A stretch of 64,000 nt of DNA, taken from contig CAKZOI010000070.1 in assembly GCA_937136395.1 (NCBI GenBank), forward strand, positions 1 to 64,000, in the 5' to 3' direction. The position numbers and the translations under genes were made by a program. This document shows positions 1 to 64,000 of this stretch, piece after piece (within the stretch, counting starts at the first letter, position 1; the number at the start of each line of letters is the position of its first letter). The stretch is from an uncultured Opitutia bacterium (GTDB lineage Bacteria; Verrucomicrobiota; Verrucomicrobiia; Opitutales; Coraliomargaritaceae). The notes under the pieces were generated by a model. It was not told the DNA's origin, searched no databases, and saw nothing but the letters and a program-made list of their open reading frames with translations.

Positions 1-1131
1 CGCACAATTCTTCGTAACTACAACGAAGTGAAGCAAGTTGAGATCGAAACTAAGTTCCTTGAGGTGTCACAAAATGATCTCGAAGAAGTTGGCTTTGATT
101 GGAGTGCTAACACTGGCGCAACACCACTCTTCAATTCACAGGGACTCCCTCTACTTGACGATAATGGTAATCAGCAAATTGACTACGAGCGATCAGTGAC
201 TACACAAGGTCGCACATTAAATGATGCATTCAGTGTAAGCGCGTCACAGTCTGACATCACTATTAACGGCGAAACCGTTGCGTCAAATGCGGCACCTGAT
301 ATCACGACTGCGATTGATTTGGCATCACGTGCTACGAGTCTCTTTACTGCTTCTGGTTGGAGCGTGAATGGATACGATGTGGACTTTGCCATTCGCGCCC
401 TGTCCCGTAAGAGTGGTAGCGATTTGATGAGTGCGCCGAAAATCACAGTACTTTCTGGCAAGCGCGCGAACATTACTGTAGCTCAAGAGCTACGTTACCC
501 TGAGAGTTATGGCGACATCGAAGCTGATGTTGGTCGTGGTGGGGGCGGCTCTAGCAATGACGGCATCTCCGCTGGTTCTGCTGTTGCTATTACAGCTGGC
601 ACACCGCAAGACTTTGTGACTCGCAATGTGGGTGTTGAAATGTCAGTGACCCCAAATGTTGAAAACGATGACACGATCAGCCTGATTTTAGAGCCGCGTG
701 TTACCGAGTTCGAAGGCTTTGTTGAGTATGGCGGCCCAAGTGTGGCGGTTACTGGTGGTATTACAGTAACAGTTCCTGCTGGTTTCTATCAGCCTGTGTT
801 CTCAACACGTGAGGTTTCGACTGAAGTGACTATATATGACGGTGCCACAGTAGTTATGGGTGGTTTGACTCGTGATGAAGTAAAGACTGTTAACGATAAA
901 GTGCCCGTACTTGGAGATATTCCAGGTATAGGCCGCCTCTTCAGTTCAGAAGGTGAAGCGCGTCAGAAACGTAATTTGTTGATTTTCGTGACTGCCAATC
1001 TTGTCAGCCCAGGTGGTTCACCTTCTCGTCAGAGTTACCGAAACGTCAATGCGAACTCGCTCTTTCAAAATCCGACGCTGGTCACTCCTAGTGGATCAGC
1101 CAATCGTTCGATCGAAGCACCTGCAGAGTAG
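1..1131 (+). CDS. Secretin (GspD/PilQ superfamily, verrucomicrobial type), 3' part
   Basis: The reading frame is open from the first base, so the true start lies outside the window; the GTG at 28 is internal. About 377 residues of the C-terminal half remain. The visible parts are the N-domain/secretin junction (QVEIETKFLEV), a gate region (LMSAPKITVLSGKRANI), an RNVGVEMSVTPNV strand and the closing signature VMGGLTRDEVKTVNDKVPVLGDIP cut here to its core VPVLGDIPGIGRLF. Secretins form outer-membrane gated channels for type II secretion or type IV pili. The layout (long glycine/serine-rich loop near residues 170-190) resembles the Amuc_1098-type secretins of Verrucomicrobiota; that subfamily assignment is from memory. 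The next gene encodes a huge exported protein 44 bases downstream, so a secretion substrate relationship is possible but unproven. Confidence 0.85.
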   Translation, partial: RTILRNYNEVKQVEIETKFLEVSQNDLEEVGFDWSANTGATPLFNSQGLPLLDDNGNQQIDYERSVTTQGRTLNDAFSVSASQSDITINGETVASNAAPDITTAIDLASRATSLFTASGWSVNGYDVDFAIRALSRKSGSDLMSAPKITVLSGKRANITVAQELRYPESYGDIEADVGRGGGGSSNDGISAGSAVAITAGTPQDFVTRNVGVEMSVTPNVENDDTISLILEPRVTEFEGFVEYGGPSVAVTGGITVTVPAGFYQPVFSTREVSTEVTIYDGATVVMGGLTRDEVKTVNDKVPVLGDIPGIGRLFSSEGEARQKRNLLIFVTANLVSPGGSPSRQSYRNVNANSLFQNPTLVTPSGSANRSIEAPAE

Positions 1132-1175
1132 TATTATACTCACTCTGGATATTATAAGTTCTAATTTTAAATTCT

Positions 1176-4100
1176 ATGAAATATAAATCATTTTGTATAT
1201 CAACTGCCTTGTTTTTCATGGCAGCTATCGGCCTACTCGCCGAACCAGTTATTACGACTTCGGCAATTAGTGGACAAGCTGGAACCTATGCTCCAGGTGA
1301 TGAGATTACTTTCACAATCGACTTCGAGAATACCGTACGAACTGTCAATCCCAACCCCAACAACGGTTTATCAGCAGCTCAGGCAAATGCACAAAATGCA
1401 GAGAACACCGCTAGAGGCTTGTCAGTGTCGGGTGTGTTAGCGGGCTTTGATATCTATGGTAATCCCTTTGAGGTCCCGATCTCAACGAGTGGAGGTAATC
1501 AAGTAGCACCTGAATCAACGACTACAATTACTGGTCGAGTTCGTGTGCCGCTCGATGGTAGCTTTTACAATTTGCCTCCTGGTGGCTATCGAATTGTGCT
1601 ATCTTATACATACACACACACTGATCCAGGCGCGACTTCGCCTGTCGACGGTCCGACTCAAACCTCACAAAGCAATATCTTTGTCGATGTGCCAGCCAAT
1701 ATAGGATTGGTTGATTTATCATATCCTGTAAAAACATATCGTGGTGGTGATATTATTGAGATCACCGCTTCAATACGGAATTCGGCTCCGCCAACGGACC
1801 CAAATGCAGTCGTCCGTCCGTTGAGGTCAATCTCAGCAGAACTCTTTCGAACTGAGCTCTTTTTATCCGAAGATGCGTCGGTTGATCGCAATAACGACTT
1901 CCGACTTGGTGCCTTTTCAGCATTTGGTGATTCGGCTGGTTCAGTTGATGGTAGTACGCCAGTTCGCTTTGTGACAGTTCAGGGCACTCCCTCTGTAATA
2001 AATACCTACTCACGCGATTATGTGCCACAGCCTGACGATGGCTTTTTGGATGTCGGCGAGACGATTGTTGTCACATTTGAAGTGTTAATTCCAACCAATT
2101 ACACTGGCACGTTCTTCGCGGCAGGTTTTACGGACGCACTTGGACGTATTTCTGAGCTTGAAGAAGGTATCAATGCTACCTTCGATTATCAAGGCGACAA
2201 TATTCTTGTGGATAGTTTCACGCCCACGTTTCGTATAGCCTCAACGACTACACCGATAACTGTGCCTGTGAGCGAAGTGTCGGACGGTAATGGAACATTG
2301 GTCGAACCGAGTAACGGTGTCAGTGATAACCCATCCATGAGTGAAGATGGTGTGTGGATTGCGTTTCAATCGTTCGCAACCAACCTAGATCCTGATTTAC
2401 CGGGTAACGGGAACTCAAACATCTACCTTCGTAATCGTGAGACTGAGGAAATTACCCTCATAAGTCGTTCGAGTGGCGGTGTTCTAGGAAATCGGAATAG
2501 TTTCAATCCGGCGATCAGTGCGGATGGTCGCTATATTGCCTTCGAATCCTTGGCGACTAACCTGGTATCTGGTGCTCAAGGCGCTGGTAGCCAGATTTAT
2601 GTTTACGACAGGTTATTACAACGCGTTGAGCGAGTCTCTATCTCGGCAAACGGTCTTGCGGCTAATGGTAGCTGCTATACGCCGTCCATCAGTGCGGATG
2701 GTCGTTTTGTCACCTATGAATCGTTAGCGACTAATCTTGATCCGGCTTTTGAAGCTGCACTTGCCACATCTGTTTCGTCGCAAGTCTTTGTGCATGATCG
2801 CGATGTGACGAACTCCGGCGTGCTTGGCCTTAACTACACCACACGTTTAGTCTCTACGTATGCTGGCAGCCCTGCCAACTTAGACGTAATGACTCCAAAG
2901 ATTTCTTTGGATGGTCGCGCAGTGGTCTTTGCGTCGGCTGCATCCAATCTTGGAGTGGTAAACGATGGCTTCATTACGCAAATATGGAGCCGTGAATTAG
3001 GTCCTGACGGTGTGCCGATGGGTGATACGGCTCTGGTCAGTGTAAACACTGCTGGAACTGCCGGTGGAAATGGCGATTCTATAGAGCCTGCTATTAACGG
3101 TGGTCCTACCGCTACGTATGGTTTGCAGATTGCATTTGCTTCGGTGGCGGATGACTTGATTACTGACGACACCAATGAGATTGCAGATATCTTTGTTCGC
3201 AATTACTCAGTACCTGCAAGCCCTGTCACAACTCGTGTCAGTGTAAGTAATCCGCGTGTAGCCTACGGCTACATATCTTTCATTGGTCCGATTAGTTCGC
3301 CTCCTACAGCCGATGCCTTACCTCCATTGGCATCTGCAAATATACCTGCGAATCAGCCACTAATCGGCGATACAGTGACGCTGAATGATGGCACCAATTC
3401 TGTGGTATTTACTTTCGGTCTGGATGTCGCGATTGGAGCGAATACTGCAGAAACTAGGGATAACTTAGTCGCTGCGATTAACAACGCTGAAGCTGCTGGT
3501 TCGTTGAACATAGTTGCCTATGGATCGGATGCGCCAACCGTTAATGATAATTTTAATGGTCTGGACGGTCACAACCCAACAGTGCAGTTGATGAACACAA
3601 TTCCTGGCGCTCAAGGGAATCAAGAGATTTTAACTAACTCTCTGGTACTCTTTGACACTGACATGACACAAGGTGGCACTGAAACGGGGGTTTCTAATGA
3701 TGAATTCCTCGGTAATCCCGGTGGATTGGTCTTTGGTAGCTTGCAGCCATCATTGGATCGCTCGGGTCGTATTGTTGCGTTTCGCTCGCTTACAGGTGGA
3801 ATCTCAGTTGTTCGCGATGGGGCACGTATTTTTAAACCACTCAGTCCGACGGCCAACACTCCGAGAGTTGGAGAAATTATTCGTGCACTGAATCCAAATA
3901 CATCGAATGTTTACTTCCGTGATCGCGACATCACTGGGTCAGGAACACTGGACATAGAGGAAAACTCTGATACTGCGCGTGCGAGTGTGAATAAGTTTGG
4001 TTATCGCACGGCTGAACTGAGCACGACGGATAGCGGATCGAGTCGTGTTCCTGCTTTGAGTGCGAATGGTCGTTTTATTGCCTTTGCATCCGATTCTACA

Positions 4101-5939
4101 AGTCTCGGTGGTTTGCGTTTTGCTCGCACTAATACACAGCCACTTGATGGCAACAACTTACGTGATGTGTTTATTTATGATCGCAATGTAGTTGTGCCGA
4201 CAGTTCCCGAGGAAGAAAACCCACCGTTTGTTGCAATCACGAATCCGTCAGATGGAACAGCGGTATCGCTGACATCTCCGTTCTTTGTGAATGCAGGTGC
4301 ATTGGGCTATAACCCTGTGACAGGCTTATTCGATACAGATGGTATCGCATCAGTCACTTTCTTCGTCAACGGGGTTGAAGTGGCAGACGTAACCAAGCCA
4401 CCGTATTCTACCTTGATTACTCCACAAGGCTTAGGTGATTTACGTATCTTTGCGCTAGCAACGGATACGCGTGGTAATACAGTCTCTTCCCAAGCTATTC
4501 GAGTTGAGGTCCTTGCCTCACCATTTGAGGTTCCCGTGATTGAGATCACCAAGCCTGAAATTACGAATGGAACGATCTTCTCTGAAGGCGACACCATTAG
4601 TTTAGAGGCGACAATTAGGGCAACTGCGAACAGTTCTGAGTTCTTGCAGAATTTCGAACTGGCTCGTTTTGACATCTTTGTAAATGGCGTATCGGTGTTT
4701 ACTTCAACTGATGCTAGCGGGACGTATACGTTTGATTATGTTACTGATCTAACTGGTAATGTGACAATCAATGCGGCCGCTGTTTACCGTGATGAGATTA
4801 GAGGTTCGGATAACTTCATTATCGAAAATGTCTTTTCGGAGAGTGTGACGATCAATGTGAGCGTCTTTGATCCTATCGGCAGTGATAAGGACTTTATCAC
4901 AGACTCTTTCGTTCGCCTGTTTGGTCGTGTGCCGACCAGTAACGAAAGTGCAGATGGGGTTGCCGTGCTTGATGGATCTCTTGATTCTAGAGTCGCATAT
5001 ATTGTGGATTTACTATCCTCCAATTCCATCGAAACGAGTGAAGTCGCACTGCTGCTCTATCGTACATGGGTTGGTGAATGGCCTGACGGCGAGGAACTCG
5101 AACAAGCGCTTATTGATCTTCTCGGTGATGGAACTGGTATCACTGATGTGAATGCATTATCACTCGCCTTGGTTCCTGAATACGAAATTCGATTCAGTGC
5201 TTTGAATACACAACAAGGCTTTGTCCGCCAATTGTTTACCAACAAGCACGGTGTGGCTCCATCTGCACTGAGTGAAGTGCGTCTCTTTGATTCGGCAACG
5301 GGTGTAGACCAATTCCTTGGTGAAACGACTCAAGTCATTCCAGGCTACGGCGGTGATCTTATATCATTTGCCACACAGTTTGCCTTGGATAATGATATTA
5401 GTGGCTTCGTCGGTTCGAGTGGCTTACCGCTCTCAAACCTCCACCTCTATTCGATGCCAAATGACGTAACGGCCGATCTCAAGATCGCTCTGCTACTAGC
5501 GGCATTTCTTGGTGAGAATCCTACCGATCTATTGATTGACAGCTTTAGCGGCATGTCATTCGAAGAGGTGGTTAGAGATATTCTCAGTGAGTATTTGGGT
5601 GTTTCGACAAGTGCACTACCCGCGGCCGTGAATTCTGCTGTAAGCCTGGGTGCTGACTGGTACTACCTTGATTGGTTGGGCTCCTTCACTTACACTGGTG
5701 CATCGGCAAATTCATGGCTCTACAGCCTCGATTTAGGGTTCCTCTACCTGTTCCCTAGTTCGACTTCAAACGATGCGTGGTTATACTCGGAAGAGCTTGG
5801 TACCTGGTTATACACAAATTCTGGTCTGAACAATTGGTTCTACCACTGGAATGCGCAGCAATGGATGTATGTGCAGACAAGCAATGATCCTGGCGCGTAT
5901 GTGTATTTGTCTGGTTCTTGGCAATATCTGAACCCGTAA
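1176..5939 (+). CDS. Large exported beta-propeller/Ig-like protein with W/Y-rich C-terminal module
   Basis: 1587 residues with a signal peptide (MKYKSFCISTALFFMAAIGLLAEP). Residues about 385-620 hold repeats of the PD40/TolB type (SADGRYIAFESLATNL and variants), suggesting a beta-propeller; more copies lie near residues 850-990. Residues about 1010-1110 look like a bacterial Ig domain (ITNPSDGTAV, VTFFVNGVEVADV), followed by a second Ig-like unit. Residues about 1230-1480 are an alpha-helical stretch that resembles DUF4214-style modules (FVRLFGRVPTSNE). The last 100 residues form an aromatic module (WYYLDWLGSFTYTG, WLYSEELGTWLYT, GSWQYLNP) related to those ending several other proteins in the window. 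Likely surface-attached or secreted; no catalytic site was recognised. It follows the secretin gene by 44 bases and ends before a strong terminator. Confidence 0.85.
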   Translation: MKYKSFCISTALFFMAAIGLLAEPVITTSAISGQAGTYAPGDEITFTIDFENTVRTVNPNPNNGLSAAQANAQNAENTARGLSVSGVLAGFDIYGNPFEVPISTSGGNQVAPESTTTITGRVRVPLDGSFYNLPPGGYRIVLSYTYTHTDPGATSPVDGPTQTSQSNIFVDVPANIGLVDLSYPVKTYRGGDIIEITASIRNSAPPTDPNAVVRPLRSISAELFRTELFLSEDASVDRNNDFRLGAFSAFGDSAGSVDGSTPVRFVTVQGTPSVINTYSRDYVPQPDDGFLDVGETIVVTFEVLIPTNYTGTFFAAGFTDALGRISELEEGINATFDYQGDNILVDSFTPTFRIASTTTPITVPVSEVSDGNGTLVEPSNGVSDNPSMSEDGVWIAFQSFATNLDPDLPGNGNSNIYLRNRETEEITLISRSSGGVLGNRNSFNPAISADGRYIAFESLATNLVSGAQGAGSQIYVYDRLLQRVERVSISANGLAANGSCYTPSISADGRFVTYESLATNLDPAFEAALATSVSSQVFVHDRDVTNSGVLGLNYTTRLVSTYAGSPANLDVMTPKISLDGRAVVFASAASNLGVVNDGFITQIWSRELGPDGVPMGDTALVSVNTAGTAGGNGDSIEPAINGGPTATYGLQIAFASVADDLITDDTNEIADIFVRNYSVPASPVTTRVSVSNPRVAYGYISFIGPISSPPTADALPPLASANIPANQPLIGDTVTLNDGTNSVVFTFGLDVAIGANTAETRDNLVAAINNAEAAGSLNIVAYGSDAPTVNDNFNGLDGHNPTVQLMNTIPGAQGNQEILTNSLVLFDTDMTQGGTETGVSNDEFLGNPGGLVFGSLQPSLDRSGRIVAFRSLTGGISVVRDGARIFKPLSPTANTPRVGEIIRALNPNTSNVYFRDRDITGSGTLDIEENSDTARASVNKFGYRTAELSTTDSGSSRVPALSANGRFIAFASDSTSLGGLRFARTNTQPLDGNNLRDVFIYDRNVVVPTVPEEENPPFVAITNPSDGTAVSLTSPFFVNAGALGYNPVTGLFDTDGIASVTFFVNGVEVADVTKPPYSTLITPQGLGDLRIFALATDTRGNTVSSQAIRVEVLASPFEVPVIEITKPEITNGTIFSEGDTISLEATIRATANSSEFLQNFELARFDIFVNGVSVFTSTDASGTYTFDYVTDLTGNVTINAAAVYRDEIRGSDNFIIENVFSESVTINVSVFDPIGSDKDFITDSFVRLFGRVPTSNESADGVAVLDGSLDSRVAYIVDLLSSNSIETSEVALLLYRTWVGEWPDGEELEQALIDLLGDGTGITDVNALSLALVPEYEIRFSALNTQQGFVRQLFTNKHGVAPSALSEVRLFDSATGVDQFLGETTQVIPGYGGDLISFATQFALDNDISGFVGSSGLPLSNLHLYSMPNDVTADLKIALLLAAFLGENPTDLLIDSFSGMSFEEVVRDILSEYLGVSTSALPAAVNSAVSLGADWYYLDWLGSFTYTGASANSWLYSLDLGFLYLFPSSTSNDAWLYSEELGTWLYTNSGLNNWFYHWNAQQWMYVQTSNDPGAYVYLSGSWQYLNP
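5640..5936 (+). other. W/Y-rich C-terminal module, copy 1
   Basis: Codes for the last ~99 residues of the exported propeller protein. It begins LGADWYYLDWLGSF and contains spaced WLY/WFY/WMY motifs. It matches the general order of the modules at about 30040, 30490, 32851, 35620 and 36138 but is one of the more divergent copies. Confidence 0.6.
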
Positions 5940-5963
5940 TAGAGTCTCAGAGAATCTGATTTC

Positions 5964-6011
5964 TGCCCCGTAGCGGTGACTTACTTTAGTTCACGGCTGC
6001 GGGGCTTTTTC
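5964..6011 (+). terminator. Rho-independent terminator
   Basis: The arms GCCCCGTAGCGGTGAC and GTTCACGGCTGCGGGGC pair with few mismatches around a short AT-rich loop and are followed directly by a T run (ggggcttttt). It lies 25 bases after the stop of the large exported protein and separates it from the glycosyltransferase gene. Confidence 0.85.
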
Positions 6012-6031
6012 GTCTCTACTTTGGAGATTCA

Positions 6032-7228
6032 TTGTGCTCAAGATCGTGTATGCGGACTCTTCGACTAGTTAAGCCTAAGCAGAAACTCTTGATTTTAAGT
6101 TCATCTACTGGAGGTGGTCATGATATGCGCGCAGATGCGCTAGAGCAATGGATTGTGAGCCTGTATGGTTCGGAGGTCAGCGTCACGCGTTGGCAGGCTC
6201 TTGAATCAGGTCATTGGTTAGACCGATTCGGAGTGAGTTTATATAACTGTATCCAGCGTTCTGTACCACGGCTTCACCATGTTTATTTCAATTTTCTCGA
6301 GAAGGCAGGTTTGCATCGCCGGGCATCCCAACTCAGAGGTCAAGCCGCATATATAGACCTACTTGAGCGAGAACAACCTGAGGTAATTGTGAGTACCCAT
6401 GCGCACTTGAATCACGGGTTTTTCGAATTAGCTAAGCAACGACTAGGCCATTCTGTGCGCTGTCTAACCTATTGTGGAGAGTTATCAGGGGGCTACGGCT
6501 TTTCGCGCCATTGGATTAATGCCTCCGCAGATGGATTCATTGCCGCAGTCGATGCCTGTGCAGATGCTGCCCTACAACTCGGAATGCCCGCTGCTAAAAT
6601 ATACTTAGGTGGCTTCTTGTTGCGTCCTGCTTTTTATTGCTTCGAGAGCGACGAGTCCTCTGAGGCTGAGAGCTTGCGTAAAAGCCTTATGGGAGACTTC
6701 GATGACGGACGTCCGCTAATATTATTGGGCACAGGTGCGAATGGAGCTAATAATCACGTGTCTATCATTCGAGGGTTACGGAATGCTTCGACGCCGTTGG
6801 CGATTGTCGCATTGTGCGGGCATAATGAAGCGATCTTTCAGGAACTTACTGTTATGAATGAGCGCTTGGAACGGCACCGAATTATTCCGCTAATGTATCG
6901 TTCTGATATGGCGGCCATTTTGCGTGCGGTAGATTTAGCTTTTGTACGTCCCGGGACGGGGACGACCAGTGAATGTATTGTATGTGGTTGTCCGGTGGTA
7001 TTTAATGGTATCGGTGGTGTAATGCCCCAGGAACGGATTACTGTGAAGTATTTACAGGCGCTTGGTGTGCCTGCGCCTCTGGTGGGTCGTCCTGCTCAGC
7101 TTGCGTCTATAGTCGATCAGTTGCTGGCTGAAGGCGATTCGGGTATATGCGGCCAGCAGAAAAAAGCGTTTAAGCAAATCAACTCTGGATTGAGTCCCGC
7201 TGGAATTGTGAGGGAGACCTTAAAATGA
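6032..7228 (+). CDS. GT28-family glycosyltransferase, MGDG-synthase-like
   Basis: 398 residues from a TTG at 6032 (GGAG five bases upstream); an ATG at 6050 would remove six residues and is an equally possible start. The N-terminus LLILSSSTGGGHDMRADAL is the glycine-rich donor-fold entry of the monogalactosyl/glucosyl-diacylglycerol synthase and MurG group; the C-terminal half has AFVRPGTGTTSECIVCGCP, the nucleotide-sugar binding region. Members transfer a sugar onto diacylglycerol or a similar lipid at the inner membrane face. The stop overlaps the start of the next gene (ATGA), so the two are translationally coupled. The lipid substrate is not determined; the alpha-oxoamine/ACP locus downstream makes a non-glycerol lipid acceptor conceivable (inference). 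Confidence 0.7.
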   Translation: MCSRSCMRTLRLVKPKQKLLILSSSTGGGHDMRADALEQWIVSLYGSEVSVTRWQALESGHWLDRFGVSLYNCIQRSVPRLHHVYFNFLEKAGLHRRASQLRGQAAYIDLLEREQPEVIVSTHAHLNHGFFELAKQRLGHSVRCLTYCGELSGGYGFSRHWINASADGFIAAVDACADAALQLGMPAAKIYLGGFLLRPAFYCFESDESSEAESLRKSLMGDFDDGRPLILLGTGANGANNHVSIIRGLRNASTPLAIVALCGHNEAIFQELTVMNERLERHRIIPLMYRSDMAAILRAVDLAFVRPGTGTTSECIVCGCPVVFNGIGGVMPQERITVKYLQALGVPAPLVGRPAQLASIVDQLLAEGDSGICGQQKKAFKQINSGLSPAGIVRETLK

Positions 7229-8022
7229 GCCTTTTGTATGCACCTGCTACCTCCGATTCCGAGCTACTGGCTCGGTTGCATGTGCACGCGGTGTTACCCG
7301 CGTTTGAGTCATTGCTTCAGTGTTCTCAAGAAGCGCGGGCGATCCTAAAAGACCGGCAATTTTCTTTGGCTATGCGGGCGGGGAACCTAGTCTCCAATCT
7401 ATTCTTTAATTCAGGCGAATGCTGCCATCAGCGAGTTACTGAGGAGTCCCCATCGGTGGTGCTACATTTTTTATCTTATCGGCAACTGAATTCTCAATTT
7501 ACCGGGCGAGGCGTTTCGTTGCCATTACCGCTGCGAGGAGCATGGCGGATCGGCGATATTCGGACCTTTATGGCTTTGTCTGACTGCCTGAAAACGACAT
7601 TGTTGCCTGATCGAAAAGTTCTTGCGCACGCCGACTCTGCGTTTGTGGCCTGCCATTTGCAGTTGAGCTTTTCTGTCGCTTTAGCAGCTGCGACGATCCT
7701 GCTCGAATATGAGCCCTTTTCGCAGCGGCTGTTTGCCGAGCAGGGGGATTGGATGGTTTCATTGCGGGTCGACGGCTCACGAATAGCTGGATGGATCCGG
7801 AGCGAAGCAGGCCAGCTAAGTTTTGGGCGCGGTTTGCCGCAGGCGCAGGCGGATGCAGAACTCGTCTTTCAGGACTCGATCATTGCGCTGCAAGCTTTAG
7901 GTGGAGAGTTGGATAACTTTGCTGGAGTCAACGGCCAGGCGATACGAGTCGGTGGGCTGGCCCCACTGGCTGAGAAGCTCGGCTTAGTGTTGGATCGCGT
8001 GCCTGCGTATCTGGATGCGTAG
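7225..8022 (+). CDS. Hypothetical protein, SCP2 sterol-carrier-like C-terminus
   Basis: 265 residues, overlapping the preceding lipid-type glycosyltransferase by four bases. The N-terminal 150 residues are helical and unrecognised. The C-terminal third (residues about 170-260) has an SCP2-like pattern: a charged beta strand, then ADAELVFQDSIIALQALGG, GVNGQAIRVGGLAPLAEKLG and a short tail. SCP2 folds carry a hydrophobic tunnel that binds lipids. Partnering with a glycosyltransferase of the lipid-modifying GT28 group suggests lipid presentation or transport. No signal peptide or membrane helix is evident, so it probably acts in the cytoplasm. The SCP2 assignment is by eye and moderate. Confidence 0.5.
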   Translation: MSLLYAPATSDSELLARLHVHAVLPAFESLLQCSQEARAILKDRQFSLAMRAGNLVSNLFFNSGECCHQRVTEESPSVVLHFLSYRQLNSQFTGRGVSLPLPLRGAWRIGDIRTFMALSDCLKTTLLPDRKVLAHADSAFVACHLQLSFSVALAAATILLEYEPFSQRLFAEQGDWMVSLRVDGSRIAGWIRSEAGQLSFGRGLPQAQADAELVFQDSIIALQALGGELDNFAGVNGQAIRVGGLAPLAEKLGLVLDRVPAYLDA

Positions 8023-8077
8023 CGAGCGTCGCTTCTTGTTGGGTCGGGGAGGGATGGCCTCCGCGCCGTCAGCCGAG

Positions 8078-8103
8078 CTTACGCGTTTATTTATCAGCGT
8101 AAG
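8078..8103. repeat. Small hairpin in intergenic region
   Basis: Perfect 7-bp arms CTTACGC and GCGTAAG around a 12-base loop, 56 bases after the stop of the SCP2-like gene. No T run follows, so it is not a convincing terminator. The rest of the 220-base interval up to the antitoxin gene holds only the operator-like site described separately. Confidence 0.35.
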
Positions 8104-8206
8104 TCAAATGAGAGTGAAAACCCCTCCGTCTAACTACTTTTCTAAGGATAATGTCAATTAGACGAGACGAAGATGAGCAATAGGATGGATTCTTCGATGC
8201 ATCGAC

Positions 8207-8237
8207 TTGACATCATTGCAATCATTGATTGCACTAT
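8207..8237 (+). promoter_or_regulatory. Possible promoter/operator of the toxin-antitoxin operon
   Basis: A consensus -35 hexamer TTGACA at 8207 is followed by the palindrome GCAATCATTGATTGC at 8218-8232 (7-bp arms, one central base) and a weak -10 (CACTAT). The palindrome sits directly before the antitoxin ATG at 8244. FitA/VapB-type antitoxins autoregulate through such inverted repeats, so this is a plausible operator. Confidence 0.45.
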
Positions 8238-8243
8238 TGCAGT

Positions 8244-8492
8244 ATGTCATCTATCACAATACGCAAGCTCCCCAGTGTGACTAAGGAGCGACTGCGTGTG
8301 CAAGCGGCACGTTCGGGTCTTTCTTTAGAGGCGCATACTCGTCGCCTACTGCAGAGCGCTGCTGAAAATGAAAGTTATTCTACCCATTTTAACTTAGCAA
8401 CTCTAGCTAGGCAGTGCTTTGGTGATGCTAAGGGTGTCGAGTTGAAGTTGCCGCCGCGCGGCACTACACGTGATCCTGTTCGCTTTGATTAA
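8244..8492 (+). CDS. FitA-like ribbon-helix-helix antitoxin
   Basis: 82 residues from the ATG at 8244 (MSSITIRKLP); an upstream TTG at 8229 would add five residues but lies in the operator. The N-terminus SSITIRKLPSVTKERLRVQA is a ribbon-helix-helix DNA-binding fold, followed by the helix RSGLSLEAHTRRLLQSA, the pattern of the FitA/plasmid-stability antitoxins. The C-terminal tail would wrap the toxin. The PIN-domain toxin gene follows after 47 bases, completing a type II toxin-antitoxin pair that is expected to repress its own promoter. Confidence 0.8.
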   Translation: MSSITIRKLPSVTKERLRVQAARSGLSLEAHTRRLLQSAAENESYSTHFNLATLARQCFGDAKGVELKLPPRGTTRDPVRFD

Positions 8493-8539
8493 GTCACCAA
8501 CGTCCTGACTTCTGACCCCTAATTACGACCCTTCGCGAA

Positions 8540-8965
8540 ATGATCCTCCTCGACACCAATGTCGTCTCCGAGCTGATGCGGCCGGAGCCCGAGGCCAAAG
8601 TCTTGCAGTGGATTGCTGCACAAGCACTGGAACAGCTCTACATTGCTTCTATTACGGTCGCGGAAATTCGACGCGGACTTGTTTTGTTATCATCAGGCGA
8701 TCGACGACAGTCCCTAGAAGGCGCGTTTGACCGTTTTCTCGAGCAAGGGTTTGGGCGGCGTGTTTTGCCCTTCTCGCAATCCACCGCTGCGGTTTACGCG
8801 CCGATTTACGCCAAGCGTGTTCAAGCGGGGTTAGCTATCGGTGAACAGGATCTCCTATTGGCAGCCATCGCGGTCGAGCACGGTGCCCGCATCGTCACAC
8901 GAAACGTCAGCGATTTTGAGCAAACCGGAGTTAAATTGATCAACCCATGGACGGATGATTGCTGA
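8540..8965 (+). CDS. FitB/VapC-like PIN-domain toxin ribonuclease
   Basis: 141 residues, the usual length for the family. The acidic PIN residues are all present: D5 (MILLDTNVVSEL), E42 (ITVAEIRRG), D104 (IGEQDLLLAA) and D125 (TRNVSDFE). These coordinate Mg2+ for cleavage of RNA, in VapC-type toxins often tRNA or rRNA. The upstream FitA-like antitoxin should neutralise it. The full catalytic set suggests the toxin is intact. The gene is followed after 18 bases by an unrelated aminotransferase gene. Confidence 0.87.
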   Translation: MILLDTNVVSELMRPEPEAKVLQWIAAQALEQLYIASITVAEIRRGLVLLSSGDRRQSLEGAFDRFLEQGFGRRVLPFSQSTAAVYAPIYAKRVQAGLAIGEQDLLLAAIAVEHGARIVTRNVSDFEQTGVKLINPWTDDC

Positions 8966-8983
8966 ACCACGACTTGACGCGAC

Positions 8984-10234
8984 TTGAATTATTTAGGCAT
9001 ACATTCCACTCAACCACGCACTGCTGCGTTGTATGCACGTGCAGCTGCGGTTATTCCTGGTGGTATTCCCGGGCATCAGAGCCCCGTGCTGACGGTGCCC
9101 GGCGAGTTTCCTTATTTTGCCGAGCGTGCGAAGGGTGCCGTGTATTGGGATGTGGATGGAAGACGTTTAATCGATTTTATGTGTGGCTTTGGGCCATTGG
9201 TTCTAGGGGCGCAGCATCCGGAAGTGGATGCGGCCTATCGTGCGTCGCAGGAACGGGGAGTGTGTTTTAACCATCCCACGGCGACGACCGTGGAACTTGC
9301 GGAGCGCCTAGTCGAGTTGGTTGATTTTGCTGAATGGGCATTTTTCGGGAAGAACGGTGCGGACATGACGTATTGGGCCTTGCGCGTGGCACGTGAGTAC
9401 CGGCAGCGACGTAAAATAATAAAGGTCAAATCGGCGTATCATGGCACAGAGCCTTGGTGCAGTGATTCTTTAGCAGGTGTGCTAGCTGAGGATAAGATGC
9501 ACATCATTGAAATTGCTTGGAATGATACCGAGGCATTGGGTGCCGCAGTCGCTTTGTATGCAGATGATCTGGCGGGTATCATGACGACCCCTTTTGATCA
9601 TCCGACCTATGCAGAAATGGTGATGCCAGATCCGACTTTTCTGGAACGTATTAATACATTACGAAATGAAACGGGAATGGTTTGGATTTTAGACGATGTT
9701 AGGGCTGGCTTTCGTCACGATTTGAGAGGCAGTCACCGGTATTTTGGATTTACGCCTGATATGAGCTGTTTTTCGAAAGCGATCGCGAACGGGTATGCGT
9801 TGTCGGCCTGTGTCGGTAGGTTAGAGCTGCGGAATGCGGCTTCACGGGTGTTTGCGACGGGGAGTTTTTGGAATAATCCAGCTCCGATGGCTGCCGCCTT
9901 GAAGACTTTGGAAATTTTGGAGCGAGACGCCTGTATCCCTACGATGCTGCGTCGAGGTGAGGAGTGGATTGAGCGTTTTCTTGCCCTCGGGGTGAAGCAT
10001 GGCATTCAATTTACGGCGAGTGGGACGCCGTCTATGCCGTTTATTCGAGTCGCCAACGATGATAATTTCTTTCAGCAACAAGCATTTTGCACTGAGGCGA
10101 TTAAAGCGGGGGTGTTTTTGCATCCGCATCATAATTGGTTCATCGGCAATGCGCATAGCGATTCGATTCTTGAGGAATCGCTGGTATTGATTGAACGTGC
10201 GATGCAGGCTTATTTAGTCGGCGTTTCCAGTTAA
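8984..10234 (+). CDS. Class III PLP aminotransferase, glutamate-1-semialdehyde aminomutase-like
   Basis: 416 residues from a TTG at 8984; an in-frame TGA lies just upstream and no ATG is near, so TTG is the best start. The fold-type I signs are the PLP lysine K265 (SCFSKAIANGYALS), the aspartate pair at 237-238 (WILDDVRAGFR) and AYHGTEPW around 151-158. The N-terminus ARAAAVIPGGIPG is typical of the HemL subgroup, but true HemL has a stricter core, so it more likely acts as an aminotransferase or aminomutase in a specialised pathway. The next gene, an alpha-oxoamine synthase, starts 21 bases downstream on the same strand, suggesting one operon. The substrate is unknown. Confidence 0.8.
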   Translation: MNYLGIHSTQPRTAALYARAAAVIPGGIPGHQSPVLTVPGEFPYFAERAKGAVYWDVDGRRLIDFMCGFGPLVLGAQHPEVDAAYRASQERGVCFNHPTATTVELAERLVELVDFAEWAFFGKNGADMTYWALRVAREYRQRRKIIKVKSAYHGTEPWCSDSLAGVLAEDKMHIIEIAWNDTEALGAAVALYADDLAGIMTTPFDHPTYAEMVMPDPTFLERINTLRNETGMVWILDDVRAGFRHDLRGSHRYFGFTPDMSCFSKAIANGYALSACVGRLELRNAASRVFATGSFWNNPAPMAAALKTLEILERDACIPTMLRRGEEWIERFLALGVKHGIQFTASGTPSMPFIRVANDDNFFQQQAFCTEAIKAGVFLHPHHNWFIGNAHSDSILEESLVLIERAMQAYLVGVSS

Positions 10235-10255
10235 GCAGAATAATATATATTTCAG

Positions 10256-11461
10256 ATGGCAGTCGGTATTTTTAACTTATTCAGTAAGCGCAACAGCTTC
10301 TTTCAGCGCTGTAAAGTCGATGAGGCCACCAAGCTTAGGCATAAATATGCGCCCTATTATGATATTTTCGACCGACAGGAAGGTTCCCGTGTTTGGCTGA
10401 AAGGCAAAGAGCTAATCCTCTTGAGTAGCAATGACTATCTCGGGCTGAGTGATCATCCGAGTGTGATCGATGCTGGTAAGCAGGCTTTGGACACTTGGGG
10501 TGCCTCGTCGACTGGAGCACGTGTGGCGAACGGAGGACGTGCGTATCATCGTGACTTAGAGGAAGCACTCGCGGAGTTTTTAGAAGTCGAAGCAGTGCAT
10601 GTGCATGCCGCTGGGTATTTAAGCTGCATGTCTGCGGTGCAGTCATTTGGTCAGCGTGGGGATCTTATCTTAGTGGATCGTAATGTGCATTCCTCTTTGT
10701 GGAGTGGTATTCACAGTTGCCCTGCTCGAGTCGAGAAATTCAGCCACAACAGTCCAGGCTCGCTTAAAAAAGCATTGAGCTATGAAGAAGCGGAGACTCC
10801 AAAGATGCTGGTTTTTGAAGGCGCATATTCAATGGAAGGGCATATTGCTCCGGTTGAAGAATTTTTGGAGGCGATCGAGGGGCAAAATACGATGACGATA
10901 ATGGATGACGCCCATGGCTTAGGGGTCTTGGGCGTCGGCGGCCGTGGCACGGCTCATCATTTAGGCGTCAATGGTCAGGTGGATTTGATTTGTGGAAGCC
11001 TATCGAAATCACTGGGGAGCACTGGTGGATTTATCGGTGGGGCGCAGTGCATGATCGAGTATATGCGAACTCATTCAAAGCAGACGTTGTTTTCGGCGGC
11101 ATTGAGTGGGGTGCAGGCTGCTTGTGCTGGAGAAGCACTACGAGTGTTACAGACGGAGCCGCAGTGCATTGCGCGACTTTGGAGGAACGTGAAACAATAC
11201 CGTGAGTTCTTGTTGGAGTTGGGCCTAGATACTTGGGATAGCGTAACGCCGGCAATTCCGATAGTGCTCGGCGACAAACGGAAAGCGTATTATTTCAGAC
11301 AAGCCCTATTAGAAAAAGGAGTCTATACAACGATGGCGATTGCTCCATCCGTACCACCGAAGAAAGAGTTGATTCGCACCTCCATTTCGGCGCGTCATAC
11401 AGATGAGGATTTGGATCAAATCTTTGAGGCGTTTAAGTATGCGGTGAAGAAGGTTCTTTAA
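10256..11461 (+). CDS. Alpha-oxoamine synthase (AONS / serine palmitoyltransferase-like)
   Basis: 401 residues. The family features are ND-YLGLSDHP at the substrate entrance (residues 59-68), ASSTGARVANGG (83-94), stacking His H145, MDDAHGLGVLG (216-226) and the PLP lysine K251 in GSLSKSLGSTGGFIGG. The enzymes decarboxylate an amino acid while condensing it with an acyl thioester, giving KAPA (BioF), aminoacetone precursors (Kbl) or 3-ketosphinganine (Spt). No other biotin genes are nearby; instead there is a dedicated ACP, a ketosynthase and an SDR within 4 kb, which favours acyl-ACP as donor and a sphingoid-like or related aminolipid product (inference). It overlaps the converging glycosyltransferase gene by 29 bases at the 3' end. 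Confidence 0.82.
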   Translation: MAVGIFNLFSKRNSFFQRCKVDEATKLRHKYAPYYDIFDRQEGSRVWLKGKELILLSSNDYLGLSDHPSVIDAGKQALDTWGASSTGARVANGGRAYHRDLEEALAEFLEVEAVHVHAAGYLSCMSAVQSFGQRGDLILVDRNVHSSLWSGIHSCPARVEKFSHNSPGSLKKALSYEEAETPKMLVFEGAYSMEGHIAPVEEFLEAIEGQNTMTIMDDAHGLGVLGVGGRGTAHHLGVNGQVDLICGSLSKSLGSTGGFIGGAQCMIEYMRTHSKQTLFSAALSGVQAACAGEALRVLQTEPQCIARLWRNVKQYREFLLELGLDTWDSVTPAIPIVLGDKRKAYYFRQALLEKGVYTTMAIAPSVPPKKELIRTSISARHTDEDLDQIFEAFKYAVKKVL

Positions 11462-12659
11462 ATTGGGAACGGGTGAATAATTCCACCAGTCGTGCCGAAT
11501 TCTCTGAAACTGCGAAGTGCTGTTTGACCCACTCAAGTGCGTTTGCCTTTATCGAATCTTGGAGTATAGGATTTGCCATTAAATGCTCGAATTGATGGCT
11601 CCATTCGATTGAAGATTCACCGCGTAGAATGATCCCTGTCACTTTGTCTTGTATGGCTTCACTGATTCCTGCCACATCGCGAGTTAGAATAGGTAGGCCT
11701 GCTGCCATGGCTTCGGCGAGGACATTTGGAAAGCCGTCTCGATCGCCTGAACTGGAGATTTTTCCAGTAAAGATGAAAATATCTGCCCACTGTTGGTAGG
11801 TTCTTTCAATCTCCGCATAGCTCTGGTGTCCGCACATTTCCACGCAGTCGCTTAATTCTAACCTTTTTATAATTGATTCAAGTGGTGAAGCTAAAGGACC
11901 ATGGCCAATTATTTTTGCACTAAATTGGATGTTTCGATTTTTCAACGTCTTGTAGAAATTGAGCTGTTCGGCATAGCCTTTTTTTTCAATCAGTCGTCCA
12001 ACACTGAGTAGGTGTCTCCTGTTGGAAGTTCGCCGTGCAGGATTACTATCGGGGATATTGGGGAGACTTCGTCGGATAAGGGAAATCGATTTTTCGGGAA
12101 TTCCTTTTCTAATGAGGTGTGATTGTGCACTTTGAGTGGAGGTGCGTATGAAGCGAGCACGTAGACCTTTCTCCTTAAGTAAGCAGTCCCCACCTGACCG
12201 ATGTATGTCGTAAGCGTGTGCCTCCATACTGTAGGGAATCCTTGTGAGCATGGATAGTGTGAGGGCAGCAGCGGCCGGTGCAGTCGCCCAGACCGCGTGG
12301 ATCAGATCAGGCGGGTTCTTACGAAAACGTTCTGCGTAGCTAATGGCGAAGGCGACTCCCAGTAGGTTTTCAAGTAGGTTTATGGGGCATTTAGGAGGAG
12401 AGTTATCGTACAGTTTGGATAGCTCGAGAAAGGCTTCGGGGCTTCGGATCAGTTCGTTTAGAAATCGTAGGGGCAGCCGGAGGATGTCTTTCAGGTCGAA
12501 GTGCTTTAAGGGGAATCGATTGAAAGTCGCACCGCATCCGCCAAATAAGGAGAAGAGCGAAAGATTCGTTGTGGGTAGATCGGCTAAGCCATTGATTTCC
12601 CGCTGCAGAAAGCTTTCCGATGGTTTAGGAAAGGTGGTGAACAGATAGGCAATACGCAT
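11433..12659 (-). CDS. GT4 glycosyltransferase
   Basis: 408 residues with the two-domain GT-B layout. The C-terminal half shows SVGRLIEKKGYAEQ, the strand-turn after the donor site, and the donor-binding stretch DGFPNVLAEAMAAGLP with the conserved glutamates. The N-terminus MRIAYLFTTFPKPSESFLQRE is the typical beginning of GT4 enzymes from polysaccharide and glycolipid clusters. It lies 44 bases downstream of the SDR gene on the same strand and is therefore probably last in the ACP-ketosynthase-SDR operon, which would couple a sugar transfer to the lipid product. Sugar and acceptor cannot be read from the sequence. Confidence 0.83.
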   Translation of the reverse strand: MRIAYLFTTFPKPSESFLQREINGLADLPTTNLSLFSLFGGCGATFNRFPLKHFDLKDILRLPLRFLNELIRSPEAFLELSKLYDNSPPKCPINLLENLLGVAFAISYAERFRKNPPDLIHAVWATAPAAAALTLSMLTRIPYSMEAHAYDIHRSGGDCLLKEKGLRARFIRTSTQSAQSHLIRKGIPEKSISLIRRSLPNIPDSNPARRTSNRRHLLSVGRLIEKKGYAEQLNFYKTLKNRNIQFSAKIIGHGPLASPLESIIKRLELSDCVEMCGHQSYAEIERTYQQWADIFIFTGKISSSGDRDGFPNVLAEAMAAGLPILTRDVAGISEAIQDKVTGIILRGESSIEWSHQFEHLMANPILQDSIKANALEWVKQHFAVSENSARLVELFTRSQFKEPSSPHT

Positions 12660-12703
12660 CGGTTAGCGGGCTGATTGGGGGAGATGGCAAAGTGTGGTTC
12701 GTC

Positions 12704-13522
12704 TTAGCGTTTGTAATACTCTCGAACCAATCGAAGCAGCCATTTACTCGGCAAGAGTCGGGGCCCCAGCGGTGCGATTACGGTCTGAAAGAAATTGCCT
12801 GACCGGAGTATCCCTGATTGCTCCTGCTTGAGTGCCTTAATCAGATCTGTCGCGGCTTTTCTCGGTGAAGGAGCACGTTTATGCTGTTGCTCGAGGAATT
12901 TCAAGTAATTGGGTTCCGTGGAACTCTGGCGAACCGTTTTAGTTTCAATAAACGGTGTATTGAAATCCCCTGGGCGAAAATCAATCACCTTGAAGGGGCT
13001 ATTGTCATCGAGCAGCAGGCTTTGAGTAAAGGAACTCAGCCCAGACTTGGCTGCATTGTAATAAGGCATATCTGGGATCGGTAGCTCGACAGCGAGTGAG
13101 CTGACTTGCACTAAGCAATTTCGCTTGTTTGGCGATTGTTTACAGAGCTTTTCAAAGAATCGGGACAGTTGAATCGGGACTTGTAGCATGAGCTCAAGTG
13201 TCGAATCTAGCTCCTCTTGCGTTGGTGACCAAGCCCCTCCGAGCAGTCCGCAACCAGCATTATTAATCCATAATTGTGGTGGCGTTTCTTCTATTTGCGC
13301 GAGTGCATTTGCGACTTCGTCGGCGTTTAGTAAGTCCGTGGGAATGTGCGTGTAGTTGAGAGGCGGTGAGGTGGGTGGAGTCCGGCTGATGCCCAAGACG
13401 TGAACGCCTTCATCGGATAGTTGTTTGGCGATCTCCAATCCGATTCCTGAGGAAGCTCCGGTGATTACGGCGTTGTGATAGCCGATTCGGTTCAGTGCGC
13501 TAGGTTTTGGAGTAAGGCTCAT
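12704..13522 (-). CDS. Short-chain dehydrogenase/reductase, possible 3-ketoacyl/3-ketosphinganine-type reductase
   Basis: About 272 residues from the ATG at 13522; a GTG at 13534 would add four. The Rossmann glycine motif TGASSGIGLEIAKQL and the catalytic YYNAAKSG (YxxxK) with the preceding serine in VQVSSLAVE are complete, as is INNAGCGLLGG. It is a classical SDR reducing a keto group with NAD(P)H. Context: ketosynthase and ACP genes are immediately upstream on the same strand, and an alpha-oxoamine synthase gene converges from the other side. Reduction of the ketone made by the oxoamine synthase, or of a beta-ketoacyl-ACP, are the two simplest roles (inference). Confidence 0.8.
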   Translation of the reverse strand: MSLTPKPSALNRIGYHNAVITGASSGIGLEIAKQLSDEGVHVLGISRTPPTSPPLNYTHIPTDLLNADEVANALAQIEETPPQLWINNAGCGLLGGAWSPTQEELDSTLELMLQVPIQLSRFFEKLCKQSPNKRNCLVQVSSLAVELPIPDMPYYNAAKSGLSSFTQSLLLDDNSPFKVIDFRPGDFNTPFIETKTVRQSSTEPNYLKFLEQQHKRAPSPRKAATDLIKALKQEQSGILRSGNFFQTVIAPLGPRLLPSKWLLRLVREYYKR

Positions 13523-13573
13523 GTCAATCTTCACGCTACGGATATAGCAATCAGTAAGGTTTAACTGGACGCT

Positions 13574-14845
13574 CTAGGTGGCGTTCCAGTATTTAAAAAG
13601 TATACTGACATTGGCTCCGCCAAAACCAGAGCTGTTACTCATTACGATTTTCGAACGAGTCGGAAGATTATCTTTAAGTAAACGTATCTGAGCACATTCG
13701 GGATCGATTTCATCCAAATTTGCGGTACCTGGTGTGAAGCCGTGCTGTTGCGCTAAGATTTCGAGCGAAACTTCAAGTGCGCCAGCCATAGAAAGTGTAT
13801 GGCCGGTTAGTGACTTAGTCGATGCGGTTGTTAATGTGGCGTGCTCTTTGAATATTTTATGGATTGCGTTTGCTTCGACGACATCGCCTACCAGTGTGCC
13901 CGTGGCATGGGCATTGATGTGGTCGATCGATGTTGGGGATAAGCCGGCATCTTTGAGCGCAAGTGTCATGGCACGGCAGAGCCCGATGCCTTCTGGGTGG
14001 GGGACGACTGGTTTATATCCGTCGGATCCTTGCCCCCAGCCTAATAGTTCGGCGAGGATGGGGGCCTTGCGCGCTTTGGCAGATTCGAGGGATTCTATAA
14101 GGATTGCTGAGGCACCGCCAGATCCGACAAAGCCATTACGGCGTCGATCAAAGGGGAGACTCGCCGCATTGGGATCTTTAGATGTAGAGAGCGCATACAT
14201 GCCCGCGAATGGTAGAACCGCATCCAAGTCGCCATCTTCAGCGCCTACGACAATCATCCGTTGTTGGCGGCTCAATCTGATTTGGTCCATGGCAAATCCG
14301 AGCGCATGTGCGGAGGATGCGCACGCGGAGGCAAATCCACAGCCAGCGCCCTTGATTGAGAATAGTGCGCTCAGATTATAAGAAAGTGTCCCGACGACTG
14401 AATTGACGATGCCGTGCGGATTCGTGCGAGCGACCCCTCGCTCATGTAGGTCGTTGAGGTTTTCGCGTAAGTTGGTGGCAGATCCTGCCGATGCGGTGAA
14501 TAGCCCCGTTTCATTGTCTAGCTCACTATGATCCAGTCGCGCATTGTTGAGTGCCTGTGTGACTGCATGGTAGGCATAGAAACTGTGTGGGTTCAGCGAC
14601 TTTAGATTTTCTTTCTTCAGAGAGTATCCATTCGGAGCAGTCCAGTCTTCCGGGTAGCGACTCGTCGTGTCAAATTCGGGGATGTCGGTGCCTACTGAAA
14701 CTCTCGACCCCTTAAAGTCAGCATACTCCTTCTTAGTGACGAATCCGTGTGATTGGCTTTTCAGGTTTTGGGCAACTGCATCTAAATCATGCCCCAGCGA
14801 GCAGGCCAAACCTAATCCGGTGATGACGATGCGTGTTGAACTCAT
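13574..14845 (-). CDS. Beta-ketoacyl-ACP synthase (FabF-like)
   Basis: 423 residues, standard KAS II length. The thiolase-fold triad is complete: C175 (ASACASSAHALG), H313 (INAHATGTLVGD) and H349 (TKSLTGHTLSMAGALE) with K344. The glycine-rich C-terminal SNSSGFGGANVSILF closes the active site. It condenses acyl-ACP with malonyl-ACP. Its start codon overlaps the stop of the ACP gene (ATGA), so it is coupled to that carrier rather than to a fab cluster; no FabD, FabG-FabA or FabH genes are adjacent. A specialised chain-elongation role in the neighbouring aminolipid-like pathway is likely (inference). Confidence 0.87.
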   Translation of the reverse strand: MSSTRIVITGLGLACSLGHDLDAVAQNLKSQSHGFVTKKEYADFKGSRVSVGTDIPEFDTTSRYPEDWTAPNGYSLKKENLKSLNPHSFYAYHAVTQALNNARLDHSELDNETGLFTASAGSATNLRENLNDLHERGVARTNPHGIVNSVVGTLSYNLSALFSIKGAGCGFASACASSAHALGFAMDQIRLSRQQRMIVVGAEDGDLDAVLPFAGMYALSTSKDPNAASLPFDRRRNGFVGSGGASAILIESLESAKARKAPILAELLGWGQGSDGYKPVVPHPEGIGLCRAMTLALKDAGLSPTSIDHINAHATGTLVGDVVEANAIHKIFKEHATLTTASTKSLTGHTLSMAGALEVSLEILAQQHGFTPGTANLDEIDPECAQIRLLKDNLPTRSKIVMSNSSGFGGANVSILFKYWNAT

Positions 14846-15204
14846 TCACTTCGTTGGTTTGTCGAAACCACTTGTCGTTTTTCAATAATGTATTTTTGCA
14901 GCTCTTTGAAGGTCTTTAGGTCTTTAATCGCGTCGTCCACGAGTTCAATTTCAAGGGCATCTTCAAGGGTCATGACGATTTCCACCATCGTCAGCGAGTC
15001 GATGCCGAGATCGTCAACGAAATGGGTGTTTTCATCGGCTTTTTCAAGTTCTTCTTCATAGGATTCGTCAATATTGCGGGCGACGATTCCACGTAAGAAT
15101 AGCTCCAGTTGCTTTGGCGCACCGCTTTCTTTGAAAGCATTGAGTGCTTCCTTTGTGCCCGGAGGGGATCTCCGTAATTCTTCTTCTAGTCGGTCGTCTG
15201 CCAT
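14842..15204 (-). CDS. Acyl carrier protein with N-terminal extension
   Basis: 120 residues from the ATG at 15204; a TTG at 15219 would add five. The carrier core is the C-terminal ~75 residues with the phosphopantetheine site S70 in DLGIDSLTMVEIVMTLE and the acidic helix II/III. About 35 residues precede the core (LRRSPPGTKEALNAF), which is longer than housekeeping AcpP (~78 residues). It is the first gene of a minus-strand run with the ketosynthase (4-base overlap), SDR and GT4. A pathway-dedicated ACP that feeds the ketosynthase and perhaps the alpha-oxoamine synthase is the natural reading. Confidence 0.87.
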   Translation of the reverse strand: MADDRLEEELRRSPPGTKEALNAFKESGAPKQLELFLRGIVARNIDESYEEELEKADENTHFVDDLGIDSLTMVEIVMTLEDALEIELVDDAIKDLKTFKELQKYIIEKRQVVSTNQRSE

Positions 15205-15225
15205 ATTAATTGATTGCAATATGTG

Positions 15226-15256
15226 ATTATAGGCACGGCAAGTTCAAACTAGTCAA
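15226..15256 (-). promoter_or_regulatory. Possible promoter of the ACP-ketosynthase operon
   Basis: On the minus strand a perfect -10 TATAAT (15231-15226) lies 22 bases before the ACP ATG, with TTGACT at 15256-15251 as -35 and a long 19-base spacer. The interval to the divergent GT4 gene is only 94 bases and must also hold that gene's promoter. Confidence 0.4.
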
Positions 15257-15298
15257 TCGTCTGGTCTCACGTATGCTCTCAATATATTTACCTATAAC

Positions 15299-16396
15299 AT
15301 GCCCACACACAAGAGAACATCCAAGCGCGCTGTAGTCATCCTACTGGATCGCTTGAGGACTGGAGGCACTGAAAGGCAGAGTGTCTGGTTGCAGCAAGCC
15401 TTACTTGATCGCGGGTGGCAGAGTCGTTTACATTTACTGTATCCTAAGGCTGCAGAGACGTCCACGCGGTCGACAGGTGAGGGGGCTTTGTCATTAATCC
15501 GGCCGACAGTAGGTCTGATCGGGGAATTTCGGGAGAATTGCCCCGATGTTTTGATTTGTATGGGGCGCACCGCTAATTCTTTGGGCTTTCTGGTAAAGCG
15601 GTGTTTTCCATCGGTGCAATTAGTCACAACATGTCGGACGAACCGTAAGCTGCCCTTTTTGTATCGTCGTTCACTGAGGCAGTCGCAGCTCTGTATCGCA
15701 AATTCGCATTGGGCTGCCGAAGAAGTGGTGCGCGTTACTGGTATGTCTCCGGATAAGTTGATTCATATTGAGAATGCCCTACTCCGACCGGAGTTGTTCA
15801 AGCTAGATCAGTCTCCAGCTTCCAAAGCGGTTGCTCGACGCGGGTTGGGGCTCCATCCAGACTCCACGGTTCTGTGTAATATCTCGAGTTTCGTACCCGG
15901 TAAAAACAAGACCGCGCTCTTGGAAGCCTTTGCCCGTAGTCAATTCCAGTCTATTACGGTGCTCCTCCTCGCCGGCGATGGGCGCGAACGCCAGGTTTGT
16001 GAACAACGTGCGAAGTCGCTCGGTATCGCTGGGCAGGTCCGTTTTCTCGGTCGGACGGACTTTATTGAGCCGATTCTACAGGCGAGCGATATGTTTGTTT
16101 CGACTTCGTTGCGGGACAGCTTGCCCAATGCCTTGGTCGAAGCTCAAGCGGCAGGGTTGCCTGTAGTGGCGTACGATGTGGCTGGAGCGGTCGAGGCGTT
16201 TGAGCCCGAGCGGTCTGGGATTTCGGTTCGATGTGGTGATGTCGACGGCTTCGTGCAGGCTATCGACAAGCTACTAGGGGCGCCCGACTTAAGGCTACGG
16301 TTTGGGACATGTGCCCGAAAACGAGCGCTACAATTGTATGACCCAGAAGTGATTCGTGCGCGCTATGCGACTGAAATGAGTCGATTAATGGCCTGA
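15299..16396 (+). CDS. GT4 glycosyltransferase
   Basis: 365 residues. The N-terminal LLDRLRTGGTERQSVWLQQ is the GT-B acceptor-domain entry with the GGTE loop, and the C-terminal half has CNISSFVPGKNKTALLEAF followed by DSLPNALVEAQAAGLPVVA, the donor-binding region. It is transcribed away from the ACP operon from a shared 94-base region and its end overlaps the converging GT4 gene by 12 bases. It probably modifies the same glycolipid or a polysaccharide; the sugar specificity is unknown. Confidence 0.85.
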   Translation: MPTHKRTSKRAVVILLDRLRTGGTERQSVWLQQALLDRGWQSRLHLLYPKAAETSTRSTGEGALSLIRPTVGLIGEFRENCPDVLICMGRTANSLGFLVKRCFPSVQLVTTCRTNRKLPFLYRRSLRQSQLCIANSHWAAEEVVRVTGMSPDKLIHIENALLRPELFKLDQSPASKAVARRGLGLHPDSTVLCNISSFVPGKNKTALLEAFARSQFQSITVLLLAGDGRERQVCEQRAKSLGIAGQVRFLGRTDFIEPILQASDMFVSTSLRDSLPNALVEAQAAGLPVVAYDVAGAVEAFEPERSGISVRCGDVDGFVQAIDKLLGAPDLRLRFGTCARKRALQLYDPEVIRARYATEMSRLMA

Positions 16397-17530
16397 TTCC
16401 TCCATGAGTGTTTCCCTGACCACGTCTTCCCAAGTTCGTGATAGCGCAAAGCGTTGATTGGCCTTTCCCATTTGTTGGCGAGTCTTAGGGTGTTGAAGAA
16501 AAAAGCGTAGTTGCTGGCTGAGTGCTTCAACATCGCCGGTTTCGACTAAGATGCCTGTGCTACCGTTTCGAACGGCTTCGCGCACGCCGCCAGCGTCATA
16601 TGCGAGGCAGGGCAGCTCGTACGCTCCGGCTTCTAGGTAAACGATTCCAAAGCCTTCAACGCTCTTTTTTCGCGGCATGCTCGTAAGTGCGAATACATCG
16701 GCAGCGGCATAGCAGTTACACAGTTTTTCATTATCGAGATTGAGCTGGAAATCTATTTGAATTCCCGCGGTTTCGGCGAGTCGCTTGAGTCGAGCGAGGT
16801 AAGCGCGATCTTTTGCGGCACCTGCAATGGTGTACTGCAGTCGGCTCTTTTCTTCGTTTGTTAGAAGGGCGATTGCTTGAATGATTTGGTCGAATCCCTT
16901 TCTTGGATGGAGTCGACCAACGCTGAGAACCTTCATGCGATCAGAGTTGTTCACTGAACTAGGATTGATCGCTTGCTGCGCGCTTGTTTGGCGAAATGCT
17001 TCTGGCAATGCATTGTGAACCACTTTTGCTTTAAGTGTGGTTTCGGGAAAAGCGTGAAGTAGGGAATCTAGAATAGGAGTCGAGACGACTTGGATGCTCT
17101 CGGCGTTGCGGAAGGCCCGTCGGGCGAGTGCGTTACTAATCGGATGGCTGCGCCAACGCTCGATTTCAGAGCCGTGTAGAGTAAGGTGGACTTGCCGCCC
17201 TTTACTGTGCTCATGGGAAAGCATCCCGTAGGCGAGGATGGGGCCGGGCTCGGCGAGTAAATGTATCGCGGTGGGGCGATCCTGTAAGTTCTGGCGTACT
17301 ACCCGGCTTGTTTTCCAGATACAGCTCGGATTGTGGCTGCCTTGATTATTGCTCTGTTTGATGAGGTAGGCCGAAGCGAACTCTCCGAGGGGCTGCGCGC
17401 CCTTTGGGCCAATCACAACCACTTGGTCAATCAAGCTCGCCGCAGCAGTTGCGAACTCATGGCAGTAGGTAGCGATGCCGCCCCGCTTAGGGGAAAACTC
17501 ATGGGTGTAAATATAGAGATCTTGAGGCAT
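16385..17530 (-). CDS. GT4 glycosyltransferase
   Basis: 381 residues. GT4 signatures are the N-terminal THEFSPKRGGIATYCHEFA, SVGRLHPRKGFDQIIQAI at the domain junction and KSVEGFGIVYLEAGAYELP, where the conserved glutamates contact the donor nucleotide-sugar. Two bases separate its ATG from the stop of a decayed frame on the same strand, indicating it was once the downstream gene of a two-gene unit. It converges on the neighbouring GT4 gene with a 12-base tail overlap. Confidence 0.85.
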   Translation of the reverse strand: MPQDLYIYTHEFSPKRGGIATYCHEFATAAASLIDQVVVIGPKGAQPLGEFASAYLIKQSNNQGSHNPSCIWKTSRVVRQNLQDRPTAIHLLAEPGPILAYGMLSHEHSKGRQVHLTLHGSEIERWRSHPISNALARRAFRNAESIQVVSTPILDSLLHAFPETTLKAKVVHNALPEAFRQTSAQQAINPSSVNNSDRMKVLSVGRLHPRKGFDQIIQAIALLTNEEKSRLQYTIAGAAKDRAYLARLKRLAETAGIQIDFQLNLDNEKLCNCYAAADVFALTSMPRKKSVEGFGIVYLEAGAYELPCLAYDAGGVREAVRNGSTGILVETGDVEALSQQLRFFLQHPKTRQQMGKANQRFALSRTWEDVVRETLMEESGH

Positions 17531-17532
17531 GG

Positions 17533-17930
17533 CTATCCGGATGCGATGAACCAGTGAGGCATGCGTCTTAGAAGATGGCTTGTAATACGGGAATCAAGAG
17601 CAGATTTGTATAGTTCGTGCCATTCTTGACCGATTTTCTTGATCCCGGCTGAAACGTCGCAGCCCTGCGGTGCTAAAACATGAGATTGACGGCCCCGAAT
17701 AAGCTAGGACTGCTGGAAGTCCGAACTCAATTCATCTTGATAGCCTAGCTGTATAAATAACCAGTCTTTCAGCTGTGCGTTCAAACCGAGCCAGAGCCAG
17801 AAATTTCCAGAGTGCTGTAGTTCCCACTCCCAGAGCCAATAGTCAAAGCATGGCCTGAGTGAGGAATCGATTCAGACACCATTTATTCCGTGCACTCTAG
17901 CGTAAGCGGGCGGTTGAAAATACGTCTTTC
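17533..17930 (-). pseudogene. Decayed reading frame upstream of the GT4 gene
   Basis: One minus-strand frame can be followed from about 17930 to the TAG at 17535-17533, broken by TGA near 17873 and TAG at 17706-17704. The pieces are protein-like: a tryptophan-rich segment (RPCFDYWLWEWELQHSG) and a 56-codon tail (LIRGRQSHVLAPQGCDVSAG ... LLRRMPHWFIASG) that ends two bases before the next gene's ATG, a normal operon spacing. No family is recognised with confidence; the tail resembles the helical end of some glycosyltransferases. It may equally be chance openness, though the two-base junction argues for a former gene. Confidence 0.4.
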
Positions 17931-18052
17931 AGGTGCTCAAGATGTGCCTCTATGCAAATACCTTATACTACCAGAAAAGGTCAAAGGCTGGTATCAGTAG
18001 TGAGCACGCTTGGACACTGTCTCAAAAACATAATCCTAAAAAAATGAGTTAG

Positions 18053-18209
18053 AACCGTTAATGGACGTTAATGAACGTAAATTATAATAGGATAACTAAA
18101 TGATTTAGAGTTAGTTGTGAATGGCTGGTAGGTGCTGTGACCCGCCATCTAACTCATAGCCAAATTGGCGTAGCCTCTGATTCACGTTAATTAACGTCCA
18201 TTAGCGGTT
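18053..18209. repeat. MITE-like element with 26-bp imperfect terminal inverted repeats
   Basis: The left arm (18053-18078) starts AACCGTTAATGGACGTTAAT; the right arm (18184-18209) is its reverse complement at 24 of 26 positions. Between them an inner pair (GAGTTAG...ATGGCTGG against CCCGCCATCTAACTC) also folds back, so the element could form a long hairpin. It has no coding capacity. The arms contain repeated TTAATGAACGT/TTAATGGACGT units. No clear target-site duplication was found. Confidence 0.55.
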
Positions 18210-18287
18210 TAGAAAATTTCAGTTGGTTGAACTACGAAATTTAGGATAATATTGCTTAGGCAAACACGGTGCGTCCGATCAATTGTA

Positions 18288-18309
18288 GGTTAGGCACTTT
18301 TGCCTGACC
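18288..18309. repeat. Small hairpin
   Basis: GGTTAGGCA and TGCCTGACC pair at 8 of 9 positions around the loop CTTT. It lies 30 bases before a second hairpin. Either could be a decayed REP unit; neither has a T run. Confidence 0.35.
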
Positions 18310-18340
18310 AAGTTTCGGGTGGGTCTCAGCCGTAGAGGTA

Positions 18341-18360
18341 GTCAGACAGGAGTGTCTGAC
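18341..18360. repeat. Short REP-like palindrome
   Basis: Perfect 8-bp arms GTCAGACA and TGTCTGAC around GGAG, followed by TTACG. It lies 50 bases beyond the stop of the exporter ATPase gene. A REP-type unit is likely given the REP/RAYT system elsewhere in the window, but its sequence differs from those REPs. Confidence 0.45.
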
Positions 18361-18410
18361 TTACGAAGAAGCCATAAATATCAATATTTATTAGCGACTT
18401 TTAAGTGAGT

Positions 18411-19097
18411 CTAAGATTCAACAGGCAGAAACCGCCCGTCTTGCATCGGCATCACCACGTCGCAGCGTTCAGCCAGTTCCATATTGTGACTGACCATGAC
18501 GAATGCATTGCCCCTTTCGCGGGAAATATTGCTGAGCAATTCAAACACGCGATCAGCGTTTTTCCGGTCTAGGTTTCCGGTGGGTTCGTCGGCTAGAACC
18601 ACTTGTGGGTCATTGGCCAAGGCGCGTGCGATGGCGACACGCTGTTGTTCGCCGCCGGATAGTTGGTTGCCCATCCGCAGTGCCTTGTCGGCAAGTCCGA
18701 CACTGTCGAGCAGAGACATCCCCGTTTCTTTCATTGCCTTCGGGCTCTTGATGCCGAGCTTTCGCATCGGGATCATCACATTGTCTAAGACGGAAAATTC
18801 CTTGATCAAAAAGTGAAACTGAAAGACGAAGCCGAGGAAGCGGTTTCTCAATTCCGTGCGTTCATCGTCATGCAAGTTCTCTGTCGCTTGTCCGGCCAGT
18901 TTGATGGAGCCAGATTCTGCGCGATCTAATAACCCGAGTAAATAGAGTAAGGTGGATTTTCCGGATCCGGAGTGTCCGACGATCGAGTATGTTTTTCCCT
19001 GCTCTATTTTGAGGCTCACATTTCTCAAGGCGTGGACGCGAGTAAGCCCTTCGCCGAGATGGCGACTTAAGTTACGTGCTTCTAAGATTGGGGGCAT
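18411..19097 (-). CDS. ABC transporter ATP-binding protein, LolD/MacB-type
   Basis: 228 residues, the normal length of LolD-type ATPases. Walker A is GHSGSGKSTLL, the signature is LSGGEQQRVAIARAL and Walker B is VVLADEPTGNLD, all intact. It energises the FtsX-fold permease encoded 36 bases upstream on the same strand. As the last gene of a four-gene operon with an adaptor and an outer-membrane channel, it belongs to a tripartite exporter rather than to a canonical Lol lipoprotein system, which lacks the TolC partner. Confidence 0.9.
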   Translation of the reverse strand: MPPILEARNLSRHLGEGLTRVHALRNVSLKIEQGKTYSIVGHSGSGKSTLLYLLGLLDRAESGSIKLAGQATENLHDDERTELRNRFLGFVFQFHFLIKEFSVLDNVMIPMRKLGIKSPKAMKETGMSLLDSVGLADKALRMGNQLSGGEQQRVAIARALANDPQVVLADEPTGNLDRKNADRVFELLSNISRERGNAFVMVSHNMELAERCDVVMPMQDGRFLPVES

Positions 19098-19133
19098 GTG
19101 TCGTTCTGCTTTGAATGTCTGTTCGCTAGTGGC

Positions 19134-20375
19134 TCAGCTTCCCGAACTGCGGATGACGACTCCTGGTTCCAGTCGAGCCGCTTTGCGGGCAGGGAAGTAG
19201 GAGGCAATGCCGACGACAATGGTGGCGATTGCCGCAGCCCACAGATAGTGGGCGATGTCCCAGTTTACAATGAATGTGTCGGAGGCAAAAATTCCGCGGA
19301 TACGGATTGGTAGACGCGATAAACTGTAGGTAATGATGGCTGCGAAAGTCGCACCACCGAGAATGCCGACGCTTAAAACGATCAAGCCTTGATACATGAA
19401 AATTTTAATAATATCTGCTCGAGTATATCCGATAGAGCGTAGGATGGCAATTTCTCGGGTCTTATCAATTACGATCATGGCGAGCGTATTAAACATACCC
19501 AAACCAGCGATGAGTATGATCGAGGAGACCGTCAGTGCAGAGGAAATACGCAGCACTTTGAATACTTGCAGCCATGTGCGCTCCCGCCACTGCCAACTGG
19601 TAGCGGCGTGAGATAGGCTGGCCTGCATACGTTCGGCGACTTCGGGGGCCTTCGTGGGATCCTCCAAATTGATCTGGATAAAAGACGCGCCGTTTGGCCG
19701 ATCCAGTAGTATGCGCGCTGCGGGCATGTGTAAGAAAATGCGTTCTTTATCTACTTGGCCGATCCCCGTTTCAAAAACGCCAGCGACGCGGTAGCTCCTG
19801 TTTTGCTTGTGCGATTCAATCAGCACGGAATCACCAGGGTGAATGCTTAGCCGCTGGGCCATGCGTTCACCGACGAGGACTGCATAGGGGTTTGCCTTAA
19901 ACGCCTCGATTGAGCCGCGTATGATTTGTTCTTCTAAGTCGGATACCTGGAAGTGCTTTTCCGCATCGATCCCGTAGGGGCGACAACTGTGTGCGCGAAA
20001 ATTGGCGTTGAGCATGCCGCTGCCTCGGACGACGGGTGCCGCTGCGACGACCCCTGGGAAGCGTTGAATCGTCGCCATCAAGCGCTCAGGGAATTGTACG
20101 CCCGGAATATAACGAACATTACTTTCCAGTAGAATTTGAAAATTGGATCCACTCTCTGCTTCCATGCTGCGCATGGTCGATTGGAAGCGGTCCTCTACTC
20201 GGATCATTCCATCGACTCCAAGAATAGTTTTAATGAAAAAATCCTGAAAGCCAGAGGTCTGTGCCTGAGTCACAATAAAAAAGCCGACTCCGAAAACAAT
20301 CCCACTAAAGCTCATGAGCATTGCCCGCTTTCTTGAGAGCAGGAAGCGAAAGGCAATCAGGAGATTCGTGCTCAC
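19134..20375 (-). CDS. ABC transporter permease, FtsX/LolC/MacB family
   Basis: 413 residues starting at a GTG that overlaps the adaptor stop codon. One N-terminal membrane helix (MLMSFSGIVFGVGFFIVTQA) is followed by a large periplasmic domain (about 45-270) and three C-terminal helices with the FtsX core (MIVIDKTREIAILRSIGYTR). MacB and LolCE proteins use this mechanotransmission fold to push substrates from the outer leaflet or periplasm into a channel. The neighbours define a complete efflux assembly. Substrates of such systems include lipids, lipopeptides and siderophores; here the aminolipid-like locus 3 kb away is a candidate source (inference). Confidence 0.87.
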   Translation of the reverse strand: MSTNLLIAFRFLLSRKRAMLMSFSGIVFGVGFFIVTQAQTSGFQDFFIKTILGVDGMIRVEDRFQSTMRSMEAESGSNFQILLESNVRYIPGVQFPERLMATIQRFPGVVAAAPVVRGSGMLNANFRAHSCRPYGIDAEKHFQVSDLEEQIIRGSIEAFKANPYAVLVGERMAQRLSIHPGDSVLIESHKQNRSYRVAGVFETGIGQVDKERIFLHMPAARILLDRPNGASFIQINLEDPTKAPEVAERMQASLSHAATSWQWRERTWLQVFKVLRISSALTVSSIILIAGLGMFNTLAMIVIDKTREIAILRSIGYTRADIIKIFMYQGLIVLSVGILGGATFAAIITYSLSRLPIRIRGIFASDTFIVNWDIAHYLWAAAIATIVVGIASYFPARKAARLEPGVVIRSSGS

Positions 20376-21499
20376 TGTGGCTTGGACTCCTGCTGTGTCT
20401 GGTGACTTTGTATCCGGTCGCCATCTCGTAGTTCAGAGGCTCCATCGATGATGACCAGTTCACCTGCTTCAAGACCTTCTAGGATTTCGACTTGATTGAG
20501 CCCACGTGCGCCAACACGGACTTTTCGCAGTTCAGCACGGCCACTATGTGCGACAAACACGGAGTCGCCGAAGAGCGCTGGTCTGGGAATCAATAGAGTG
20601 TCGGGCTTTCGGTTCCGTATGATGCTCGCTTCGCCGGACAGGCCAGGGAGTAGTAAATGTTCGGGTATTTCGATTTTTAAGAGTACCGTATACTGCTGCG
20701 AGTCGCTGTCAGCTCCCGGTAGCAAATTAGTAATCTTCGCGGGAAACAATTGTGAGCCGTAGGTAAGCAGTCGGACTGTCGCATCTTGTCCGACTTGTAT
20801 GCCCGCGAAATCTTCTTCGTTAATTTTCGCACTGACCAGCAACTTCTCGCTGTGAATGTCGGCAATGTGTGAACGTGCCGCCACCAGCTCCCCAGGAAAG
20901 GCGAAGATCCGATTCACGATGCCGCTCGCCGGTGCAACGATTGAGCTACGCTGAATTCGCAGTTGAACTCGTTTGAGTTGATTTTTTAGGTCCTCTAATT
21001 GTTGCGTTTCGTCTAGCCGTTTGCGCAACTGATTTTCTTGAAATGCCTGATATTCTCTACGTCTGCGCTTGATTTCTAATTCAGGATAATTGCCCGCAGT
21101 GAAGAGTCGTTCGTAGTTCTCTAGCTCTTCGCTAAATCGGGCAAGATCGATTTCTTCCTGCATCCTGAGTTCGAAACGCTGTTCTAGGTGACGAATTCTC
21201 GACTCTAGGGCGTCAGCTTCAAGTTCAAGATCGGTGGCATCCAGTTGAACCAGCAAATCACCTTTCTCGACTTTTTCCCCGAGTGTTAAGCTCGTTTCAA
21301 TCAAGCGTCCGCTTTCCTCGCCGCTAAGTGCGATAATGGATTCGTTCTCTACGCTTACAATCGCTGGGACCGCATCGATCGCCGTGCCTTTCACTGCTGG
21401 GCTTACTGTTACCTCCGTTTGGGTATAGTGCTGGAAACCAAAGATGAGCACAATGGTGACAATTACTACAAGTAAGCTGGTGATCAGTGGTTTCTTCAT
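20372..21499 (-). CDS. Periplasmic adaptor (HlyD/MacA/RND membrane-fusion family)
   Basis: 375 residues. An N-terminal anchor helix (SLLVVIVTIVLIFGFQHY) is followed by a lipoyl half-motif (LGEKVEKGDLLVQLDATDLE), a long coiled-coil hairpin at about residues 75-185, the second lipoyl half (SIVAPASGIVNRIFAFPGEL) and beta-barrel domains. This is the architecture that bridges an inner-membrane pump and a TolC channel. It overlaps the permease gene by four bases and follows the TolC-like gene by 41 bases. Confidence 0.88.
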   Translation of the reverse strand: MKKPLITSLLVVIVTIVLIFGFQHYTQTEVTVSPAVKGTAIDAVPAIVSVENESIIALSGEESGRLIETSLTLGEKVEKGDLLVQLDATDLELEADALESRIRHLEQRFELRMQEEIDLARFSEELENYERLFTAGNYPELEIKRRRREYQAFQENQLRKRLDETQQLEDLKNQLKRVQLRIQRSSIVAPASGIVNRIFAFPGELVAARSHIADIHSEKLLVSAKINEEDFAGIQVGQDATVRLLTYGSQLFPAKITNLLPGADSDSQQYTVLLKIEIPEHLLLPGLSGEASIIRNRKPDTLLIPRPALFGDSVFVAHSGRAELRKVRVGARGLNQVEILEGLEAGELVIIDGASELRDGDRIQSHQTQQESKPQ

Positions 21500-21540
21500 C
21501 GAAATGGACTAATGGTAGCGCCTACGAGAAAGTATGAGCT

Positions 21541-22893
21541 TTAATTTTCGGTGGTGGTCATTCGGGTGAATTCTCTGTAGTCAGAAATTCCCATCAGTGT
21601 ATTCGCTCGAGCTTCATATAGCTTATATTGCATCGTTTCCAATGCCAGTTCGGACGCCTGTAATTGTGGTTCGGTGATACGGCCTGCTTCCAGATCCTGC
21701 TTTGCTTCAAGATACTCATCAGATTGTATCGAATATCGCTGTTCGAGTATATTTAGCTCACGCAGCCTCAGCCCCAGTGAATTCAGAATGCGCTGTTGTT
21801 CGAGCAGTAAGTCACTGGCACTGATTTCAAGCTGTGCTTCTAGGCGGCGTTGCTTGATTTTTGCTTCCATCTTTTGGTGCCTAGTGCGAAAACCATCAAA
21901 GATATTCCAGCTGACGTTGATGCCAGCCGTAACAGCGAAGCTGCTCACGTCATTATCGGTTGCAGTATTCCTCTGACCTTGGACGCCAGAAAGGAATAAA
22001 TTGAAGAGCGGGCGTGTATTGGCAGCGATAATGACTTGTTGTTCCTTATGATGCTCTAGCGAGTTGAGTTGCTGTTGAATGGGATAAAGCTGATAGACTG
22101 CCGATTTGCTGAGCGATTGCTTAGCAGTTTTGTGCCAGTGCAACGCTTGTTCAAGGTCAAGCGCTGGGATTGTGGCAGTGATCTTGAGCGGATTTTTCCA
22201 TCCATAAGTGGTCGCAAAACGCTCTGTGATTTGCTGTTTTCGCGCGCTGATGCGTTCAAGGCTTAGCTCTGATTGTTCCTTTTCAAGCAAGATGGAGCGC
22301 AATTTAACTTTACTGATTTTTCCAGACTTATGTTCTAACTCTGCGCGTTTAATTGTCTCATCGGTAATTTTTTGCTTTTTCAGTTCGTTGTTATATGCCT
22401 GCTCGGCAAGGTGCAGTTGCAGGAAATCTGCACGTAGGTTGCGAATCAGGTCGCTACGTTTTTGTTCCAACTCCAGATTCGCTGATTGGCTGCCCAATTG
22501 TGCTTGTTTGATGCCCGCTTCTATTGCACCCCAGTGGTAAATCGGGCGATAGAGGTTGATACCCGTGTTCATCGCAAAGGTGGAAGTGTCCTCTGAGTTG
22601 CCGCTTTGGTAGTATTCGTTGCGCGGTCCGATATTGGCATAGAGTTTAGCGTTTAGATAGCGTCGGGCCTTGGCTTGCTCGTAGCGCTCGCTCGCTTCGT
22701 CATTGTAGTTTCTGTGTGTTTGCAACGATGGAGCATTGATCTCAGCCGAATTGATGATTGCTTGGAGTTCTGGGTAGACTTCCTCGGGGAGGAAGGCATC
22801 TATGGCGGAATTATTGGCTGCCTCTATTGCAAATGCAGTACTTGTGAGCGATGCTGTTGAGATGATTAGCCGAATGAGAGTGGTATAACGCAT
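21541..22893 (-). CDS. TolC-family outer-membrane efflux channel
   Basis: 450 residues with a signal peptide (MRYTTLIRLIISTASLTSTAFAIEAAN). The mature part is dominated by long amphipathic helices in two repeats (EINAPSLQTHRNYNDEASERY ... is cut short here; key segments are LYRPIYHWGAIEAGIKQAQ and VSWNIFDGFRTRHQKMEAK), the pattern of OEP/TolC proteins. It is the first gene of the exporter operon and should form the trimeric outer-membrane duct for the adaptor and permease. Confidence 0.87.
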   Translation of the reverse strand: MRYTTLIRLIISTASLTSTAFAIEAANNSAIDAFLPEEVYPELQAIINSAEINAPSLQTHRNYNDEASERYEQAKARRYLNAKLYANIGPRNEYYQSGNSEDTSTFAMNTGINLYRPIYHWGAIEAGIKQAQLGSQSANLELEQKRSDLIRNLRADFLQLHLAEQAYNNELKKQKITDETIKRAELEHKSGKISKVKLRSILLEKEQSELSLERISARKQQITERFATTYGWKNPLKITATIPALDLEQALHWHKTAKQSLSKSAVYQLYPIQQQLNSLEHHKEQQVIIAANTRPLFNLFLSGVQGQRNTATDNDVSSFAVTAGINVSWNIFDGFRTRHQKMEAKIKQRRLEAQLEISASDLLLEQQRILNSLGLRLRELNILEQRYSIQSDEYLEAKQDLEAGRITEPQLQASELALETMQYKLYEARANTLMGISDYREFTRMTTTEN

Positions 22894-23089
22894 TGTAAAA
22901 TGATTTAGATGTACAGATGCCTTAGAACGGCTGCATTAATTCGAGAGTTCAAGTTTAAAAAATTGTATCAATTTCGGATTACCCAAGTTGCTCGATTCAA
23001 TGGTATAGTCACACGAAGATTCGTGTATTCATAAAGACGTTGTGTCGTCTTGCGTTTTCCTTGAAGCCCACTCAGAAAATGATTTTGCC

Positions 23090-24448
23090 ATGAAAGTCTA
23101 TTATGATGTGAGTCGATTGATGGAGCGAGCCGCTGCGCCTAGCCCGACAGGGGTGGATCGCGTCGATCTTCGGTATGCATTGTGGACTCGTGAGCAGGCA
23201 TCGACTTGGCACGCGCTGACACAGCGCCCTGAGGGCTTGAGCTTGCTTGACGATTATTGTGTGGATAATTTGTTAACAAGTCTCCAGCAGCGTTGGATTT
23301 TGGGTGCGAGAGATCCCGAAAAGGATGCCCTATATGAACTGCCAGAGTTTTGGGCCTTGGAGGGCAAACTGTCCGTGCTTGAGAAGGCGGCGCGTGTAAG
23401 TCTCCGCGAACGACTCGATGGGCGTGCGCGACTCGAGTGGCCGTTTTATATACAGCCTGAATGGAGTCGGCGATTGATCCGTATGAGGCGAAAGCCTATC
23501 CGCGTGTGTGAAACCTTCGACCCGCAAGGCCTATATTTTAATATTGGGCACAATTTTCGTTTCAAAAAGGCGGCCGAAGCCATTTCTAAGCAGTTCGTAG
23601 AGCGAAGCGTTATTTTCATGCACGATGTGATTCCTTTGTTGTATCCGGAGACGCAGCGGGCGATCAGTCAGCAGCATTTTCGTTGCTTTTGCGAATGGGT
23701 GGATCGTCTGAATGGGCAACTGATTGTTAGCTCGCAGTCGACGATTGCGGATTTGAACCAATTGAGGGGGCGTGGGCTCGATTTGTTTGGCACTCACTTG
23801 GGGGCCATTATCCAACTGCCACTCCCCGTGGAGCCTTCATTTGCGCAGGCATCCGTTGCATGTTCGGAATCGATGGAGTCGACTGATCCTTATTTTTTGA
23901 TGCTTGGGACTTGGGAGCCCAGGAAAAATTTCGACTTATTATTAGATGTATGGGAACGTCTAGTTGCCACAGGGAACCCCAGAGCGCTTTTGAAATGGGT
24001 GGGGCGTCGTTCGGAAATCTCGCCTCGATCAGTCAAGCGGCTTGAGCGCTTAAAGGCGATGGGTTGGATTGAAGAATTGGGGGTAGTTTCGGATGTGGAG
24101 ATTCGTGAACTTTTTTCCAGCGCGCAGTCATTACTTTTTCCAAGCTTAGCCGAAGGGTGGGGGCTACCTTTAGCAGAGGCGCTTGCAGCTGGCTTGCCAG
24201 TAATTGCTTCCGATTTGCCTATTTGCCGCGAGGTGTCGCAAGGCTTGGCGGAGTATTTGGATCCTTTGCGCCCCGAGCTTTGGCTTCAATCCGTTTCCGA
24301 ATTCGCTATTGCGAATTCGGAGGCTCGGAATGCGAGCAAACGACGTATACGAAGTTTTCAAACCTCCACTTGGGAGGCGTATTTTAATCTTTTGAGCTTG
24401 GATAGGCTTGCGAGCATTTCGGGGGCGTCAAGAAACACTAGTTTTTAG
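23090..24448 (+). CDS. GT4 glycosyltransferase
   Basis: 452 residues from the ATG at 23090 (MKVYYDVSRLMERAAAPSP); a GTG at 23042 would add 16 residues that do not fit the family. The stretch SPTGVDRVDLRYA is typical of a GT4 subgroup in exopolysaccharide loci. C-terminal motifs are GTWEPRKNFDLLLDVWERL and SLAEGWGLPLAEALAAGLP, the donor-binding EX7E region. It stands alone between the divergent exporter operon and the subtilase gene, with its own 196-base upstream region. Confidence 0.85.
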   Translation: MKVYYDVSRLMERAAAPSPTGVDRVDLRYALWTREQASTWHALTQRPEGLSLLDDYCVDNLLTSLQQRWILGARDPEKDALYELPEFWALEGKLSVLEKAARVSLRERLDGRARLEWPFYIQPEWSRRLIRMRRKPIRVCETFDPQGLYFNIGHNFRFKKAAEAISKQFVERSVIFMHDVIPLLYPETQRAISQQHFRCFCEWVDRLNGQLIVSSQSTIADLNQLRGRGLDLFGTHLGAIIQLPLPVEPSFAQASVACSESMESTDPYFLMLGTWEPRKNFDLLLDVWERLVATGNPRALLKWVGRRSEISPRSVKRLERLKAMGWIEELGVVSDVEIRELFSSAQSLLFPSLAEGWGLPLAEALAAGLPVIASDLPICREVSQGLAEYLDPLRPELWLQSVSEFAIANSEARNASKRRIRSFQTSTWEAYFNLLSLDRLASISGASRNTSF

Positions 24449-24503
24449 GCCCATTGCCTGCTCTTGCGATAAGACCCGCTTGACAGCCCCGTTGTATGCC
24501 TCA

Positions 24504-24543
24504 TTGTCATACTGCCTTACTATTATATAATTAATCTGCAGGA
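24504..24543 (+). promoter_or_regulatory. Sigma70-type promoter and ribosome binding site of the subtilase gene
   Basis: TTGTCA (24504-24509), a 16-base spacer and a perfect TATAAT (24526-24531) precede AGGA at 24540-24543, seven bases before the ATG at 24551. It is the clearest promoter in the window. Confidence 0.65.
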
Positions 24544-24550
24544 TGTTCGC

Positions 24551-27500
24551 ATGAAAGCTAAAAGCATAGTAACTACGATTGTCGTCGGACTTTGCTTATT
24601 AGCAGGCCTAAGAATGCTTACTCGGTCGTCTTCTGTCGATGAGTCGCCGACAGTGCAATTGTCCTCTCCAGAGGTGAGTTCGTTCGTGCCGGACGGTGGT
24701 GACTCATCAGCGACGGTGGGTCAATCGCAGGCGTCTGAGGCATTTGTTCAACAGGGGGGAGGAGTCGAGCCCGTCGCAGCTGAATTCACTCAAGGGGGAG
24801 TTCAATCTCAGGTTCCGTCAATGTCTGATCAGTCCACAGGGGCATCTCCGTCGCCTAGTATTGCGGACCTTTTGGAAGATGCCGATATGACGGACCCAAA
24901 AGTGCGGGCTCGTATTGTAAAGCAAGTTCAAGAGAAAGAATCAAATGATCGTCAATTGTTGATCGATAAGGCGAAGCAATTAGGGGTTCCGCTTCGTATA
25001 GAGCAACCCGATGGGCACATTGTGGAGCTCATTGGTTTCCAGGGGGACGAACCGATTTATCGCACAACGCTGAACCTGAGTGCTGCGATTTCCAGCGGTG
25101 CGAGTTCCGTTCGGGAGAGTCCCTACGGGTTGTCCGGTAGTGGCATTAAGGTCGGAGTTTGGGATGGTGGTTCGGCTCGTAGTTCGCATCAAGAGTTGGT
25201 CGGCCATACGAATTTACGTAATTCTGGTGCTCAGTTTTCGAATCATGCGACACATGTTGCTGGTACCATCGGTGCATCTGGAGTTCGAAGTAATGCCAAG
25301 GGAATGGCTCCTGGTGTAGAAATTGACTCCTATGATTGGAATAGTGATTTAAGCGAAATGCTTTCCGTTGGTGCGGCTGCGGCATCTGGTTCTGGGACTG
25401 TCTCGATATCAAATCACTCGTATGGGATTGTTGTTGGCTATACCTATGACGGCTCCAGTTGGCGTTGGTACGGGGATGGGACTTCTTCTAGCGATGTAGA
25501 AGAGGACTTTGGGCGGTATACATCGCTTACGCGAGATTGGGATGCTGTGGCCAATCAGTTGCCGTATTTAACGATCTTCAAGGCCGCGGGTAATGATCGA
25601 AATGATACACCTTCGACGGGGGACTTGGTCTATTCGCCTCAGGGGAATTTTTTGTTCAGTTATTCGAGTGGTTCGCGCCCTGGTGGTGATGGAGATTATC
25701 GAAATGGATATGAGTGTCAGGCCTATGCTGCAGTGGCTAAAAATATAATTACTATCGGAGCGGTTACGGATGCCGTTTCAGGAAGTAATCGCCAGGCCAG
25801 TGCGGCGTCTATGAGTTCGTTTTCATGTTGGGGCCCGACGGATGACGGTCGTATTAAACCGGATCTGGTAGCGACGGGGGTCGGAGTGGAATCATGCGTC
25901 GCGAGCAGTGATACTGCCTATTCGACTTATCAAGGCACGAGTATGGCGACTCCGTCTGCGGCAGGGTCTACTGCCTTGCTGGCTGAATTATATCGCTCCG
26001 AGTTCTCGGTAGGTTTCATGCCTTCAAGTTTAATGAAAGCTTTATTGATACATACGGCAGATGATCTTGGTACTGTCGGTCCAGATTATCAAAACGGTTG
26101 GGGACTCATTAACGTTCGTCGAGCTGCAGATCTTATATTGGCTCACAAAGCGAGTCCGAGTAGTCCTATAATTTTTGATGAGTCTCTAATTTCGAGTTCG
26201 CAGACCTTCACTCATGAATTTGATTGGGACGGGGTTAGCCCAATACGCGCAACACTTTGTTGGAATGATCCAGCAGGTGCGACGCGCAGTCAACATGATA
26301 GCCGTTCGCCCAGTTTAGTGCATAACTTGGATCTTAAGATGACTGCGCCAAATGGCCAAGTGTTTCAGCCTTACGTGATGCCTTTTGTCGGAAGTTGGAC
26401 TGTCGGGTCTATGGATTCAGCAGCAATCAACGGTAAAAATAACGTCGATAACATTGAGCAGATTTATCTCCCCACGCCATCGCAGGCGGGGCGTTATTCA
26501 GTAACTGTTTCACTGGATGGCTTGTTGACCAAGAGTCAGCAAGCATTCTCCCTAATTCTCTCGGGAGGTCAATCTTCTGGAAGTGATGAGAGCCGCATCC
26601 TCCGTCTGAGCGGGGACTTGGCATACGGGGCGATTCAGGTCGGGGCGGCGGCCACTCGTAATGTACTGATCGAAAACTTGGGTAACTCCGCTTTAACGGT
26701 TAGCGGAATCTCACTGCCAACAGGCTATTCAGGAAATTGGAGCGGCGTGCTTACACCCGGCGCGAGTCAGACTGTGCCCATTCAGTTCAGTCCTACTGCC
26801 ACTAGCAGCTATGGTGGCACTTTACGTGTGAATACAGATGCGACATCGGGTATTAATTCAGTAATTCTTTCAGGGTCGGGCGTGGCCGCCAATACCATTA
26901 ACACTCTAGTCAATGGGCAGTCGGTACCTGGGCTTAGTGGCACGGCTCAATCGGTTCGTTATTATCAGCTGTCAGTGCCTGCGGGGCAGTCGATATTAAG
27001 TTTTGAAATGACGGGTTCTGGTGATGCAGATTTGTATGTCCGATTCGGCAGCTTGCCCACTGTTGATGACTGGGATTTTCGTCCTTATTCAGGAGGAAGC
27101 GATGAAGCAGTGACGGTGAATGGCCCGCAGGCGGGTGTGTGGTATGTCATGGTTCGAGGGTATAGCAGTTATTCTGGACTCGAATTAAGGGCTGCTTATG
27201 AGGGCTCGTCTGTTGTCTCCAGAGTGATCGAGCTTCAGGGCGACTTGGATTTTGGTAATATTCCAGTGGGCGACTCGGTTCAGCGCACACTTATTATCCG
27301 CAATCTAGGCACCTCCGCTTTATTTGTATCGGGGCTGACGCTACCCACGGGCTTCTCTGGGACTTGGGCTGGCTCCATTGCGCCTGGGGCGCAGCAGTCA
27401 GTCGCGGTTACATTTTCGCCAGTCGCGGAGCAGGTGTATTTGGGCTCAGTGGCGGTGCTCTCAGACCAGACCTCTGGCGTGAATACGCGCCCTGTGAGTG

Positions 27501-30319
27501 GCACTGGCGTAATCACTCAAATCGCTTTGCAAAACGGTGCTCTAGTGGGGCCGTTTACTGGTTTGCAAGGCAGTATAAGTATTTTCTTTATTGATATTCC
27601 TTCTGGGCAGGCGAGTTTGGATATACAGTTGCAGGGTGGCTCGGGGAATGCGGATATTTACGTGCAACGTGGCACTGCGCCATCGCTATCCAATTATGAT
27701 CATAGAACGAATGATGGAGGCAGTAATGATGTGCTCACTATTCCCTCTCCTCAAGCAGGTCGTTGGTTCATCTTGCTGTATGCGGATTCTCAGTTCTCTG
27801 GGCTGCAGCTGATCGCGGAATATGAAGCTGCGGTTGTCAATACACATGCCATTCGTCTCACTGGAAATCTTGATTTTGGTGAGATCCGAGTGAATGACCG
27901 TATCTCGCGTGAACTGGTCATTCACAATGACGGCAATGTGCCGCTCACAGTTAGTGGATTACAGCTTTCGAGTGGCTTTTCTGGTAGCTGGTCGGGGGTG
28001 ATTCAACCTGGAGATTCGCGCTCGACGAATATCCAATTTCAACCGATCAGAGAAGGCCTGAATACAGGCTCTGTGATGGTTTTGTCAAACGCGACCAGTG
28101 GGATTTCAACCGCGACTCTACGCGGAGTCGGCATTGCAGATAGTGCGCCTCTTGAATTGGAGAATGGAGTGCCTTTGGCTGGGCTTGATGGCCAAGTCAG
28201 TAGTGAGCGACGTTATCTAATCGAAGTGCCCCCCAATGCTACGCTGCTAACGCTCGAGATTTTCGGTGGTGAAGGTGATACAGATTTATATCTGAGGCAT
28301 GGCGCGCCGCCGACGCTTTCTATTTTCGATTACAGACCCTACCTCTCTGGTAGCGATGAAAGTGTGACAATACAATCTCCTGAGTCTGGAATTTGGTATA
28401 TTCTGCTTCATGGTTATACCGCCTATTCTGGATTAAGTATCCGAGCGACGTATACGCTTGTCGGAGTTAGTGAGGCAGAATTCAGCAATTCTACCAGCAT
28501 CTCGCTCGCCGATTCTGGGGCGGCACAACCATACCCTTCGACCATTAATGTTAGCGGACTTGGTGGTACTGTCGAAAGTGTAAAAGTCGCGCTCAATAAT
28601 ATTTCACATACATACCCGGATGACATCGACGTGCTTTTGGTTGGTCCAAACGGTGAGTCGGTCATCCTTATGTCAGATGCGGGAGGCGGTAATGATTTGG
28701 TGGATGCTACCTTAGGCTTTGACGATGATTCCAATCAGGTACTTGCAGATTCTAGCCAGATTATCTCTGGAGTCTATCGCCCCACCAATTATTATACAGG
28801 AGACATGTTTCCTGGGGTCGTAGTCAACACGCCTGGACTGGCCCTAGACGTCTTTGAGGGGGCGGATCCTAACGGAATTTGGTCCTTGTATGTGTATGAC
28901 GATCTGGGCGGGGATAGTGGTGCAGTTGCGGGTGGTTGGACGCTTTTCATTGAGACTGATGCTGGTGCTGTTTTGCTGCCTAATTTGACCGATGGCTCAG
29001 GGACGCATACACTGACGCCTTCGGAGGCAGTTCGTGGTGAGACTATGGAATTTATGATCGATATTGCCAACACCGGAGGTTCGCCATCGAGTGCCTTTAC
29101 CGTTCGCCTGCAATTATCTACCGACGATTCGTTTACCGCAGCGGATACCACTCTGGTCGACATAAATATGCTGCCGATCAATCCAGGGGAATCTGTTCAG
29201 TTAGATACGACTTTCACCGTTCCAACTGTGCTCATCCCCGGCAGTTATTTCCTAGGTTGGCAGATTGATGCCTTGGATGAAGTATTGGAATCTGATGAAG
29301 GCGACAATTCCTGGTATCGAACCGTTCCGATCAGTATCACAGCTGGTGCGACGCCTGCTGATGACGCTTACGAAGAGAACGATACGATTGATGCGGCCTA
29401 TCTCTTGAATTCGGAGGGGCAATGGCTGTCCGATTTAGATGGTTTTGGTATACAAGCAGATGAAGATTGGTATGCGTTCTACGCCTATGCCGGATCGACC
29501 GTGCAGATTGACTGTGAGTTCGTCCATGCCGATGGTGATATTGATATCGAACTGTTTGATCCATTTGGCATTTCGCTCGATTTTTCTGAATCAACCACCG
29601 ATTTTGAGCAGATTACTATAAGCCTACAGGAGGCGGGCGTATATTATATACGCGTCTATTTTGAAAATGGTGGAAACGTTTACGACCTCCGTTGGCAGCT
29701 TAGCGGTTCTGGATTGGCACCTGCGCCAGTGTTGATTTTGGAAAACCTTCCAGGTGAAAGCTTTCTTGGAAACGAGTTTCTGACTGATTCTCGTTTCTCA
29801 TGGCAGGGTAATTTGGGCAATTGGGCCTATGAACGTTTGTCTGGAAATGTCGGTCGCATCGTGCAAACTTATGACTTCTACTTAAACGATCTGGATATCT
29901 ATCGCGAAGAAACGACCCTGACCTTTAGTTCTACGACCACAGGTAGCTTTGTATCACGTGGATACTATTTGGACGCGCTCGATTATGAGACAAGCGGAAC
30001 TTTTGATTTTCCGTGGTTAGCGGTCTCGGGCCCCCCCACCTGGGAGCCGCAAGGCTGGGTCTATTACGGCTGGCCTTATGCGTATTCGATTGCCGATGGG
30101 CGCTGGTATTTCTTCGATACCTCCAATCGGCAGTGGCGGGTGAATCTCGCCAGTGCGCAGTGGGGCGAGTTGTCCGATGCCACCGGTTGGCATTACTACG
30201 CCTGGCCGTATTCCTACTCGATCGACCAGAGCACCTGGCATTGGTACAATGATGATGTCCAGTGGGTGGTCGATTTGGTCTCCGGTATCTGGGCGCGTCT
30301 GGGTGCGTCGGGGAATTGA
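24551..30319 (+). CDS. Secreted multidomain subtilisin-like serine protease (S8) with W/Y-rich C-terminal module
   Basis: 1922 residues. A membrane signal (MKAKSIVTTIVVGLCLLAGL) and a propeptide precede the S8 domain at about 190-530, with D205 (VGVWDGG), H232 (NHATHVAGTIG), oxyanion N348 (FKAAGND) and S464 (YQGTSMATP). Downstream come three alternating pairs of an anchor/ASH-like domain (GDLDFGNIPVGDS type) and a PPC domain (about 675-1302), a proprotein-convertase P domain (about 1306-1473), a CARDB-like domain (about 1475-1597), another PPC domain (about 1601-1720), a ~100-residue beta unit and the W/Y-rich module from about 1825. All triad residues are present, so it should be active outside the cell, degrading protein or processing surface partners. 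It is expressed from its own promoter. Confidence 0.9.
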   Translation: MKAKSIVTTIVVGLCLLAGLRMLTRSSSVDESPTVQLSSPEVSSFVPDGGDSSATVGQSQASEAFVQQGGGVEPVAAEFTQGGVQSQVPSMSDQSTGASPSPSIADLLEDADMTDPKVRARIVKQVQEKESNDRQLLIDKAKQLGVPLRIEQPDGHIVELIGFQGDEPIYRTTLNLSAAISSGASSVRESPYGLSGSGIKVGVWDGGSARSSHQELVGHTNLRNSGAQFSNHATHVAGTIGASGVRSNAKGMAPGVEIDSYDWNSDLSEMLSVGAAAASGSGTVSISNHSYGIVVGYTYDGSSWRWYGDGTSSSDVEEDFGRYTSLTRDWDAVANQLPYLTIFKAAGNDRNDTPSTGDLVYSPQGNFLFSYSSGSRPGGDGDYRNGYECQAYAAVAKNIITIGAVTDAVSGSNRQASAASMSSFSCWGPTDDGRIKPDLVATGVGVESCVASSDTAYSTYQGTSMATPSAAGSTALLAELYRSEFSVGFMPSSLMKALLIHTADDLGTVGPDYQNGWGLINVRRAADLILAHKASPSSPIIFDESLISSSQTFTHEFDWDGVSPIRATLCWNDPAGATRSQHDSRSPSLVHNLDLKMTAPNGQVFQPYVMPFVGSWTVGSMDSAAINGKNNVDNIEQIYLPTPSQAGRYSVTVSLDGLLTKSQQAFSLILSGGQSSGSDESRILRLSGDLAYGAIQVGAAATRNVLIENLGNSALTVSGISLPTGYSGNWSGVLTPGASQTVPIQFSPTATSSYGGTLRVNTDATSGINSVILSGSGVAANTINTLVNGQSVPGLSGTAQSVRYYQLSVPAGQSILSFEMTGSGDADLYVRFGSLPTVDDWDFRPYSGGSDEAVTVNGPQAGVWYVMVRGYSSYSGLELRAAYEGSSVVSRVIELQGDLDFGNIPVGDSVQRTLIIRNLGTSALFVSGLTLPTGFSGTWAGSIAPGAQQSVAVTFSPVAEQVYLGSVAVLSDQTSGVNTRPVSGTGVITQIALQNGALVGPFTGLQGSISIFFIDIPSGQASLDIQLQGGSGNADIYVQRGTAPSLSNYDHRTNDGGSNDVLTIPSPQAGRWFILLYADSQFSGLQLIAEYEAAVVNTHAIRLTGNLDFGEIRVNDRISRELVIHNDGNVPLTVSGLQLSSGFSGSWSGVIQPGDSRSTNIQFQPIREGLNTGSVMVLSNATSGISTATLRGVGIADSAPLELENGVPLAGLDGQVSSERRYLIEVPPNATLLTLEIFGGEGDTDLYLRHGAPPTLSIFDYRPYLSGSDESVTIQSPESGIWYILLHGYTAYSGLSIRATYTLVGVSEAEFSNSTSISLADSGAAQPYPSTINVSGLGGTVESVKVALNNISHTYPDDIDVLLVGPNGESVILMSDAGGGNDLVDATLGFDDDSNQVLADSSQIISGVYRPTNYYTGDMFPGVVVNTPGLALDVFEGADPNGIWSLYVYDDLGGDSGAVAGGWTLFIETDAGAVLLPNLTDGSGTHTLTPSEAVRGETMEFMIDIANTGGSPSSAFTVRLQLSTDDSFTAADTTLVDINMLPINPGESVQLDTTFTVPTVLIPGSYFLGWQIDALDEVLESDEGDNSWYRTVPISITAGATPADDAYEENDTIDAAYLLNSEGQWLSDLDGFGIQADEDWYAFYAYAGSTVQIDCEFVHADGDIDIELFDPFGISLDFSESTTDFEQITISLQEAGVYYIRVYFENGGNVYDLRWQLSGSGLAPAPVLILENLPGESFLGNEFLTDSRFSWQGNLGNWAYERLSGNVGRIVQTYDFYLNDLDIYREETTLTFSSTTTGSFVSRGYYLDALDYETSGTFDFPWLAVSGPPTWEPQGWVYYGWPYAYSIADGRWYFFDTSNRQWRVNLASAQWGELSDATGWHYYAWPYSYSIDQSTWHWYNDDVQWVVDLVSGIWARLGASGN
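30025..30316 (+). other. W/Y-rich C-terminal module, copy 2
   Basis: Last ~97 residues of the subtilase. It contains two internal repeats of about 35 residues (GWVYYGWPYAYSIADGRWYF and GWHYYAWPYSYSIDQSTWHW), so this copy is a tandem variant. Confidence 0.6.
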
Positions 30320-30370
30320 TCGGTTACGATAGAAGGCGAAACGTCTTCTCGGATAAATAATATAGCAGGT

Positions 30371-30386
30371 AGGCTGTCCCCAGCCT
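30371..30386. repeat. Small hairpin between convergent genes
   Basis: Perfect 6-bp arms AGGCTG and CAGCCT around TCCC, preceded by GT. A T run (ttttttt) lies 17 bases further, too far for a standard terminator. The remaining bases between the subtilase and cyclophilin genes show nothing else. Confidence 0.3.
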
Positions 30387-30473
30387 CCGCGTCATGCTCA
30401 TTTTTTTAGGATGATCATTCGTAGCTTTAAATTTTGGGTGTCCGATTTAACACGTTCCTCCTTTTGCTAGTCT

Positions 30474-31706
30474 TTAAAATTCGTGCTCGGTGATAATTTC
30501 GCCCGACTCGCCCCGGGCGAAGACGCGGGCACCGGGACTGCCATTCTCGAAGAAAAAGACCCAGCCGCCTTCTGGGCCGAATACGTAGAGCCAAGGATAG
30601 AGGGTTTCCGAAGTCCAGAGCCAACGGTTCAGCCCTGCATCCCAAAGATAGAGCCCCGCGCTGGGATCGTCGCCCGGTACGTATAGCCAGCCGTGCAACT
30701 CGTGGTAGACCCAGTCTTCACCAACCGGTTTAAAGCTTTTGAACCAGTCGAACCAGCGCCAGCCGTCTCCAAGTGCCACTGCCGTTTCATACCAAGGTGG
30801 CTGAACGAGAGGCGTGATTTGCAGCGTCCTTTCGGCAAGTTCACTGGTCCCACCTAGAGTCGTGCCCTCGAACTGCACTCGGTAGTCGCCTGGTAGGGCA
30901 TCCCCCGACACTTCAATCCTGAAGATCCCGTCGCTAGCATTGATATTGAAATAAGAGGCACCTCCGTCGGGAAATACGATATTTGAGATCTCGGGAGCTA
31001 AGAATGCTATTGAGGTCAGCGTTACGAAATTGGAGACATTCAATACATTATCGGTCAGCGGCACCTCGTTAAAAGGGGTACCTAGTTGCTGAATCAAATT
31101 ATAGCGTGTCAGCCCAGCAATCGCATCCACCACCGTCATGCCGCCTCCTACGACCTCACCGAAAACGGTGAACCCTCCGTTTTGTCCATCCAGAATCGTT
31201 GCATTATCAGCTAGATTGAAGAACCACTGGCTGGTGGCGCTATTTGGATCATTCCCAGATTTTGCCATCGCGATGGTTCCGCGAAGGTTACTTACATTAG
31301 GTTCGTTGACCACGGGATCATAAGCAGGCACCTCACTTACTAGAGCTTGCTCACCGGTAAGGTCGAAGAAATAACCGCCCCCTTGGATCACAAATGGACT
31401 GTTATCTTGTTTCAGCGCGCTGCGATGAAAGAAAGAATTCTGATAGAGTCCTCCCTCCGCATAGCGCAGAAAATTGGCGACCGTGGCCGGGGCGGTTCCA
31501 GGAGTGAGCTCCACCGGTATGTCCCCGAGACTGGTCTGAAACACCACCACTGGTGGCAGGTTAAAAAGATCATCTGCAGGGATCTCAAGCGCCTCGCCTG
31601 GTTCGAGTGTGAGAGGCTCGGTCTCGGCGAGGAGCGGTAAGGTAAGGCCAGAAGACAGAATAGTGAAGAATCGGGCAATGCGTTGTAATCTTAAGTGAAG
31701 CGACAT
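30474..31706 (-). CDS. Exported cyclophilin-type peptidyl-prolyl isomerase with W/Y-rich C-terminal module
   Basis: 410 residues with a signal peptide (LTLPLLAETEP at the cleavage region). The cyclophilin domain spans about 50-240: FQTSLGDIPVELTPGTAP, NSFFHRSALKQDNSPFVIQG with the catalytic Arg, RGTIAMAKSGNDPNSATSQW and GGFTVFGEVVGGG. It should catalyse proline isomerisation outside the cytoplasm. A short beta domain follows and the last ~95 residues are the aromatic module (GDGWRWFDWFKSF, WVYHELHGWLYVPG, RWLWTSETLYPWLYVFG). It converges with the subtilase gene and diverges from the CAP gene. Confidence 0.88.
   Translation of the reverse strand: MSLHLRLQRIARFFTILSSGLTLPLLAETEPLTLEPGEALEIPADDLFNLPPVVVFQTSLGDIPVELTPGTAPATVANFLRYAEGGLYQNSFFHRSALKQDNSPFVIQGGGYFFDLTGEQALVSEVPAYDPVVNEPNVSNLRGTIAMAKSGNDPNSATSQWFFNLADNATILDGQNGGFTVFGEVVGGGMTVVDAIAGLTRYNLIQQLGTPFNEVPLTDNVLNVSNFVTLTSIAFLAPEISNIVFPDGGASYFNINASDGIFRIEVSGDALPGDYRVQFEGTTLGGTSELAERTLQITPLVQPPWYETAVALGDGWRWFDWFKSFKPVGEDWVYHELHGWLYVPGDDPSAGLYLWDAGLNRWLWTSETLYPWLYVFGPEGGWVFFFENGSPGARVFARGESGEIITEHEF
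30490..30780 (-). other. W/Y-rich C-terminal module, copy 3
   Basis: C-terminal end of the cyclophilin. It is one of the two most canonical copies: GDGWRWFDWFKSF, then ELHGWLYVPG, LWDAGLNRWLWTSE and YPWLYVFGPEGGWVFFF. Confidence 0.7.
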
Positions 31707-31813
31707 GCTTTCCTTGTCTAGCTAAGCGTTGCTGAGGTGCCAGAAAAAACAATTCGGCCGAGTGCTCAATCCGGATTAGCGGAAGCCAAATTCTAAGCGC
31801 TGTGGCTTTCCTA

Positions 31814-31841
31814 TTGTCATTTTAAGCAGCAGGCATATAGA
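31814..31841 (+). promoter_or_regulatory. Sigma70-type promoter of the CAP-domain gene
   Basis: TTGTCA (31814-31819), a 16-base spacer and TATAGA (31836-31841) lie just before the ATG at 31849. The -35 hexamer and spacer are identical to those of the subtilase promoter. Confidence 0.5.
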
Positions 31842-31848
31842 TTCGCAT

Positions 31849-33171
31849 ATGATATACCGAAATCGTCATTCAGTTTTGGGGCGCATCTTCTTTTTGTCTG
31901 TAGTACTTACGACTGCGAGTAATATAGACGCACAGGATCGTGTTGAGGTGGGGTTGGCTTATCGGGCTGAAAATAGCAGCGCTTCCGTATTTCGATCTGA
32001 AGCGTCAGTTGGACTTGTGGCAACTCAAGCGCAGGATCTGGTTTTTTACGATCATGGTAATCCGACGGATTTTGAGCAATTGATGTTGGAGCTGGTTAAT
32101 CGGGCTAGAAATGATCCGGGTGTTGAAGCGGCACGACTGGGGATTGGCTTAAACGACGGCCTGATTGCATGAACCATTGTAAACACTCCTAAACCGCCGT
32201 TAGCTCCCAATCTATTTTTGACTGCTTCGGCGCGTTCGCATACGGCATGGATGCTTTCGGATGACATGTTTTCACACACTGGCGAGGCGGGGTCCTCGCC
32301 TTCAGATAGAATGTTGCACGCGGGTTACGATATTTTGTCTGGAAGCTGGAGGACTGGTGAGAATATCGCTTGGTCGGGCAGCACGGGTGCGATCGATCTG
32401 GAGCAATTAACTCAAGAGATGCACGACGGCCTTTTTATAAGCTCCGAGCACCGAATTAATATTTGCGATGAGACATATGAGGAGATCGGTATCGGTATCG
32501 ACGCGGGGCTCTTTTTTGAGGAGGGGACTAATTGGAATGCTGCGATGGCTACTCAGAACTTCGCTCTTAGCAGTGTAACGCCCGGGCCGTTTGTTACTGG
32601 AGTCGTCTACGATGATACGAATGAAAACGATCTCTACGACCTTGGTGAGGGGGTGTCGGGTGTGGTCGTTACGGTCTCCGGCAGTAGTTACTATGGGCAG
32701 AGTGGCATTTCAGGTGGGTATGCTGTTCCCCTAACCAGTTATTCGGCGACGGCGGAGGTGACTTTTACTGGGAATGGTTGGGTGGAGCATCGAACTGTCT
32801 CGCTTGAACCGAATACAAGTCTGAAGGTTGATTTAGTCCTTGGGGCGGCGGTTTCTTGGTATGATGGGGCGTCCGTGCTCGGTGGTGGTTGGGTTTGGTT
32901 GAATTGGTTCGGTGCTTTTAACTTGACGAATGAACCTTGGATTTTTCACGAGGATCATGGCTGGCTGTACCCATTTGCTGAAGGTTCCGATGGGATTTTC
33001 TTCTGGGAAGGTGAAATGAACTCAATCATCTGGACCTCCGAAGTCGTGTATCCCTCGATTTACCGCTTCTCTGACGGCAAATGGCTGTTCTACCAGAAGG
33101 GATCGAAGAATCCGCGTTGGTTCGTCGATTTGCTGACGGGAGTATGGGAGCAGTGGTACTTTCAAGAATGA
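31849..33171 (+). pseudogene. CAP-domain (SCP/PR1) exported protein interrupted by an in-frame TGA, with W/Y-rich module
   Basis: One frame runs from the ATG at 31849 to the TAA-type stop at 33171, broken only by TGA at 32170-32172. Before the stop: signal peptide (SVVLTTASNIDAQ) and the start of the CAP fold (LMLELVNRARNDPGVEAARLG). After it: PKPPLAPNLFLTASARSHTA, DDMFSHTGEAGSSPSDRM and GENIAWSG, the core CAP helices with their histidine and glutamate, then a CnaB/SdrD-like beta domain (GVVYDDTNENDLYDLGEG) and the module (GGGWVWLNWFGAF, HEDHGWLYPFAEG). The stop sits where relatives commonly have GTI, so a single GGA to TGA change would explain it. The second part could restart at a TTG (32218) but without a signal peptide. 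Confidence 0.8.
32851..33150 (+). other. W/Y-rich C-terminal module, copy 4
   Basis: C-terminal end of the interrupted CAP protein. Canonical copy: GGGWVWLNWFGAFN, FHEDHGWLYPFAEG, IFFWEGEMNSIIWTSE, VYPSIYRFSDGKWLFYQKGS and PRWFVDLLTGVWEQW. Confidence 0.7.
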
Positions 33172-33235
33172 AAAGTATTGTTACCGCCGGGGGGTGGCTG
33201 TCGCTTGGTGGATTGTAAATTATCCTAGATACGGG

Positions 33236-33261
33236 AGTCAGAATACTGACTGCTTTTTTTA
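33236..33261 (+). terminator. Rho-independent terminator after the CAP gene
   Basis: AGTCAG and CTGACT pair around AATA and are followed by GCTTTTTTT. A wider ATCCTA/TAGGAT pair encloses the structure. It lies between the CAP gene and the converging methyltransferase-like gene. Confidence 0.65.
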
Positions 33262-33319
33262 GGATTATTGGCTGTGCTCCGATTTCGTAAAAATTCAATT
33301 CTTGAGAGTTAGTTTTTGG

Positions 33320-34279
33320 CTAATCGAAGAGTTGTGCGTAGCCCCATGTTTTAAGGACATCGATCATGAAGTCGTAAAGCCCGCATCCACGCTTTTCTCG
33401 TAGTTTCGAATCTTTTGCCACCCTCAAGGCCTCTTCCTGCATATCGCATTTTGAATAAGTAATTGCTCGGCAGAGGTCGAGCAGACGTGGGTCACGATCA
33501 TTCAGCCTTACGGTTTGCCCGCTCCACACAAAAGTTTCTTCGATCAGATCGGGGGTGAAGTCCGCAAGACTTTGGATGGCCGCGACTGTTTGAGGCTCGA
33601 AGTGCCGCCTACTGCGAAAGACCACCATGCAGGAGTTGGGGACGGTGTATTCATAACTGAACGCATTGCGGGCAAGGTAGGCGAAGGTCTGGAGAAACGC
33701 GTCGGTCGGCCAAAGATAGTCTTGGTGGGCGACAAGCCCGCGACCAGGTAAAAGGTGAGGCATGAACTCGCGGAAAACATTCACGCCGATTTCACATGTT
33801 TTCACCGCATCGTTTATTATCAACTCGATAGGTTGTTGGGTCCACTTCTGTGTGGTGAGGTCGGATTCATATACTTCGAGATAGTCGATATAATCGGCGC
33901 ACAATTGCTTATAGTAATCAGTAAAGGATTTCCCGATCTCCAGTCGCCCTGCGTGCTCTGTATTTTGGACCCATGCCTCGCAGTAATCGTCCCAGCGAAA
34001 TAGGTCGTAAACATGGGCGCATCCCTTCAATTTGATGAAGTCTTTGTTCTGTTTGAGCCCGGCACCGTAGGCTCTAGTTAAAGAGCCTAGCCATGGGCCC
34101 CATTCGACGATCGCGCCGCGTCCGCTGAAGACCTTGTGCCCATACCACTGGCACCATGCGCGCTCTTCCGGAGTGGTGGCCCCGATTTCGGGCGAGGTCG
34201 AAATATAGTCCCTAAACTCTGTGTGATCCAGTGAATCAGGCTGAGGTTGTCGTGAAAATGCAGAGAAAATATGGCTCAT
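33320..34279 (-). CDS. Class I SAM-dependent methyltransferase-like protein
   Basis: 319 residues. The stretch GRGAIVEWGPWLGSLTRAYGAGL followed by GCAHVYDLFRWDDYCE is the motif I/motif II arrangement of TylF-like and Methyltransf_24-type enzymes, where E and the glycines hold S-adenosylmethionine and the D of VYDLF binds its ribose. The C-terminal half is unrecognised. Relatives sit in polysaccharide loci next to sulfotransferases and glycosyltransferases, as here: an Stf0 sulfotransferase gene diverges 118 bases away. A sugar-modifying O-methyltransferase is a reasonable guess; substrate unknown. Confidence 0.5.
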   Translation of the reverse strand: MSHIFSAFSRQPQPDSLDHTEFRDYISTSPEIGATTPEERAWCQWYGHKVFSGRGAIVEWGPWLGSLTRAYGAGLKQNKDFIKLKGCAHVYDLFRWDDYCEAWVQNTEHAGRLEIGKSFTDYYKQLCADYIDYLEVYESDLTTQKWTQQPIELIINDAVKTCEIGVNVFREFMPHLLPGRGLVAHQDYLWPTDAFLQTFAYLARNAFSYEYTVPNSCMVVFRSRRHFEPQTVAAIQSLADFTPDLIEETFVWSGQTVRLNDRDPRLLDLCRAITYSKCDMQEEALRVAKDSKLREKRGCGLYDFMIDVLKTWGYAQLFD

Positions 34280-34397
34280 GGCTAAAATTGGCTTTCAGCT
34301 GAAGAGCTGTTTCCAGTTGAGGATAATACTGTATTAGCTTCTCGATTGAAATATTTGTTTCGATTTTAGGCCCAGATTCTTTGTATTCCAAGGAAAC

Positions 34398-35933
34398 ATG
34401 GATTACGGCACAACAAGAAGGAACACGATCCTAATCGCTGCGACGCACCGATCAGGTAGTTATTTGGCCTGCGATTGGTTGTCGCAGTTGGGCGGGATTC
34501 CCTTTGCTGAAGAGTATTTTAATTTTGAGCTTTTAGCCGCACGGCAGGAGTTGCGGCTTTCAGATGATCTACCGAGATTGGAAGTTCTGGAACGTATGAT
34601 AGCTCATCAAAGGGCCACTGCGGGGATTTTTGCTGTGAAAGCCATGTGGCCTGCATTTGAGAGTCTGTTCACAAAGATGGCGGCAAAGTTAACGATGCCA
34701 GTGGTGGATCCCTTAGCGTGGGCAATGGAGATTTTGGGAGACGTTCAGGTTTTATTTGTGCGCCGCCGAGATAAAGCAAAACAGGCGGTGTCTTTTGAGA
34801 AGGCGAAGCAGCAGGCAGTCTGGCGCAGCGAGAAACGTGATGCTTGTTTGGATGCTACCTTGGTATACAATTACCCGCGCATTTTGGATTGTTGGAAACA
34901 GATCCATCAAGATGAAGCTGCATGGTTGGCATTTTTAAATGAGCGGCACATCCCTTACTTTGAGATTTGGTATGAGGATATGGTGCAGGATCCGATGGGA
35001 GTCATCGGCGGTGCACTTCGTTCTCTTGGAATAGAACCTAATGAGAGTGTGACACTCCGCAGCCAGTATCAGAAGTTGAGTGGCGGTATAAATGCTGAGT
35101 GGCTGGAGCGTTTTCTGCGGCGGCACGTAGGCGCATTACCAATGGCCGATCAAGCTAATTCAGTTTTAGGGGCTCCTCTCCTTCGACGTGAGTGCGCGCC
35201 TTCAGTCCCGCTGGTTAATGTGAGATGTCTGAATGCAGGGCCTATTCAAATGCCTCCGGATTCGGCGTATGTTGTTAACTGTGAATTATCCAATCAAGGA
35301 TACGGTGAATGGTTGCCCGCCATAAGCCCAGTCGGGGAGGCTAACTATTGGGTAGAGCTGAGGGGGGAGGCGGAAGGCTTCAGCGGGAAACAGGCAGTCC
35401 TATGGCGTACGGAGTTGGAGGAGTTGCCTGGGCCGGGAGAGGTCGCTTCAGTTCCCTTAAGGCTAGGGCCTTCAATGGTATTTGATGACTTTTATTGCCA
35501 CTTGTTTTTTGGTTACCCCGGTGGTGAGTTTGAATGTGGAAAACGCATTCAAGTGAAAATCAAATTGGACGAGAAGTGGGACTTTCTGCGTCGTGTCTTT
35601 GGTGAATTATCTACTTCCGAGATGAGTAGTTGGGTCCGTGTGCCTGCATTGGGTGACATCTGGACCGATTCGTTTCCATTTATCTACCAGCGTGAGCATG
35701 GTTGGCTCTATGTAGATACGGTAAACTCGAGTCCTGGTATTTTTTGTTCGACTGATTTTGAGCTAGCTTATTTTGCCCTCCATCTTAACGCGCCGAGTAT
35801 TTATTTCGTGTGGATTGATCAAGAACCGCAAAGGCTGGAGTTCCTGGGGACGCGTGATGGTCGACGGGAATTTCGGAACCCCGAAACGGGTCAGAAGTTG
35901 ACTTTTGCGTTAAGTGCGCGGCCGAAAAGTTGA
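34398..35933 (+). CDS. Stf0-family sulfotransferase fused to a W/Y-rich C-terminal module
   Basis: 511 residues; an AAGGAA ribosome site precedes the ATG. Residues 1-250 follow the Stf0 (trehalose 2-sulfotransferase) pattern: LIAATHRSGSYLACDWL, the 5'-PAPS phosphosulfate loop; PFAEEYFNFELL; AVKAMWPAFESLF; and VLFVRRRDKAKQAVSFEKAKQ, the 3'-phosphate loop. A central beta domain (about 275-395) resembles the glycan-binding C-domains of Wzt proteins (VVNCELSNQGYGEWLPA). The end (about 408-500) carries the HGWLY-type module (YQREHGWLYVDTVNSSPGIF). There is no signal peptide, so the protein is expected in the cytoplasm where PAPS is made, which makes the module's presence unusual. Confidence 0.8.
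   Translation: MDYGTTRRNTILIAATHRSGSYLACDWLSQLGGIPFAEEYFNFELLAARQELRLSDDLPRLEVLERMIAHQRATAGIFAVKAMWPAFESLFTKMAAKLTMPVVDPLAWAMEILGDVQVLFVRRRDKAKQAVSFEKAKQQAVWRSEKRDACLDATLVYNYPRILDCWKQIHQDEAAWLAFLNERHIPYFEIWYEDMVQDPMGVIGGALRSLGIEPNESVTLRSQYQKLSGGINAEWLERFLRRHVGALPMADQANSVLGAPLLRRECAPSVPLVNVRCLNAGPIQMPPDSAYVVNCELSNQGYGEWLPAISPVGEANYWVELRGEAEGFSGKQAVLWRTELEELPGPGEVASVPLRLGPSMVFDDFYCHLFFGYPGGEFECGKRIQVKIKLDEKWDFLRRVFGELSTSEMSSWVRVPALGDIWTDSFPFIYQREHGWLYVDTVNSSPGIFCSTDFELAYFALHLNAPSIYFVWIDQEPQRLEFLGTRDGRREFRNPETGQKLTFALSARPKS
35620..35910 (+). other. W/Y-rich module, copy 5 (on a sulfotransferase)
   Basis: Encodes the end of the Stf0-type sulfotransferase. The diagnostic core REHGWLYVDT and the following LAYFALHLNAPSIYFVW keep the spacing of the canonical copies but with fewer tryptophans. 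Confidence 0.55.
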
Positions 35934-36053
35934 GAGGATTATGAGCAGAATTTACGGATGTAATGTTCTTTTGGGGGTAGAAATCGAAATTGACAAAGTC
36001 TTTACGATTGGTTTCTTATGGGTTCTATGAAATTAATTAATAATCTAAAGTAG

Positions 36054-36707
36054 GTGTTTTTATTTGCGCTCGCCTCTTGTGCTGGTGCTTTTACTGTTAA
36101 TGCGCAGTCTTCTGGGATTGATGTTGATGCGGAATTGGGCGATGGATGGTCCTACAGTGACGTCTACGGTGCATTTTATGAATTGGGAAATGGCTGGAAT
36201 TACAGTGATTGGTTTGGGACTTTTTACACGCAGGACGGGTCTTGGTTCTGGCGACCTGGCTTTGGCTGGACCTATCTTTACGACGGTGCAACTTTAACGA
36301 ATTGGTGGATTTATGTTTACGAACTCTCCGACTGGTGCTGGACGAATAACGATGTGTATCCATTTGTTAATTCTATAAATGCGGGTGGTTATGTATGGTT
36401 TGATGAAGATATTCTTGGCTTCTACAACTCGAATACCGGACAATATGCATCCGCAGGTGTGTATAACGTGGATATTATTTTTACGAACTTAGGCTATGAT
36501 CAGGCAACTTGGAATGCGATTACTGATAGCGTGCGCACGAACCTCATGTCATTGGGTGGTGGGAATTTTTATCGGGTTGAAACGTCAGGGAATAGCTTTA
36601 CGCTTCGGTATAATTTTGGAACTGCAATCAATGCCAATGCGGTTCGTAATGCGTTGGCAGCGCTTAACATTAATGTTGCTGGCTTTTATAGTATTACCGT
36701 TCAGTAA
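36054..36707 (+). CDS. Small exported W/Y-rich module protein, signal peptide interrupted by in-frame TAG
   Basis: 217 residues from the GTG at 36054. The frame continues upstream through TAG (36051-36053) to ATG at 36027 or 36018, giving MKLINNLK-stop-VFLFALASCAGAFTVNAQS, a perfect bacterial signal peptide if the stop were a sense codon. From GTG alone the signal lacks its positively charged start. The mature protein begins with two module-like units (LGDGWSYSDVYGAFY and LGNGWNYSDWFGTFYTQDG), continues through SDWCWTNNDVYPF and ends with a ~70-residue alpha/beta tail (TWNAITDSVRTNLMSLGGGN). It is nearly a stand-alone version of the module that ends five neighbours. It may be a recent pseudogene or start poorly from the GTG. 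Confidence 0.6.
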   Translation: MFLFALASCAGAFTVNAQSSGIDVDAELGDGWSYSDVYGAFYELGNGWNYSDWFGTFYTQDGSWFWRPGFGWTYLYDGATLTNWWIYVYELSDWCWTNNDVYPFVNSINAGGYVWFDEDILGFYNSNTGQYASAGVYNVDIIFTNLGYDQATWNAITDSVRTNLMSLGGGNFYRVETSGNSFTLRYNFGTAINANAVRNALAALNINVAGFYSITVQ

Positions 36708-36741
36708 GCGTTTTCAATCTACACCGTGCCGAGCCTGAATA

Positions 36742-37677
36742 TTACAGGCGTTCAATGATTGAGCTAATTATTGCAGGCGGAACGGTAAAGTCCATATCTG
36801 GCAAATCGCATTTGCTGATCATCGCGAGTCCCTTACTGCCTCCTGGAGCGGAGCAGTAGGGGATTTTGTTTTTAACGAAGTAGCGATAGAATCCGGCGGG
36901 TTCCCCGCCAGTATTGGCGATTTGCTTGTCGACGAAGTCGACACCTTCGGTGAATCCGTCGGAAAATGTAACCGCCTGTGGGAGCAAATTGTCATAGACG
37001 TTGTCTAGGATATCGATCGTCGATTCCTGTAAGTCGACATCAATCCAGAGGAGCGCTAGTGGTTTATTGTAAACTTTAAGTGTATCCGAGTACCAGCCTT
37101 GGATGAAATTGACGCGCTCAATAGTGCCAAAATTGGCCACGTTGTTTTTCACTTCGTCTAGTGTGCCAAGGAAGTCACCTTTGCCATAGTGCCCCTCTCC
37201 AGATGGCAGGCCTTCAAATGAATCGGCACAGTCGAAATCAAAGCCGAGTTCCTCGCAGACCAAGCTTAAGCATGCGGTTGAAGAACCCTTGAAGGCTCCA
37301 CACTCCAACACGGTCCCATTACACTCAAAGCTCTTGAGTGCGTAGAGCGCATTGGCTAGAGGCAGCATGGCATCGCTCGCCCAACCCACTGCCCATTTGT
37401 CATGCCCAAGACTGTGGGAACTTTGATCATTCCAGCGTCCCATTCCTTTCGCGATGTCGGTGAAAGTGATTCGGTAACGGCGCAGGAAGTCTAGCCAACT
37501 TGTAAGGGCGGGATAAGTTTTCTCATTTGCGAAAATCCAATCGACCAACTGGGTGCATTCTTCACTTGTCAGCTTGGTTTCCGTTGAGAATTGTATCGGG
37601 GTTGAAATGTCCGTTTTCAGCTGTGTGATTATTTGTTTTTCAGCGAGAAGGAGCCAAATTGATTTTGGTAAGATCAT
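36742..37677 (-). CDS. TylF/macrocin-O-methyltransferase-like enzyme
   Basis: 311 residues. The SAM-binding motif is TVLECGAFKGSSTACLSLV, then DCADSFEGLPSGEGHYGKG and the metal/acceptor region LLWIDVDLQESTIDILDNVY, the family signature of TylF-type O-methyltransferases, which methylate sugars using Mg2+ and SAM. The residues for SAM binding (E of LECG, D of ADSF) and the IDVDL metal motif are intact. It is divergent from the HAD gene and borders the polysaccharide export region, so methylation of a surface glycan is likely. Confidence 0.78.
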   Translation of the reverse strand: MILPKSIWLLLAEKQIITQLKTDISTPIQFSTETKLTSEECTQLVDWIFANEKTYPALTSWLDFLRRYRITFTDIAKGMGRWNDQSSHSLGHDKWAVGWASDAMLPLANALYALKSFECNGTVLECGAFKGSSTACLSLVCEELGFDFDCADSFEGLPSGEGHYGKGDFLGTLDEVKNNVANFGTIERVNFIQGWYSDTLKVYNKPLALLWIDVDLQESTIDILDNVYDNLLPQAVTFSDGFTEGVDFVDKQIANTGGEPAGFYRYFVKNKIPYCSAPGGSKGLAMISKCDLPDMDFTVPPAIISSIIERL

Positions 37678-37728
37678 TGGTTTTTACCTTGGGTATGGAT
37701 CATTTGATGTCACGCATTTTAGTGAGAT

Positions 37729-39717
37729 ATGAAGATCGAGATAATAAAAAAGAGGTACCAGCGCGCCTGGCGCGCGATGGAGTCTGCGGAGCTGGTATCG
37801 TTTGACGTCTTTGATACTTTATTGCTGCGAAAGGTCTTGAAGCCGACGGATGTATTTCGGCGTATGGAGCGTGAACTCGGCGCGGGTGCCAGAGGTTTTT
37901 GCGGTTGGCGCGTTGAAGCAGAGCATACGGCACGTCAAGAAGCGCCAGCATCGTTTGCCAATGAGGTGACTTTAGAGGAAATCTATACAGTTCTATGTCG
38001 ATCGCATGCACAGTTCAAGGATCGGCGCAGTGAGCTCATGGCGCATGAACTTCAAATTGAAAGCGATGTTACGATCATGCATCCACTCGGACATGCGCTG
38101 TTTGGTAGAGCTCGTGATTTGGGGCGTCGAATCGTCCTGCTTTCTGATATGTATTTGCCTCAGTCTGCTATTGAAGCGTTGTTGCGTTCACATGGTTATG
38201 CTGGGGGATTCGACTTATTTTTGTCGAATGTGCACCGGCAGAGCAAATCGCAGGGTGCATTATTTCAGACAGTTATAGAGCAATTGGGTGTTGGCCCTGA
38301 GCGGATCCTACACCTCGGGGATAATTTGCATGCGGACTATAAGATGGCACGTAAGGCTGGATGGCATGCAATTCATATTCCTAAGTTGTCGGCCACCTTG
38401 AAACCAAGCTGTTTAGATTGCTCATTAGCGGAGTCTATTCTAGAGGCGTTGCGCCTCAGACGGGTTGCTGAGGATCTACTGATGCCTGATCATTCAAGGG
38501 ATTTCTGGCAGCGTGTTGGAGAGTCGGTGGCGGCGCCTGTTTATTTGGGCTTTATCACGCACTTAATGGAGCAAACGAAAGAGCTGGGTGCGCATCGATT
38601 ATTTTTTTGTTCACGGGATGGGAAAATCATGAAGGCGGTTTATGACCTATTAACTGCGGGGCGTGAAGACTATCCCAAGTCTCAATATTTCTTAAGCTCA
38701 AGACGCGCTAGCAAGATGGCTGCTTTTGAAAAATTAGGAGATATGGAGTTGAACTTCTTGATGGATGCCGGTTTGGATTTAACGATTCGAGACTATTTAA
38801 ACCGAATTCATATAGAGCCTGAAAGTGTAGAGCATATTGTACTGAGTTGTGGCTTTGAGGGGCTGGATGAAACTGTCATAGAACCAATGGAGTGTCGTCC
38901 TTTGAGGGAGCTATTTCTCGCATTAGAGCCGCAGATTCTGGAGATCGCAGCAGAAGAGCGTGAGGCTTATTTTGAGTATATGGATTCGGTGGGAATGCTG
39001 GATGAGGATGTGGTGGCACTGGTGGATGTCGGTTGGAATGCTACAATTTTTGGAGCGATGACAAAGCTTGTTCGGAAACGTCGTCCGAACTGCCAGATGG
39101 CTGGTTTTTTCTTTGGTACTTTTGAGTGGGCATTTCTAAATAAACATGAAAATGCTTCTCTTGACGGCTATTTTTTTGAGGACTGTGCGCCCGATGAAAA
39201 CTATCGAGCACTCAAGCATAGTATTGCCATTTGTGAGCTGTTGTTCTCTGCGGAAGAGGGTAGTTTGCTACGTTTTAAGAAAGAGGGAGGGCAGATTCGC
39301 CCTGAGTTTGAGCCAGAACTTCCTTCGCTAGCTCATTCGACTGCCGTCCGCGGAATCCAAGAAGGTGCTCTAGCCGTGCTTCGTGAATATACACAAGCGA
39401 GCGGACAGATGTATTTATCCATCGAGCAGAAGGCAGCCACTGCTCCTTTTGTTAGAATGCTCACTCGACCGACGGTTGAGGAAGCGAGGGCTTGGGGCGA
39501 TCTGCCGTTTTGGCCTGAGTTTGGGCTTCAGACGAGGGATCATTTTTTGGCCCGTCCTAGTTCATTATATCGCTATTTACTCAGGCCATACTTCATGAAG
39601 GGTGAGTATCGAAAATGTTATTGGCGCGCTGGCTTTTATCGTCGCCTTCCCTTGGTGCACCGCATGGTGCTTTGGTGCATCTGCCCTGATCTCAAATTTG
39701 CTTATAAAGCGTCTTGA
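37729..39717 (+). CDS. HAD-superfamily hydrolase with large C-terminal domain, polysaccharide-locus type
   Basis: 662 residues. The HAD domain covers about 20-215: nucleophile region SFDVFDTLLLRK (D26), IVLLSDMYLPQSAIE (motif II serine) and LHLGDNLHADYKMARKAGW (motif IV acids). The remaining ~440 residues form a domain of unknown role (FFCSRDGKIMKAVYDLL, LVDVGWNATIFGAMTKLV) that recurs, with its own HAD domain, in the fused GT2-HAD protein encoded by the converging gene. Such proteins occur in glycan clusters and may dephosphorylate or modify sugar intermediates; no experimental role is known to me. The 3' end overlaps the converging gene by 26 bases. Confidence 0.7.
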   Translation: MKIEIIKKRYQRAWRAMESAELVSFDVFDTLLLRKVLKPTDVFRRMERELGAGARGFCGWRVEAEHTARQEAPASFANEVTLEEIYTVLCRSHAQFKDRRSELMAHELQIESDVTIMHPLGHALFGRARDLGRRIVLLSDMYLPQSAIEALLRSHGYAGGFDLFLSNVHRQSKSQGALFQTVIEQLGVGPERILHLGDNLHADYKMARKAGWHAIHIPKLSATLKPSCLDCSLAESILEALRLRRVAEDLLMPDHSRDFWQRVGESVAAPVYLGFITHLMEQTKELGAHRLFFCSRDGKIMKAVYDLLTAGREDYPKSQYFLSSRRASKMAAFEKLGDMELNFLMDAGLDLTIRDYLNRIHIEPESVEHIVLSCGFEGLDETVIEPMECRPLRELFLALEPQILEIAAEEREAYFEYMDSVGMLDEDVVALVDVGWNATIFGAMTKLVRKRRPNCQMAGFFFGTFEWAFLNKHENASLDGYFFEDCAPDENYRALKHSIAICELLFSAEEGSLLRFKKEGGQIRPEFEPELPSLAHSTAVRGIQEGALAVLREYTQASGQMYLSIEQKAATAPFVRMLTRPTVEEARAWGDLPFWPEFGLQTRDHFLARPSSLYRYLLRPYFMKGEYRKCYWRAGFYRRLPLVHRMVLWCICPDLKFAYKAS

Positions 39718-42655
39718 GCTGTTTTTCGGAGAGTTGTGCGTCGTACCCTTGCTTCCAATTGGATCGTTCTAGGCCCGCTTGTAGTTTCTTCAGGTTAGTT
39801 CCTCGCGGCGCAGGACAGACTATTTTTGCGGAATTTGGGTTCCCGAAACTTTCACGGTGATCGATATTTCCGAGGGCGAGTGCATCTTCTCTAGTTGGGC
39901 ATCGGAGCACGCGAACTAGCAAGCGCTCCAGGAGTTCGAGCCCGTCATCTTTTGAGGTGGAACTGGCCAGTGGTAACATATCTTGAATGAACCGCTCCGC
40001 GCCTTGCCACATCGATGTCAGGCGGTGCTTGGCTTGGTCTTGATCTGGATTCTCTCCGTAGGTCGCCTGCCATTTTGTCCCTTGTTTTTCGATCCCGATA
40101 ATTGTTGGATGTGGTGCTGAGAAAAGTGATTCGATGACTGAGACGGATTGGTGGATAAGGCCGGAGCGTTCTTGTGGGTTGTTCAGATGATGAAAAAACG
40201 AGCGGATATCATGTCCGGCATCAACTATAGGTTGTGCGAAATGCCAAGTCCCAAAGAAGCATCCTGTTAGATTCGTGGGTGTGTTGTTCTTTCGAGTAAG
40301 TAGTCGACTGAGTGATTTTATGGATGATGCCTGCCAGCCAACATCCACGAAAATCGACTGTTTTGCGTCAAGAGATACTGAGTCAAAATATTCGAAAAGA
40401 AGTGACCTTTCGTGGCTGGCTTTTTGTAGTATTTCGTTGGATAGCAAGCGCATCAGTGAGCTGACTTTACTGTAAGTGCTATGATCGATGAAGGTGCCAG
40501 TAGTTGTTGCGACTACTTCATTGAGCGACTGGAGGCCTGCCTGTTTTACTTGCTTTACATACTGCTCTGGCTCGAAATCCAAGCGAGCTAGAAAGTCCCG
40601 GACCAGCATATTCGGGTTTGGCGTGGTTAGAAATACGAGAGCGTCTTCATCTAAGCGGTCAATTGCAGCAAGGTTGAATAGTCGCCTTGAGGCAAACAAG
40701 TATTGGCTTTGGAGGCCGGTATTCCAGCTGGCATCCATTAATTCAAATGTGCGCTGCAAGTAGTAGCCGTCACGTGCGAGGAATGCCAGTTGTTGACGCC
40801 CCGTGTTCTTGGCCTGCTCGATGATCCACTTTGTATAGAAGAAGTAGAGCGGTCCGGCTATTTCATAGCCGAAGTTTTTCCAATAATTCTCACTGCCTTG
40901 AGGGCACTGTATCCGGTGCTTTTGTGCGAGACCAATTGCACAGCTGCTTAAATCACGGGCAGTACTGTATTTTTGTGGTTTTGGACTGTTGCTAAAGTAG
41001 GTCTGTGGGAGATAGGCGTCGAAGAAATGGCCTATTTTCAGACCACGTTGCTGTGCCTGCTCGATGTCAGAGTGGTAATTGTCTCCAAAGTGTAGGACAT
41101 CTTCGCCGCGGACGCCTTCTTGTTTCAAGACTAGATCGTAGAGTGTTCCCTCGTGTTTACTTGCCGAATTTTCGCAGGATACGTAGATTTCAGCTCCCTC
41201 GTAACCGTTGTTTTCCAATAATTCATGCAGTATTGCCTTGGGGAAATACATGTCTGAAATAAAGATAATACGCTTTCCGGATTTTTTTAGTGTCGAGTAG
41301 AGTTCGTGTATTATTCTGTTCGGGTAGAGGACCTGTCGCTCTACTTTTAGTTCAAGTTTACGTAACGTTTCCGCCTCTGATGCGGTGAGACCCAGTATGG
41401 TGGACAATTCGGTATAAATTGCGTCAAAAGTAGTTTCGCCATTGGTGGCGTGTTGTCTTGCTCGTTGCTCCGCTAAGATTCGAGCTCGCGCAAAAGGAAT
41501 GGGCTCTCCTTTTTTTGCTAAAGTAGCCAGGTTTTCAACGATGATGAATACGTCAGTCGGTCGTTGGGTGCTGCGCAGTAGGCAAGTGTCGAAGATATCG
41601 AACGAGATAACTTTTCTACGCTTCGCAGTTTTTAGATATTTGGCTTGGTCGAAATGCAGTGGCTGCGGATGTTGATGTGCGAGCTTAGGCGGTGTCTCGC
41701 CGTGCTGCTGACTACTTTTATTAAAAATCGACAGTGGCCATGAGGACTTGCTTCTGGTCGCTTTAAGTCGATTGGTGACGACTTGCAGGTCTTTTTTTAC
41801 CGATGCGATTTCATGGTTTATCCAGTGGAGTTGGCTTTTCGTGGTATGAAGCTCGCGCCCAAGGCTCATTACGGGTGCTATTGCTGAGGGCGTATCTTGG
41901 ATGTGCTGGCGGATATAATCGTTGTGCAGTTTGTTTAGCTGCATTTGATGCTCCGCAATCCCCGTCGTAACCGTATTGCTGAAGTCTGCGGGTTGTGTGC
42001 CCACTCTCCAGTGGTAATTCGCCAGGAGTTCATCTAGGACGCCAATTTCAAATTTTTGAATGAAGCGATAGTGAAAATCCCAGTCGCCTAAGACATTGTA
42101 GCGTTGATTGAAGAGCCCAATTGTCTTGTGTGCTTCGCGCCGGTAAAGGAATGAGATTGGGGGGAATGGGTTCTCGGCTCCAAAGCGAAAGATGCTTACG
42201 AACTTTAGGGGCATGTAGTGCGATCGTCCAGTTTCATGAAACTCACCGAATGTGGTGATATCCTCATCGATGCGCCAGGTTTGAGAAATGACGCCTTTGC
42301 AGTCACTTTTCGCGCCAGCCTCACTCAGGAATTCAATGGTTTTCTCTAAATAGAGAGGATGCAGGGAGTCATCATCATCATGTATTATAATGTACTCACT
42401 CTCCGATGCTTCAATTGCCGCGTTTGAGGCAGATTGCATACCTATACTTTCCGGGAGGTGTAAGATTTGCAGGCGTCCTTTGTAGGCATCCTCAAACTCG
42501 ATCGCTAGTAGATCGATTTCATTTCGCTTTCCACCATCATTGACAATGACATGTACCCAATCCTGGTAACTTTGGCCGAGCGCTGAAAGCATTGCCCTGC
42601 GTAAGAACTCGGGGCGATTTTTGGTACGTGTAATGATGGCGGCCTTACCTGGCAT
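39692..42655 (-). CDS. Bifunctional GT2 glycosyltransferase-HAD fusion protein
   Basis: About 987 residues from the ATG at 42655 (MPGKAAIITRTKNRPEF); a longer start at 42733 would overlap the upstream gene by 50 bases. The N-terminal GT-A domain (1-250) has IITRTKNRPEFLRRAMLSA, the metal DDDDS (EYIIIHDDDDSLHPLY) and DWDFHYRF. A short coiled-coil linker follows (about 270-320), then the HAD domain (ISFDIFDTCLLR, IIFISDMYFPKAIL, LHFGDNYHSDIEQAQQ) and the same C-terminal domain as the neighbouring HAD protein (FLARDGYYLQRTFELM, FVDVGWQASSIKSLSRL). One polypeptide therefore joins sugar transfer to the HAD-plus-partner unit. It probably acts on the exported glycan. Confidence 0.82.
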   Translation of the reverse strand: MPGKAAIITRTKNRPEFLRRAMLSALGQSYQDWVHVIVNDGGKRNEIDLLAIEFEDAYKGRLQILHLPESIGMQSASNAAIEASESEYIIIHDDDDSLHPLYLEKTIEFLSEAGAKSDCKGVISQTWRIDEDITTFGEFHETGRSHYMPLKFVSIFRFGAENPFPPISFLYRREAHKTIGLFNQRYNVLGDWDFHYRFIQKFEIGVLDELLANYHWRVGTQPADFSNTVTTGIAEHQMQLNKLHNDYIRQHIQDTPSAIAPVMSLGRELHTTKSQLHWINHEIASVKKDLQVVTNRLKATRSKSSWPLSIFNKSSQQHGETPPKLAHQHPQPLHFDQAKYLKTAKRRKVISFDIFDTCLLRSTQRPTDVFIIVENLATLAKKGEPIPFARARILAEQRARQHATNGETTFDAIYTELSTILGLTASEAETLRKLELKVERQVLYPNRIIHELYSTLKKSGKRIIFISDMYFPKAILHELLENNGYEGAEIYVSCENSASKHEGTLYDLVLKQEGVRGEDVLHFGDNYHSDIEQAQQRGLKIGHFFDAYLPQTYFSNSPKPQKYSTARDLSSCAIGLAQKHRIQCPQGSENYWKNFGYEIAGPLYFFYTKWIIEQAKNTGRQQLAFLARDGYYLQRTFELMDASWNTGLQSQYLFASRRLFNLAAIDRLDEDALVFLTTPNPNMLVRDFLARLDFEPEQYVKQVKQAGLQSLNEVVATTTGTFIDHSTYSKVSSLMRLLSNEILQKASHERSLLFEYFDSVSLDAKQSIFVDVGWQASSIKSLSRLLTRKNNTPTNLTGCFFGTWHFAQPIVDAGHDIRSFFHHLNNPQERSGLIHQSVSVIESLFSAPHPTIIGIEKQGTKWQATYGENPDQDQAKHRLTSMWQGAERFIQDMLPLASSTSKDDGLELLERLLVRVLRCPTREDALALGNIDHRESFGNPNSAKIVCPAPRGTNLKKLQAGLERSNWKQGYDAQLSEKQLKTLYKQI

Positions 42656-42683
42656 AGCTATATATGGTTTAGCTTGAGTGTTA

Positions 42684-44759
42684 TTAATTCTGCCCGTCAC
42701 TGTCCACAGCTGGCGTGAGATGGCAATTTCCATCTGTGTCGATTAGATAGCAATTTCTAATCCCCGCTTGTTGAGGCCAGTCGAAGTCACTTTCTTGCTG
42801 GCTGCCTAAATGAGCGACTTGACTCCACTTTTTCAGTTTCAGTGTGCTGATCCAGTATTTATAATATTGTTGGTGGGGTGCATTGGGCGGGAGTTCTTCT
42901 GAGCATAAATACTTACTGGGATTCAACGGTAGGTTGAGCGTGCTGACTAGCTTTTCTAGGGTCGTGTGATCGAGTCCGTGGAATCCCGAGCAGATCCAGG
43001 TCCCATCTTTTTGCTTTAGGCGATTCAGCCATTCGCTGAATGGGGCAGTTGCTTGAAGGTTCTTGGCAAGTAGAGTTGCGTATTGCTCGTTCCATTTGAA
43101 CGCCGTGGATGCCGGCATTCTGAATTTTTTTGCAAGTTCACAGTGGGTGAAATTCAAGGAAACCGAAGCGGCCTCGGGAAGACGACAATAATGCTCGGAT
43201 TGAATCGCGGTATAAACTTTTTTAGCAATCGAGCTGCAAATGTGCCCTAAATGCCCATGTTGTGATATGTCTTGAGCGATTTGTTGCCAGTGACTTTCTT
43301 GTAGCTCGGCTGTGCTTTTATCGGAAAAATTTAGAAAGGAAAGAAGGTTAACGATCCATGTTTGCTTGGCTCGTATTTTATTGTTTGCTACGGTCCAATC
43401 TTTGAGAAGTGCACGGGCTTTATACCATCTTTGAATTAAAGACTGCGGGGATTGGTGCAATGGTCTCGGTCGTCCAAAAAGGTCGTATGGAGTTGGTTGT
43501 TTAGTGCTTCCGATGATGTGTAGAACTTGCTGTGCTTGGCTATGAAGCCGTACTTGCTCTTGGGTTTTCCTTTTCTGCTCGGTCAATTTCTCGATTTGAG
43601 CGTGCAGCGTATTTAATAATTTTTCCTGCTGTATTTGGAGTCGATTCGTTTCGAGCTGATGGGCTCTTTTCTTCGCTTCGCTTGTTTTAATGTGCTCTGC
43701 CAGTGATTGCTGAGCCGCTTCCAGTTGCTCTTTATGCAGATCTTGTGCTTGAGCGAGTGAATCGACTTGCTGCTGCAACGTGGTCTCATGGGCGAAACGG
43801 TATTGAATGATGTCGGTGGTCTTTTTTCGTAATTCGTTTCTGAGTTGATTGTTCCGTTTGGCCACTGTTGGCTGGACCGCATTCTGGAGGACTGCCAATG
43901 CGGTTCTTGAATCCAGTGGTTTGCTGATGATGTCTTGGAGTAATGATTCCTCACATTCAGAGTCGGGCAACCATCTCATTGCTTGCATACTGCTTAGTTG
44001 CAATTGCTCAAATACCTTTGCCGCTTCTGGAAAGTAATGTGCAAACGCGTCCTGGGCCTTGGTTGAGATCTTTGTTTCCGTTGTCAGTTCGGGGAGAATT
44101 TGAGCGCTAAAAGACTCCTCCTCTATTTTATTGCTACACCAGTTTTGAAGGCGTTCGATCAGTGCAGAGGGATCACTAGTCAGTGCATTTGTATTTGCGA
44201 TGAAAGAGTGCTCTTGAGGTATGCTTTGAATCAATTTGAGTGTTTCACTCATATAGAACGTCCAAGAATGTACCGCGATTTCGGGTTCGATTGAGAGGTC
44301 CCAGTTCTTGCCCATTCGTAGTAGAGAGGCGCTCATTTCTAGAGGGTGCTTGTACGCTAGAATGTATCGGGCGTTCGGTAGTCGTTTTTTCCAGAAGGGT
44401 AAGAATAGGCAGGTTCTAGGATCCTTCCAGCCCCATGTTGAATATTGGGTGTTTCTTTGCTGGATTAATTTTTCTGCAGTTTCGATGTCTTGTGGGTGTG
44501 GCTTAAAATCAAACGCTCGCACCCGCATGGTGCTGTCTTCGAATAAGCGATTGACGGAGCCTGCAGACTTTTCGAGTAACTGACGGTGAAATTCTAGGAA
44601 GTCGAGATCTTCGAAGTATCCGTGTGGATTACCTGGGTCTGATTCTAGGAAATTGTCTCCCATGGAAATCCCGCAGTTGTGCAGTCCACCTGCGATCAGG
44701 GAAGTACCGCTTCGCGGTGCACCAAGTATAATGATCGGAGAGTTATCGGGTGTGTGCAT
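42684..44759 (-). CDS. Sulfotransferase with long coiled coil and C-terminal domain
   Basis: 691 residues. The N-terminal 250 residues are a PAPS-dependent sulfotransferase: PIIILGAPRSGTSLIAGGL is the phosphosulfate loop and RYILAYKHPLEMSASLLRM the 3'-phosphate loop. Residues about 298-412 are a continuous predicted coiled coil (QQVDSLAQAQDLHKEQLEAA, QIQQEKLLNTLHAQIEKLTE), roughly 17 nm if straight. The C-terminal 270 residues are unrecognised; a stretch near 655 (VAHLGSQQESDFDWPQQAGI) faintly resembles HAD motif IV. The gene overlaps wzt by 17 bases, so the products are co-made. The enzyme-plus-coiled-coil plan recalls WbdD, the O-antigen chain-length ruler, with sulfation replacing methyl/phosphate capping (inference). 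Confidence 0.75.
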   Translation of the reverse strand: MHTPDNSPIIILGAPRSGTSLIAGGLHNCGISMGDNFLESDPGNPHGYFEDLDFLEFHRQLLEKSAGSVNRLFEDSTMRVRAFDFKPHPQDIETAEKLIQQRNTQYSTWGWKDPRTCLFLPFWKKRLPNARYILAYKHPLEMSASLLRMGKNWDLSIEPEIAVHSWTFYMSETLKLIQSIPQEHSFIANTNALTSDPSALIERLQNWCSNKIEEESFSAQILPELTTETKISTKAQDAFAHYFPEAAKVFEQLQLSSMQAMRWLPDSECEESLLQDIISKPLDSRTALAVLQNAVQPTVAKRNNQLRNELRKKTTDIIQYRFAHETTLQQQVDSLAQAQDLHKEQLEAAQQSLAEHIKTSEAKKRAHQLETNRLQIQQEKLLNTLHAQIEKLTEQKRKTQEQVRLHSQAQQVLHIIGSTKQPTPYDLFGRPRPLHQSPQSLIQRWYKARALLKDWTVANNKIRAKQTWIVNLLSFLNFSDKSTAELQESHWQQIAQDISQHGHLGHICSSIAKKVYTAIQSEHYCRLPEAASVSLNFTHCELAKKFRMPASTAFKWNEQYATLLAKNLQATAPFSEWLNRLKQKDGTWICSGFHGLDHTTLEKLVSTLNLPLNPSKYLCSEELPPNAPHQQYYKYWISTLKLKKWSQVAHLGSQQESDFDWPQQAGIRNCYLIDTDGNCHLTPAVDSDGQN

Positions 44760-46110
44760 CAGTGGAAGTTATCGCTTTGGCCTCGATTTGAAAGTCGAGT
44801 ATTCCAGTGGCGGTTACGTCGATTTCCGGAATAACGCGAAACATTACGGAGTCGACGATGCGGTGGGCAAATACTGAGTTTTCTGATTCGATTTTTTCGA
44901 CGCCAGCATTAATGAAATATACTCCAAAATTAAGTAGGCACTTAAAGGAGAAGCTGATGTGTTTTATCGTTCCTGTAGGAATTTGGTCGATTCGCTTTGA
45001 GGTAGGGGGAGTGGTCGCTCCTCCCAATTCCATACCGTTAAGCGATTTAATGAACATGGCAAAAAAGACGCCGTGGCATGTTTCATTAAAATGCACATCA
45101 TATTCAAAGGTGTAGCGGTCATTACGCTTAAGAACATTAACGATTTGCCCTCCTGAGTCCCTTATTCTGAAGTTCCTAATTTGGGCGCCTCTGGATGGGT
45201 ACTCATCCAGACTTTGCGGTACGAGTGAGGGATCTATTTGTGCTGTGCTGGTTTTCTGCGAATCAGTTTTTTTCGCAGATTTTTCTTCATTCGGCGAACT
45301 TCGGAGACAGCCTTCTTCTATAAATGCGGTTCTTTCGTTGGCGGGCAGGTGTGTGAAGCGGTGGTAAGCTGCCATCGTTTCTTTAGGGGCTGCATCATAA
45401 ACCATCTCTCCCTGCTCTAGCCAGATTGCACGGTCGCAGAGTTGCACGACTGAGGAAGGGCTGTGTGAGACGAACAGTAGCGTCGTCCCCGCTTCGCGTA
45501 AGGTTTCTAATCGGCGAAAGCATTTGCGTTGGAAGCCTTCATCGCCCACCGATAGTGCTTCATCTACAATCAATATATCTGGGGCGACCATGGTGTAGAC
45601 GGAGAATGCCAACCGTAGTCTCATGCCGCTACTGTAGTTCTTGACGGGTTGATCGATAAAATCGCCAATATTTGCGAATTCGACTATTGCGTCGTAGGAG
45701 GCAATGATTTGCTCCCGCGGGAACCCGAGTAAAGCTGCAGAAAAAAAGACATTTTCTTTACCGGTGAAGTCCGGATTAAATCCTGAGCCGAGTTCGAGCA
45801 GTGCTGCGATCTTACCATTGGCAACCACTGAACCGGAACTCGGCTGGAGGATGCCAGTTATTAATTGAAGCAGGGTGCTTTTGCCACTGCCATTTCGCCC
45901 GATGATGCCGACTGACTCTCCTGCCTTAATCTGTAGTGTTAGTTCCTTGAGTGCGTAAAAACTTTTATATGGCTTTGGCTGATCGTTTGCTTCTTTCCTG
46001 CGTGGCAGCATCTCTGTGACTGCATGTCGCAGGCGCGTTCTTGGGTCTGGCCAAATGTTATATTTTTTGGACAGCTTCGTAGTCTGGATAGCTAGGGTGG
46101 ATGTTTCCAT
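44743..46110 (-). CDS. wzt: Polysaccharide ABC transporter ATP-binding protein with glycan-binding C-domain
   Basis: 455 residues. The ATPase has Walker A GRNGSGKSTLL (71-81), signature NYSSGMRLRLAFS (158-170) and Walker B DILIVDEALSVGD (178-190), typical of the KpsT/Wzt/TagH group. After residue ~260 a linker leads to a beta-rich domain (about 320-440: RNFRIRDSGGQIVNVL, FEYDVHFNETCHGVFFAMFI, VYFINAGVEKIESEN), equivalent to the Wzt C-domain that recognises the capped end of O-antigen chains. Its permease partner (Wzm) is encoded 1.4 kb away on the opposite strand. The 3' end overlaps the coiled-coil sulfotransferase gene. Confidence 0.87.
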   Translation of the reverse strand: METSTLAIQTTKLSKKYNIWPDPRTRLRHAVTEMLPRRKEANDQPKPYKSFYALKELTLQIKAGESVGIIGRNGSGKSTLLQLITGILQPSSGSVVANGKIAALLELGSGFNPDFTGKENVFFSAALLGFPREQIIASYDAIVEFANIGDFIDQPVKNYSSGMRLRLAFSVYTMVAPDILIVDEALSVGDEGFQRKCFRRLETLREAGTTLLFVSHSPSSVVQLCDRAIWLEQGEMVYDAAPKETMAAYHRFTHLPANERTAFIEEGCLRSSPNEEKSAKKTDSQKTSTAQIDPSLVPQSLDEYPSRGAQIRNFRIRDSGGQIVNVLKRNDRYTFEYDVHFNETCHGVFFAMFIKSLNGMELGGATTPPTSKRIDQIPTGTIKHISFSFKCLLNFGVYFINAGVEKIESENSVFAHRIVDSVMFRVIPEIDVTATGILDFQIEAKAITSTDAHTR

Positions 46111-46153
46111 TGGTGAGTCGACTTCGCTTAGTAGAGGTTACTGTGATTTTGTG

Positions 46154-47437
46154 TCAAACCCTCTGAGTCGATGGTATTTGTGATGATGGCAATGGTCTAT
46201 CGGTGTCTTCAGGTTGCTTTGAAAGCACCCTATCAAATGCTTGTTTCAGTACCGCTTGAACTGATTGTACCGAATACGCAGTGCGCACAATCTCTTGTAA
46301 CTGGGGGATGCTGGAGCGATACTGTCGAGGATCGTTTAGAAAATTTTCCAGTAAGTGGCGCAGTGAATCAGCTGAGTTTGGAGGGCAGAGCCATTTGGAG
46401 GGGAGGAAACTTTTGAGACCGTCGACTGCACTTGCTGCGATTGGAACGTCGCAGAGTAGCGCTTCCTGCATTGCAAGTGGCAGTCCTTCGAAGTGGGAAG
46501 GCATGACGAGTAGGTCAAACGCCGCGTAGTAGCACTCAGGCTGATCAGTCCACTCGATGTGGTGTATTCGACCTCGCCAACTGCTGGCTTCTAGTCTTTT
46601 TCGATTCGCTAGCCAGTCAGCATCGTTGCCGATGAACAACAGGTCTGCAGTTCTCAGTGTACTTTCGGTTGCAGATCGGGTGAGTGCGTCTACGAAGATA
46701 TCGCAGCCTTTTTGCTTATTGTTGAGTCTCCCCACCATACCTAATACTAGTCGATCTGCCTCTATTCCGAGCACCTCTCTAGCTTGCGATTTGGTGGCTG
46801 GGGTGCTGATCGCGATACAATTAGGAAGTCGGTAGATCGGTTGTTTTGCACCGAGTTTACGAAGTTTTTCAACTTGCTGGTGTGTACAAGTCAGCCAGAT
46901 GCTTGGGAGTTTCACGGTGTATCGATTGAACCAATCACGTATCCAGGCCTGCTTGCTCTTCATTTTCCGAAACGAATGCGCCATCGGGATATAGCTGATG
47001 CAGGGAATGTGCTGACGATGGGCCGCAATGACCCCTAGCGCTGAGATCTCAAGATTTCCTTGCGAGGTAAAGACGAGATCGGGTTGCAGTTGCCGAAAGC
47101 GTTCACCTAAATCTTCAACGGTTTTCGGGCGGAAAAAGTGAAATAAACGGTGGAAACGTATTCTGGGGAGGTTCAGCGGGTGGAGCGTGAGTTGTGGATA
47201 CTGAATCGCGAGCCTGTGAAGTCGATTTGTCAATGAATGGTTCGCCTCTCGAAAGAAGCAGTCGAGAATGGCTCCCTCGTCGATCATCCATTGTAGGGCA
47301 TGTAATGAGGCTACTTCATGCCCTCCGAAGCTTTTCGCATCGGAATAGTACACGATACGCCTTCCTTCTAATGTACGGGGGGCTAGACTAGTTGTATTCA
47401 ATACTTGGTAGCAAAATGGGCGGGTACTTTGAGGCAA
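46154..47437 (-). CDS. GT4 glycosyltransferase
   Basis: 427 residues from a TTG at 47437, the only plausible near-5' start; the frame is open to a TAG at about 47478, so the exact start is unsure. The GT-B signs are AKSFGGHEVASLHALQWM in the acceptor domain, GMVGRLNNKQKGCDIFVDAL at the junction and SHFEGLPLAMQEALLCDVP at the donor site. It lies 43 bases upstream of wzt on the same strand and likely forms one operon with wzt, the sulfotransferase and the GT2-HAD gene, supplying a sugar of the exported polysaccharide. Confidence 0.82.
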   Translation of the reverse strand: MPQSTRPFCYQVLNTTSLAPRTLEGRRIVYYSDAKSFGGHEVASLHALQWMIDEGAILDCFFREANHSLTNRLHRLAIQYPQLTLHPLNLPRIRFHRLFHFFRPKTVEDLGERFRQLQPDLVFTSQGNLEISALGVIAAHRQHIPCISYIPMAHSFRKMKSKQAWIRDWFNRYTVKLPSIWLTCTHQQVEKLRKLGAKQPIYRLPNCIAISTPATKSQAREVLGIEADRLVLGMVGRLNNKQKGCDIFVDALTRSATESTLRTADLLFIGNDADWLANRKRLEASSWRGRIHHIEWTDQPECYYAAFDLLVMPSHFEGLPLAMQEALLCDVPIAASAVDGLKSFLPSKWLCPPNSADSLRHLLENFLNDPRQYRSSIPQLQEIVRTAYSVQSVQAVLKQAFDRVLSKQPEDTDRPLPSSQIPSTQRV

Positions 47438-47558
47438 GCCGTGAATTAATTGGAAATGGAAGGGGCGTGCGTTCTATCAAGCGGAATTTTGAGTTGAGTT
47501 GCTCTGGCTCATGACGTGATGTGTTGTTCGAGAAGCTATTAATGAAAGGCAGCTTACT

Positions 47559-48401
47559 ATGAAACCGCGCTCAATTCTAGATTTACTGTCGCCATACCGT
47601 ATTCTTAAGCGAATGGGCCCTCGGGCTGAGCTCGTTTGTGAATTGACGAAGCGGGATGTGGTGCTGGATGTAAAGGGCAGTTTGTTAGGATTATTTTGGA
47701 CCGTATTAAATCCCCTGTTGATGCTGACGGTATATGCGGTTGTCTTTGGTCTAATTTTTGGAGCACGATTTGAACAAAGCCCAAATCCCAGTGCTGCAGA
47801 TTATGTGTTGGGCTTATTTCTTGGGTTGGCGCTCTATCGATTGGTCGCGGATATTTTGCTAATGGCGCCACGACTAATCGTGAATCAGCCAGATTATGTG
47901 AAGAAAGTGGTGTTCCCTTTGGAAGTGTTGCCCGTTTCATTGCTATGTGTCGGGATCTACCGTTTTATGATTACATTCCTGCTTCTTATTTCGGGAGTCG
48001 CTCTATTTGGGCAGGAGATCAATTGGTCAATTCTGCTTTTCCCTATTTGCATGTGCCCGATTATCCTGTTCGCACTTGGTATTGCCTATTTCATTTCTGC
48101 AGTGGGTGTTTTTTTTCGAGATTTGTCGCAGGTCACAGGAGTCTTATCTGTAGTCTTACTCTACGCTAGCGGTGTTTTTTATCCTGCGGTAAAGGTGCAA
48201 ATGCTTGCTCCAGAGATATGGGCCTGGCTTAAGTGGAATCCGATATTGTTGATAATTGATGCCTCGCGACGTGTGTTGCTTTGGGGATTGTTGCCGAGTT
48301 CGAGTGAGTTGTTTTATGTTTGGTTTACGGGGTTGTTTGTCTGCTTCGCTGGGTATTTTGTATTTATGAAGTTACGGCCTACATTTGCCGATGTGCTGTA
48401 A
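47559..48401 (+). CDS. wzm: Polysaccharide ABC transporter permease
   Basis: 280 residues with six predicted membrane helices and the ABC-2 fold: a cytoplasmic N-terminus (RAELVCELTKRDVVLDVKGS) then LLGLFWTVLNPLLMLTVYAVV, a conserved TagG/KpsM/Wzm segment, and a C-terminal GVFFRDLSQVTGVLSVVLLY. Together with Wzt it exports a lipid-linked glycan across the inner membrane. It is divergently transcribed from the GT4-wzt operon across a 121-base gap, whereas wzm and wzt usually lie in tandem. Confidence 0.88.
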   Translation: MKPRSILDLLSPYRILKRMGPRAELVCELTKRDVVLDVKGSLLGLFWTVLNPLLMLTVYAVVFGLIFGARFEQSPNPSAADYVLGLFLGLALYRLVADILLMAPRLIVNQPDYVKKVVFPLEVLPVSLLCVGIYRFMITFLLLISGVALFGQEINWSILLFPICMCPIILFALGIAYFISAVGVFFRDLSQVTGVLSVVLLYASGVFYPAVKVQMLAPEIWAWLKWNPILLIIDASRRVLLWGLLPSSSELFYVWFTGLFVCFAGYFVFMKLRPTFADVL

Positions 48402-48476
48402 CTCGTGAGAGAGATCCAGTGGGTTGTCTAGAGATGGTACTTTACTGAATTAAGGATTTTAGTAAATAATCGCGAA

Positions 48477-49220
48477 ATGCGTGTTTCTAAGATTCTTATC
48501 GTTTATGCGGTCCTAGCAGTTGTCATATGTGGGCTGTTTATTTGGGTTCGCTTTTTTAACTCAGCTGCCCCGTTGCCGGATTCGGCAGCAGATGGTCCCT
48601 TTGTTGGCGGCAATGGAGGAGCATCGGTGGATGTTCGTGCGGAATTCGACAGCCCGCTAAGCGAGGAATCGGCTACAAGTGCTGATTTTTCGGAATCGGA
48701 GGCTGCCGAGGAGAAATCGCCCGTTTCAATTGAATCGATTAATGTTAAGCCCGCTTCGTTGCCGGGGAACTTTCCGGCGAACGTTCCCGGGGTAATCAGC
48801 CAGATTGCTCTGCAGATGGATCCACCCTTGCGAGATATCGGAAAAGCTTGGTTGAGCGAGAGCGGGCGAAATGATTTCACGATGCCTTTGCCAAATGGCG
48901 GGGAGCTCGAAATTTCGGTTGATCGTTTTGTCGTGATTGGTGAAGATGGGGGAGAATTTATTGGGACGGTAAAAGGATATCCGGATAGCGTGGTGAATTT
49001 ATCATATCGTGGGCGCGGCGAGGCTGGGTCTATTCGGTTGCCTTCTGAGAATCGTATGTATGCTATCCTCCCAGGGCCTACGGGAACGGTTCTTTTTCAA
49101 GAGCGAGAATATTCGGATTCAGCCACAGTTATGGTGCCTCCCGTGTCTACTTCCGATATTCCTCCTGCTCCTAATTTTACGCCCCCACCTCCACCTGAAC
49201 TTCCTGAATTTTTACGTTGA
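48477..49220 (+). CDS. Exported or membrane-anchored hypothetical protein, protease-propeptide-like
   Basis: 247 residues with one N-terminal membrane helix (ILIVYAVLAVVICGLFIWV), a low-complexity Ser/Glu/Ala linker to about residue 95, and a beta-rich domain with DRFVVIGEDGGEFIGTVKGY and DSVVNLSYRGRGEAGSIRLP. That pattern resembles the N-terminal prodomains of bacterial zinc metalloproteases, but no protease domain follows; the protein ends with a proline-rich tail (APNFTPPPPPELPEFLR). It follows wzm after 75 bases and could share its transcript. Function unknown. Confidence 0.6.
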   Translation: MRVSKILIVYAVLAVVICGLFIWVRFFNSAAPLPDSAADGPFVGGNGGASVDVRAEFDSPLSEESATSADFSESEAAEEKSPVSIESINVKPASLPGNFPANVPGVISQIALQMDPPLRDIGKAWLSESGRNDFTMPLPNGGELEISVDRFVVIGEDGGEFIGTVKGYPDSVVNLSYRGRGEAGSIRLPSENRMYAILPGPTGTVLFQEREYSDSATVMVPPVSTSDIPPAPNFTPPPPPELPEFLR

Positions 49221-49346
49221 GTCTGTTGTCGTAAACGATCGCGTCTGAATATGGCGCTATTGTCGTGCGTGGCTTAGGGACGATTTTTTTGTTTTGAGGC
49301 GTTCAATGGGGGATTGCCGATCTTTTATAAGAATTGTTCTGCACTC

Positions 49347-49375
49347 TTGTATTTTAGGTGAAGCGCGCATAGTAT
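49347..49375 (+). promoter_or_regulatory. Possible promoter of the phasin-like/UbiB operon
   Basis: TTGTAT (49347-49352), a 17-base spacer and TAGTAT (49370-49375) precede the ATG at 49385. The implied leader is only a few bases long, so translation could be nearly leaderless. Confidence 0.35.
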
Positions 49376-49384
49376 AACGAAATT

Positions 49385-49699
49385 ATGATAGATCTGGTTA
49401 AAAAAACAATGTTGGCTGGTGTCGGGCTGGCCGTCGTGACGAAGGACAAAGTGCTCGAGTCACTTGATGAACTGGTAGAGAAGGGCAAGCTGACCAAAGA
49501 GGAAGCGGCTGCAGTGTCGGATAAGATTGTTGAAGAAGGCAAAAACGAAACAGAGAAAGCGAAAGTCGAAGCGAGTAAGCTTTTCAACGATATGCTGCAC
49601 CGTGCGAACGTTGTCACGAAAGACCAGTACGACGCGCTCGCGGCTCGTGTAACCTCACTTGAGGGTAAGCTGCATAAAGAGTTTCCGAATGAGGAGTAA
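49385..49699 (+). CDS. Phasin-like small helical protein
   Basis: 104 residues, almost wholly helical and highly charged: MIDLVKKTMLAGVGLAVVTK, then EKGKLTKEEAAAVSDKIVEE and a C-terminal heptad-rich helix (ALAARVTSLEGKLHKEF). This matches the small PhaF/PhaI-like (polyhydroxyalkanoate granule-associated) family frequently encoded beside UbiB-type kinases. The glycine-alanine motif near the N-terminus suits membrane or granule contact. No PHA synthase is visible in the window, so granule binding is uncertain. Its stop lies five bases before the UbiB-like gene. Confidence 0.7.
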   Translation: MIDLVKKTMLAGVGLAVVTKDKVLESLDELVEKGKLTKEEAAAVSDKIVEEGKNETEKAKVEASKLFNDMLHRANVVTKDQYDALAARVTSLEGKLHKEFPNEE

Positions 49700-49704
49700 C
49701 TCAC

Positions 49705-51351
49705 TTGAAACCATTTAACTACCTTTCCAACGCGGTTCGGGCCCCTGAGATCGTTGCGATTTTAGTGCGTTGGGGGTTTGAAGACTTATTACTTCAGCTC
49801 GACACGCCACAGTTTTTACTGCGCAATTTGGTGCGTAAGAAAGTCACTCACCTGACCGCTTACGAGCGTGTACGCAATGCATGTGAGGAGTTGGGGCCGA
49901 TTTTCGTGAAATTCGGGCAGATCTTGAGCACGCGCCCAGATAAATTGCCAGAGCCCTTGGTGATGGAGTTGAAGAAACTTCGTAGTCAGGTCGATACGCA
50001 GCCGTTTGAGGTGATCAAGCCACTGTTGATTCGGGAGCTAGAGTGTGAAATTGAAGATGTTTTTGCGGAGTTTGACACTGTGCCGGTTGCTGCGGGTTCG
50101 CTAGGCCAAGTCTATAAAGCGAAGCTTATTTCCACAGGTGAGTGGGTGAGTGTGAAAGTGCAACGTGCGGATATTCATAAAACGATTTCTTCCGATTTGG
50201 AAATTATTGGCTGGTTTGCGAAGCAGTTGCACACGCGTATCGAAGACTTACGCCCATATAATTTGCCGACGCTGCTGCGTGAGGCGGAGAAGCGCTTGCA
50301 TGAGGAGCTCAATTATAAGAACGAAGCAGACAACGCGGAAATTTTCCGCGCACTGAATGATAAACCTAAAGTCTTTGCGCCTCGTGTAAATCGAGCGTTG
50401 ACGACGCGACGCTTGCTCGTGACAGAATGGGTGGAGGGCTGCTCACCAGATAAGATTACTGTGGTTGGTGAAGAAGCTGCTGAGCTGGCGCGAATGGGGG
50501 GCGATTCCGTTTTTCACCAAATTGTAGGCACTGGATTTTTCCATTCGGATCCGCATTCGGGTAATATCTTGGTGACTCCTGACCAGCGTATTTGCTTTCT
50601 CGATTGGGGGCAGGCTGGGCAGATTACTTTAGAGATGCGGCATCATCTGGCCGACCTGTTTGCTGCGATCACTGCTCGCGATGCGTCTAAGGTGATTCGT
50701 GTGGCAGATCGAATGTCGACGAATAATCGCCGCTTTGATCGTCGTCCGATCGAGAAGGAGGTGACCCTACTATTAAATAAATACCGAGAGTTTGGTCCGT
50801 CTGGGACGAAGATTGGCACTGTGGGTTTAGAGATGTTGTATATCTTTGGTAGTAACGGGGTCGAGCTGCCGCCTGACTATGCATTGCTCTCGAAAGCAAT
50901 TTTATGTGTCGAAGAAACGGCACGCATGATGGATCCTGAATTTGATATTCAGGCGGTCGCTCGACCTTATTTGGAGCAATTGAACAAAGAGCGTTGGAGT
51001 ATGACCAGTATCGCTCAGCATACTTTCTATCCAATGCTCTCGATGTTGCGTCGGATGCAACAGATCCCCGAAAATCTACAACGTATCCTACAGCGGATTG
51101 AGGAGGAAGATCTTCAAATTAATTTTCACCACACTGGTACGGAGAATCTAGAAGAGACGTTTAATTCATCGATGAATCGATTGACGGTGGGTATTATCAT
51201 TGGGTCCTTATTGATTGGTTCGTCGTTGATTATTACCACTGGAGTTAAGCCGCTTCTATGGGGCTACCCTGCAATTGGTATAGTTGGTTTCTTAGTCTCA
51301 GGAATGCTAGGGCTGTATATTGTGATTTCGACTCTGCGTAAACATCGTTAA
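49705..51351 (+). CDS. UbiB/ABC1 (AarF) family atypical kinase
   Basis: 548 residues from a TTG at 49705, supported by GAGGAG nine bases upstream. Family signs are the KxGQ motif (IFVKFGQILSTRPDKLPE), the alanine-rich nucleotide loop (VPVAAGSLGQVYKAKL), the catalytic HxDxHxxN (FFHSDPHSGNILVTPD) and CFLDWGQAG for the metal aspartate. Two C-terminal membrane helices (IGSLLIGSSLIITTGV and YPAIGIVGFLVSGMLGLYIV) anchor it. UbiB proteins support isoprenoid-quinone synthesis; menaquinone genes menC and menE lie 4 kb away. The next gene starts on its last base. Confidence 0.87.
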   Translation: MKPFNYLSNAVRAPEIVAILVRWGFEDLLLQLDTPQFLLRNLVRKKVTHLTAYERVRNACEELGPIFVKFGQILSTRPDKLPEPLVMELKKLRSQVDTQPFEVIKPLLIRELECEIEDVFAEFDTVPVAAGSLGQVYKAKLISTGEWVSVKVQRADIHKTISSDLEIIGWFAKQLHTRIEDLRPYNLPTLLREAEKRLHEELNYKNEADNAEIFRALNDKPKVFAPRVNRALTTRRLLVTEWVEGCSPDKITVVGEEAAELARMGGDSVFHQIVGTGFFHSDPHSGNILVTPDQRICFLDWGQAGQITLEMRHHLADLFAAITARDASKVIRVADRMSTNNRRFDRRPIEKEVTLLLNKYREFGPSGTKIGTVGLEMLYIFGSNGVELPPDYALLSKAILCVEETARMMDPEFDIQAVARPYLEQLNKERWSMTSIAQHTFYPMLSMLRRMQQIPENLQRILQRIEEEDLQINFHHTGTENLEETFNSSMNRLTVGIIIGSLLIGSSLIITTGVKPLLWGYPAIGIVGFLVSGMLGLYIVISTLRKHR

Positions 51352-51770
51352 TGGCCGTATATACAAAACAGATTCAAGTGAGTGCTTCTGGTAAATCGAC
51401 TAAAGAGTTTACCGATCAGATTGAGGCAGGCTTACGCAGTTCGGGTATGCGGGAGGGCTGTGTAACTGTGTTCTGTTGCCATACAAGTTGCAGTCTAGTG
51501 ATTATGGAAAATGCCGATCCTTCTGCGCGGCGTGACCTTGAGCGATTTATCGACCGCTTAGTGCCAGAGAATGATCCAGATTTTACCCACACGTATGAGG
51601 GCGCGGATGATATGCCCAGCCATATTAAGATGGCGCTCACGCGAACGGTTGAAGTGATTCCTTTTGTCGATGGCCGGCTCTGCCTTGGCACTTGGCAGGA
51701 AGTGTTCCTGTGGGAGCATCGTGCACGCTCTCACAATCGTCGTATCGTGCTGAGCTACCAAGGGGAGTGA
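51351..51770 (+). CDS. YjbQ/UPF0047 family protein
   Basis: 139 residues, full length for the family. Recognisable parts are CVTVFCCHTSCSLVIMENAD, PENDPDFTHTYEGADDMPSH and LCLGTWQEVFLWEHR, containing the conserved His and Glu residues of the putative active site. The E. coli homologue YjbQ has reported thiamine-phosphate-synthase-like activity, but its cellular role is unsettled. The ATG overlaps the UbiB stop by one base, so it is translationally coupled. Confidence 0.85.
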   Translation: MAVYTKQIQVSASGKSTKEFTDQIEAGLRSSGMREGCVTVFCCHTSCSLVIMENADPSARRDLERFIDRLVPENDPDFTHTYEGADDMPSHIKMALTRTVEVIPFVDGRLCLGTWQEVFLWEHRARSHNRRIVLSYQGE

Positions 51771-51788
51771 TTCTTGTTGGGGCGTATC

Positions 51789-52115
51789 TTACTGCTCGAG
51801 TGCAGCGAGACTGTATGAGGTGATCTCAGTGATGAGACCATTTTCTGTCGTGTAAATGTCGCAATAGTGCACGTCATTATCTAGATCACAGCCTTCCACA
51901 ATAACATGGTGTTTCCCTTGAATCGTTCGGGTATTTTCGAAATTCGGAGCGCCTTGTGCGGTGGCTTCCGCGCAGATCTCTTTGAGCCCTTCGATACCAA
52001 TAATTGTGTGGTCGCCAATGATCTGCCATTGCACTTCGTCGGCGATGAGCGGAAATGCTTTTTCCCCCTCACCGCGTGAGTAGGCTTCGCAGGCGGCTAC
52101 AATTTTCGGACTCAT
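51789..52115 (-). CDS. SnoaL/NTF2-like protein
   Basis: 108 residues with the cone-shaped NTF2 pattern: N-terminal helices (IVAACEAYSRGEGEKAFPLI), a tryptophan-containing strand (DEVQWQIIGDHTIIGIEGLK) and a final three-strand sheet (DNDVHYCDIYTTENGLITEI). Members include ketosteroid-isomerase-like enzymes and binding proteins; no catalytic role can be assigned. It lies four bases downstream of the adenylosuccinate synthetase gene on the same strand, so it is likely co-transcribed with it. Confidence 0.72.
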   Translation of the reverse strand: MSPKIVAACEAYSRGEGEKAFPLIADEVQWQIIGDHTIIGIEGLKEICAEATAQGAPNFENTRTIQGKHHVIVEGCDLDNDVHYCDIYTTENGLITEITSYSLAALEQ

Positions 52116-52119
52116 ACTA

Positions 52120-53667
52120 TTATTTTGTGAGGTGGAGGAGCTCTTCGACTGCTGGCACGTCTTTGATGATTTGATTTGGCTGAGGGCCGACGCCGATGTA
52201 ACGAAGGTTCGGAATGTTGTTTTTGTTTGTATCTCCGTGATTCGCTACATCAATCAAGGCCTTCATCAACCATGCGACATAAACTTTGGCGGCTTGTGGT
52301 AGTTCTGCGAAGCTACGCACGCCTGAAATATCTTCGCTCCAGCCAGGCACCGACTTGTAAACGGGTTGGAGTGTGCGGCGGTAGTTGTCATCGCGAGGCA
52401 CGTGGTAGACGACATTGCCTTCGGCGTCTTGGTAAGCGATACAGATTTGTAGCTCACCTTGCCAATCGCCGGAGTGAGAGAGTGCGTCGAGTTTGTTGAG
52501 CACGAGATCTTGATAGCCGCCGTAGCGTAAGGCGTCTCCTTTTTCGACGGCGTCATACCAACCCACCATTCGCTGGCGCCCTGTCGTGGCACCAAATTCA
52601 ATTTTACGAAGTTGCTGGCTCAACGGGTGCTCTAGGTCGATTTCTGAAATAAACACGTGGGTGCCTACTTTTGTGTCGTATGCCTTACAGCAACCGACGT
52701 TGTGTATCGGTTGGGCTGGTATGCCAGCGGATTGGAAAAACTCCGGCGTGAAAGTATGTGACGCTGTGACGTTGGGCGGAAATCCGTGGCGTTTATCGAG
52801 CCAGTAGGCTTGTCCGAATTCGCCAATGATGTAGTTGCCTTTGTCTTGTTCGCGAAGAATGAGTTCACGGACATCGACTACTTGAGGCGCAAGGATTTGA
52901 CCCGCAGTCCAATAAGCTTCGATTAGTTTTCCTGTATCCAATGTGAAGGGCGCATCACCCGCAAATTGACTGAAGTCGAACTCCTCTGCGGCAAATTTAC
53001 CTGCTTCGATTACTTCTGTGTTGGCTCGTGTTTCAGCGCCAGACAAGGTGTCGAAGAAGGTAGGCCAGCGTTCTGGTGCGACTTGGCAAACGTGCTCAAT
53101 AATCCGCATTGCGCGGTCGATACGGCCCTGCATTTTGTGGGCGAACGCGTCCTTGCTGCCACGGAAGTCGGCATAGTAGATCTGGAATTGACCGACCTCA
53201 TCGAGATAGGCGGGAGTGATGCCGCGCCCAGTGGATCCACGCGGGGCACTTTTCTGGATATGCACACGATAGTCTTCCCAGGCAAGGTCGAGTAGTCGGT
53301 GGCAGAGATCAGAAACCAGGCAACGCTCGTCAATCGCGAGGCGCTTCAATGCCACGTGCCCATGCAATTCAGCGTATGCGCTTTCCCATAGGAACTTGCG
53401 AGGGTCGGCGACTACGCCACAGCCGATTGGCAGGTAGGGCACCTTTGGGTCCGCGACGCCGCCTGGTAGTAGGTTGAGCTTGAGGCCCGCAACTGTGTGC
53501 CCCGAGTTGGAGCCGCCGTTGACTTTCATGACTGCTGCCACGGCGTCTTCACGACCGGTGATGTCGCGCAGTTCGTTGACGATTTCGAGAATGACGCGAC
53601 CTTTACCTTCATCTCCCGTAGAGATGCCAGTGTCGGCGATCAGTTGACTTTGAAAAGGGATTAACAT
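52120..53667 (-). CDS. purA: Adenylosuccinate synthetase family protein (divergent, long)
   Basis: 515 residues, some 80 longer than typical PurA. The GTP/IMP loop is present as [14 protein letters not shown] and the second signature as [17 protein letters not shown]; further family traces are [17 protein letters not shown] and [20 protein letters not shown]. It should join IMP and aspartate using GTP in AMP synthesis. The N-terminus ([16 protein letters not shown]) differs from the usual hydrophobic VVVGAQWGDEGKG entry. Adjacent IMP dehydrogenase supports a purine branch-point function. The symbol is given because of the paired signature, but orthology with canonical PurA is uncertain. Confidence 0.78.
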
Positions 53668-53685
53668 CTGAAGTGTTTTGAATGA

Positions 53686-55269
53686 TTATTTGGCGGTATC
53701 GCTGGATGTGTCGGAGGTCTTGACGGTAATCACGTCGTGAGGAGCGGACTCCTTTTGACCTGCTGGGCTGACGCGAATGTAGCGTGCATTGTGTCGAAGC
53801 GTGGCAAGATCGGAAGCGCCTAAGTAGCCCATTCCAGATTGGATGCCGCCGACGAGCTCGCGGAGAACGCCCGAGAGTGGTCCGACAGATTCTTTAAGTG
53901 CTTCGATGCCTTCGGCGGCAGCCTTGGTGGCAACATCCTTGCGGTCATGTCCGTAGCGAGCTGCGGAGCCGTCTTTCATGGCTGCGCTACTGCCCATGCC
54001 ACGATATTGCTTATAGAGTTTTCCGTTGATCTCCATGAGTTGCCCTGGGGCTTCATTACATCCAGCGAGTAGGCTGCCGCACATGACACCATCGGCGATC
54101 GTGAGCGCTTTGACCATATCGCCAGATTTGGTGATACCGCCGTCGGCAAGTATACTCACGCCTCGTTGTCGAGCAGCGATAGATGCGCAGTAGAGTGCAG
54201 TCATTTGTGGGATGCCTACACCTGCGACGATGCGGGTGGTGCATATGGAGCCTGGGCCTTGGCCAATTTTAATGGTGTTGGCACCGGCATCGGCAAGAAA
54301 CTCGACACCTTCGGCGCTTGTGACATTACCCGCGATCAGGGTTAAGTCGGGAAATTCTTCGCGAAGCATGCGGATCGAATCTCCGACACCTTTGGAGAAG
54401 CCGTGTGCGGTCGATACGGCAATCGCGTCGACGCCTTCATCGACGAGGTTACCAACGTGTCCGAGAATTCGATCGCGGTCGAGTTGACCGTCTGGAGTGC
54501 GGTGTGCCGAGATGGCGGCGCCGCACATTAGGCGAAAATTATCATCGCGCGCGGGTTTCACGGTTTGCTGGGATTCTTCACTGATACGCTCGATATCACT
54601 GAGGGTAAACAATCCACATAGGCGGTCATACTCATCTACTACGAGTAACTTGTGGATGCCCATGTATTTGGTGAAAAACTCGTCAGCAGTTTGAATGGGG
54701 TTCTGGCTGATTTTACTTTCGGGAAGTGTATACACATTCTCACGCGGTGTCATGGCTTCGAATACCAAGCGATCTGCGTAGCGCTCTTTGACGACGCGCC
54801 CTGGAAGCAGGCCTAGGAGGCGGTTTTGCTCGTCGACGACGGGAAAGGTGCTAAAGCCAAAGCCACGTTCACGAATGTATTCGAGCACTTCGCGAATGCG
54901 TTGGTCGGGACCGACTTTAATGGGCTCTTGGATGTAGCCGTGAATATGATTCTTCACACGGGCGACCTCTTTGAGCTGCTTTTCGTCGCTCATGTTGTAG
55001 TGGATCAGCCCCAGACCGCCGTTGAGTGCCATTTGAATCGCCATTTTCGACTCGGTCACGGTGTCCATATCCGAGGAAATGATTGGTATTTGCAGCTCAA
55101 GTGATGGCGACAGCTTGGTCGTAAGATTTGTCTGACGAGGCAGCACGTCAGAGTAGAGTGTCGCGAGAGAGACGTCGTCGTAAGTTAGACCGACCGGTAG
55201 ATTGCTGGCAAAAAATGTGTCAGCGGGTTGGTAGTAGTCTTCGATTCTATATTCAGCGGGTGCTTTCAT
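53686..55269 (-). CDS. guaB: IMP dehydrogenase with CBS domains
   Basis: 527 residues. The TIM barrel is split by a CBS pair (about 105-235). The catalytic cysteine is C343 in [17 protein letters not shown], followed by the flap and AADG-type [17 protein letters not shown]-terminal GLTYDDVSL is the usual entry. One oddity: the segment normally holding the NAD-contacting Asp (D-S/T-x-H-G) reads [13 protein letters not shown] here, with Ser in place of Asp. It converts IMP to XMP. PurA-like gene follows 18 bases downstream on the same strand, placing both purine branches under one promoter. Confidence 0.9.
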
Positions 55270-55327
55270 GTGCTAAGACCAGCAAAAGATTGTCTTTTCT
55301 CAAGTTGAAAAGACAGTTGTGGGTGAA

Positions 55328-56260
55328 ATGAGACCTCAAATAGCTATTTTGCCCTATCGAAGAGCCTTTCGTAGCCCTTTACGGACGGCTCATGGACTAT
55401 GGACTGAGCGAAAGGGCTTTATTGTGCGAATGGAGGATTCGGGGCGAGTTGGCTATGGAGAAGTGGCACCCATTCCAGGTTTTGGCACGGAAACCGTCGA
55501 GGAGGCAGGGGCTTTTCTGACTGAATGGAGTCGAAATCCAAATGTAGCTATTCCGCGCGAGTTGCCATGTTGTGCCTTTGGGTTGAGCGCGGCGTTAGCC
55601 ATGGACACGCGGAAGCGCGTCCCTCCGGTGGCGGCACTATTACCAGCTGGGGCAGATGCGCTAGAGGTATTGTCACAGAAAGCCGCCAAGGGATTTACTA
55701 GCTTCAAATGGAAGATTGGGGTGGAGCCGTTGGCGACTGAGTTGGCATTATTTACAGAATTGATCGATCAATTGCCGGATGGGGGCTCGTTGCGTTTGGA
55801 TGCGAATGGTGGCATTGACGTAGAAGAGTTGATGAAGTGGATCGATGCGATCCTGCCACATTTGCCCAAAGTCGAGTATCTCGAACAACCGCTGCCCGTC
55901 GGGCAGGAGACACGTATGGCAGAAGTTATGCGCACAAGTGGGGTCGCGATCGCCTTAGATGAGTCCTTGAATGGAGGCGCGGGAGATTCGTTGCTCCGAG
56001 AATGGAAGGGCCCCTTGGTGATCAAGCCTGCGTTGATGGGCGATATGGGTGCGCTTGCGCATCGATTGCAGTCCGTTGCCGAGCGGGTGGTGCTTTCATC
56101 GGTGTTTGAAACTGGGGTGGGCTTTGCCAATGCGATGGCTTTGGCCGAGCGCTTGCCAGATATCCAACGCGCGATTGGCTTTGATACTTGCGATGTATTT
56201 GACGACGATCTGGATCTTGCACCCGAAACGGTATGGAAACAATTAGCCCATTTGACTTAA
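55328..56260 (+). CDS. menC: o-Succinylbenzoate synthase (enolase superfamily)
   Basis: About 310 residues from the ATG at 55328; a GTG nine bases upstream is possible. The enolase-superfamily residues are readable: KWK of FTSFKWKIGVE (catalytic lysine pair), metal ligands in RLDANGGID, EYLEQPLPVG and IALDESLNGG, and the second lysine in LVIKPALMGD. It dehydrates SHCHC to o-succinylbenzoate in menaquinone synthesis. The 3' end overlaps the MenE gene by 28 bases, which confirms the pathway. It is divergent from the guaB gene across about 58 bases. Confidence 0.85.
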   Translation: MRPQIAILPYRRAFRSPLRTAHGLWTERKGFIVRMEDSGRVGYGEVAPIPGFGTETVEEAGAFLTEWSRNPNVAIPRELPCCAFGLSAALAMDTRKRVPPVAALLPAGADALEVLSQKAAKGFTSFKWKIGVEPLATELALFTELIDQLPDGGSLRLDANGGIDVEELMKWIDAILPHLPKVEYLEQPLPVGQETRMAEVMRTSGVAIALDESLNGGAGDSLLREWKGPLVIKPALMGDMGALAHRLQSVAERVVLSSVFETGVGFANAMALAERLPDIQRAIGFDTCDVFDDDLDLAPETVWKQLAHLT

Positions 56261-58119
56261 ACGAATTGCACCGCGACTGGATCGTTGGCGTGACGGGGGA
56301 CTGTTTTTATGGGCAGGTTCGGCAATGTATTTTGTCTATCGAAGCGCAGGGTGAGTCAGCTCGAACCCATGGAGTATTGATTGGTGAGACAGATCCGGTG
56401 GCGTTTGCCGCGGCTTTTTTTGCAGCGCTTGCGTTGCGTGTGCCCGTGGTTTTGATGAATCCGAATTGGGGAGAAGGGGAGCGGGATGAGCTCTGTCGCT
56501 TAGTGTCGCCAGTGCTTTCTTTTGGTCGGGGCTTCAATTGCGAGGGCCACCGTTACACGCAGATGCTTCCGGCTGGCTCTATCCTCATCCCCACTGGTGG
56601 CACGACGGGAGGGGTCAAACTCGCTATCCATACTTGGGCGTCGCTAGAGTCTGCTTGTAGTGGTGTGCAGGAGTTTCTTGGGGGTGCCGCGATCGATAGC
56701 TGCTGCGTGCTTCCGCTGTTTCATGTGAGTGGCCTGATGCAACTGCTGCGCAGTTTTATCAGCGGAGGTCGTATTCGTTTTGATGAGGATGAAGTGACGG
56801 GTTGTTGTTTATCCTATGTGCCGACTCAGTTGCAACGTGCATTGACATCGGAAGCTCGTATTCAACAAATTGCTACAGCACGTGCGATCTTTGTCGGAGG
56901 TGCCGCTCTCTCTGAGTCTATAGCCCAGCGGGCGCGAGCGCTTAAGTTGCCAATTGTGCCTGTGTATGGAATGACCGAGACCGCAGCGATGATCGCAGCG
57001 GTGCCTACGAAAGATTTTTTGCAGGATGCGCATCAAGGGGCGATACCAATTGGTCAGGCACGCTTTCAGATCGAGTTGGATGGGCGGCTCCGCATCTATA
57101 GCCCTACGCTGTTTCAAGGATATCAAGGGCAGTCTCTGATTGATCGAGCGGCTGGATATGTGACGGATGATGAAGCGAGGATCGACGTTGATGGGCGCTT
57201 GCACGTGCTCGGCCGAGTGGACCGATTAATTAATAGTGGTGGTGAAAAAATTGATCCGCGCGAGGTTGAGGCAGCGCTGCTACGAATCGAAGGTGTGCGG
57301 GAAGTTTTGGTCATCGGTCAGCCCGATCCCGAGTGGGGGCAAAAAGTGGTGGCGTATTATACTGGAACCGAAGTGGGTGATTTGAAGGTGCAATTGCGCC
57401 AATGGCTCGCACCGCATAAAACACCAAAAGCTTGGATTCACGTTGATCGTTTACCCGTGAGTTCGAAAGAGATGCTGGACGTAGGGGCTTCATTTATGAA
57501 GTCCGCCGAGCATAGGGTGGGCGACTCTGACGCGGACTTCATAAATGAAGCCCCTACGCCGGTATTGCCACAGCGTAAGACTCAGAATTTACGTAAAGGG
57601 CGTCGCTCGCTACTTGGAACTCGCTACTTCATCACCATTTGCACGAAAGATCGTCGTGCTTCTTTAGCAGATCCAGTGGCGTCCGCTGCGATCCTCAAGG
57701 CGTGGCGATTACAACACACAGATGACGATTATGAATTTCACTGTGGAACGGTGATGCCTGACCATATTCATTTTTTATTCACTTTGGGAGATCGGCTATC
57801 GCTCGGGAAATCCATTATTAAATTTAAAGCTAAAACCAAAGAGGCGCTGTGCGCGGTGGGTCTCTCATGGCAACGTGATTTTTACGATCATTGGCTACGC
57901 GCAGATGATTCGATGGAAGGCTTCGCTAAGTATATTTATTTAAATCCGTATCGAAAGTCATTGTTAGCCTTGGATGAGGCGTGGCCTCATTGGCATGTCA
58001 GTCGTGATTACAGACCAGAATTTCTAAGTCATCTGACCACAGTTGGAACGCCGCCCAATGAGTGGCTTGGCGAGTCAATTGCTATCAATGAATTAATTGA
58101 TTCTGATATGCTAGCGTAG
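56233..58119 (+). CDS. menE: MenE-like o-succinylbenzoate-CoA ligase fused in frame to a REP-associated tyrosine transposase (RAYT)
   Basis: 628 codons. Residues 1-416 are an acyl-CoA synthetase of the MenE type: [20 protein letters not shown] (P-loop A3), [14 protein letters not shown] (A5), [20 protein letters not shown] (A7-A8). The end of the ligase reads [13 protein letters not shown], where the usual GK of motif A10 is not obvious. At 57480 a REP palindrome is read through ([20 protein letters not shown]), and from about residue 443 a Y1 transposase domain follows: [15 protein letters not shown], the HUH-type [14 protein letters not shown] and [15 protein letters not shown]. The stop TAG is supplied by the second REP. 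Whether a real fusion protein is made, or RAYT starts at the ATG 57496, is unknown. Confidence 0.8.
57480..57558. repeat. REP palindrome, left copy
   Basis: Perfect 27-bp arms (first bases CGTAGGGGCTTCATTTATGA, right arm its exact reverse complement) around a 25-base spacer with GGGTGGGCGACTCTGAC. The spacer and arms recur 635 bases downstream with few changes. It lies in frame inside the menE-RAYT reading frame. Confidence 0.9.
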
Positions 58120-58193
58120 GGGCTTCATTTATGAAGTCCGCCGAGCGCAGGGTGGGCGACTCTGACGCGGTCTTCATAAATGAAGCCCCTACG
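58115..58193. repeat. REP palindrome, right copy
   Basis: Same 79-bp organisation as the left copy, with about three differences (GCGCAG for GCATAG in the spacer; TCTTC for ACTTC in the right arm, giving one mismatch in the stem). It supplies the TAG stop of RAYT and contains an ATG in frame with polX. Confidence 0.9.
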
Positions 58194-58229
58194 CTTGTCA
58201 TCGCGGCCGACTCTCCTAAGAGTTGCGCT

Positions 58230-59954
58230 ATGAACAAAGCTGACATTGTCGATATTTTAGAGGAGATTGCCGTGCTCCTTGAACTGAAGGGAGAGAACCC
58301 GTTTAAGATTCGAGCGTATTCTTCTGGTGCGCGGGCCTTAGAAACGATGGAGGATGACCTTGGTGCCATTATTGACGCGGGGAAACTTAGCTCCATGAGG
58401 GGGGTCGGCTCAGCACTTGTTGAGAAAATCGAGACCCTATACGCGACTGGTGAGTTGGAGTATTATACTAAGCTGCGTGCGTCGATTGCGCCAGGACTGA
58501 TCGAGATGTTGGAGATTCCCGGGCTTGGCGGTAAGAAGGTCAAAAAGTTGCACGATGCACTTAGCGTCGAATCGATCGATGCACTTAAGTCCGCATGTGA
58601 GGCCGGGGAGGTGGCTGCTTTGAAAGGGTTTGGAAAGAAATCCGAAGAGAAGATTTTAAGTGGTATCGCGAATCGGGCTGCGTATGCGAAACGCCATCAT
58701 TGGTGGACCGCGCGAGCCGTAGCAGAGCCGATAGTCGAAGGTTTGCGCGCTTTACCTCAAGTTGAACGTGCCGAGGCCGCGGGAAGTTTACGCCGCTTGC
58801 GTGAGACGGTAGGCGACTTGGACTTCATTGTGGCTTCTTCGGAACCGCAGCCGGTGATGGATTGGTTTGTCGGTCAGGATGGGGTTGTCGAAGTGACGGC
58901 ACATGGTGTGACGAAATCGAGTGTGCGTTTTGAAAGTGGTCTGCAGGCAGATTTGCGCGTTGTTCCTGCGGAGCAATTTGCTTTTGCGCTGCATCATTTC
59001 ACTGGCTCTAAGGAGCACAATGTCGCGATGCGTCAACGTGCCTTGGGCAAAGGTTACAGCTTGAGTGAATGGGGGCTGAAGAGCGAAAGTGAAAGTGAAA
59101 GTAAAGGAATTGAATCGGAGAAGGCCTTATTTGAATTTTTAGGGCTCGCGGAAATTCCGCCAGAGTTGCGTGAGGGCTTGCATGAAATCGAGGCGGCCGA
59201 GGCGGACAAACTGCCCAAATTAATTGAAGTCTCGGATATTCGCGGGGTCTTTCATAATCATACCACGGCATCGGATGGGCGGGCGACGATTGAAGAGATG
59301 GCTGCAGCGGCTGAGGCACTGGGGTTTGACTATCTCGGGTTGGCGGACCACTCAAAGGCGAGTTACCAGGCGAATGGATTAAACGATGAGCGTGTTTTAA
59401 AAATGGCGGACACCATACGTGCGTTTAATGAGTCAGGGGAGTCGCCTGTGCATGTGTTTAGTGGAATTGAATGCGATATTTTACCTGATGGTTCTTTGGA
59501 TCTAGAAGATGCGACACTTCAGGCATTGGACTACGCGGTGATGTCGGTGCACTCTTCGTTCAGTCAGTCTGAAGAAGAAATGACAGCCCGGGTCATTCGT
59601 GCGATCGAACATCCCGCAACGATGATGCTCGGTCATCCGACTGGGCGTATATTGCTTCGTCGCGAACCATATAAGATCGATTTGCAAAAAGTGATCGACG
59701 CGGCGATTGCGAATCGAGTGATCATCGAGATCAACGCGAATCCACATCGTTTAGATATGGACTGGCGTTTATGGCGTCGCGCTGCGGAGCGAGGCTTAAT
59801 GTGTGCGATCAATCCAGATGCGCACAATACAGAGAGCTTGGAATTCTATAAGGCAGGTGTAAATATCGCCCGTAAAGGCTGGTTAGAAGCCGAGCAGATT
59901 TTGAATACTCGTGATTGTGCAGGCGTGGCAAAATGGTTTGCGCAGCGCCAGTAA
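58230..59954 (+). CDS. polX: DNA polymerase/3'-5' exonuclease PolX (family X with PHP domain)
   Basis: 574 residues from the ATG at 58230 ([20 protein letters not shown]), the usual PolX start. The same frame extends 99 bases upstream into the REP palindrome, but those residues are REP-encoded. Order of domains: helix-hairpin-helix units ([36 protein letters not shown]), polymerase palm with [18 protein letters not shown] (two catalytic Asp), [20 protein letters not shown], then the C-terminal PHP nuclease with [18 protein letters not shown] and [13 protein letters not shown] repair enzyme for short gaps. Confidence 0.9.
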
Positions 59955-60034
59955 TGTTGGGGCTACGTTGATTTACCTAAAGCCTATTTATTTTCCGCTT
60001 CTCTCTGTTGGTTCTATCGATCAAGCTTTTCGTA

Positions 60035-60778
60035 ATGGCACGTTACCGATCTTTCTTATTTCCAGAAGCAACTATAGGGGATGGCTTTCTCGTTCTGGAT
60101 GCACGTGAGAGTCATCACTTGGTGCGGGTTTTTCGTGCGCGAATTGGTGAGAGCGTCGAAGTTTTGGATGGTTTGGGTAAACGCTATTTAGGCGTGCTGG
60201 AAACTGCCGATGCGAAAGGTGCGCGAATCCTTGTTCAAGAGGTGGCGGAAACAGTGCGCTCTGGACCGACGATCACTTTGTTGCAATCCATGCCGAAGGG
60301 AAAGACGATGGATTTGATTTTACGCATGGCGACCGAAATTGGTGCGTCCGTCATACAGCCTGTATTCACAGATCAAGCAGATGTGCAAATCAAGGGAGAA
60401 CGCTTGATGGCTAAAGTCGACAAGTGGCGTGTGACTATGATTGAAGCTTGTAAGCAATGTGGCTTGAGTCAATTGCCACGCTTGGATACTCCTGTCAGCT
60501 TAAGTGTTTGGATCGATCAACACCCTCCCAAGGTGGAGTCGTTGCGAGTCGTTGCGAGTTTGGAGGAGGGCAGTCAACCATTGCTAGATGTATTGAGAGA
60601 TGTTGCCGAAGTGCAGTCGATCGTTGTGGCGGTAGGGCCTGAAGGTGATTTCACTGCAACTGAATATAGTCGACTTAGTGAGTCAGGTTTTAAGCCAGTC
60701 AGATTAGGTGCCAATGTGCTACGTTCGGAGACTGCGGCAGCATACATTCTCAGCGTTGTTGACCAATGCACTGGCTAA
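60035..60778 (+). CDS. rsmE: 16S rRNA m3U1498 methyltransferase
   Basis: 247 residues from the ATG at 60035 ([17 protein letters not shown]); a start at 60008 would add nine. The N-terminal PUA-like segment [22 protein letters not shown] leads to the SPOUT knot: [40 protein letters not shown] and [20 protein letters not shown], the SAM-binding trefoil loops. It methylates U1498 of 16S rRNA. It stands alone 80 bases after polX. Confidence 0.9.
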
Positions 60779-60809
60779 GCTGCAACAGGTGTTCAGCGAA
60801 ACGTCAGCA

Positions 60810-62024
60810 TTAGCTCATTTCAAAGCCGAGGATTGTAATGTCATCTTGCTGATCGGGCACTTGAGTGAAGTCGCCGACGATCTGATACATCGTATCGAGT
60901 GTTTCTTGAATCGGTTTTTCTGACAGCTTACGAAAATTTTCGATGACACGCTTCATACCAAACTCTTCTTCGTTTGGGGCACTGGCTTCGACGATGCCAT
61001 CGGTGAAGGCATAAAATCGATCTCCAACTGAGAGGTCGATCGCTTTAGCTTTTGATGCACCAACACCGGGGAAGCCCATGACGGTTCCCGTCGGGAGCTC
61101 AATCATTTCAATTTCTTTACTGGCTTTGCGATACACGAGCACTTGACGATGCCCAGCATTGGAAAGGATTAAGCGCCGTGAGCCGTCCTTTTGGCGTGCT
61201 GCAAAGTGTCCTGAGAGTCCTGTGACAAATCCTTTATTGATTCGTCCAGTGACTTCTTGGTTTACGGAATTGAGAAACTCTTGTGGATTGTCGTTGTAAA
61301 CCTCTGCGCTATGCGCCGTTAGATATTTGATCAATACCGTGTAAAAGGCGGCGGTCACTCCGTGGCCACAGACGTCACCTAAGAAAAAGAGTAGGCAATT
61401 ACTAGGGTTACGAGGAAAGTTAATCATATCTCCACCAACGGAGGTCATTGGCTTCCAGAGATGGGCGATGTTAATGTGTTTAATCTGAGGCACGCGGCCG
61501 GGGATCATCACGCTTTGGACTTTATTTGCGCTCTCATAGTCCGACCGCATAATCTCGTTTTGTTCACGAAGTCGTTGTTCGCTCTTGGCCAGTTCTTCTT
61601 GGGCCTGCCGCTCTGCTGTGACATCCCGTGAGATCCCCATGATGCCCACGAGCTTGCCTGACTGCAGATGCAGTGGCGCTTTACTAGAAGAGACCCATGT
61701 GATGGTTCCATCCTCCCAGGTTTCTTTCTCGATAATATTGATCAGCGGTTTGCCTGTGCGTAGTATTTCTTGTTCGTCGTCGTAGGCTTGCTGTGCGTGC
61801 TCTATAGAAAAGAGATCAAAGTCACTTTTGCCTTCGAGTTCATGACGGTCTTTCATGCCATGCATTGTGGCTAATGCTTGGCTCGCTGTGACGAAGCGAC
61901 TTTCACGGTCTTTAATGTAGATACGGTCCGCAGTCTGCTCCATCAGTGTTTCAAAAAGGCGCTTTGCAGATGCCTTAATGAGCATTCCACTGTCATCGTC
62001 TCCAGCTTGCGTGGGCTTTTTCAT
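60810..62024 (-). CDS. PAS-domain PP2C-type (SpoIIE/RsbU) serine phosphatase
   Basis: 404 residues. A PAS domain at about 18-140 ([40 protein letters not shown]) is followed by a short coiled linker ([20 protein letters not shown]) and a SpoIIE-type PP2C domain at about 190-400: [13 protein letters not shown] with a metal Asp, [36 protein letters not shown] and [17 protein letters not shown]. Such proteins dephosphorylate anti-anti-sigma factors in partner-switching stress or motility circuits in response to a PAS-sensed signal. No partner switch genes are adjacent. Confidence 0.87.
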
Positions 62025-62133
62025 TTAGTTCATTTAAGGAACAGTAGATTTAGCAGAACGCAATCATGGACATGCGGATATATGTATAAAAAACATTTGG
62101 CAGGCGAGAGTGTTGCCAGTCTGCTATGCTACT

Positions 62134-62598
62134 ATGCGAGCAGTGATTCAAAGAGTGAGCCGTGCCAGTGTGTCGGTAGATGGCGTAACTGTGGGAGCGT
62201 TGAATTCTCCTAAGGGTGGGCTCTTGATTTTTCTTGGAGTGGGCCCAACGGACAGCATTGAAGACGTGGATTGGTTAGTGCGACGTATTGTAAAACTGCG
62301 AGTTTTTGAAGATGCAGAAGGTCGAATGAACCACTCATTGATGGATGTTGAGGGAGCGGCGATGGTGATCAGTCAGTTTACTTTATTTGGAAGCTTGAAA
62401 AAGGGCAATCGGCCGTCTTTCAATCGCGCAGCGCTTCCGGAGCAAGCCGTGCCTTTATACGAGGCCTTCTGCAAAGGACTGTCGACTGCGCTTGGGCGGC
62501 CAGTCGCTGCTGGGCGTTTTGGGGAGCATATGCAAATTGATGCCGCCAATGATGGACCGATTACCTTAATAGTAGACACTAAGGATCGAGATTTTTGA
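62134..62598 (+). CDS. dtd: D-aminoacyl-tRNA deacylase
   Basis: 154 residues from the ATG at 62134 ([17 protein letters not shown]); a start at 62110 does not fit the family. Active-site motifs are [20 protein letters not shown] (SQxTL) and [18 protein letters not shown] (the cross-subunit Gly-cisPro region reads GPI). It removes D-amino acids mischarged on tRNA. The gene has a 109-base upstream region and is divergent from the phosphatase gene. Confidence 0.92.
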
Positions 62599-62710
62599 TC
62601 GTTTGGAGTTTTATATATACAGCCTGTTGAAGATAAATTCCGTCTGCTGGAATATATTCAAATCTAGTGTATCTTAATTTCATATCCTTAACTTCAATTA
62701 TAAGAAAACT

Positions 62711-63163
62711 ATGAAAATCACAAAAATATGCGCGCTTATCTCCCTTTGTTCAATTGCACTCGTCGGTTCAGTCACGGCTGGTGAAGGTTGGATAACCAAT
62801 TTCGAAGCAGCTAAAGCAAAAGCGGCGGCAGAAAAAAAGCCGCTTCTTTTGGATTTTACCGGCTCTGATTGGTGTGGCTGGTGTATCAAATTAGACAAGG
62901 AAGTCTTTAGCCAAGATGCCTTTAAGGCCTATGCGAAGGACTCTTTAGTTTTGGTCGAGTTAGACTTTCCGCGCGACTCGTCGACTTTACCTGAGGGCGT
63001 TGCTGAGCAAAATGAAGCACTTGCTAAGAAATATGGAGTGCGCGGGTTTCCGACTATCTTGATTTTATCGCCTGAAGGTAAGCTCATTGAGAAAACAGGT
63101 TACCAGCGCGGTGGTGCGGATGCTTATGTCGAGCACATCAAAGAGATCGTCAGTAAGATTTAG
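62711..63163 (+). CDS. Exported thioredoxin-like protein
   Basis: 150 residues with a signal peptide ([19 protein letters not shown]). The redox site is [20 protein letters not shown] with C55 and C58, and the cis-proline lies in [17 protein letters not shown]. The long loop with [20 protein letters not shown] matches the thioredoxin_7/DUF255-like group. It probably reduces or isomerises disulfides outside the cytoplasm. It overlaps the converging glycerol kinase gene by four bases. Confidence 0.88.
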
Positions 63164-64000
63164 TCGGTCGCCCAGCTCTTTGCTTTTTCCAAGGCTTGCC
63201 GCCATCGAGCTATTTGTTCGTCGGCGGCATCTTTGTGTATTGAGGGCTCGAACACCTGGTCGACCACCCAGTTGTTGGCGAGTGTTTCTTGGTCGCTCCA
63301 AAAACCGGTCGCAAGTCCTGCGAGGTAGGCAGCGCCGAGGGCAGTAGTCTCAGTCACCTTCGGGCGGACAACTGGCACTTGCATGAGGTTCGCTTGAAAC
63401 TGCATTAAAAAATTATTATTCGCAGCACCTCCATCAACCCGTAATTCGCTGATCGTATTTTTGAAATCGGCATTGATCGCTTCGAGTAAGTCCATCGACT
63501 GGAAGGCGATGCTCTCGAGGGCGGCACGTGTGATGTGAGCAGCTGATGTCCCACGTGTGATGCCGCACAAGGTGCCGCGGGCATAGGGGTCCCAGTGCGG
63601 AGCTCCTAGCCCTGTAAATGCCGGCACTAGGTATGCACCGCCCGTGTTCTCCACGGAGGTGGCGAGTGCTTCGCTTTCAGCTGCATTTTTGATGAATCCA
63701 AGTTCATCGCGGAGCCATTGTATGACGGCGCCGCCTGTGAAAACGCTGCCTTCGATGGCGTATTGTAGCGTTTCGTTTGTCGTGCATGCGAGGGTGGTCA
63801 GTAGATTGTGCTGAGAGATGATTGGATGGTCGCCAGCTGGACGCAGGAGGAAGCATCCTGTGCCATAGGTATTTTTTGCCTTGGATGGATCGAAGCAGGT
63901 TTGCCCGAAGAGCGCGGCTTGTTGATCTCCTGCAATGCCCGCTATCGGCACTTTTTCTAAGCCTTGAAGTGTGCATTCGGCGAAATGATGGCTCGATGGG
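63160..64000 (-). CDS. glpK: Glycerol kinase, C-terminal part (runs off the window)
   Basis: The frame stays open to the right end (residues [13 protein letters not shown] before the GTG at 63951), so the 5' part lies outside. The visible 280 residues hold the FGGY C-domain: [62 protein letters not shown] and [19 protein letters not shown], all typical of glycerol kinase, which phosphorylates glycerol to sn-glycerol 3-phosphate. The stop overlaps the thioredoxin gene's end. Confidence 0.92.

Follow-up and report, generated by a model that had tools for sequence, protein, structure and literature searches.

A portable aromatic-rich domain that probably clips exported verrucomicrobial proteins to a surface sugar coat

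Why would a propeller protein, a cyclophilin, a CAP protein, a sulfotransferase, and a small exported protein, all encoded close together in the genome of an uncultured Opitutia bacterium, share one segment that is rich in tryptophan and tyrosine? The initial annotation of this 64,000-nucleotide stretch of DNA (the window) had listed six copies of such a module, the sixth on a subtilase. We aligned 42 copies of the module from the window's genome and from other genomes, built a profile from just the 38 copies that lie outside the window, and searched all six reading frames of the window with it. This profile recovered five of the six claimed copies, with E values from 7e-30 to 2.5e-6, and nothing else notable in the window. 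Composition-preserving shuffles (500 per copy) never reached the real score. The subtilase was rejected as a sixth copy: when we searched the whole genome with the full profile, its E value was above 10, and the 5.5 bits that it scored in the window came from the second half of its tail only.

The highest-scoring copy (99.3 bits, E = 7e-30) is at positions 32854-33168 of the + strand, at the C-terminus of the CAP protein (reading frame 31849-33171). This gene is split into two frames by an in-frame TGA at 32170-32172, which could be a nonsense mutation, recoding, or an assembly error. On the - strand, the copy at 30477-30797 (88.0 bits, E = 2e-26) ends an exported cyclophilin (gene 30474-31706) that matches Pro_isomerase (PF00160) in its N-terminal part. 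The 1587-residue propeller protein (gene 1176-5939) ends in a copy at 5631-5936 of the + strand (52.9 bits, E = 2e-15), and the Stf0 sulfotransferase (gene 34398-35933) ends in a divergent copy at 35604-35930 of the + strand (23.8 bits, E = 2.5e-6; the match in the genome-wide search covers 35619-35774). These four copies are C-terminal, as the initial annotation had it. The fifth is not: in the small protein (gene 36054-36707), the module at 36171-36449 of the + strand (54.3 bits, E = 8e-16, plus a weak partial match upstream) directly follows the signal peptide, and a C-terminal half of about 85 residues lies beyond it. The first hairpin of the module is duplicated in this protein (ELGDGWSYSDVYGAFY / ELGNGWNYSDWFGTFY). 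Because the 3.18-Mb host genome has no further copies, chance would hardly place all five within some 30 kb (probability about 4e-8).

The subtilase (gene 24551-30319) has a different W-rich repeat tail, at 29972-30316 of the + strand, which belongs to a small family of its own. Its pattern is GW.Y..WPY.YS....W.WY....QWVVDL..GIW.RLG. This second type of tail recurs with 50% identity in a genome of another family (G122, locus L270) and on subtilases of family f2 (L271-L273). It is rarer than the module and was found in 5 of the 273 genomes of the order.

The module is about 95 residues long, and W, Y, and F together make up 26% of it. The aromatic residues are regularly spaced and their columns near-fixed, as the consensus illustrates: GW..S.WFG.F....PWIYH..HGWLY.......IWLWD..L.WLWTS...YPYLY......WLYY.......R.FYD..T..W. 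We collected 145 proteins with the module, counting one copy per protein, and the 3' end of the gene is known for 134 of them. Counting a copy as C-terminal when at most 25 residues of protein follow it, 112 of the 134 are C-terminal. Another 14 lie close to the N-terminus (in most cases immediately behind the signal peptide), and eight are internal. AlphaFold2, run with nine sequences on the module of the CAP protein, predicts an all-beta domain of eleven short strands (pLDDT 94.2, pTM 0.83).

The initial annotation knew of no named family for these tails, and our searches support this. Comparing the 42 copies with Pfam and NCBIfam gave scattered weak matches only (best E = 0.017 and 0.02, respectively), and a search of PDB sequences gave one match, at E = 1.5, which is not credible. 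A literature search that covered few subscription journals found no account of the module. Using the predicted structure, Foldseek found no convincing match in the PDB (best E = 1.3) and nothing closer than E = 0.35 in a library of viral folds; a second fold comparison, by VIA, gave Z scores of at most 4.4 with 77 or fewer residues aligned. Scans of viral contigs likewise found no relative. For a predicted model, the absence of a convincing PDB match does not prove that the fold is new. The module is real, is predicted to fold by itself, and is named in none of the searched databases, and it is a good target for structure determination because the model is confident and has no clear match in the PDB.

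A weaker profile built from three copies found the module in 77 of the 273 genomes from the same order. In a sample of the whole phylum, 9 of 388 genomes have it, and two of these are outside the order. The named relatives that carry it are Opitutales, Opitutia, and other Verrucomicrobia metagenome-assembled genomes. The initial annotation's mention of similar tails in verrucomicrobial proteins is supported, mainly within one order. Within the order, use of the module varies. Three genomes that were searched exhaustively have 11, 26, and 59 copies. In the window's own family the distribution is patchy (5 of 44 genomes), and the two sister species sampled (G009 and G010) have neither the module nor Wzm, the permease discussed below.

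The proteins that carry the module are diverse. Pfam scans of two sets of hosts (63 and 69 proteins) matched 63 and 49 families, including cadherin, Ig, LRR, trypsin, subtilase, CAP, cyclophilin, FGE-sulfatase, multicopper oxidase, chondroitinase B, endonuclease I, and outer-membrane cytochromes. By a crude test, 83 of 99 hosts begin with a signal-peptide-like sequence, versus 75 of 146 neighboring genes. Most of the 16 hosts that failed this test have a signal peptide by eye, and three of them are sulfotransferases, which are the sole clear non-exported hosts. The module can also be exchanged. Orthologues of the propeller protein in G032 and G036 keep it, and those in G033 and G022 match the window's protein as far as about residue 1472-1492, beyond which their tail is a different one. 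This number of host families, the single copy per protein, and the swapped tail strongly support the initial annotation's proposal that the module is portable. The replacement tail (in L154 and L156) has the motif DDDADxDGxxNLxEIALGSDP and is possibly another anchoring tail. A secretin gene adjoins the propeller gene in the window and also adjoins the G033 orthologue (83% identity).

The sulfotransferase leads to the question of what the module might bind. Its catalytic region, at 34398-35180 of the + strand, matches Stf0 (PF09037, E = 3.8e-25), and the protein does not have a signal-peptide-like start. A structure prediction for the full protein from its single sequence was unusable (pLDDT 38). 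G036 encodes an orthologue that is 42% identical over its full length (503 residues) and whose module is degenerate in the same way, and the Stf0 protein in G122, which belongs to another family (f21), ends in a canonical copy. Since one relative keeps the degenerate form and the other carries a canonical copy, the copy in the window is real, though divergent.

Stf0 proteins with the module were found in families f1 (G000 and G036) and f21 (G122), each time within a polysaccharide locus. The window's locus encodes a Wzm-type ABC-2 polysaccharide export permease (47559-48401, + strand; PF01061), whose homologues elsewhere show linkage to module genes; a Wzt-type ATPase with a Wzt_C domain (44743-46110, - strand; PF00005 and PF14524); several glycosyltransferases; a methyltransferase; and a second sulfotransferase, without the module (42684-44759, - strand; PF13469). 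It also encodes a protein that combines a GT2 glycosyltransferase with a HAD domain (39692-42733, - strand; PF00535 and PF00702), and this protein is kept near the Stf0 genes with the module in G036 and G122 (34-36% identity). In G036, the Stf0 gene adjoins both the GT2-HAD gene and another module gene. In G122, the homologous locus includes an AOS enzyme (53% identity) and GT4, Wzm, Wzt, and GT2-HAD genes.

Outside the window, the link between the module and polysaccharide export is uneven. Of 40 regions centered on Wzm, 28 include a module gene, as compared to 2 of 20 control regions from the same contigs (Fisher test, P = 9e-6). Most of this comes from family f2: in 22 of its genomes, a module gene lies on the same strand just ahead of the Wzm match, with a gap of about 40-100 bp, and in another (G261) the gap is about 1.4 kb. 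Where we checked, the host is a trypsin-like protease (by Pfam for L218, and seven of these proteins were compared with each other, at about 38-52% identity); this protease directly upstream of Wzm is seen at f2 loci including L210-L225. The f2 cases go back to a single ancestral arrangement, and a protease in a Wzm operon is not by itself a sign of glycan binding. Outside f2, 5 of 17 Wzm regions have a module gene, versus about 2 expected (P about 0.06). In G300, which is outside the order, three module genes and Wzt/Wzm-like genes lie about 10 kb apart or less.

We also asked whether Wzm and the module occur in the same genomes. They do (54/23/45/151 genomes of the order with both, the module only, Wzm only, and neither; P = 9e-13), and also if genera are counted (21/8/24/35; P = 0.005), with phylogeny ignored in both tests. 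The exceptions include the 23 genomes with the module and no Wzm match, family f13, with Wzm and no modules, and family f24, with modules and no Wzm match. We rejected the idea that modules generally lie beside polysaccharide export genes: neither Wzm nor a glycosyltransferase was nearby in 20 regions surrounding a copy, most of which came from genomes with few copies.

Taken together, we think that the module probably clips exported proteins to the sugar coat on the cell's surface. This would fit the initial annotation's idea of a targeting, anchoring, or glycan-binding unit, which is plausible and gains new circumstantial support from the Stf0 fusions and the Wzm linkage. More specifically, the ~95-residue all-beta module would attach noncovalently to a polysaccharide that the cell itself produces, either on its surface or extracellularly. 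Hosts such as the proteases, CAP protein, cyclophilin, adhesin-like proteins, propeller, and oxidases would be exported via their signal peptides and then be kept in the sugar coat by the module, which mostly sits at an end of the mature chain. Sulfotransferases without a signal peptide use cytoplasmic PAPS. In these, the module would keep the enzyme bound to its acceptor polysaccharide while this is still in the cytoplasm, ahead of Wzm/Wzt export. The presence of the module on both exported proteins and these sulfotransferases suggests a ligand that occurs outside the cell as well as in the cytoplasm, and the simplest candidate would be a polysaccharide that is made inside and then exported. 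The identity of the ligand as a glycan, and more narrowly as the Wzm/Wzt product, is inferred, and so is the step from binding to surface retention. Comparison with folds in the PDB gave no match that would back a carbohydrate-binding class. We would put the chance that the module is a noncovalent, glycan-binding surface-retention domain at about even.

A portable attachment domain fits the diversity of the cargo, the position at chain ends, the single copy per protein, and the exchange of tails. Some of these observations would be expected under other explanations as well. The C-terminal position in 112 of 134 proteins, the diverse exported cargo, the many copies per genome, and the swappable tail would also suit an export or sorting signal that some undiscovered secretion machine in the outer membrane reads. 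Type IX secretion offers a precedent, since its cargo carries beta-rich C-terminal domains (Por_Secre_tail) that are found on many exported proteins. However, a C-terminal secretion signal accounts poorly for the copies near the N-terminus, most of them right after a signal peptide, for the internal copies, and for the sulfotransferases that lack a signal peptide. Also, none of the sorting-domain models in Pfam or NCBIfam matched members of our 42-copy alignment. We consider this explanation unlikely.

Alternatively, the module might dock its hosts, as dockerins do, to one surface protein that they share, such as a scaffold or an S-layer-like partner, instead of to a glycan. A single copy on varied exported hosts also fits this, and the weakness of the Wzm linkage outside f2 is in its favor, but it leaves both the Stf0 fusions in polysaccharide loci and the protease-Wzm arrangement unexplained, and we think it improbable. 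Finally, the compact predicted fold at chain ends, with no ligand known, could be a passive end-cap or stability domain of exported proteins. Against this, the aromatic columns hardly vary between hosts that are very different, and the module is used densely in some genomes and is absent from sister species, which suggests a shared binding partner instead. An end-cap without a specific ligand seems very unlikely.

Up to 59 proteins per genome, in the members of the order that have the module, carry a domain that the searched libraries do not name. If it is a surface-retention domain, then much of the surface proteome of these bacteria would be identified at once, together with a concrete hypothesis for the ligand (the Wzm/Wzt polysaccharide) and a noncovalent counterpart to PEP-CTERM sorting. 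A broader proposal is that the module is an undescribed fold that serves the order as its general noncovalent attachment of proteins to a capsule of sulfated, Wzm/Wzt-exported polysaccharide, with the same domain keeping the sulfotransferase on the growing polymer in the cytoplasm; we regard this as possible but doubtful.

Several known systems are similar in part. Choline-binding or cell-wall-binding repeats (CW_binding_1) are aromatic-rich beta-hairpins that retain proteins at the surface and are portable. The module resembles them in its aromatic content, its likely beta-hairpin character, its portability, and its probable role in surface retention, but it is one compact domain and not a tandem array, it occurs here in Verrucomicrobiota, and none of the 42 copies has a match to them in Pfam. 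Carbohydrate-binding modules and Wzt_C are portable beta-domains that bind polysaccharide. Wzt_C is even encoded in the same locus of the window, but the searches found no sequence match of the module to them and no convincing fold match in the PDB. The PEP-CTERM/exosortase system handles many diverse exported proteins per genome and is tied to exopolysaccharide genes (PMC1569441). It is like the module in that one C-terminal element is common to many diverse proteins with signal peptides, in the link to exopolysaccharide genes, and in being present in Verrucomicrobia. The two coexist in all eight genomes that we checked. However, the PEP-CTERM element is a short Pro-Glu-Pro motif with a transmembrane helix and a basic cluster, as opposed to a folded domain of ~95 residues that is sometimes N-terminal, and a pattern search found a PEP-CTERM-like tail on none of the 134 module proteins with a known 3' end.

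The local GC content has no sharp island in the window. Besides the polysaccharide genes, the window has a lipid-type cluster (10256-15219) that adjoins glycosyltransferases and encodes an aminotransferase similar to AOS/serine palmitoyltransferase, an SDR, a ketoacyl synthase, and an acyl carrier protein; the AOS gene of this cluster is the one conserved near the Stf0 gene in G122. Farther along, a frame that resembles AMP ligases (56233-58119) runs into sequence like that of a REP-associated tyrosine transposase, which by eye is a possible fusion or insertion.
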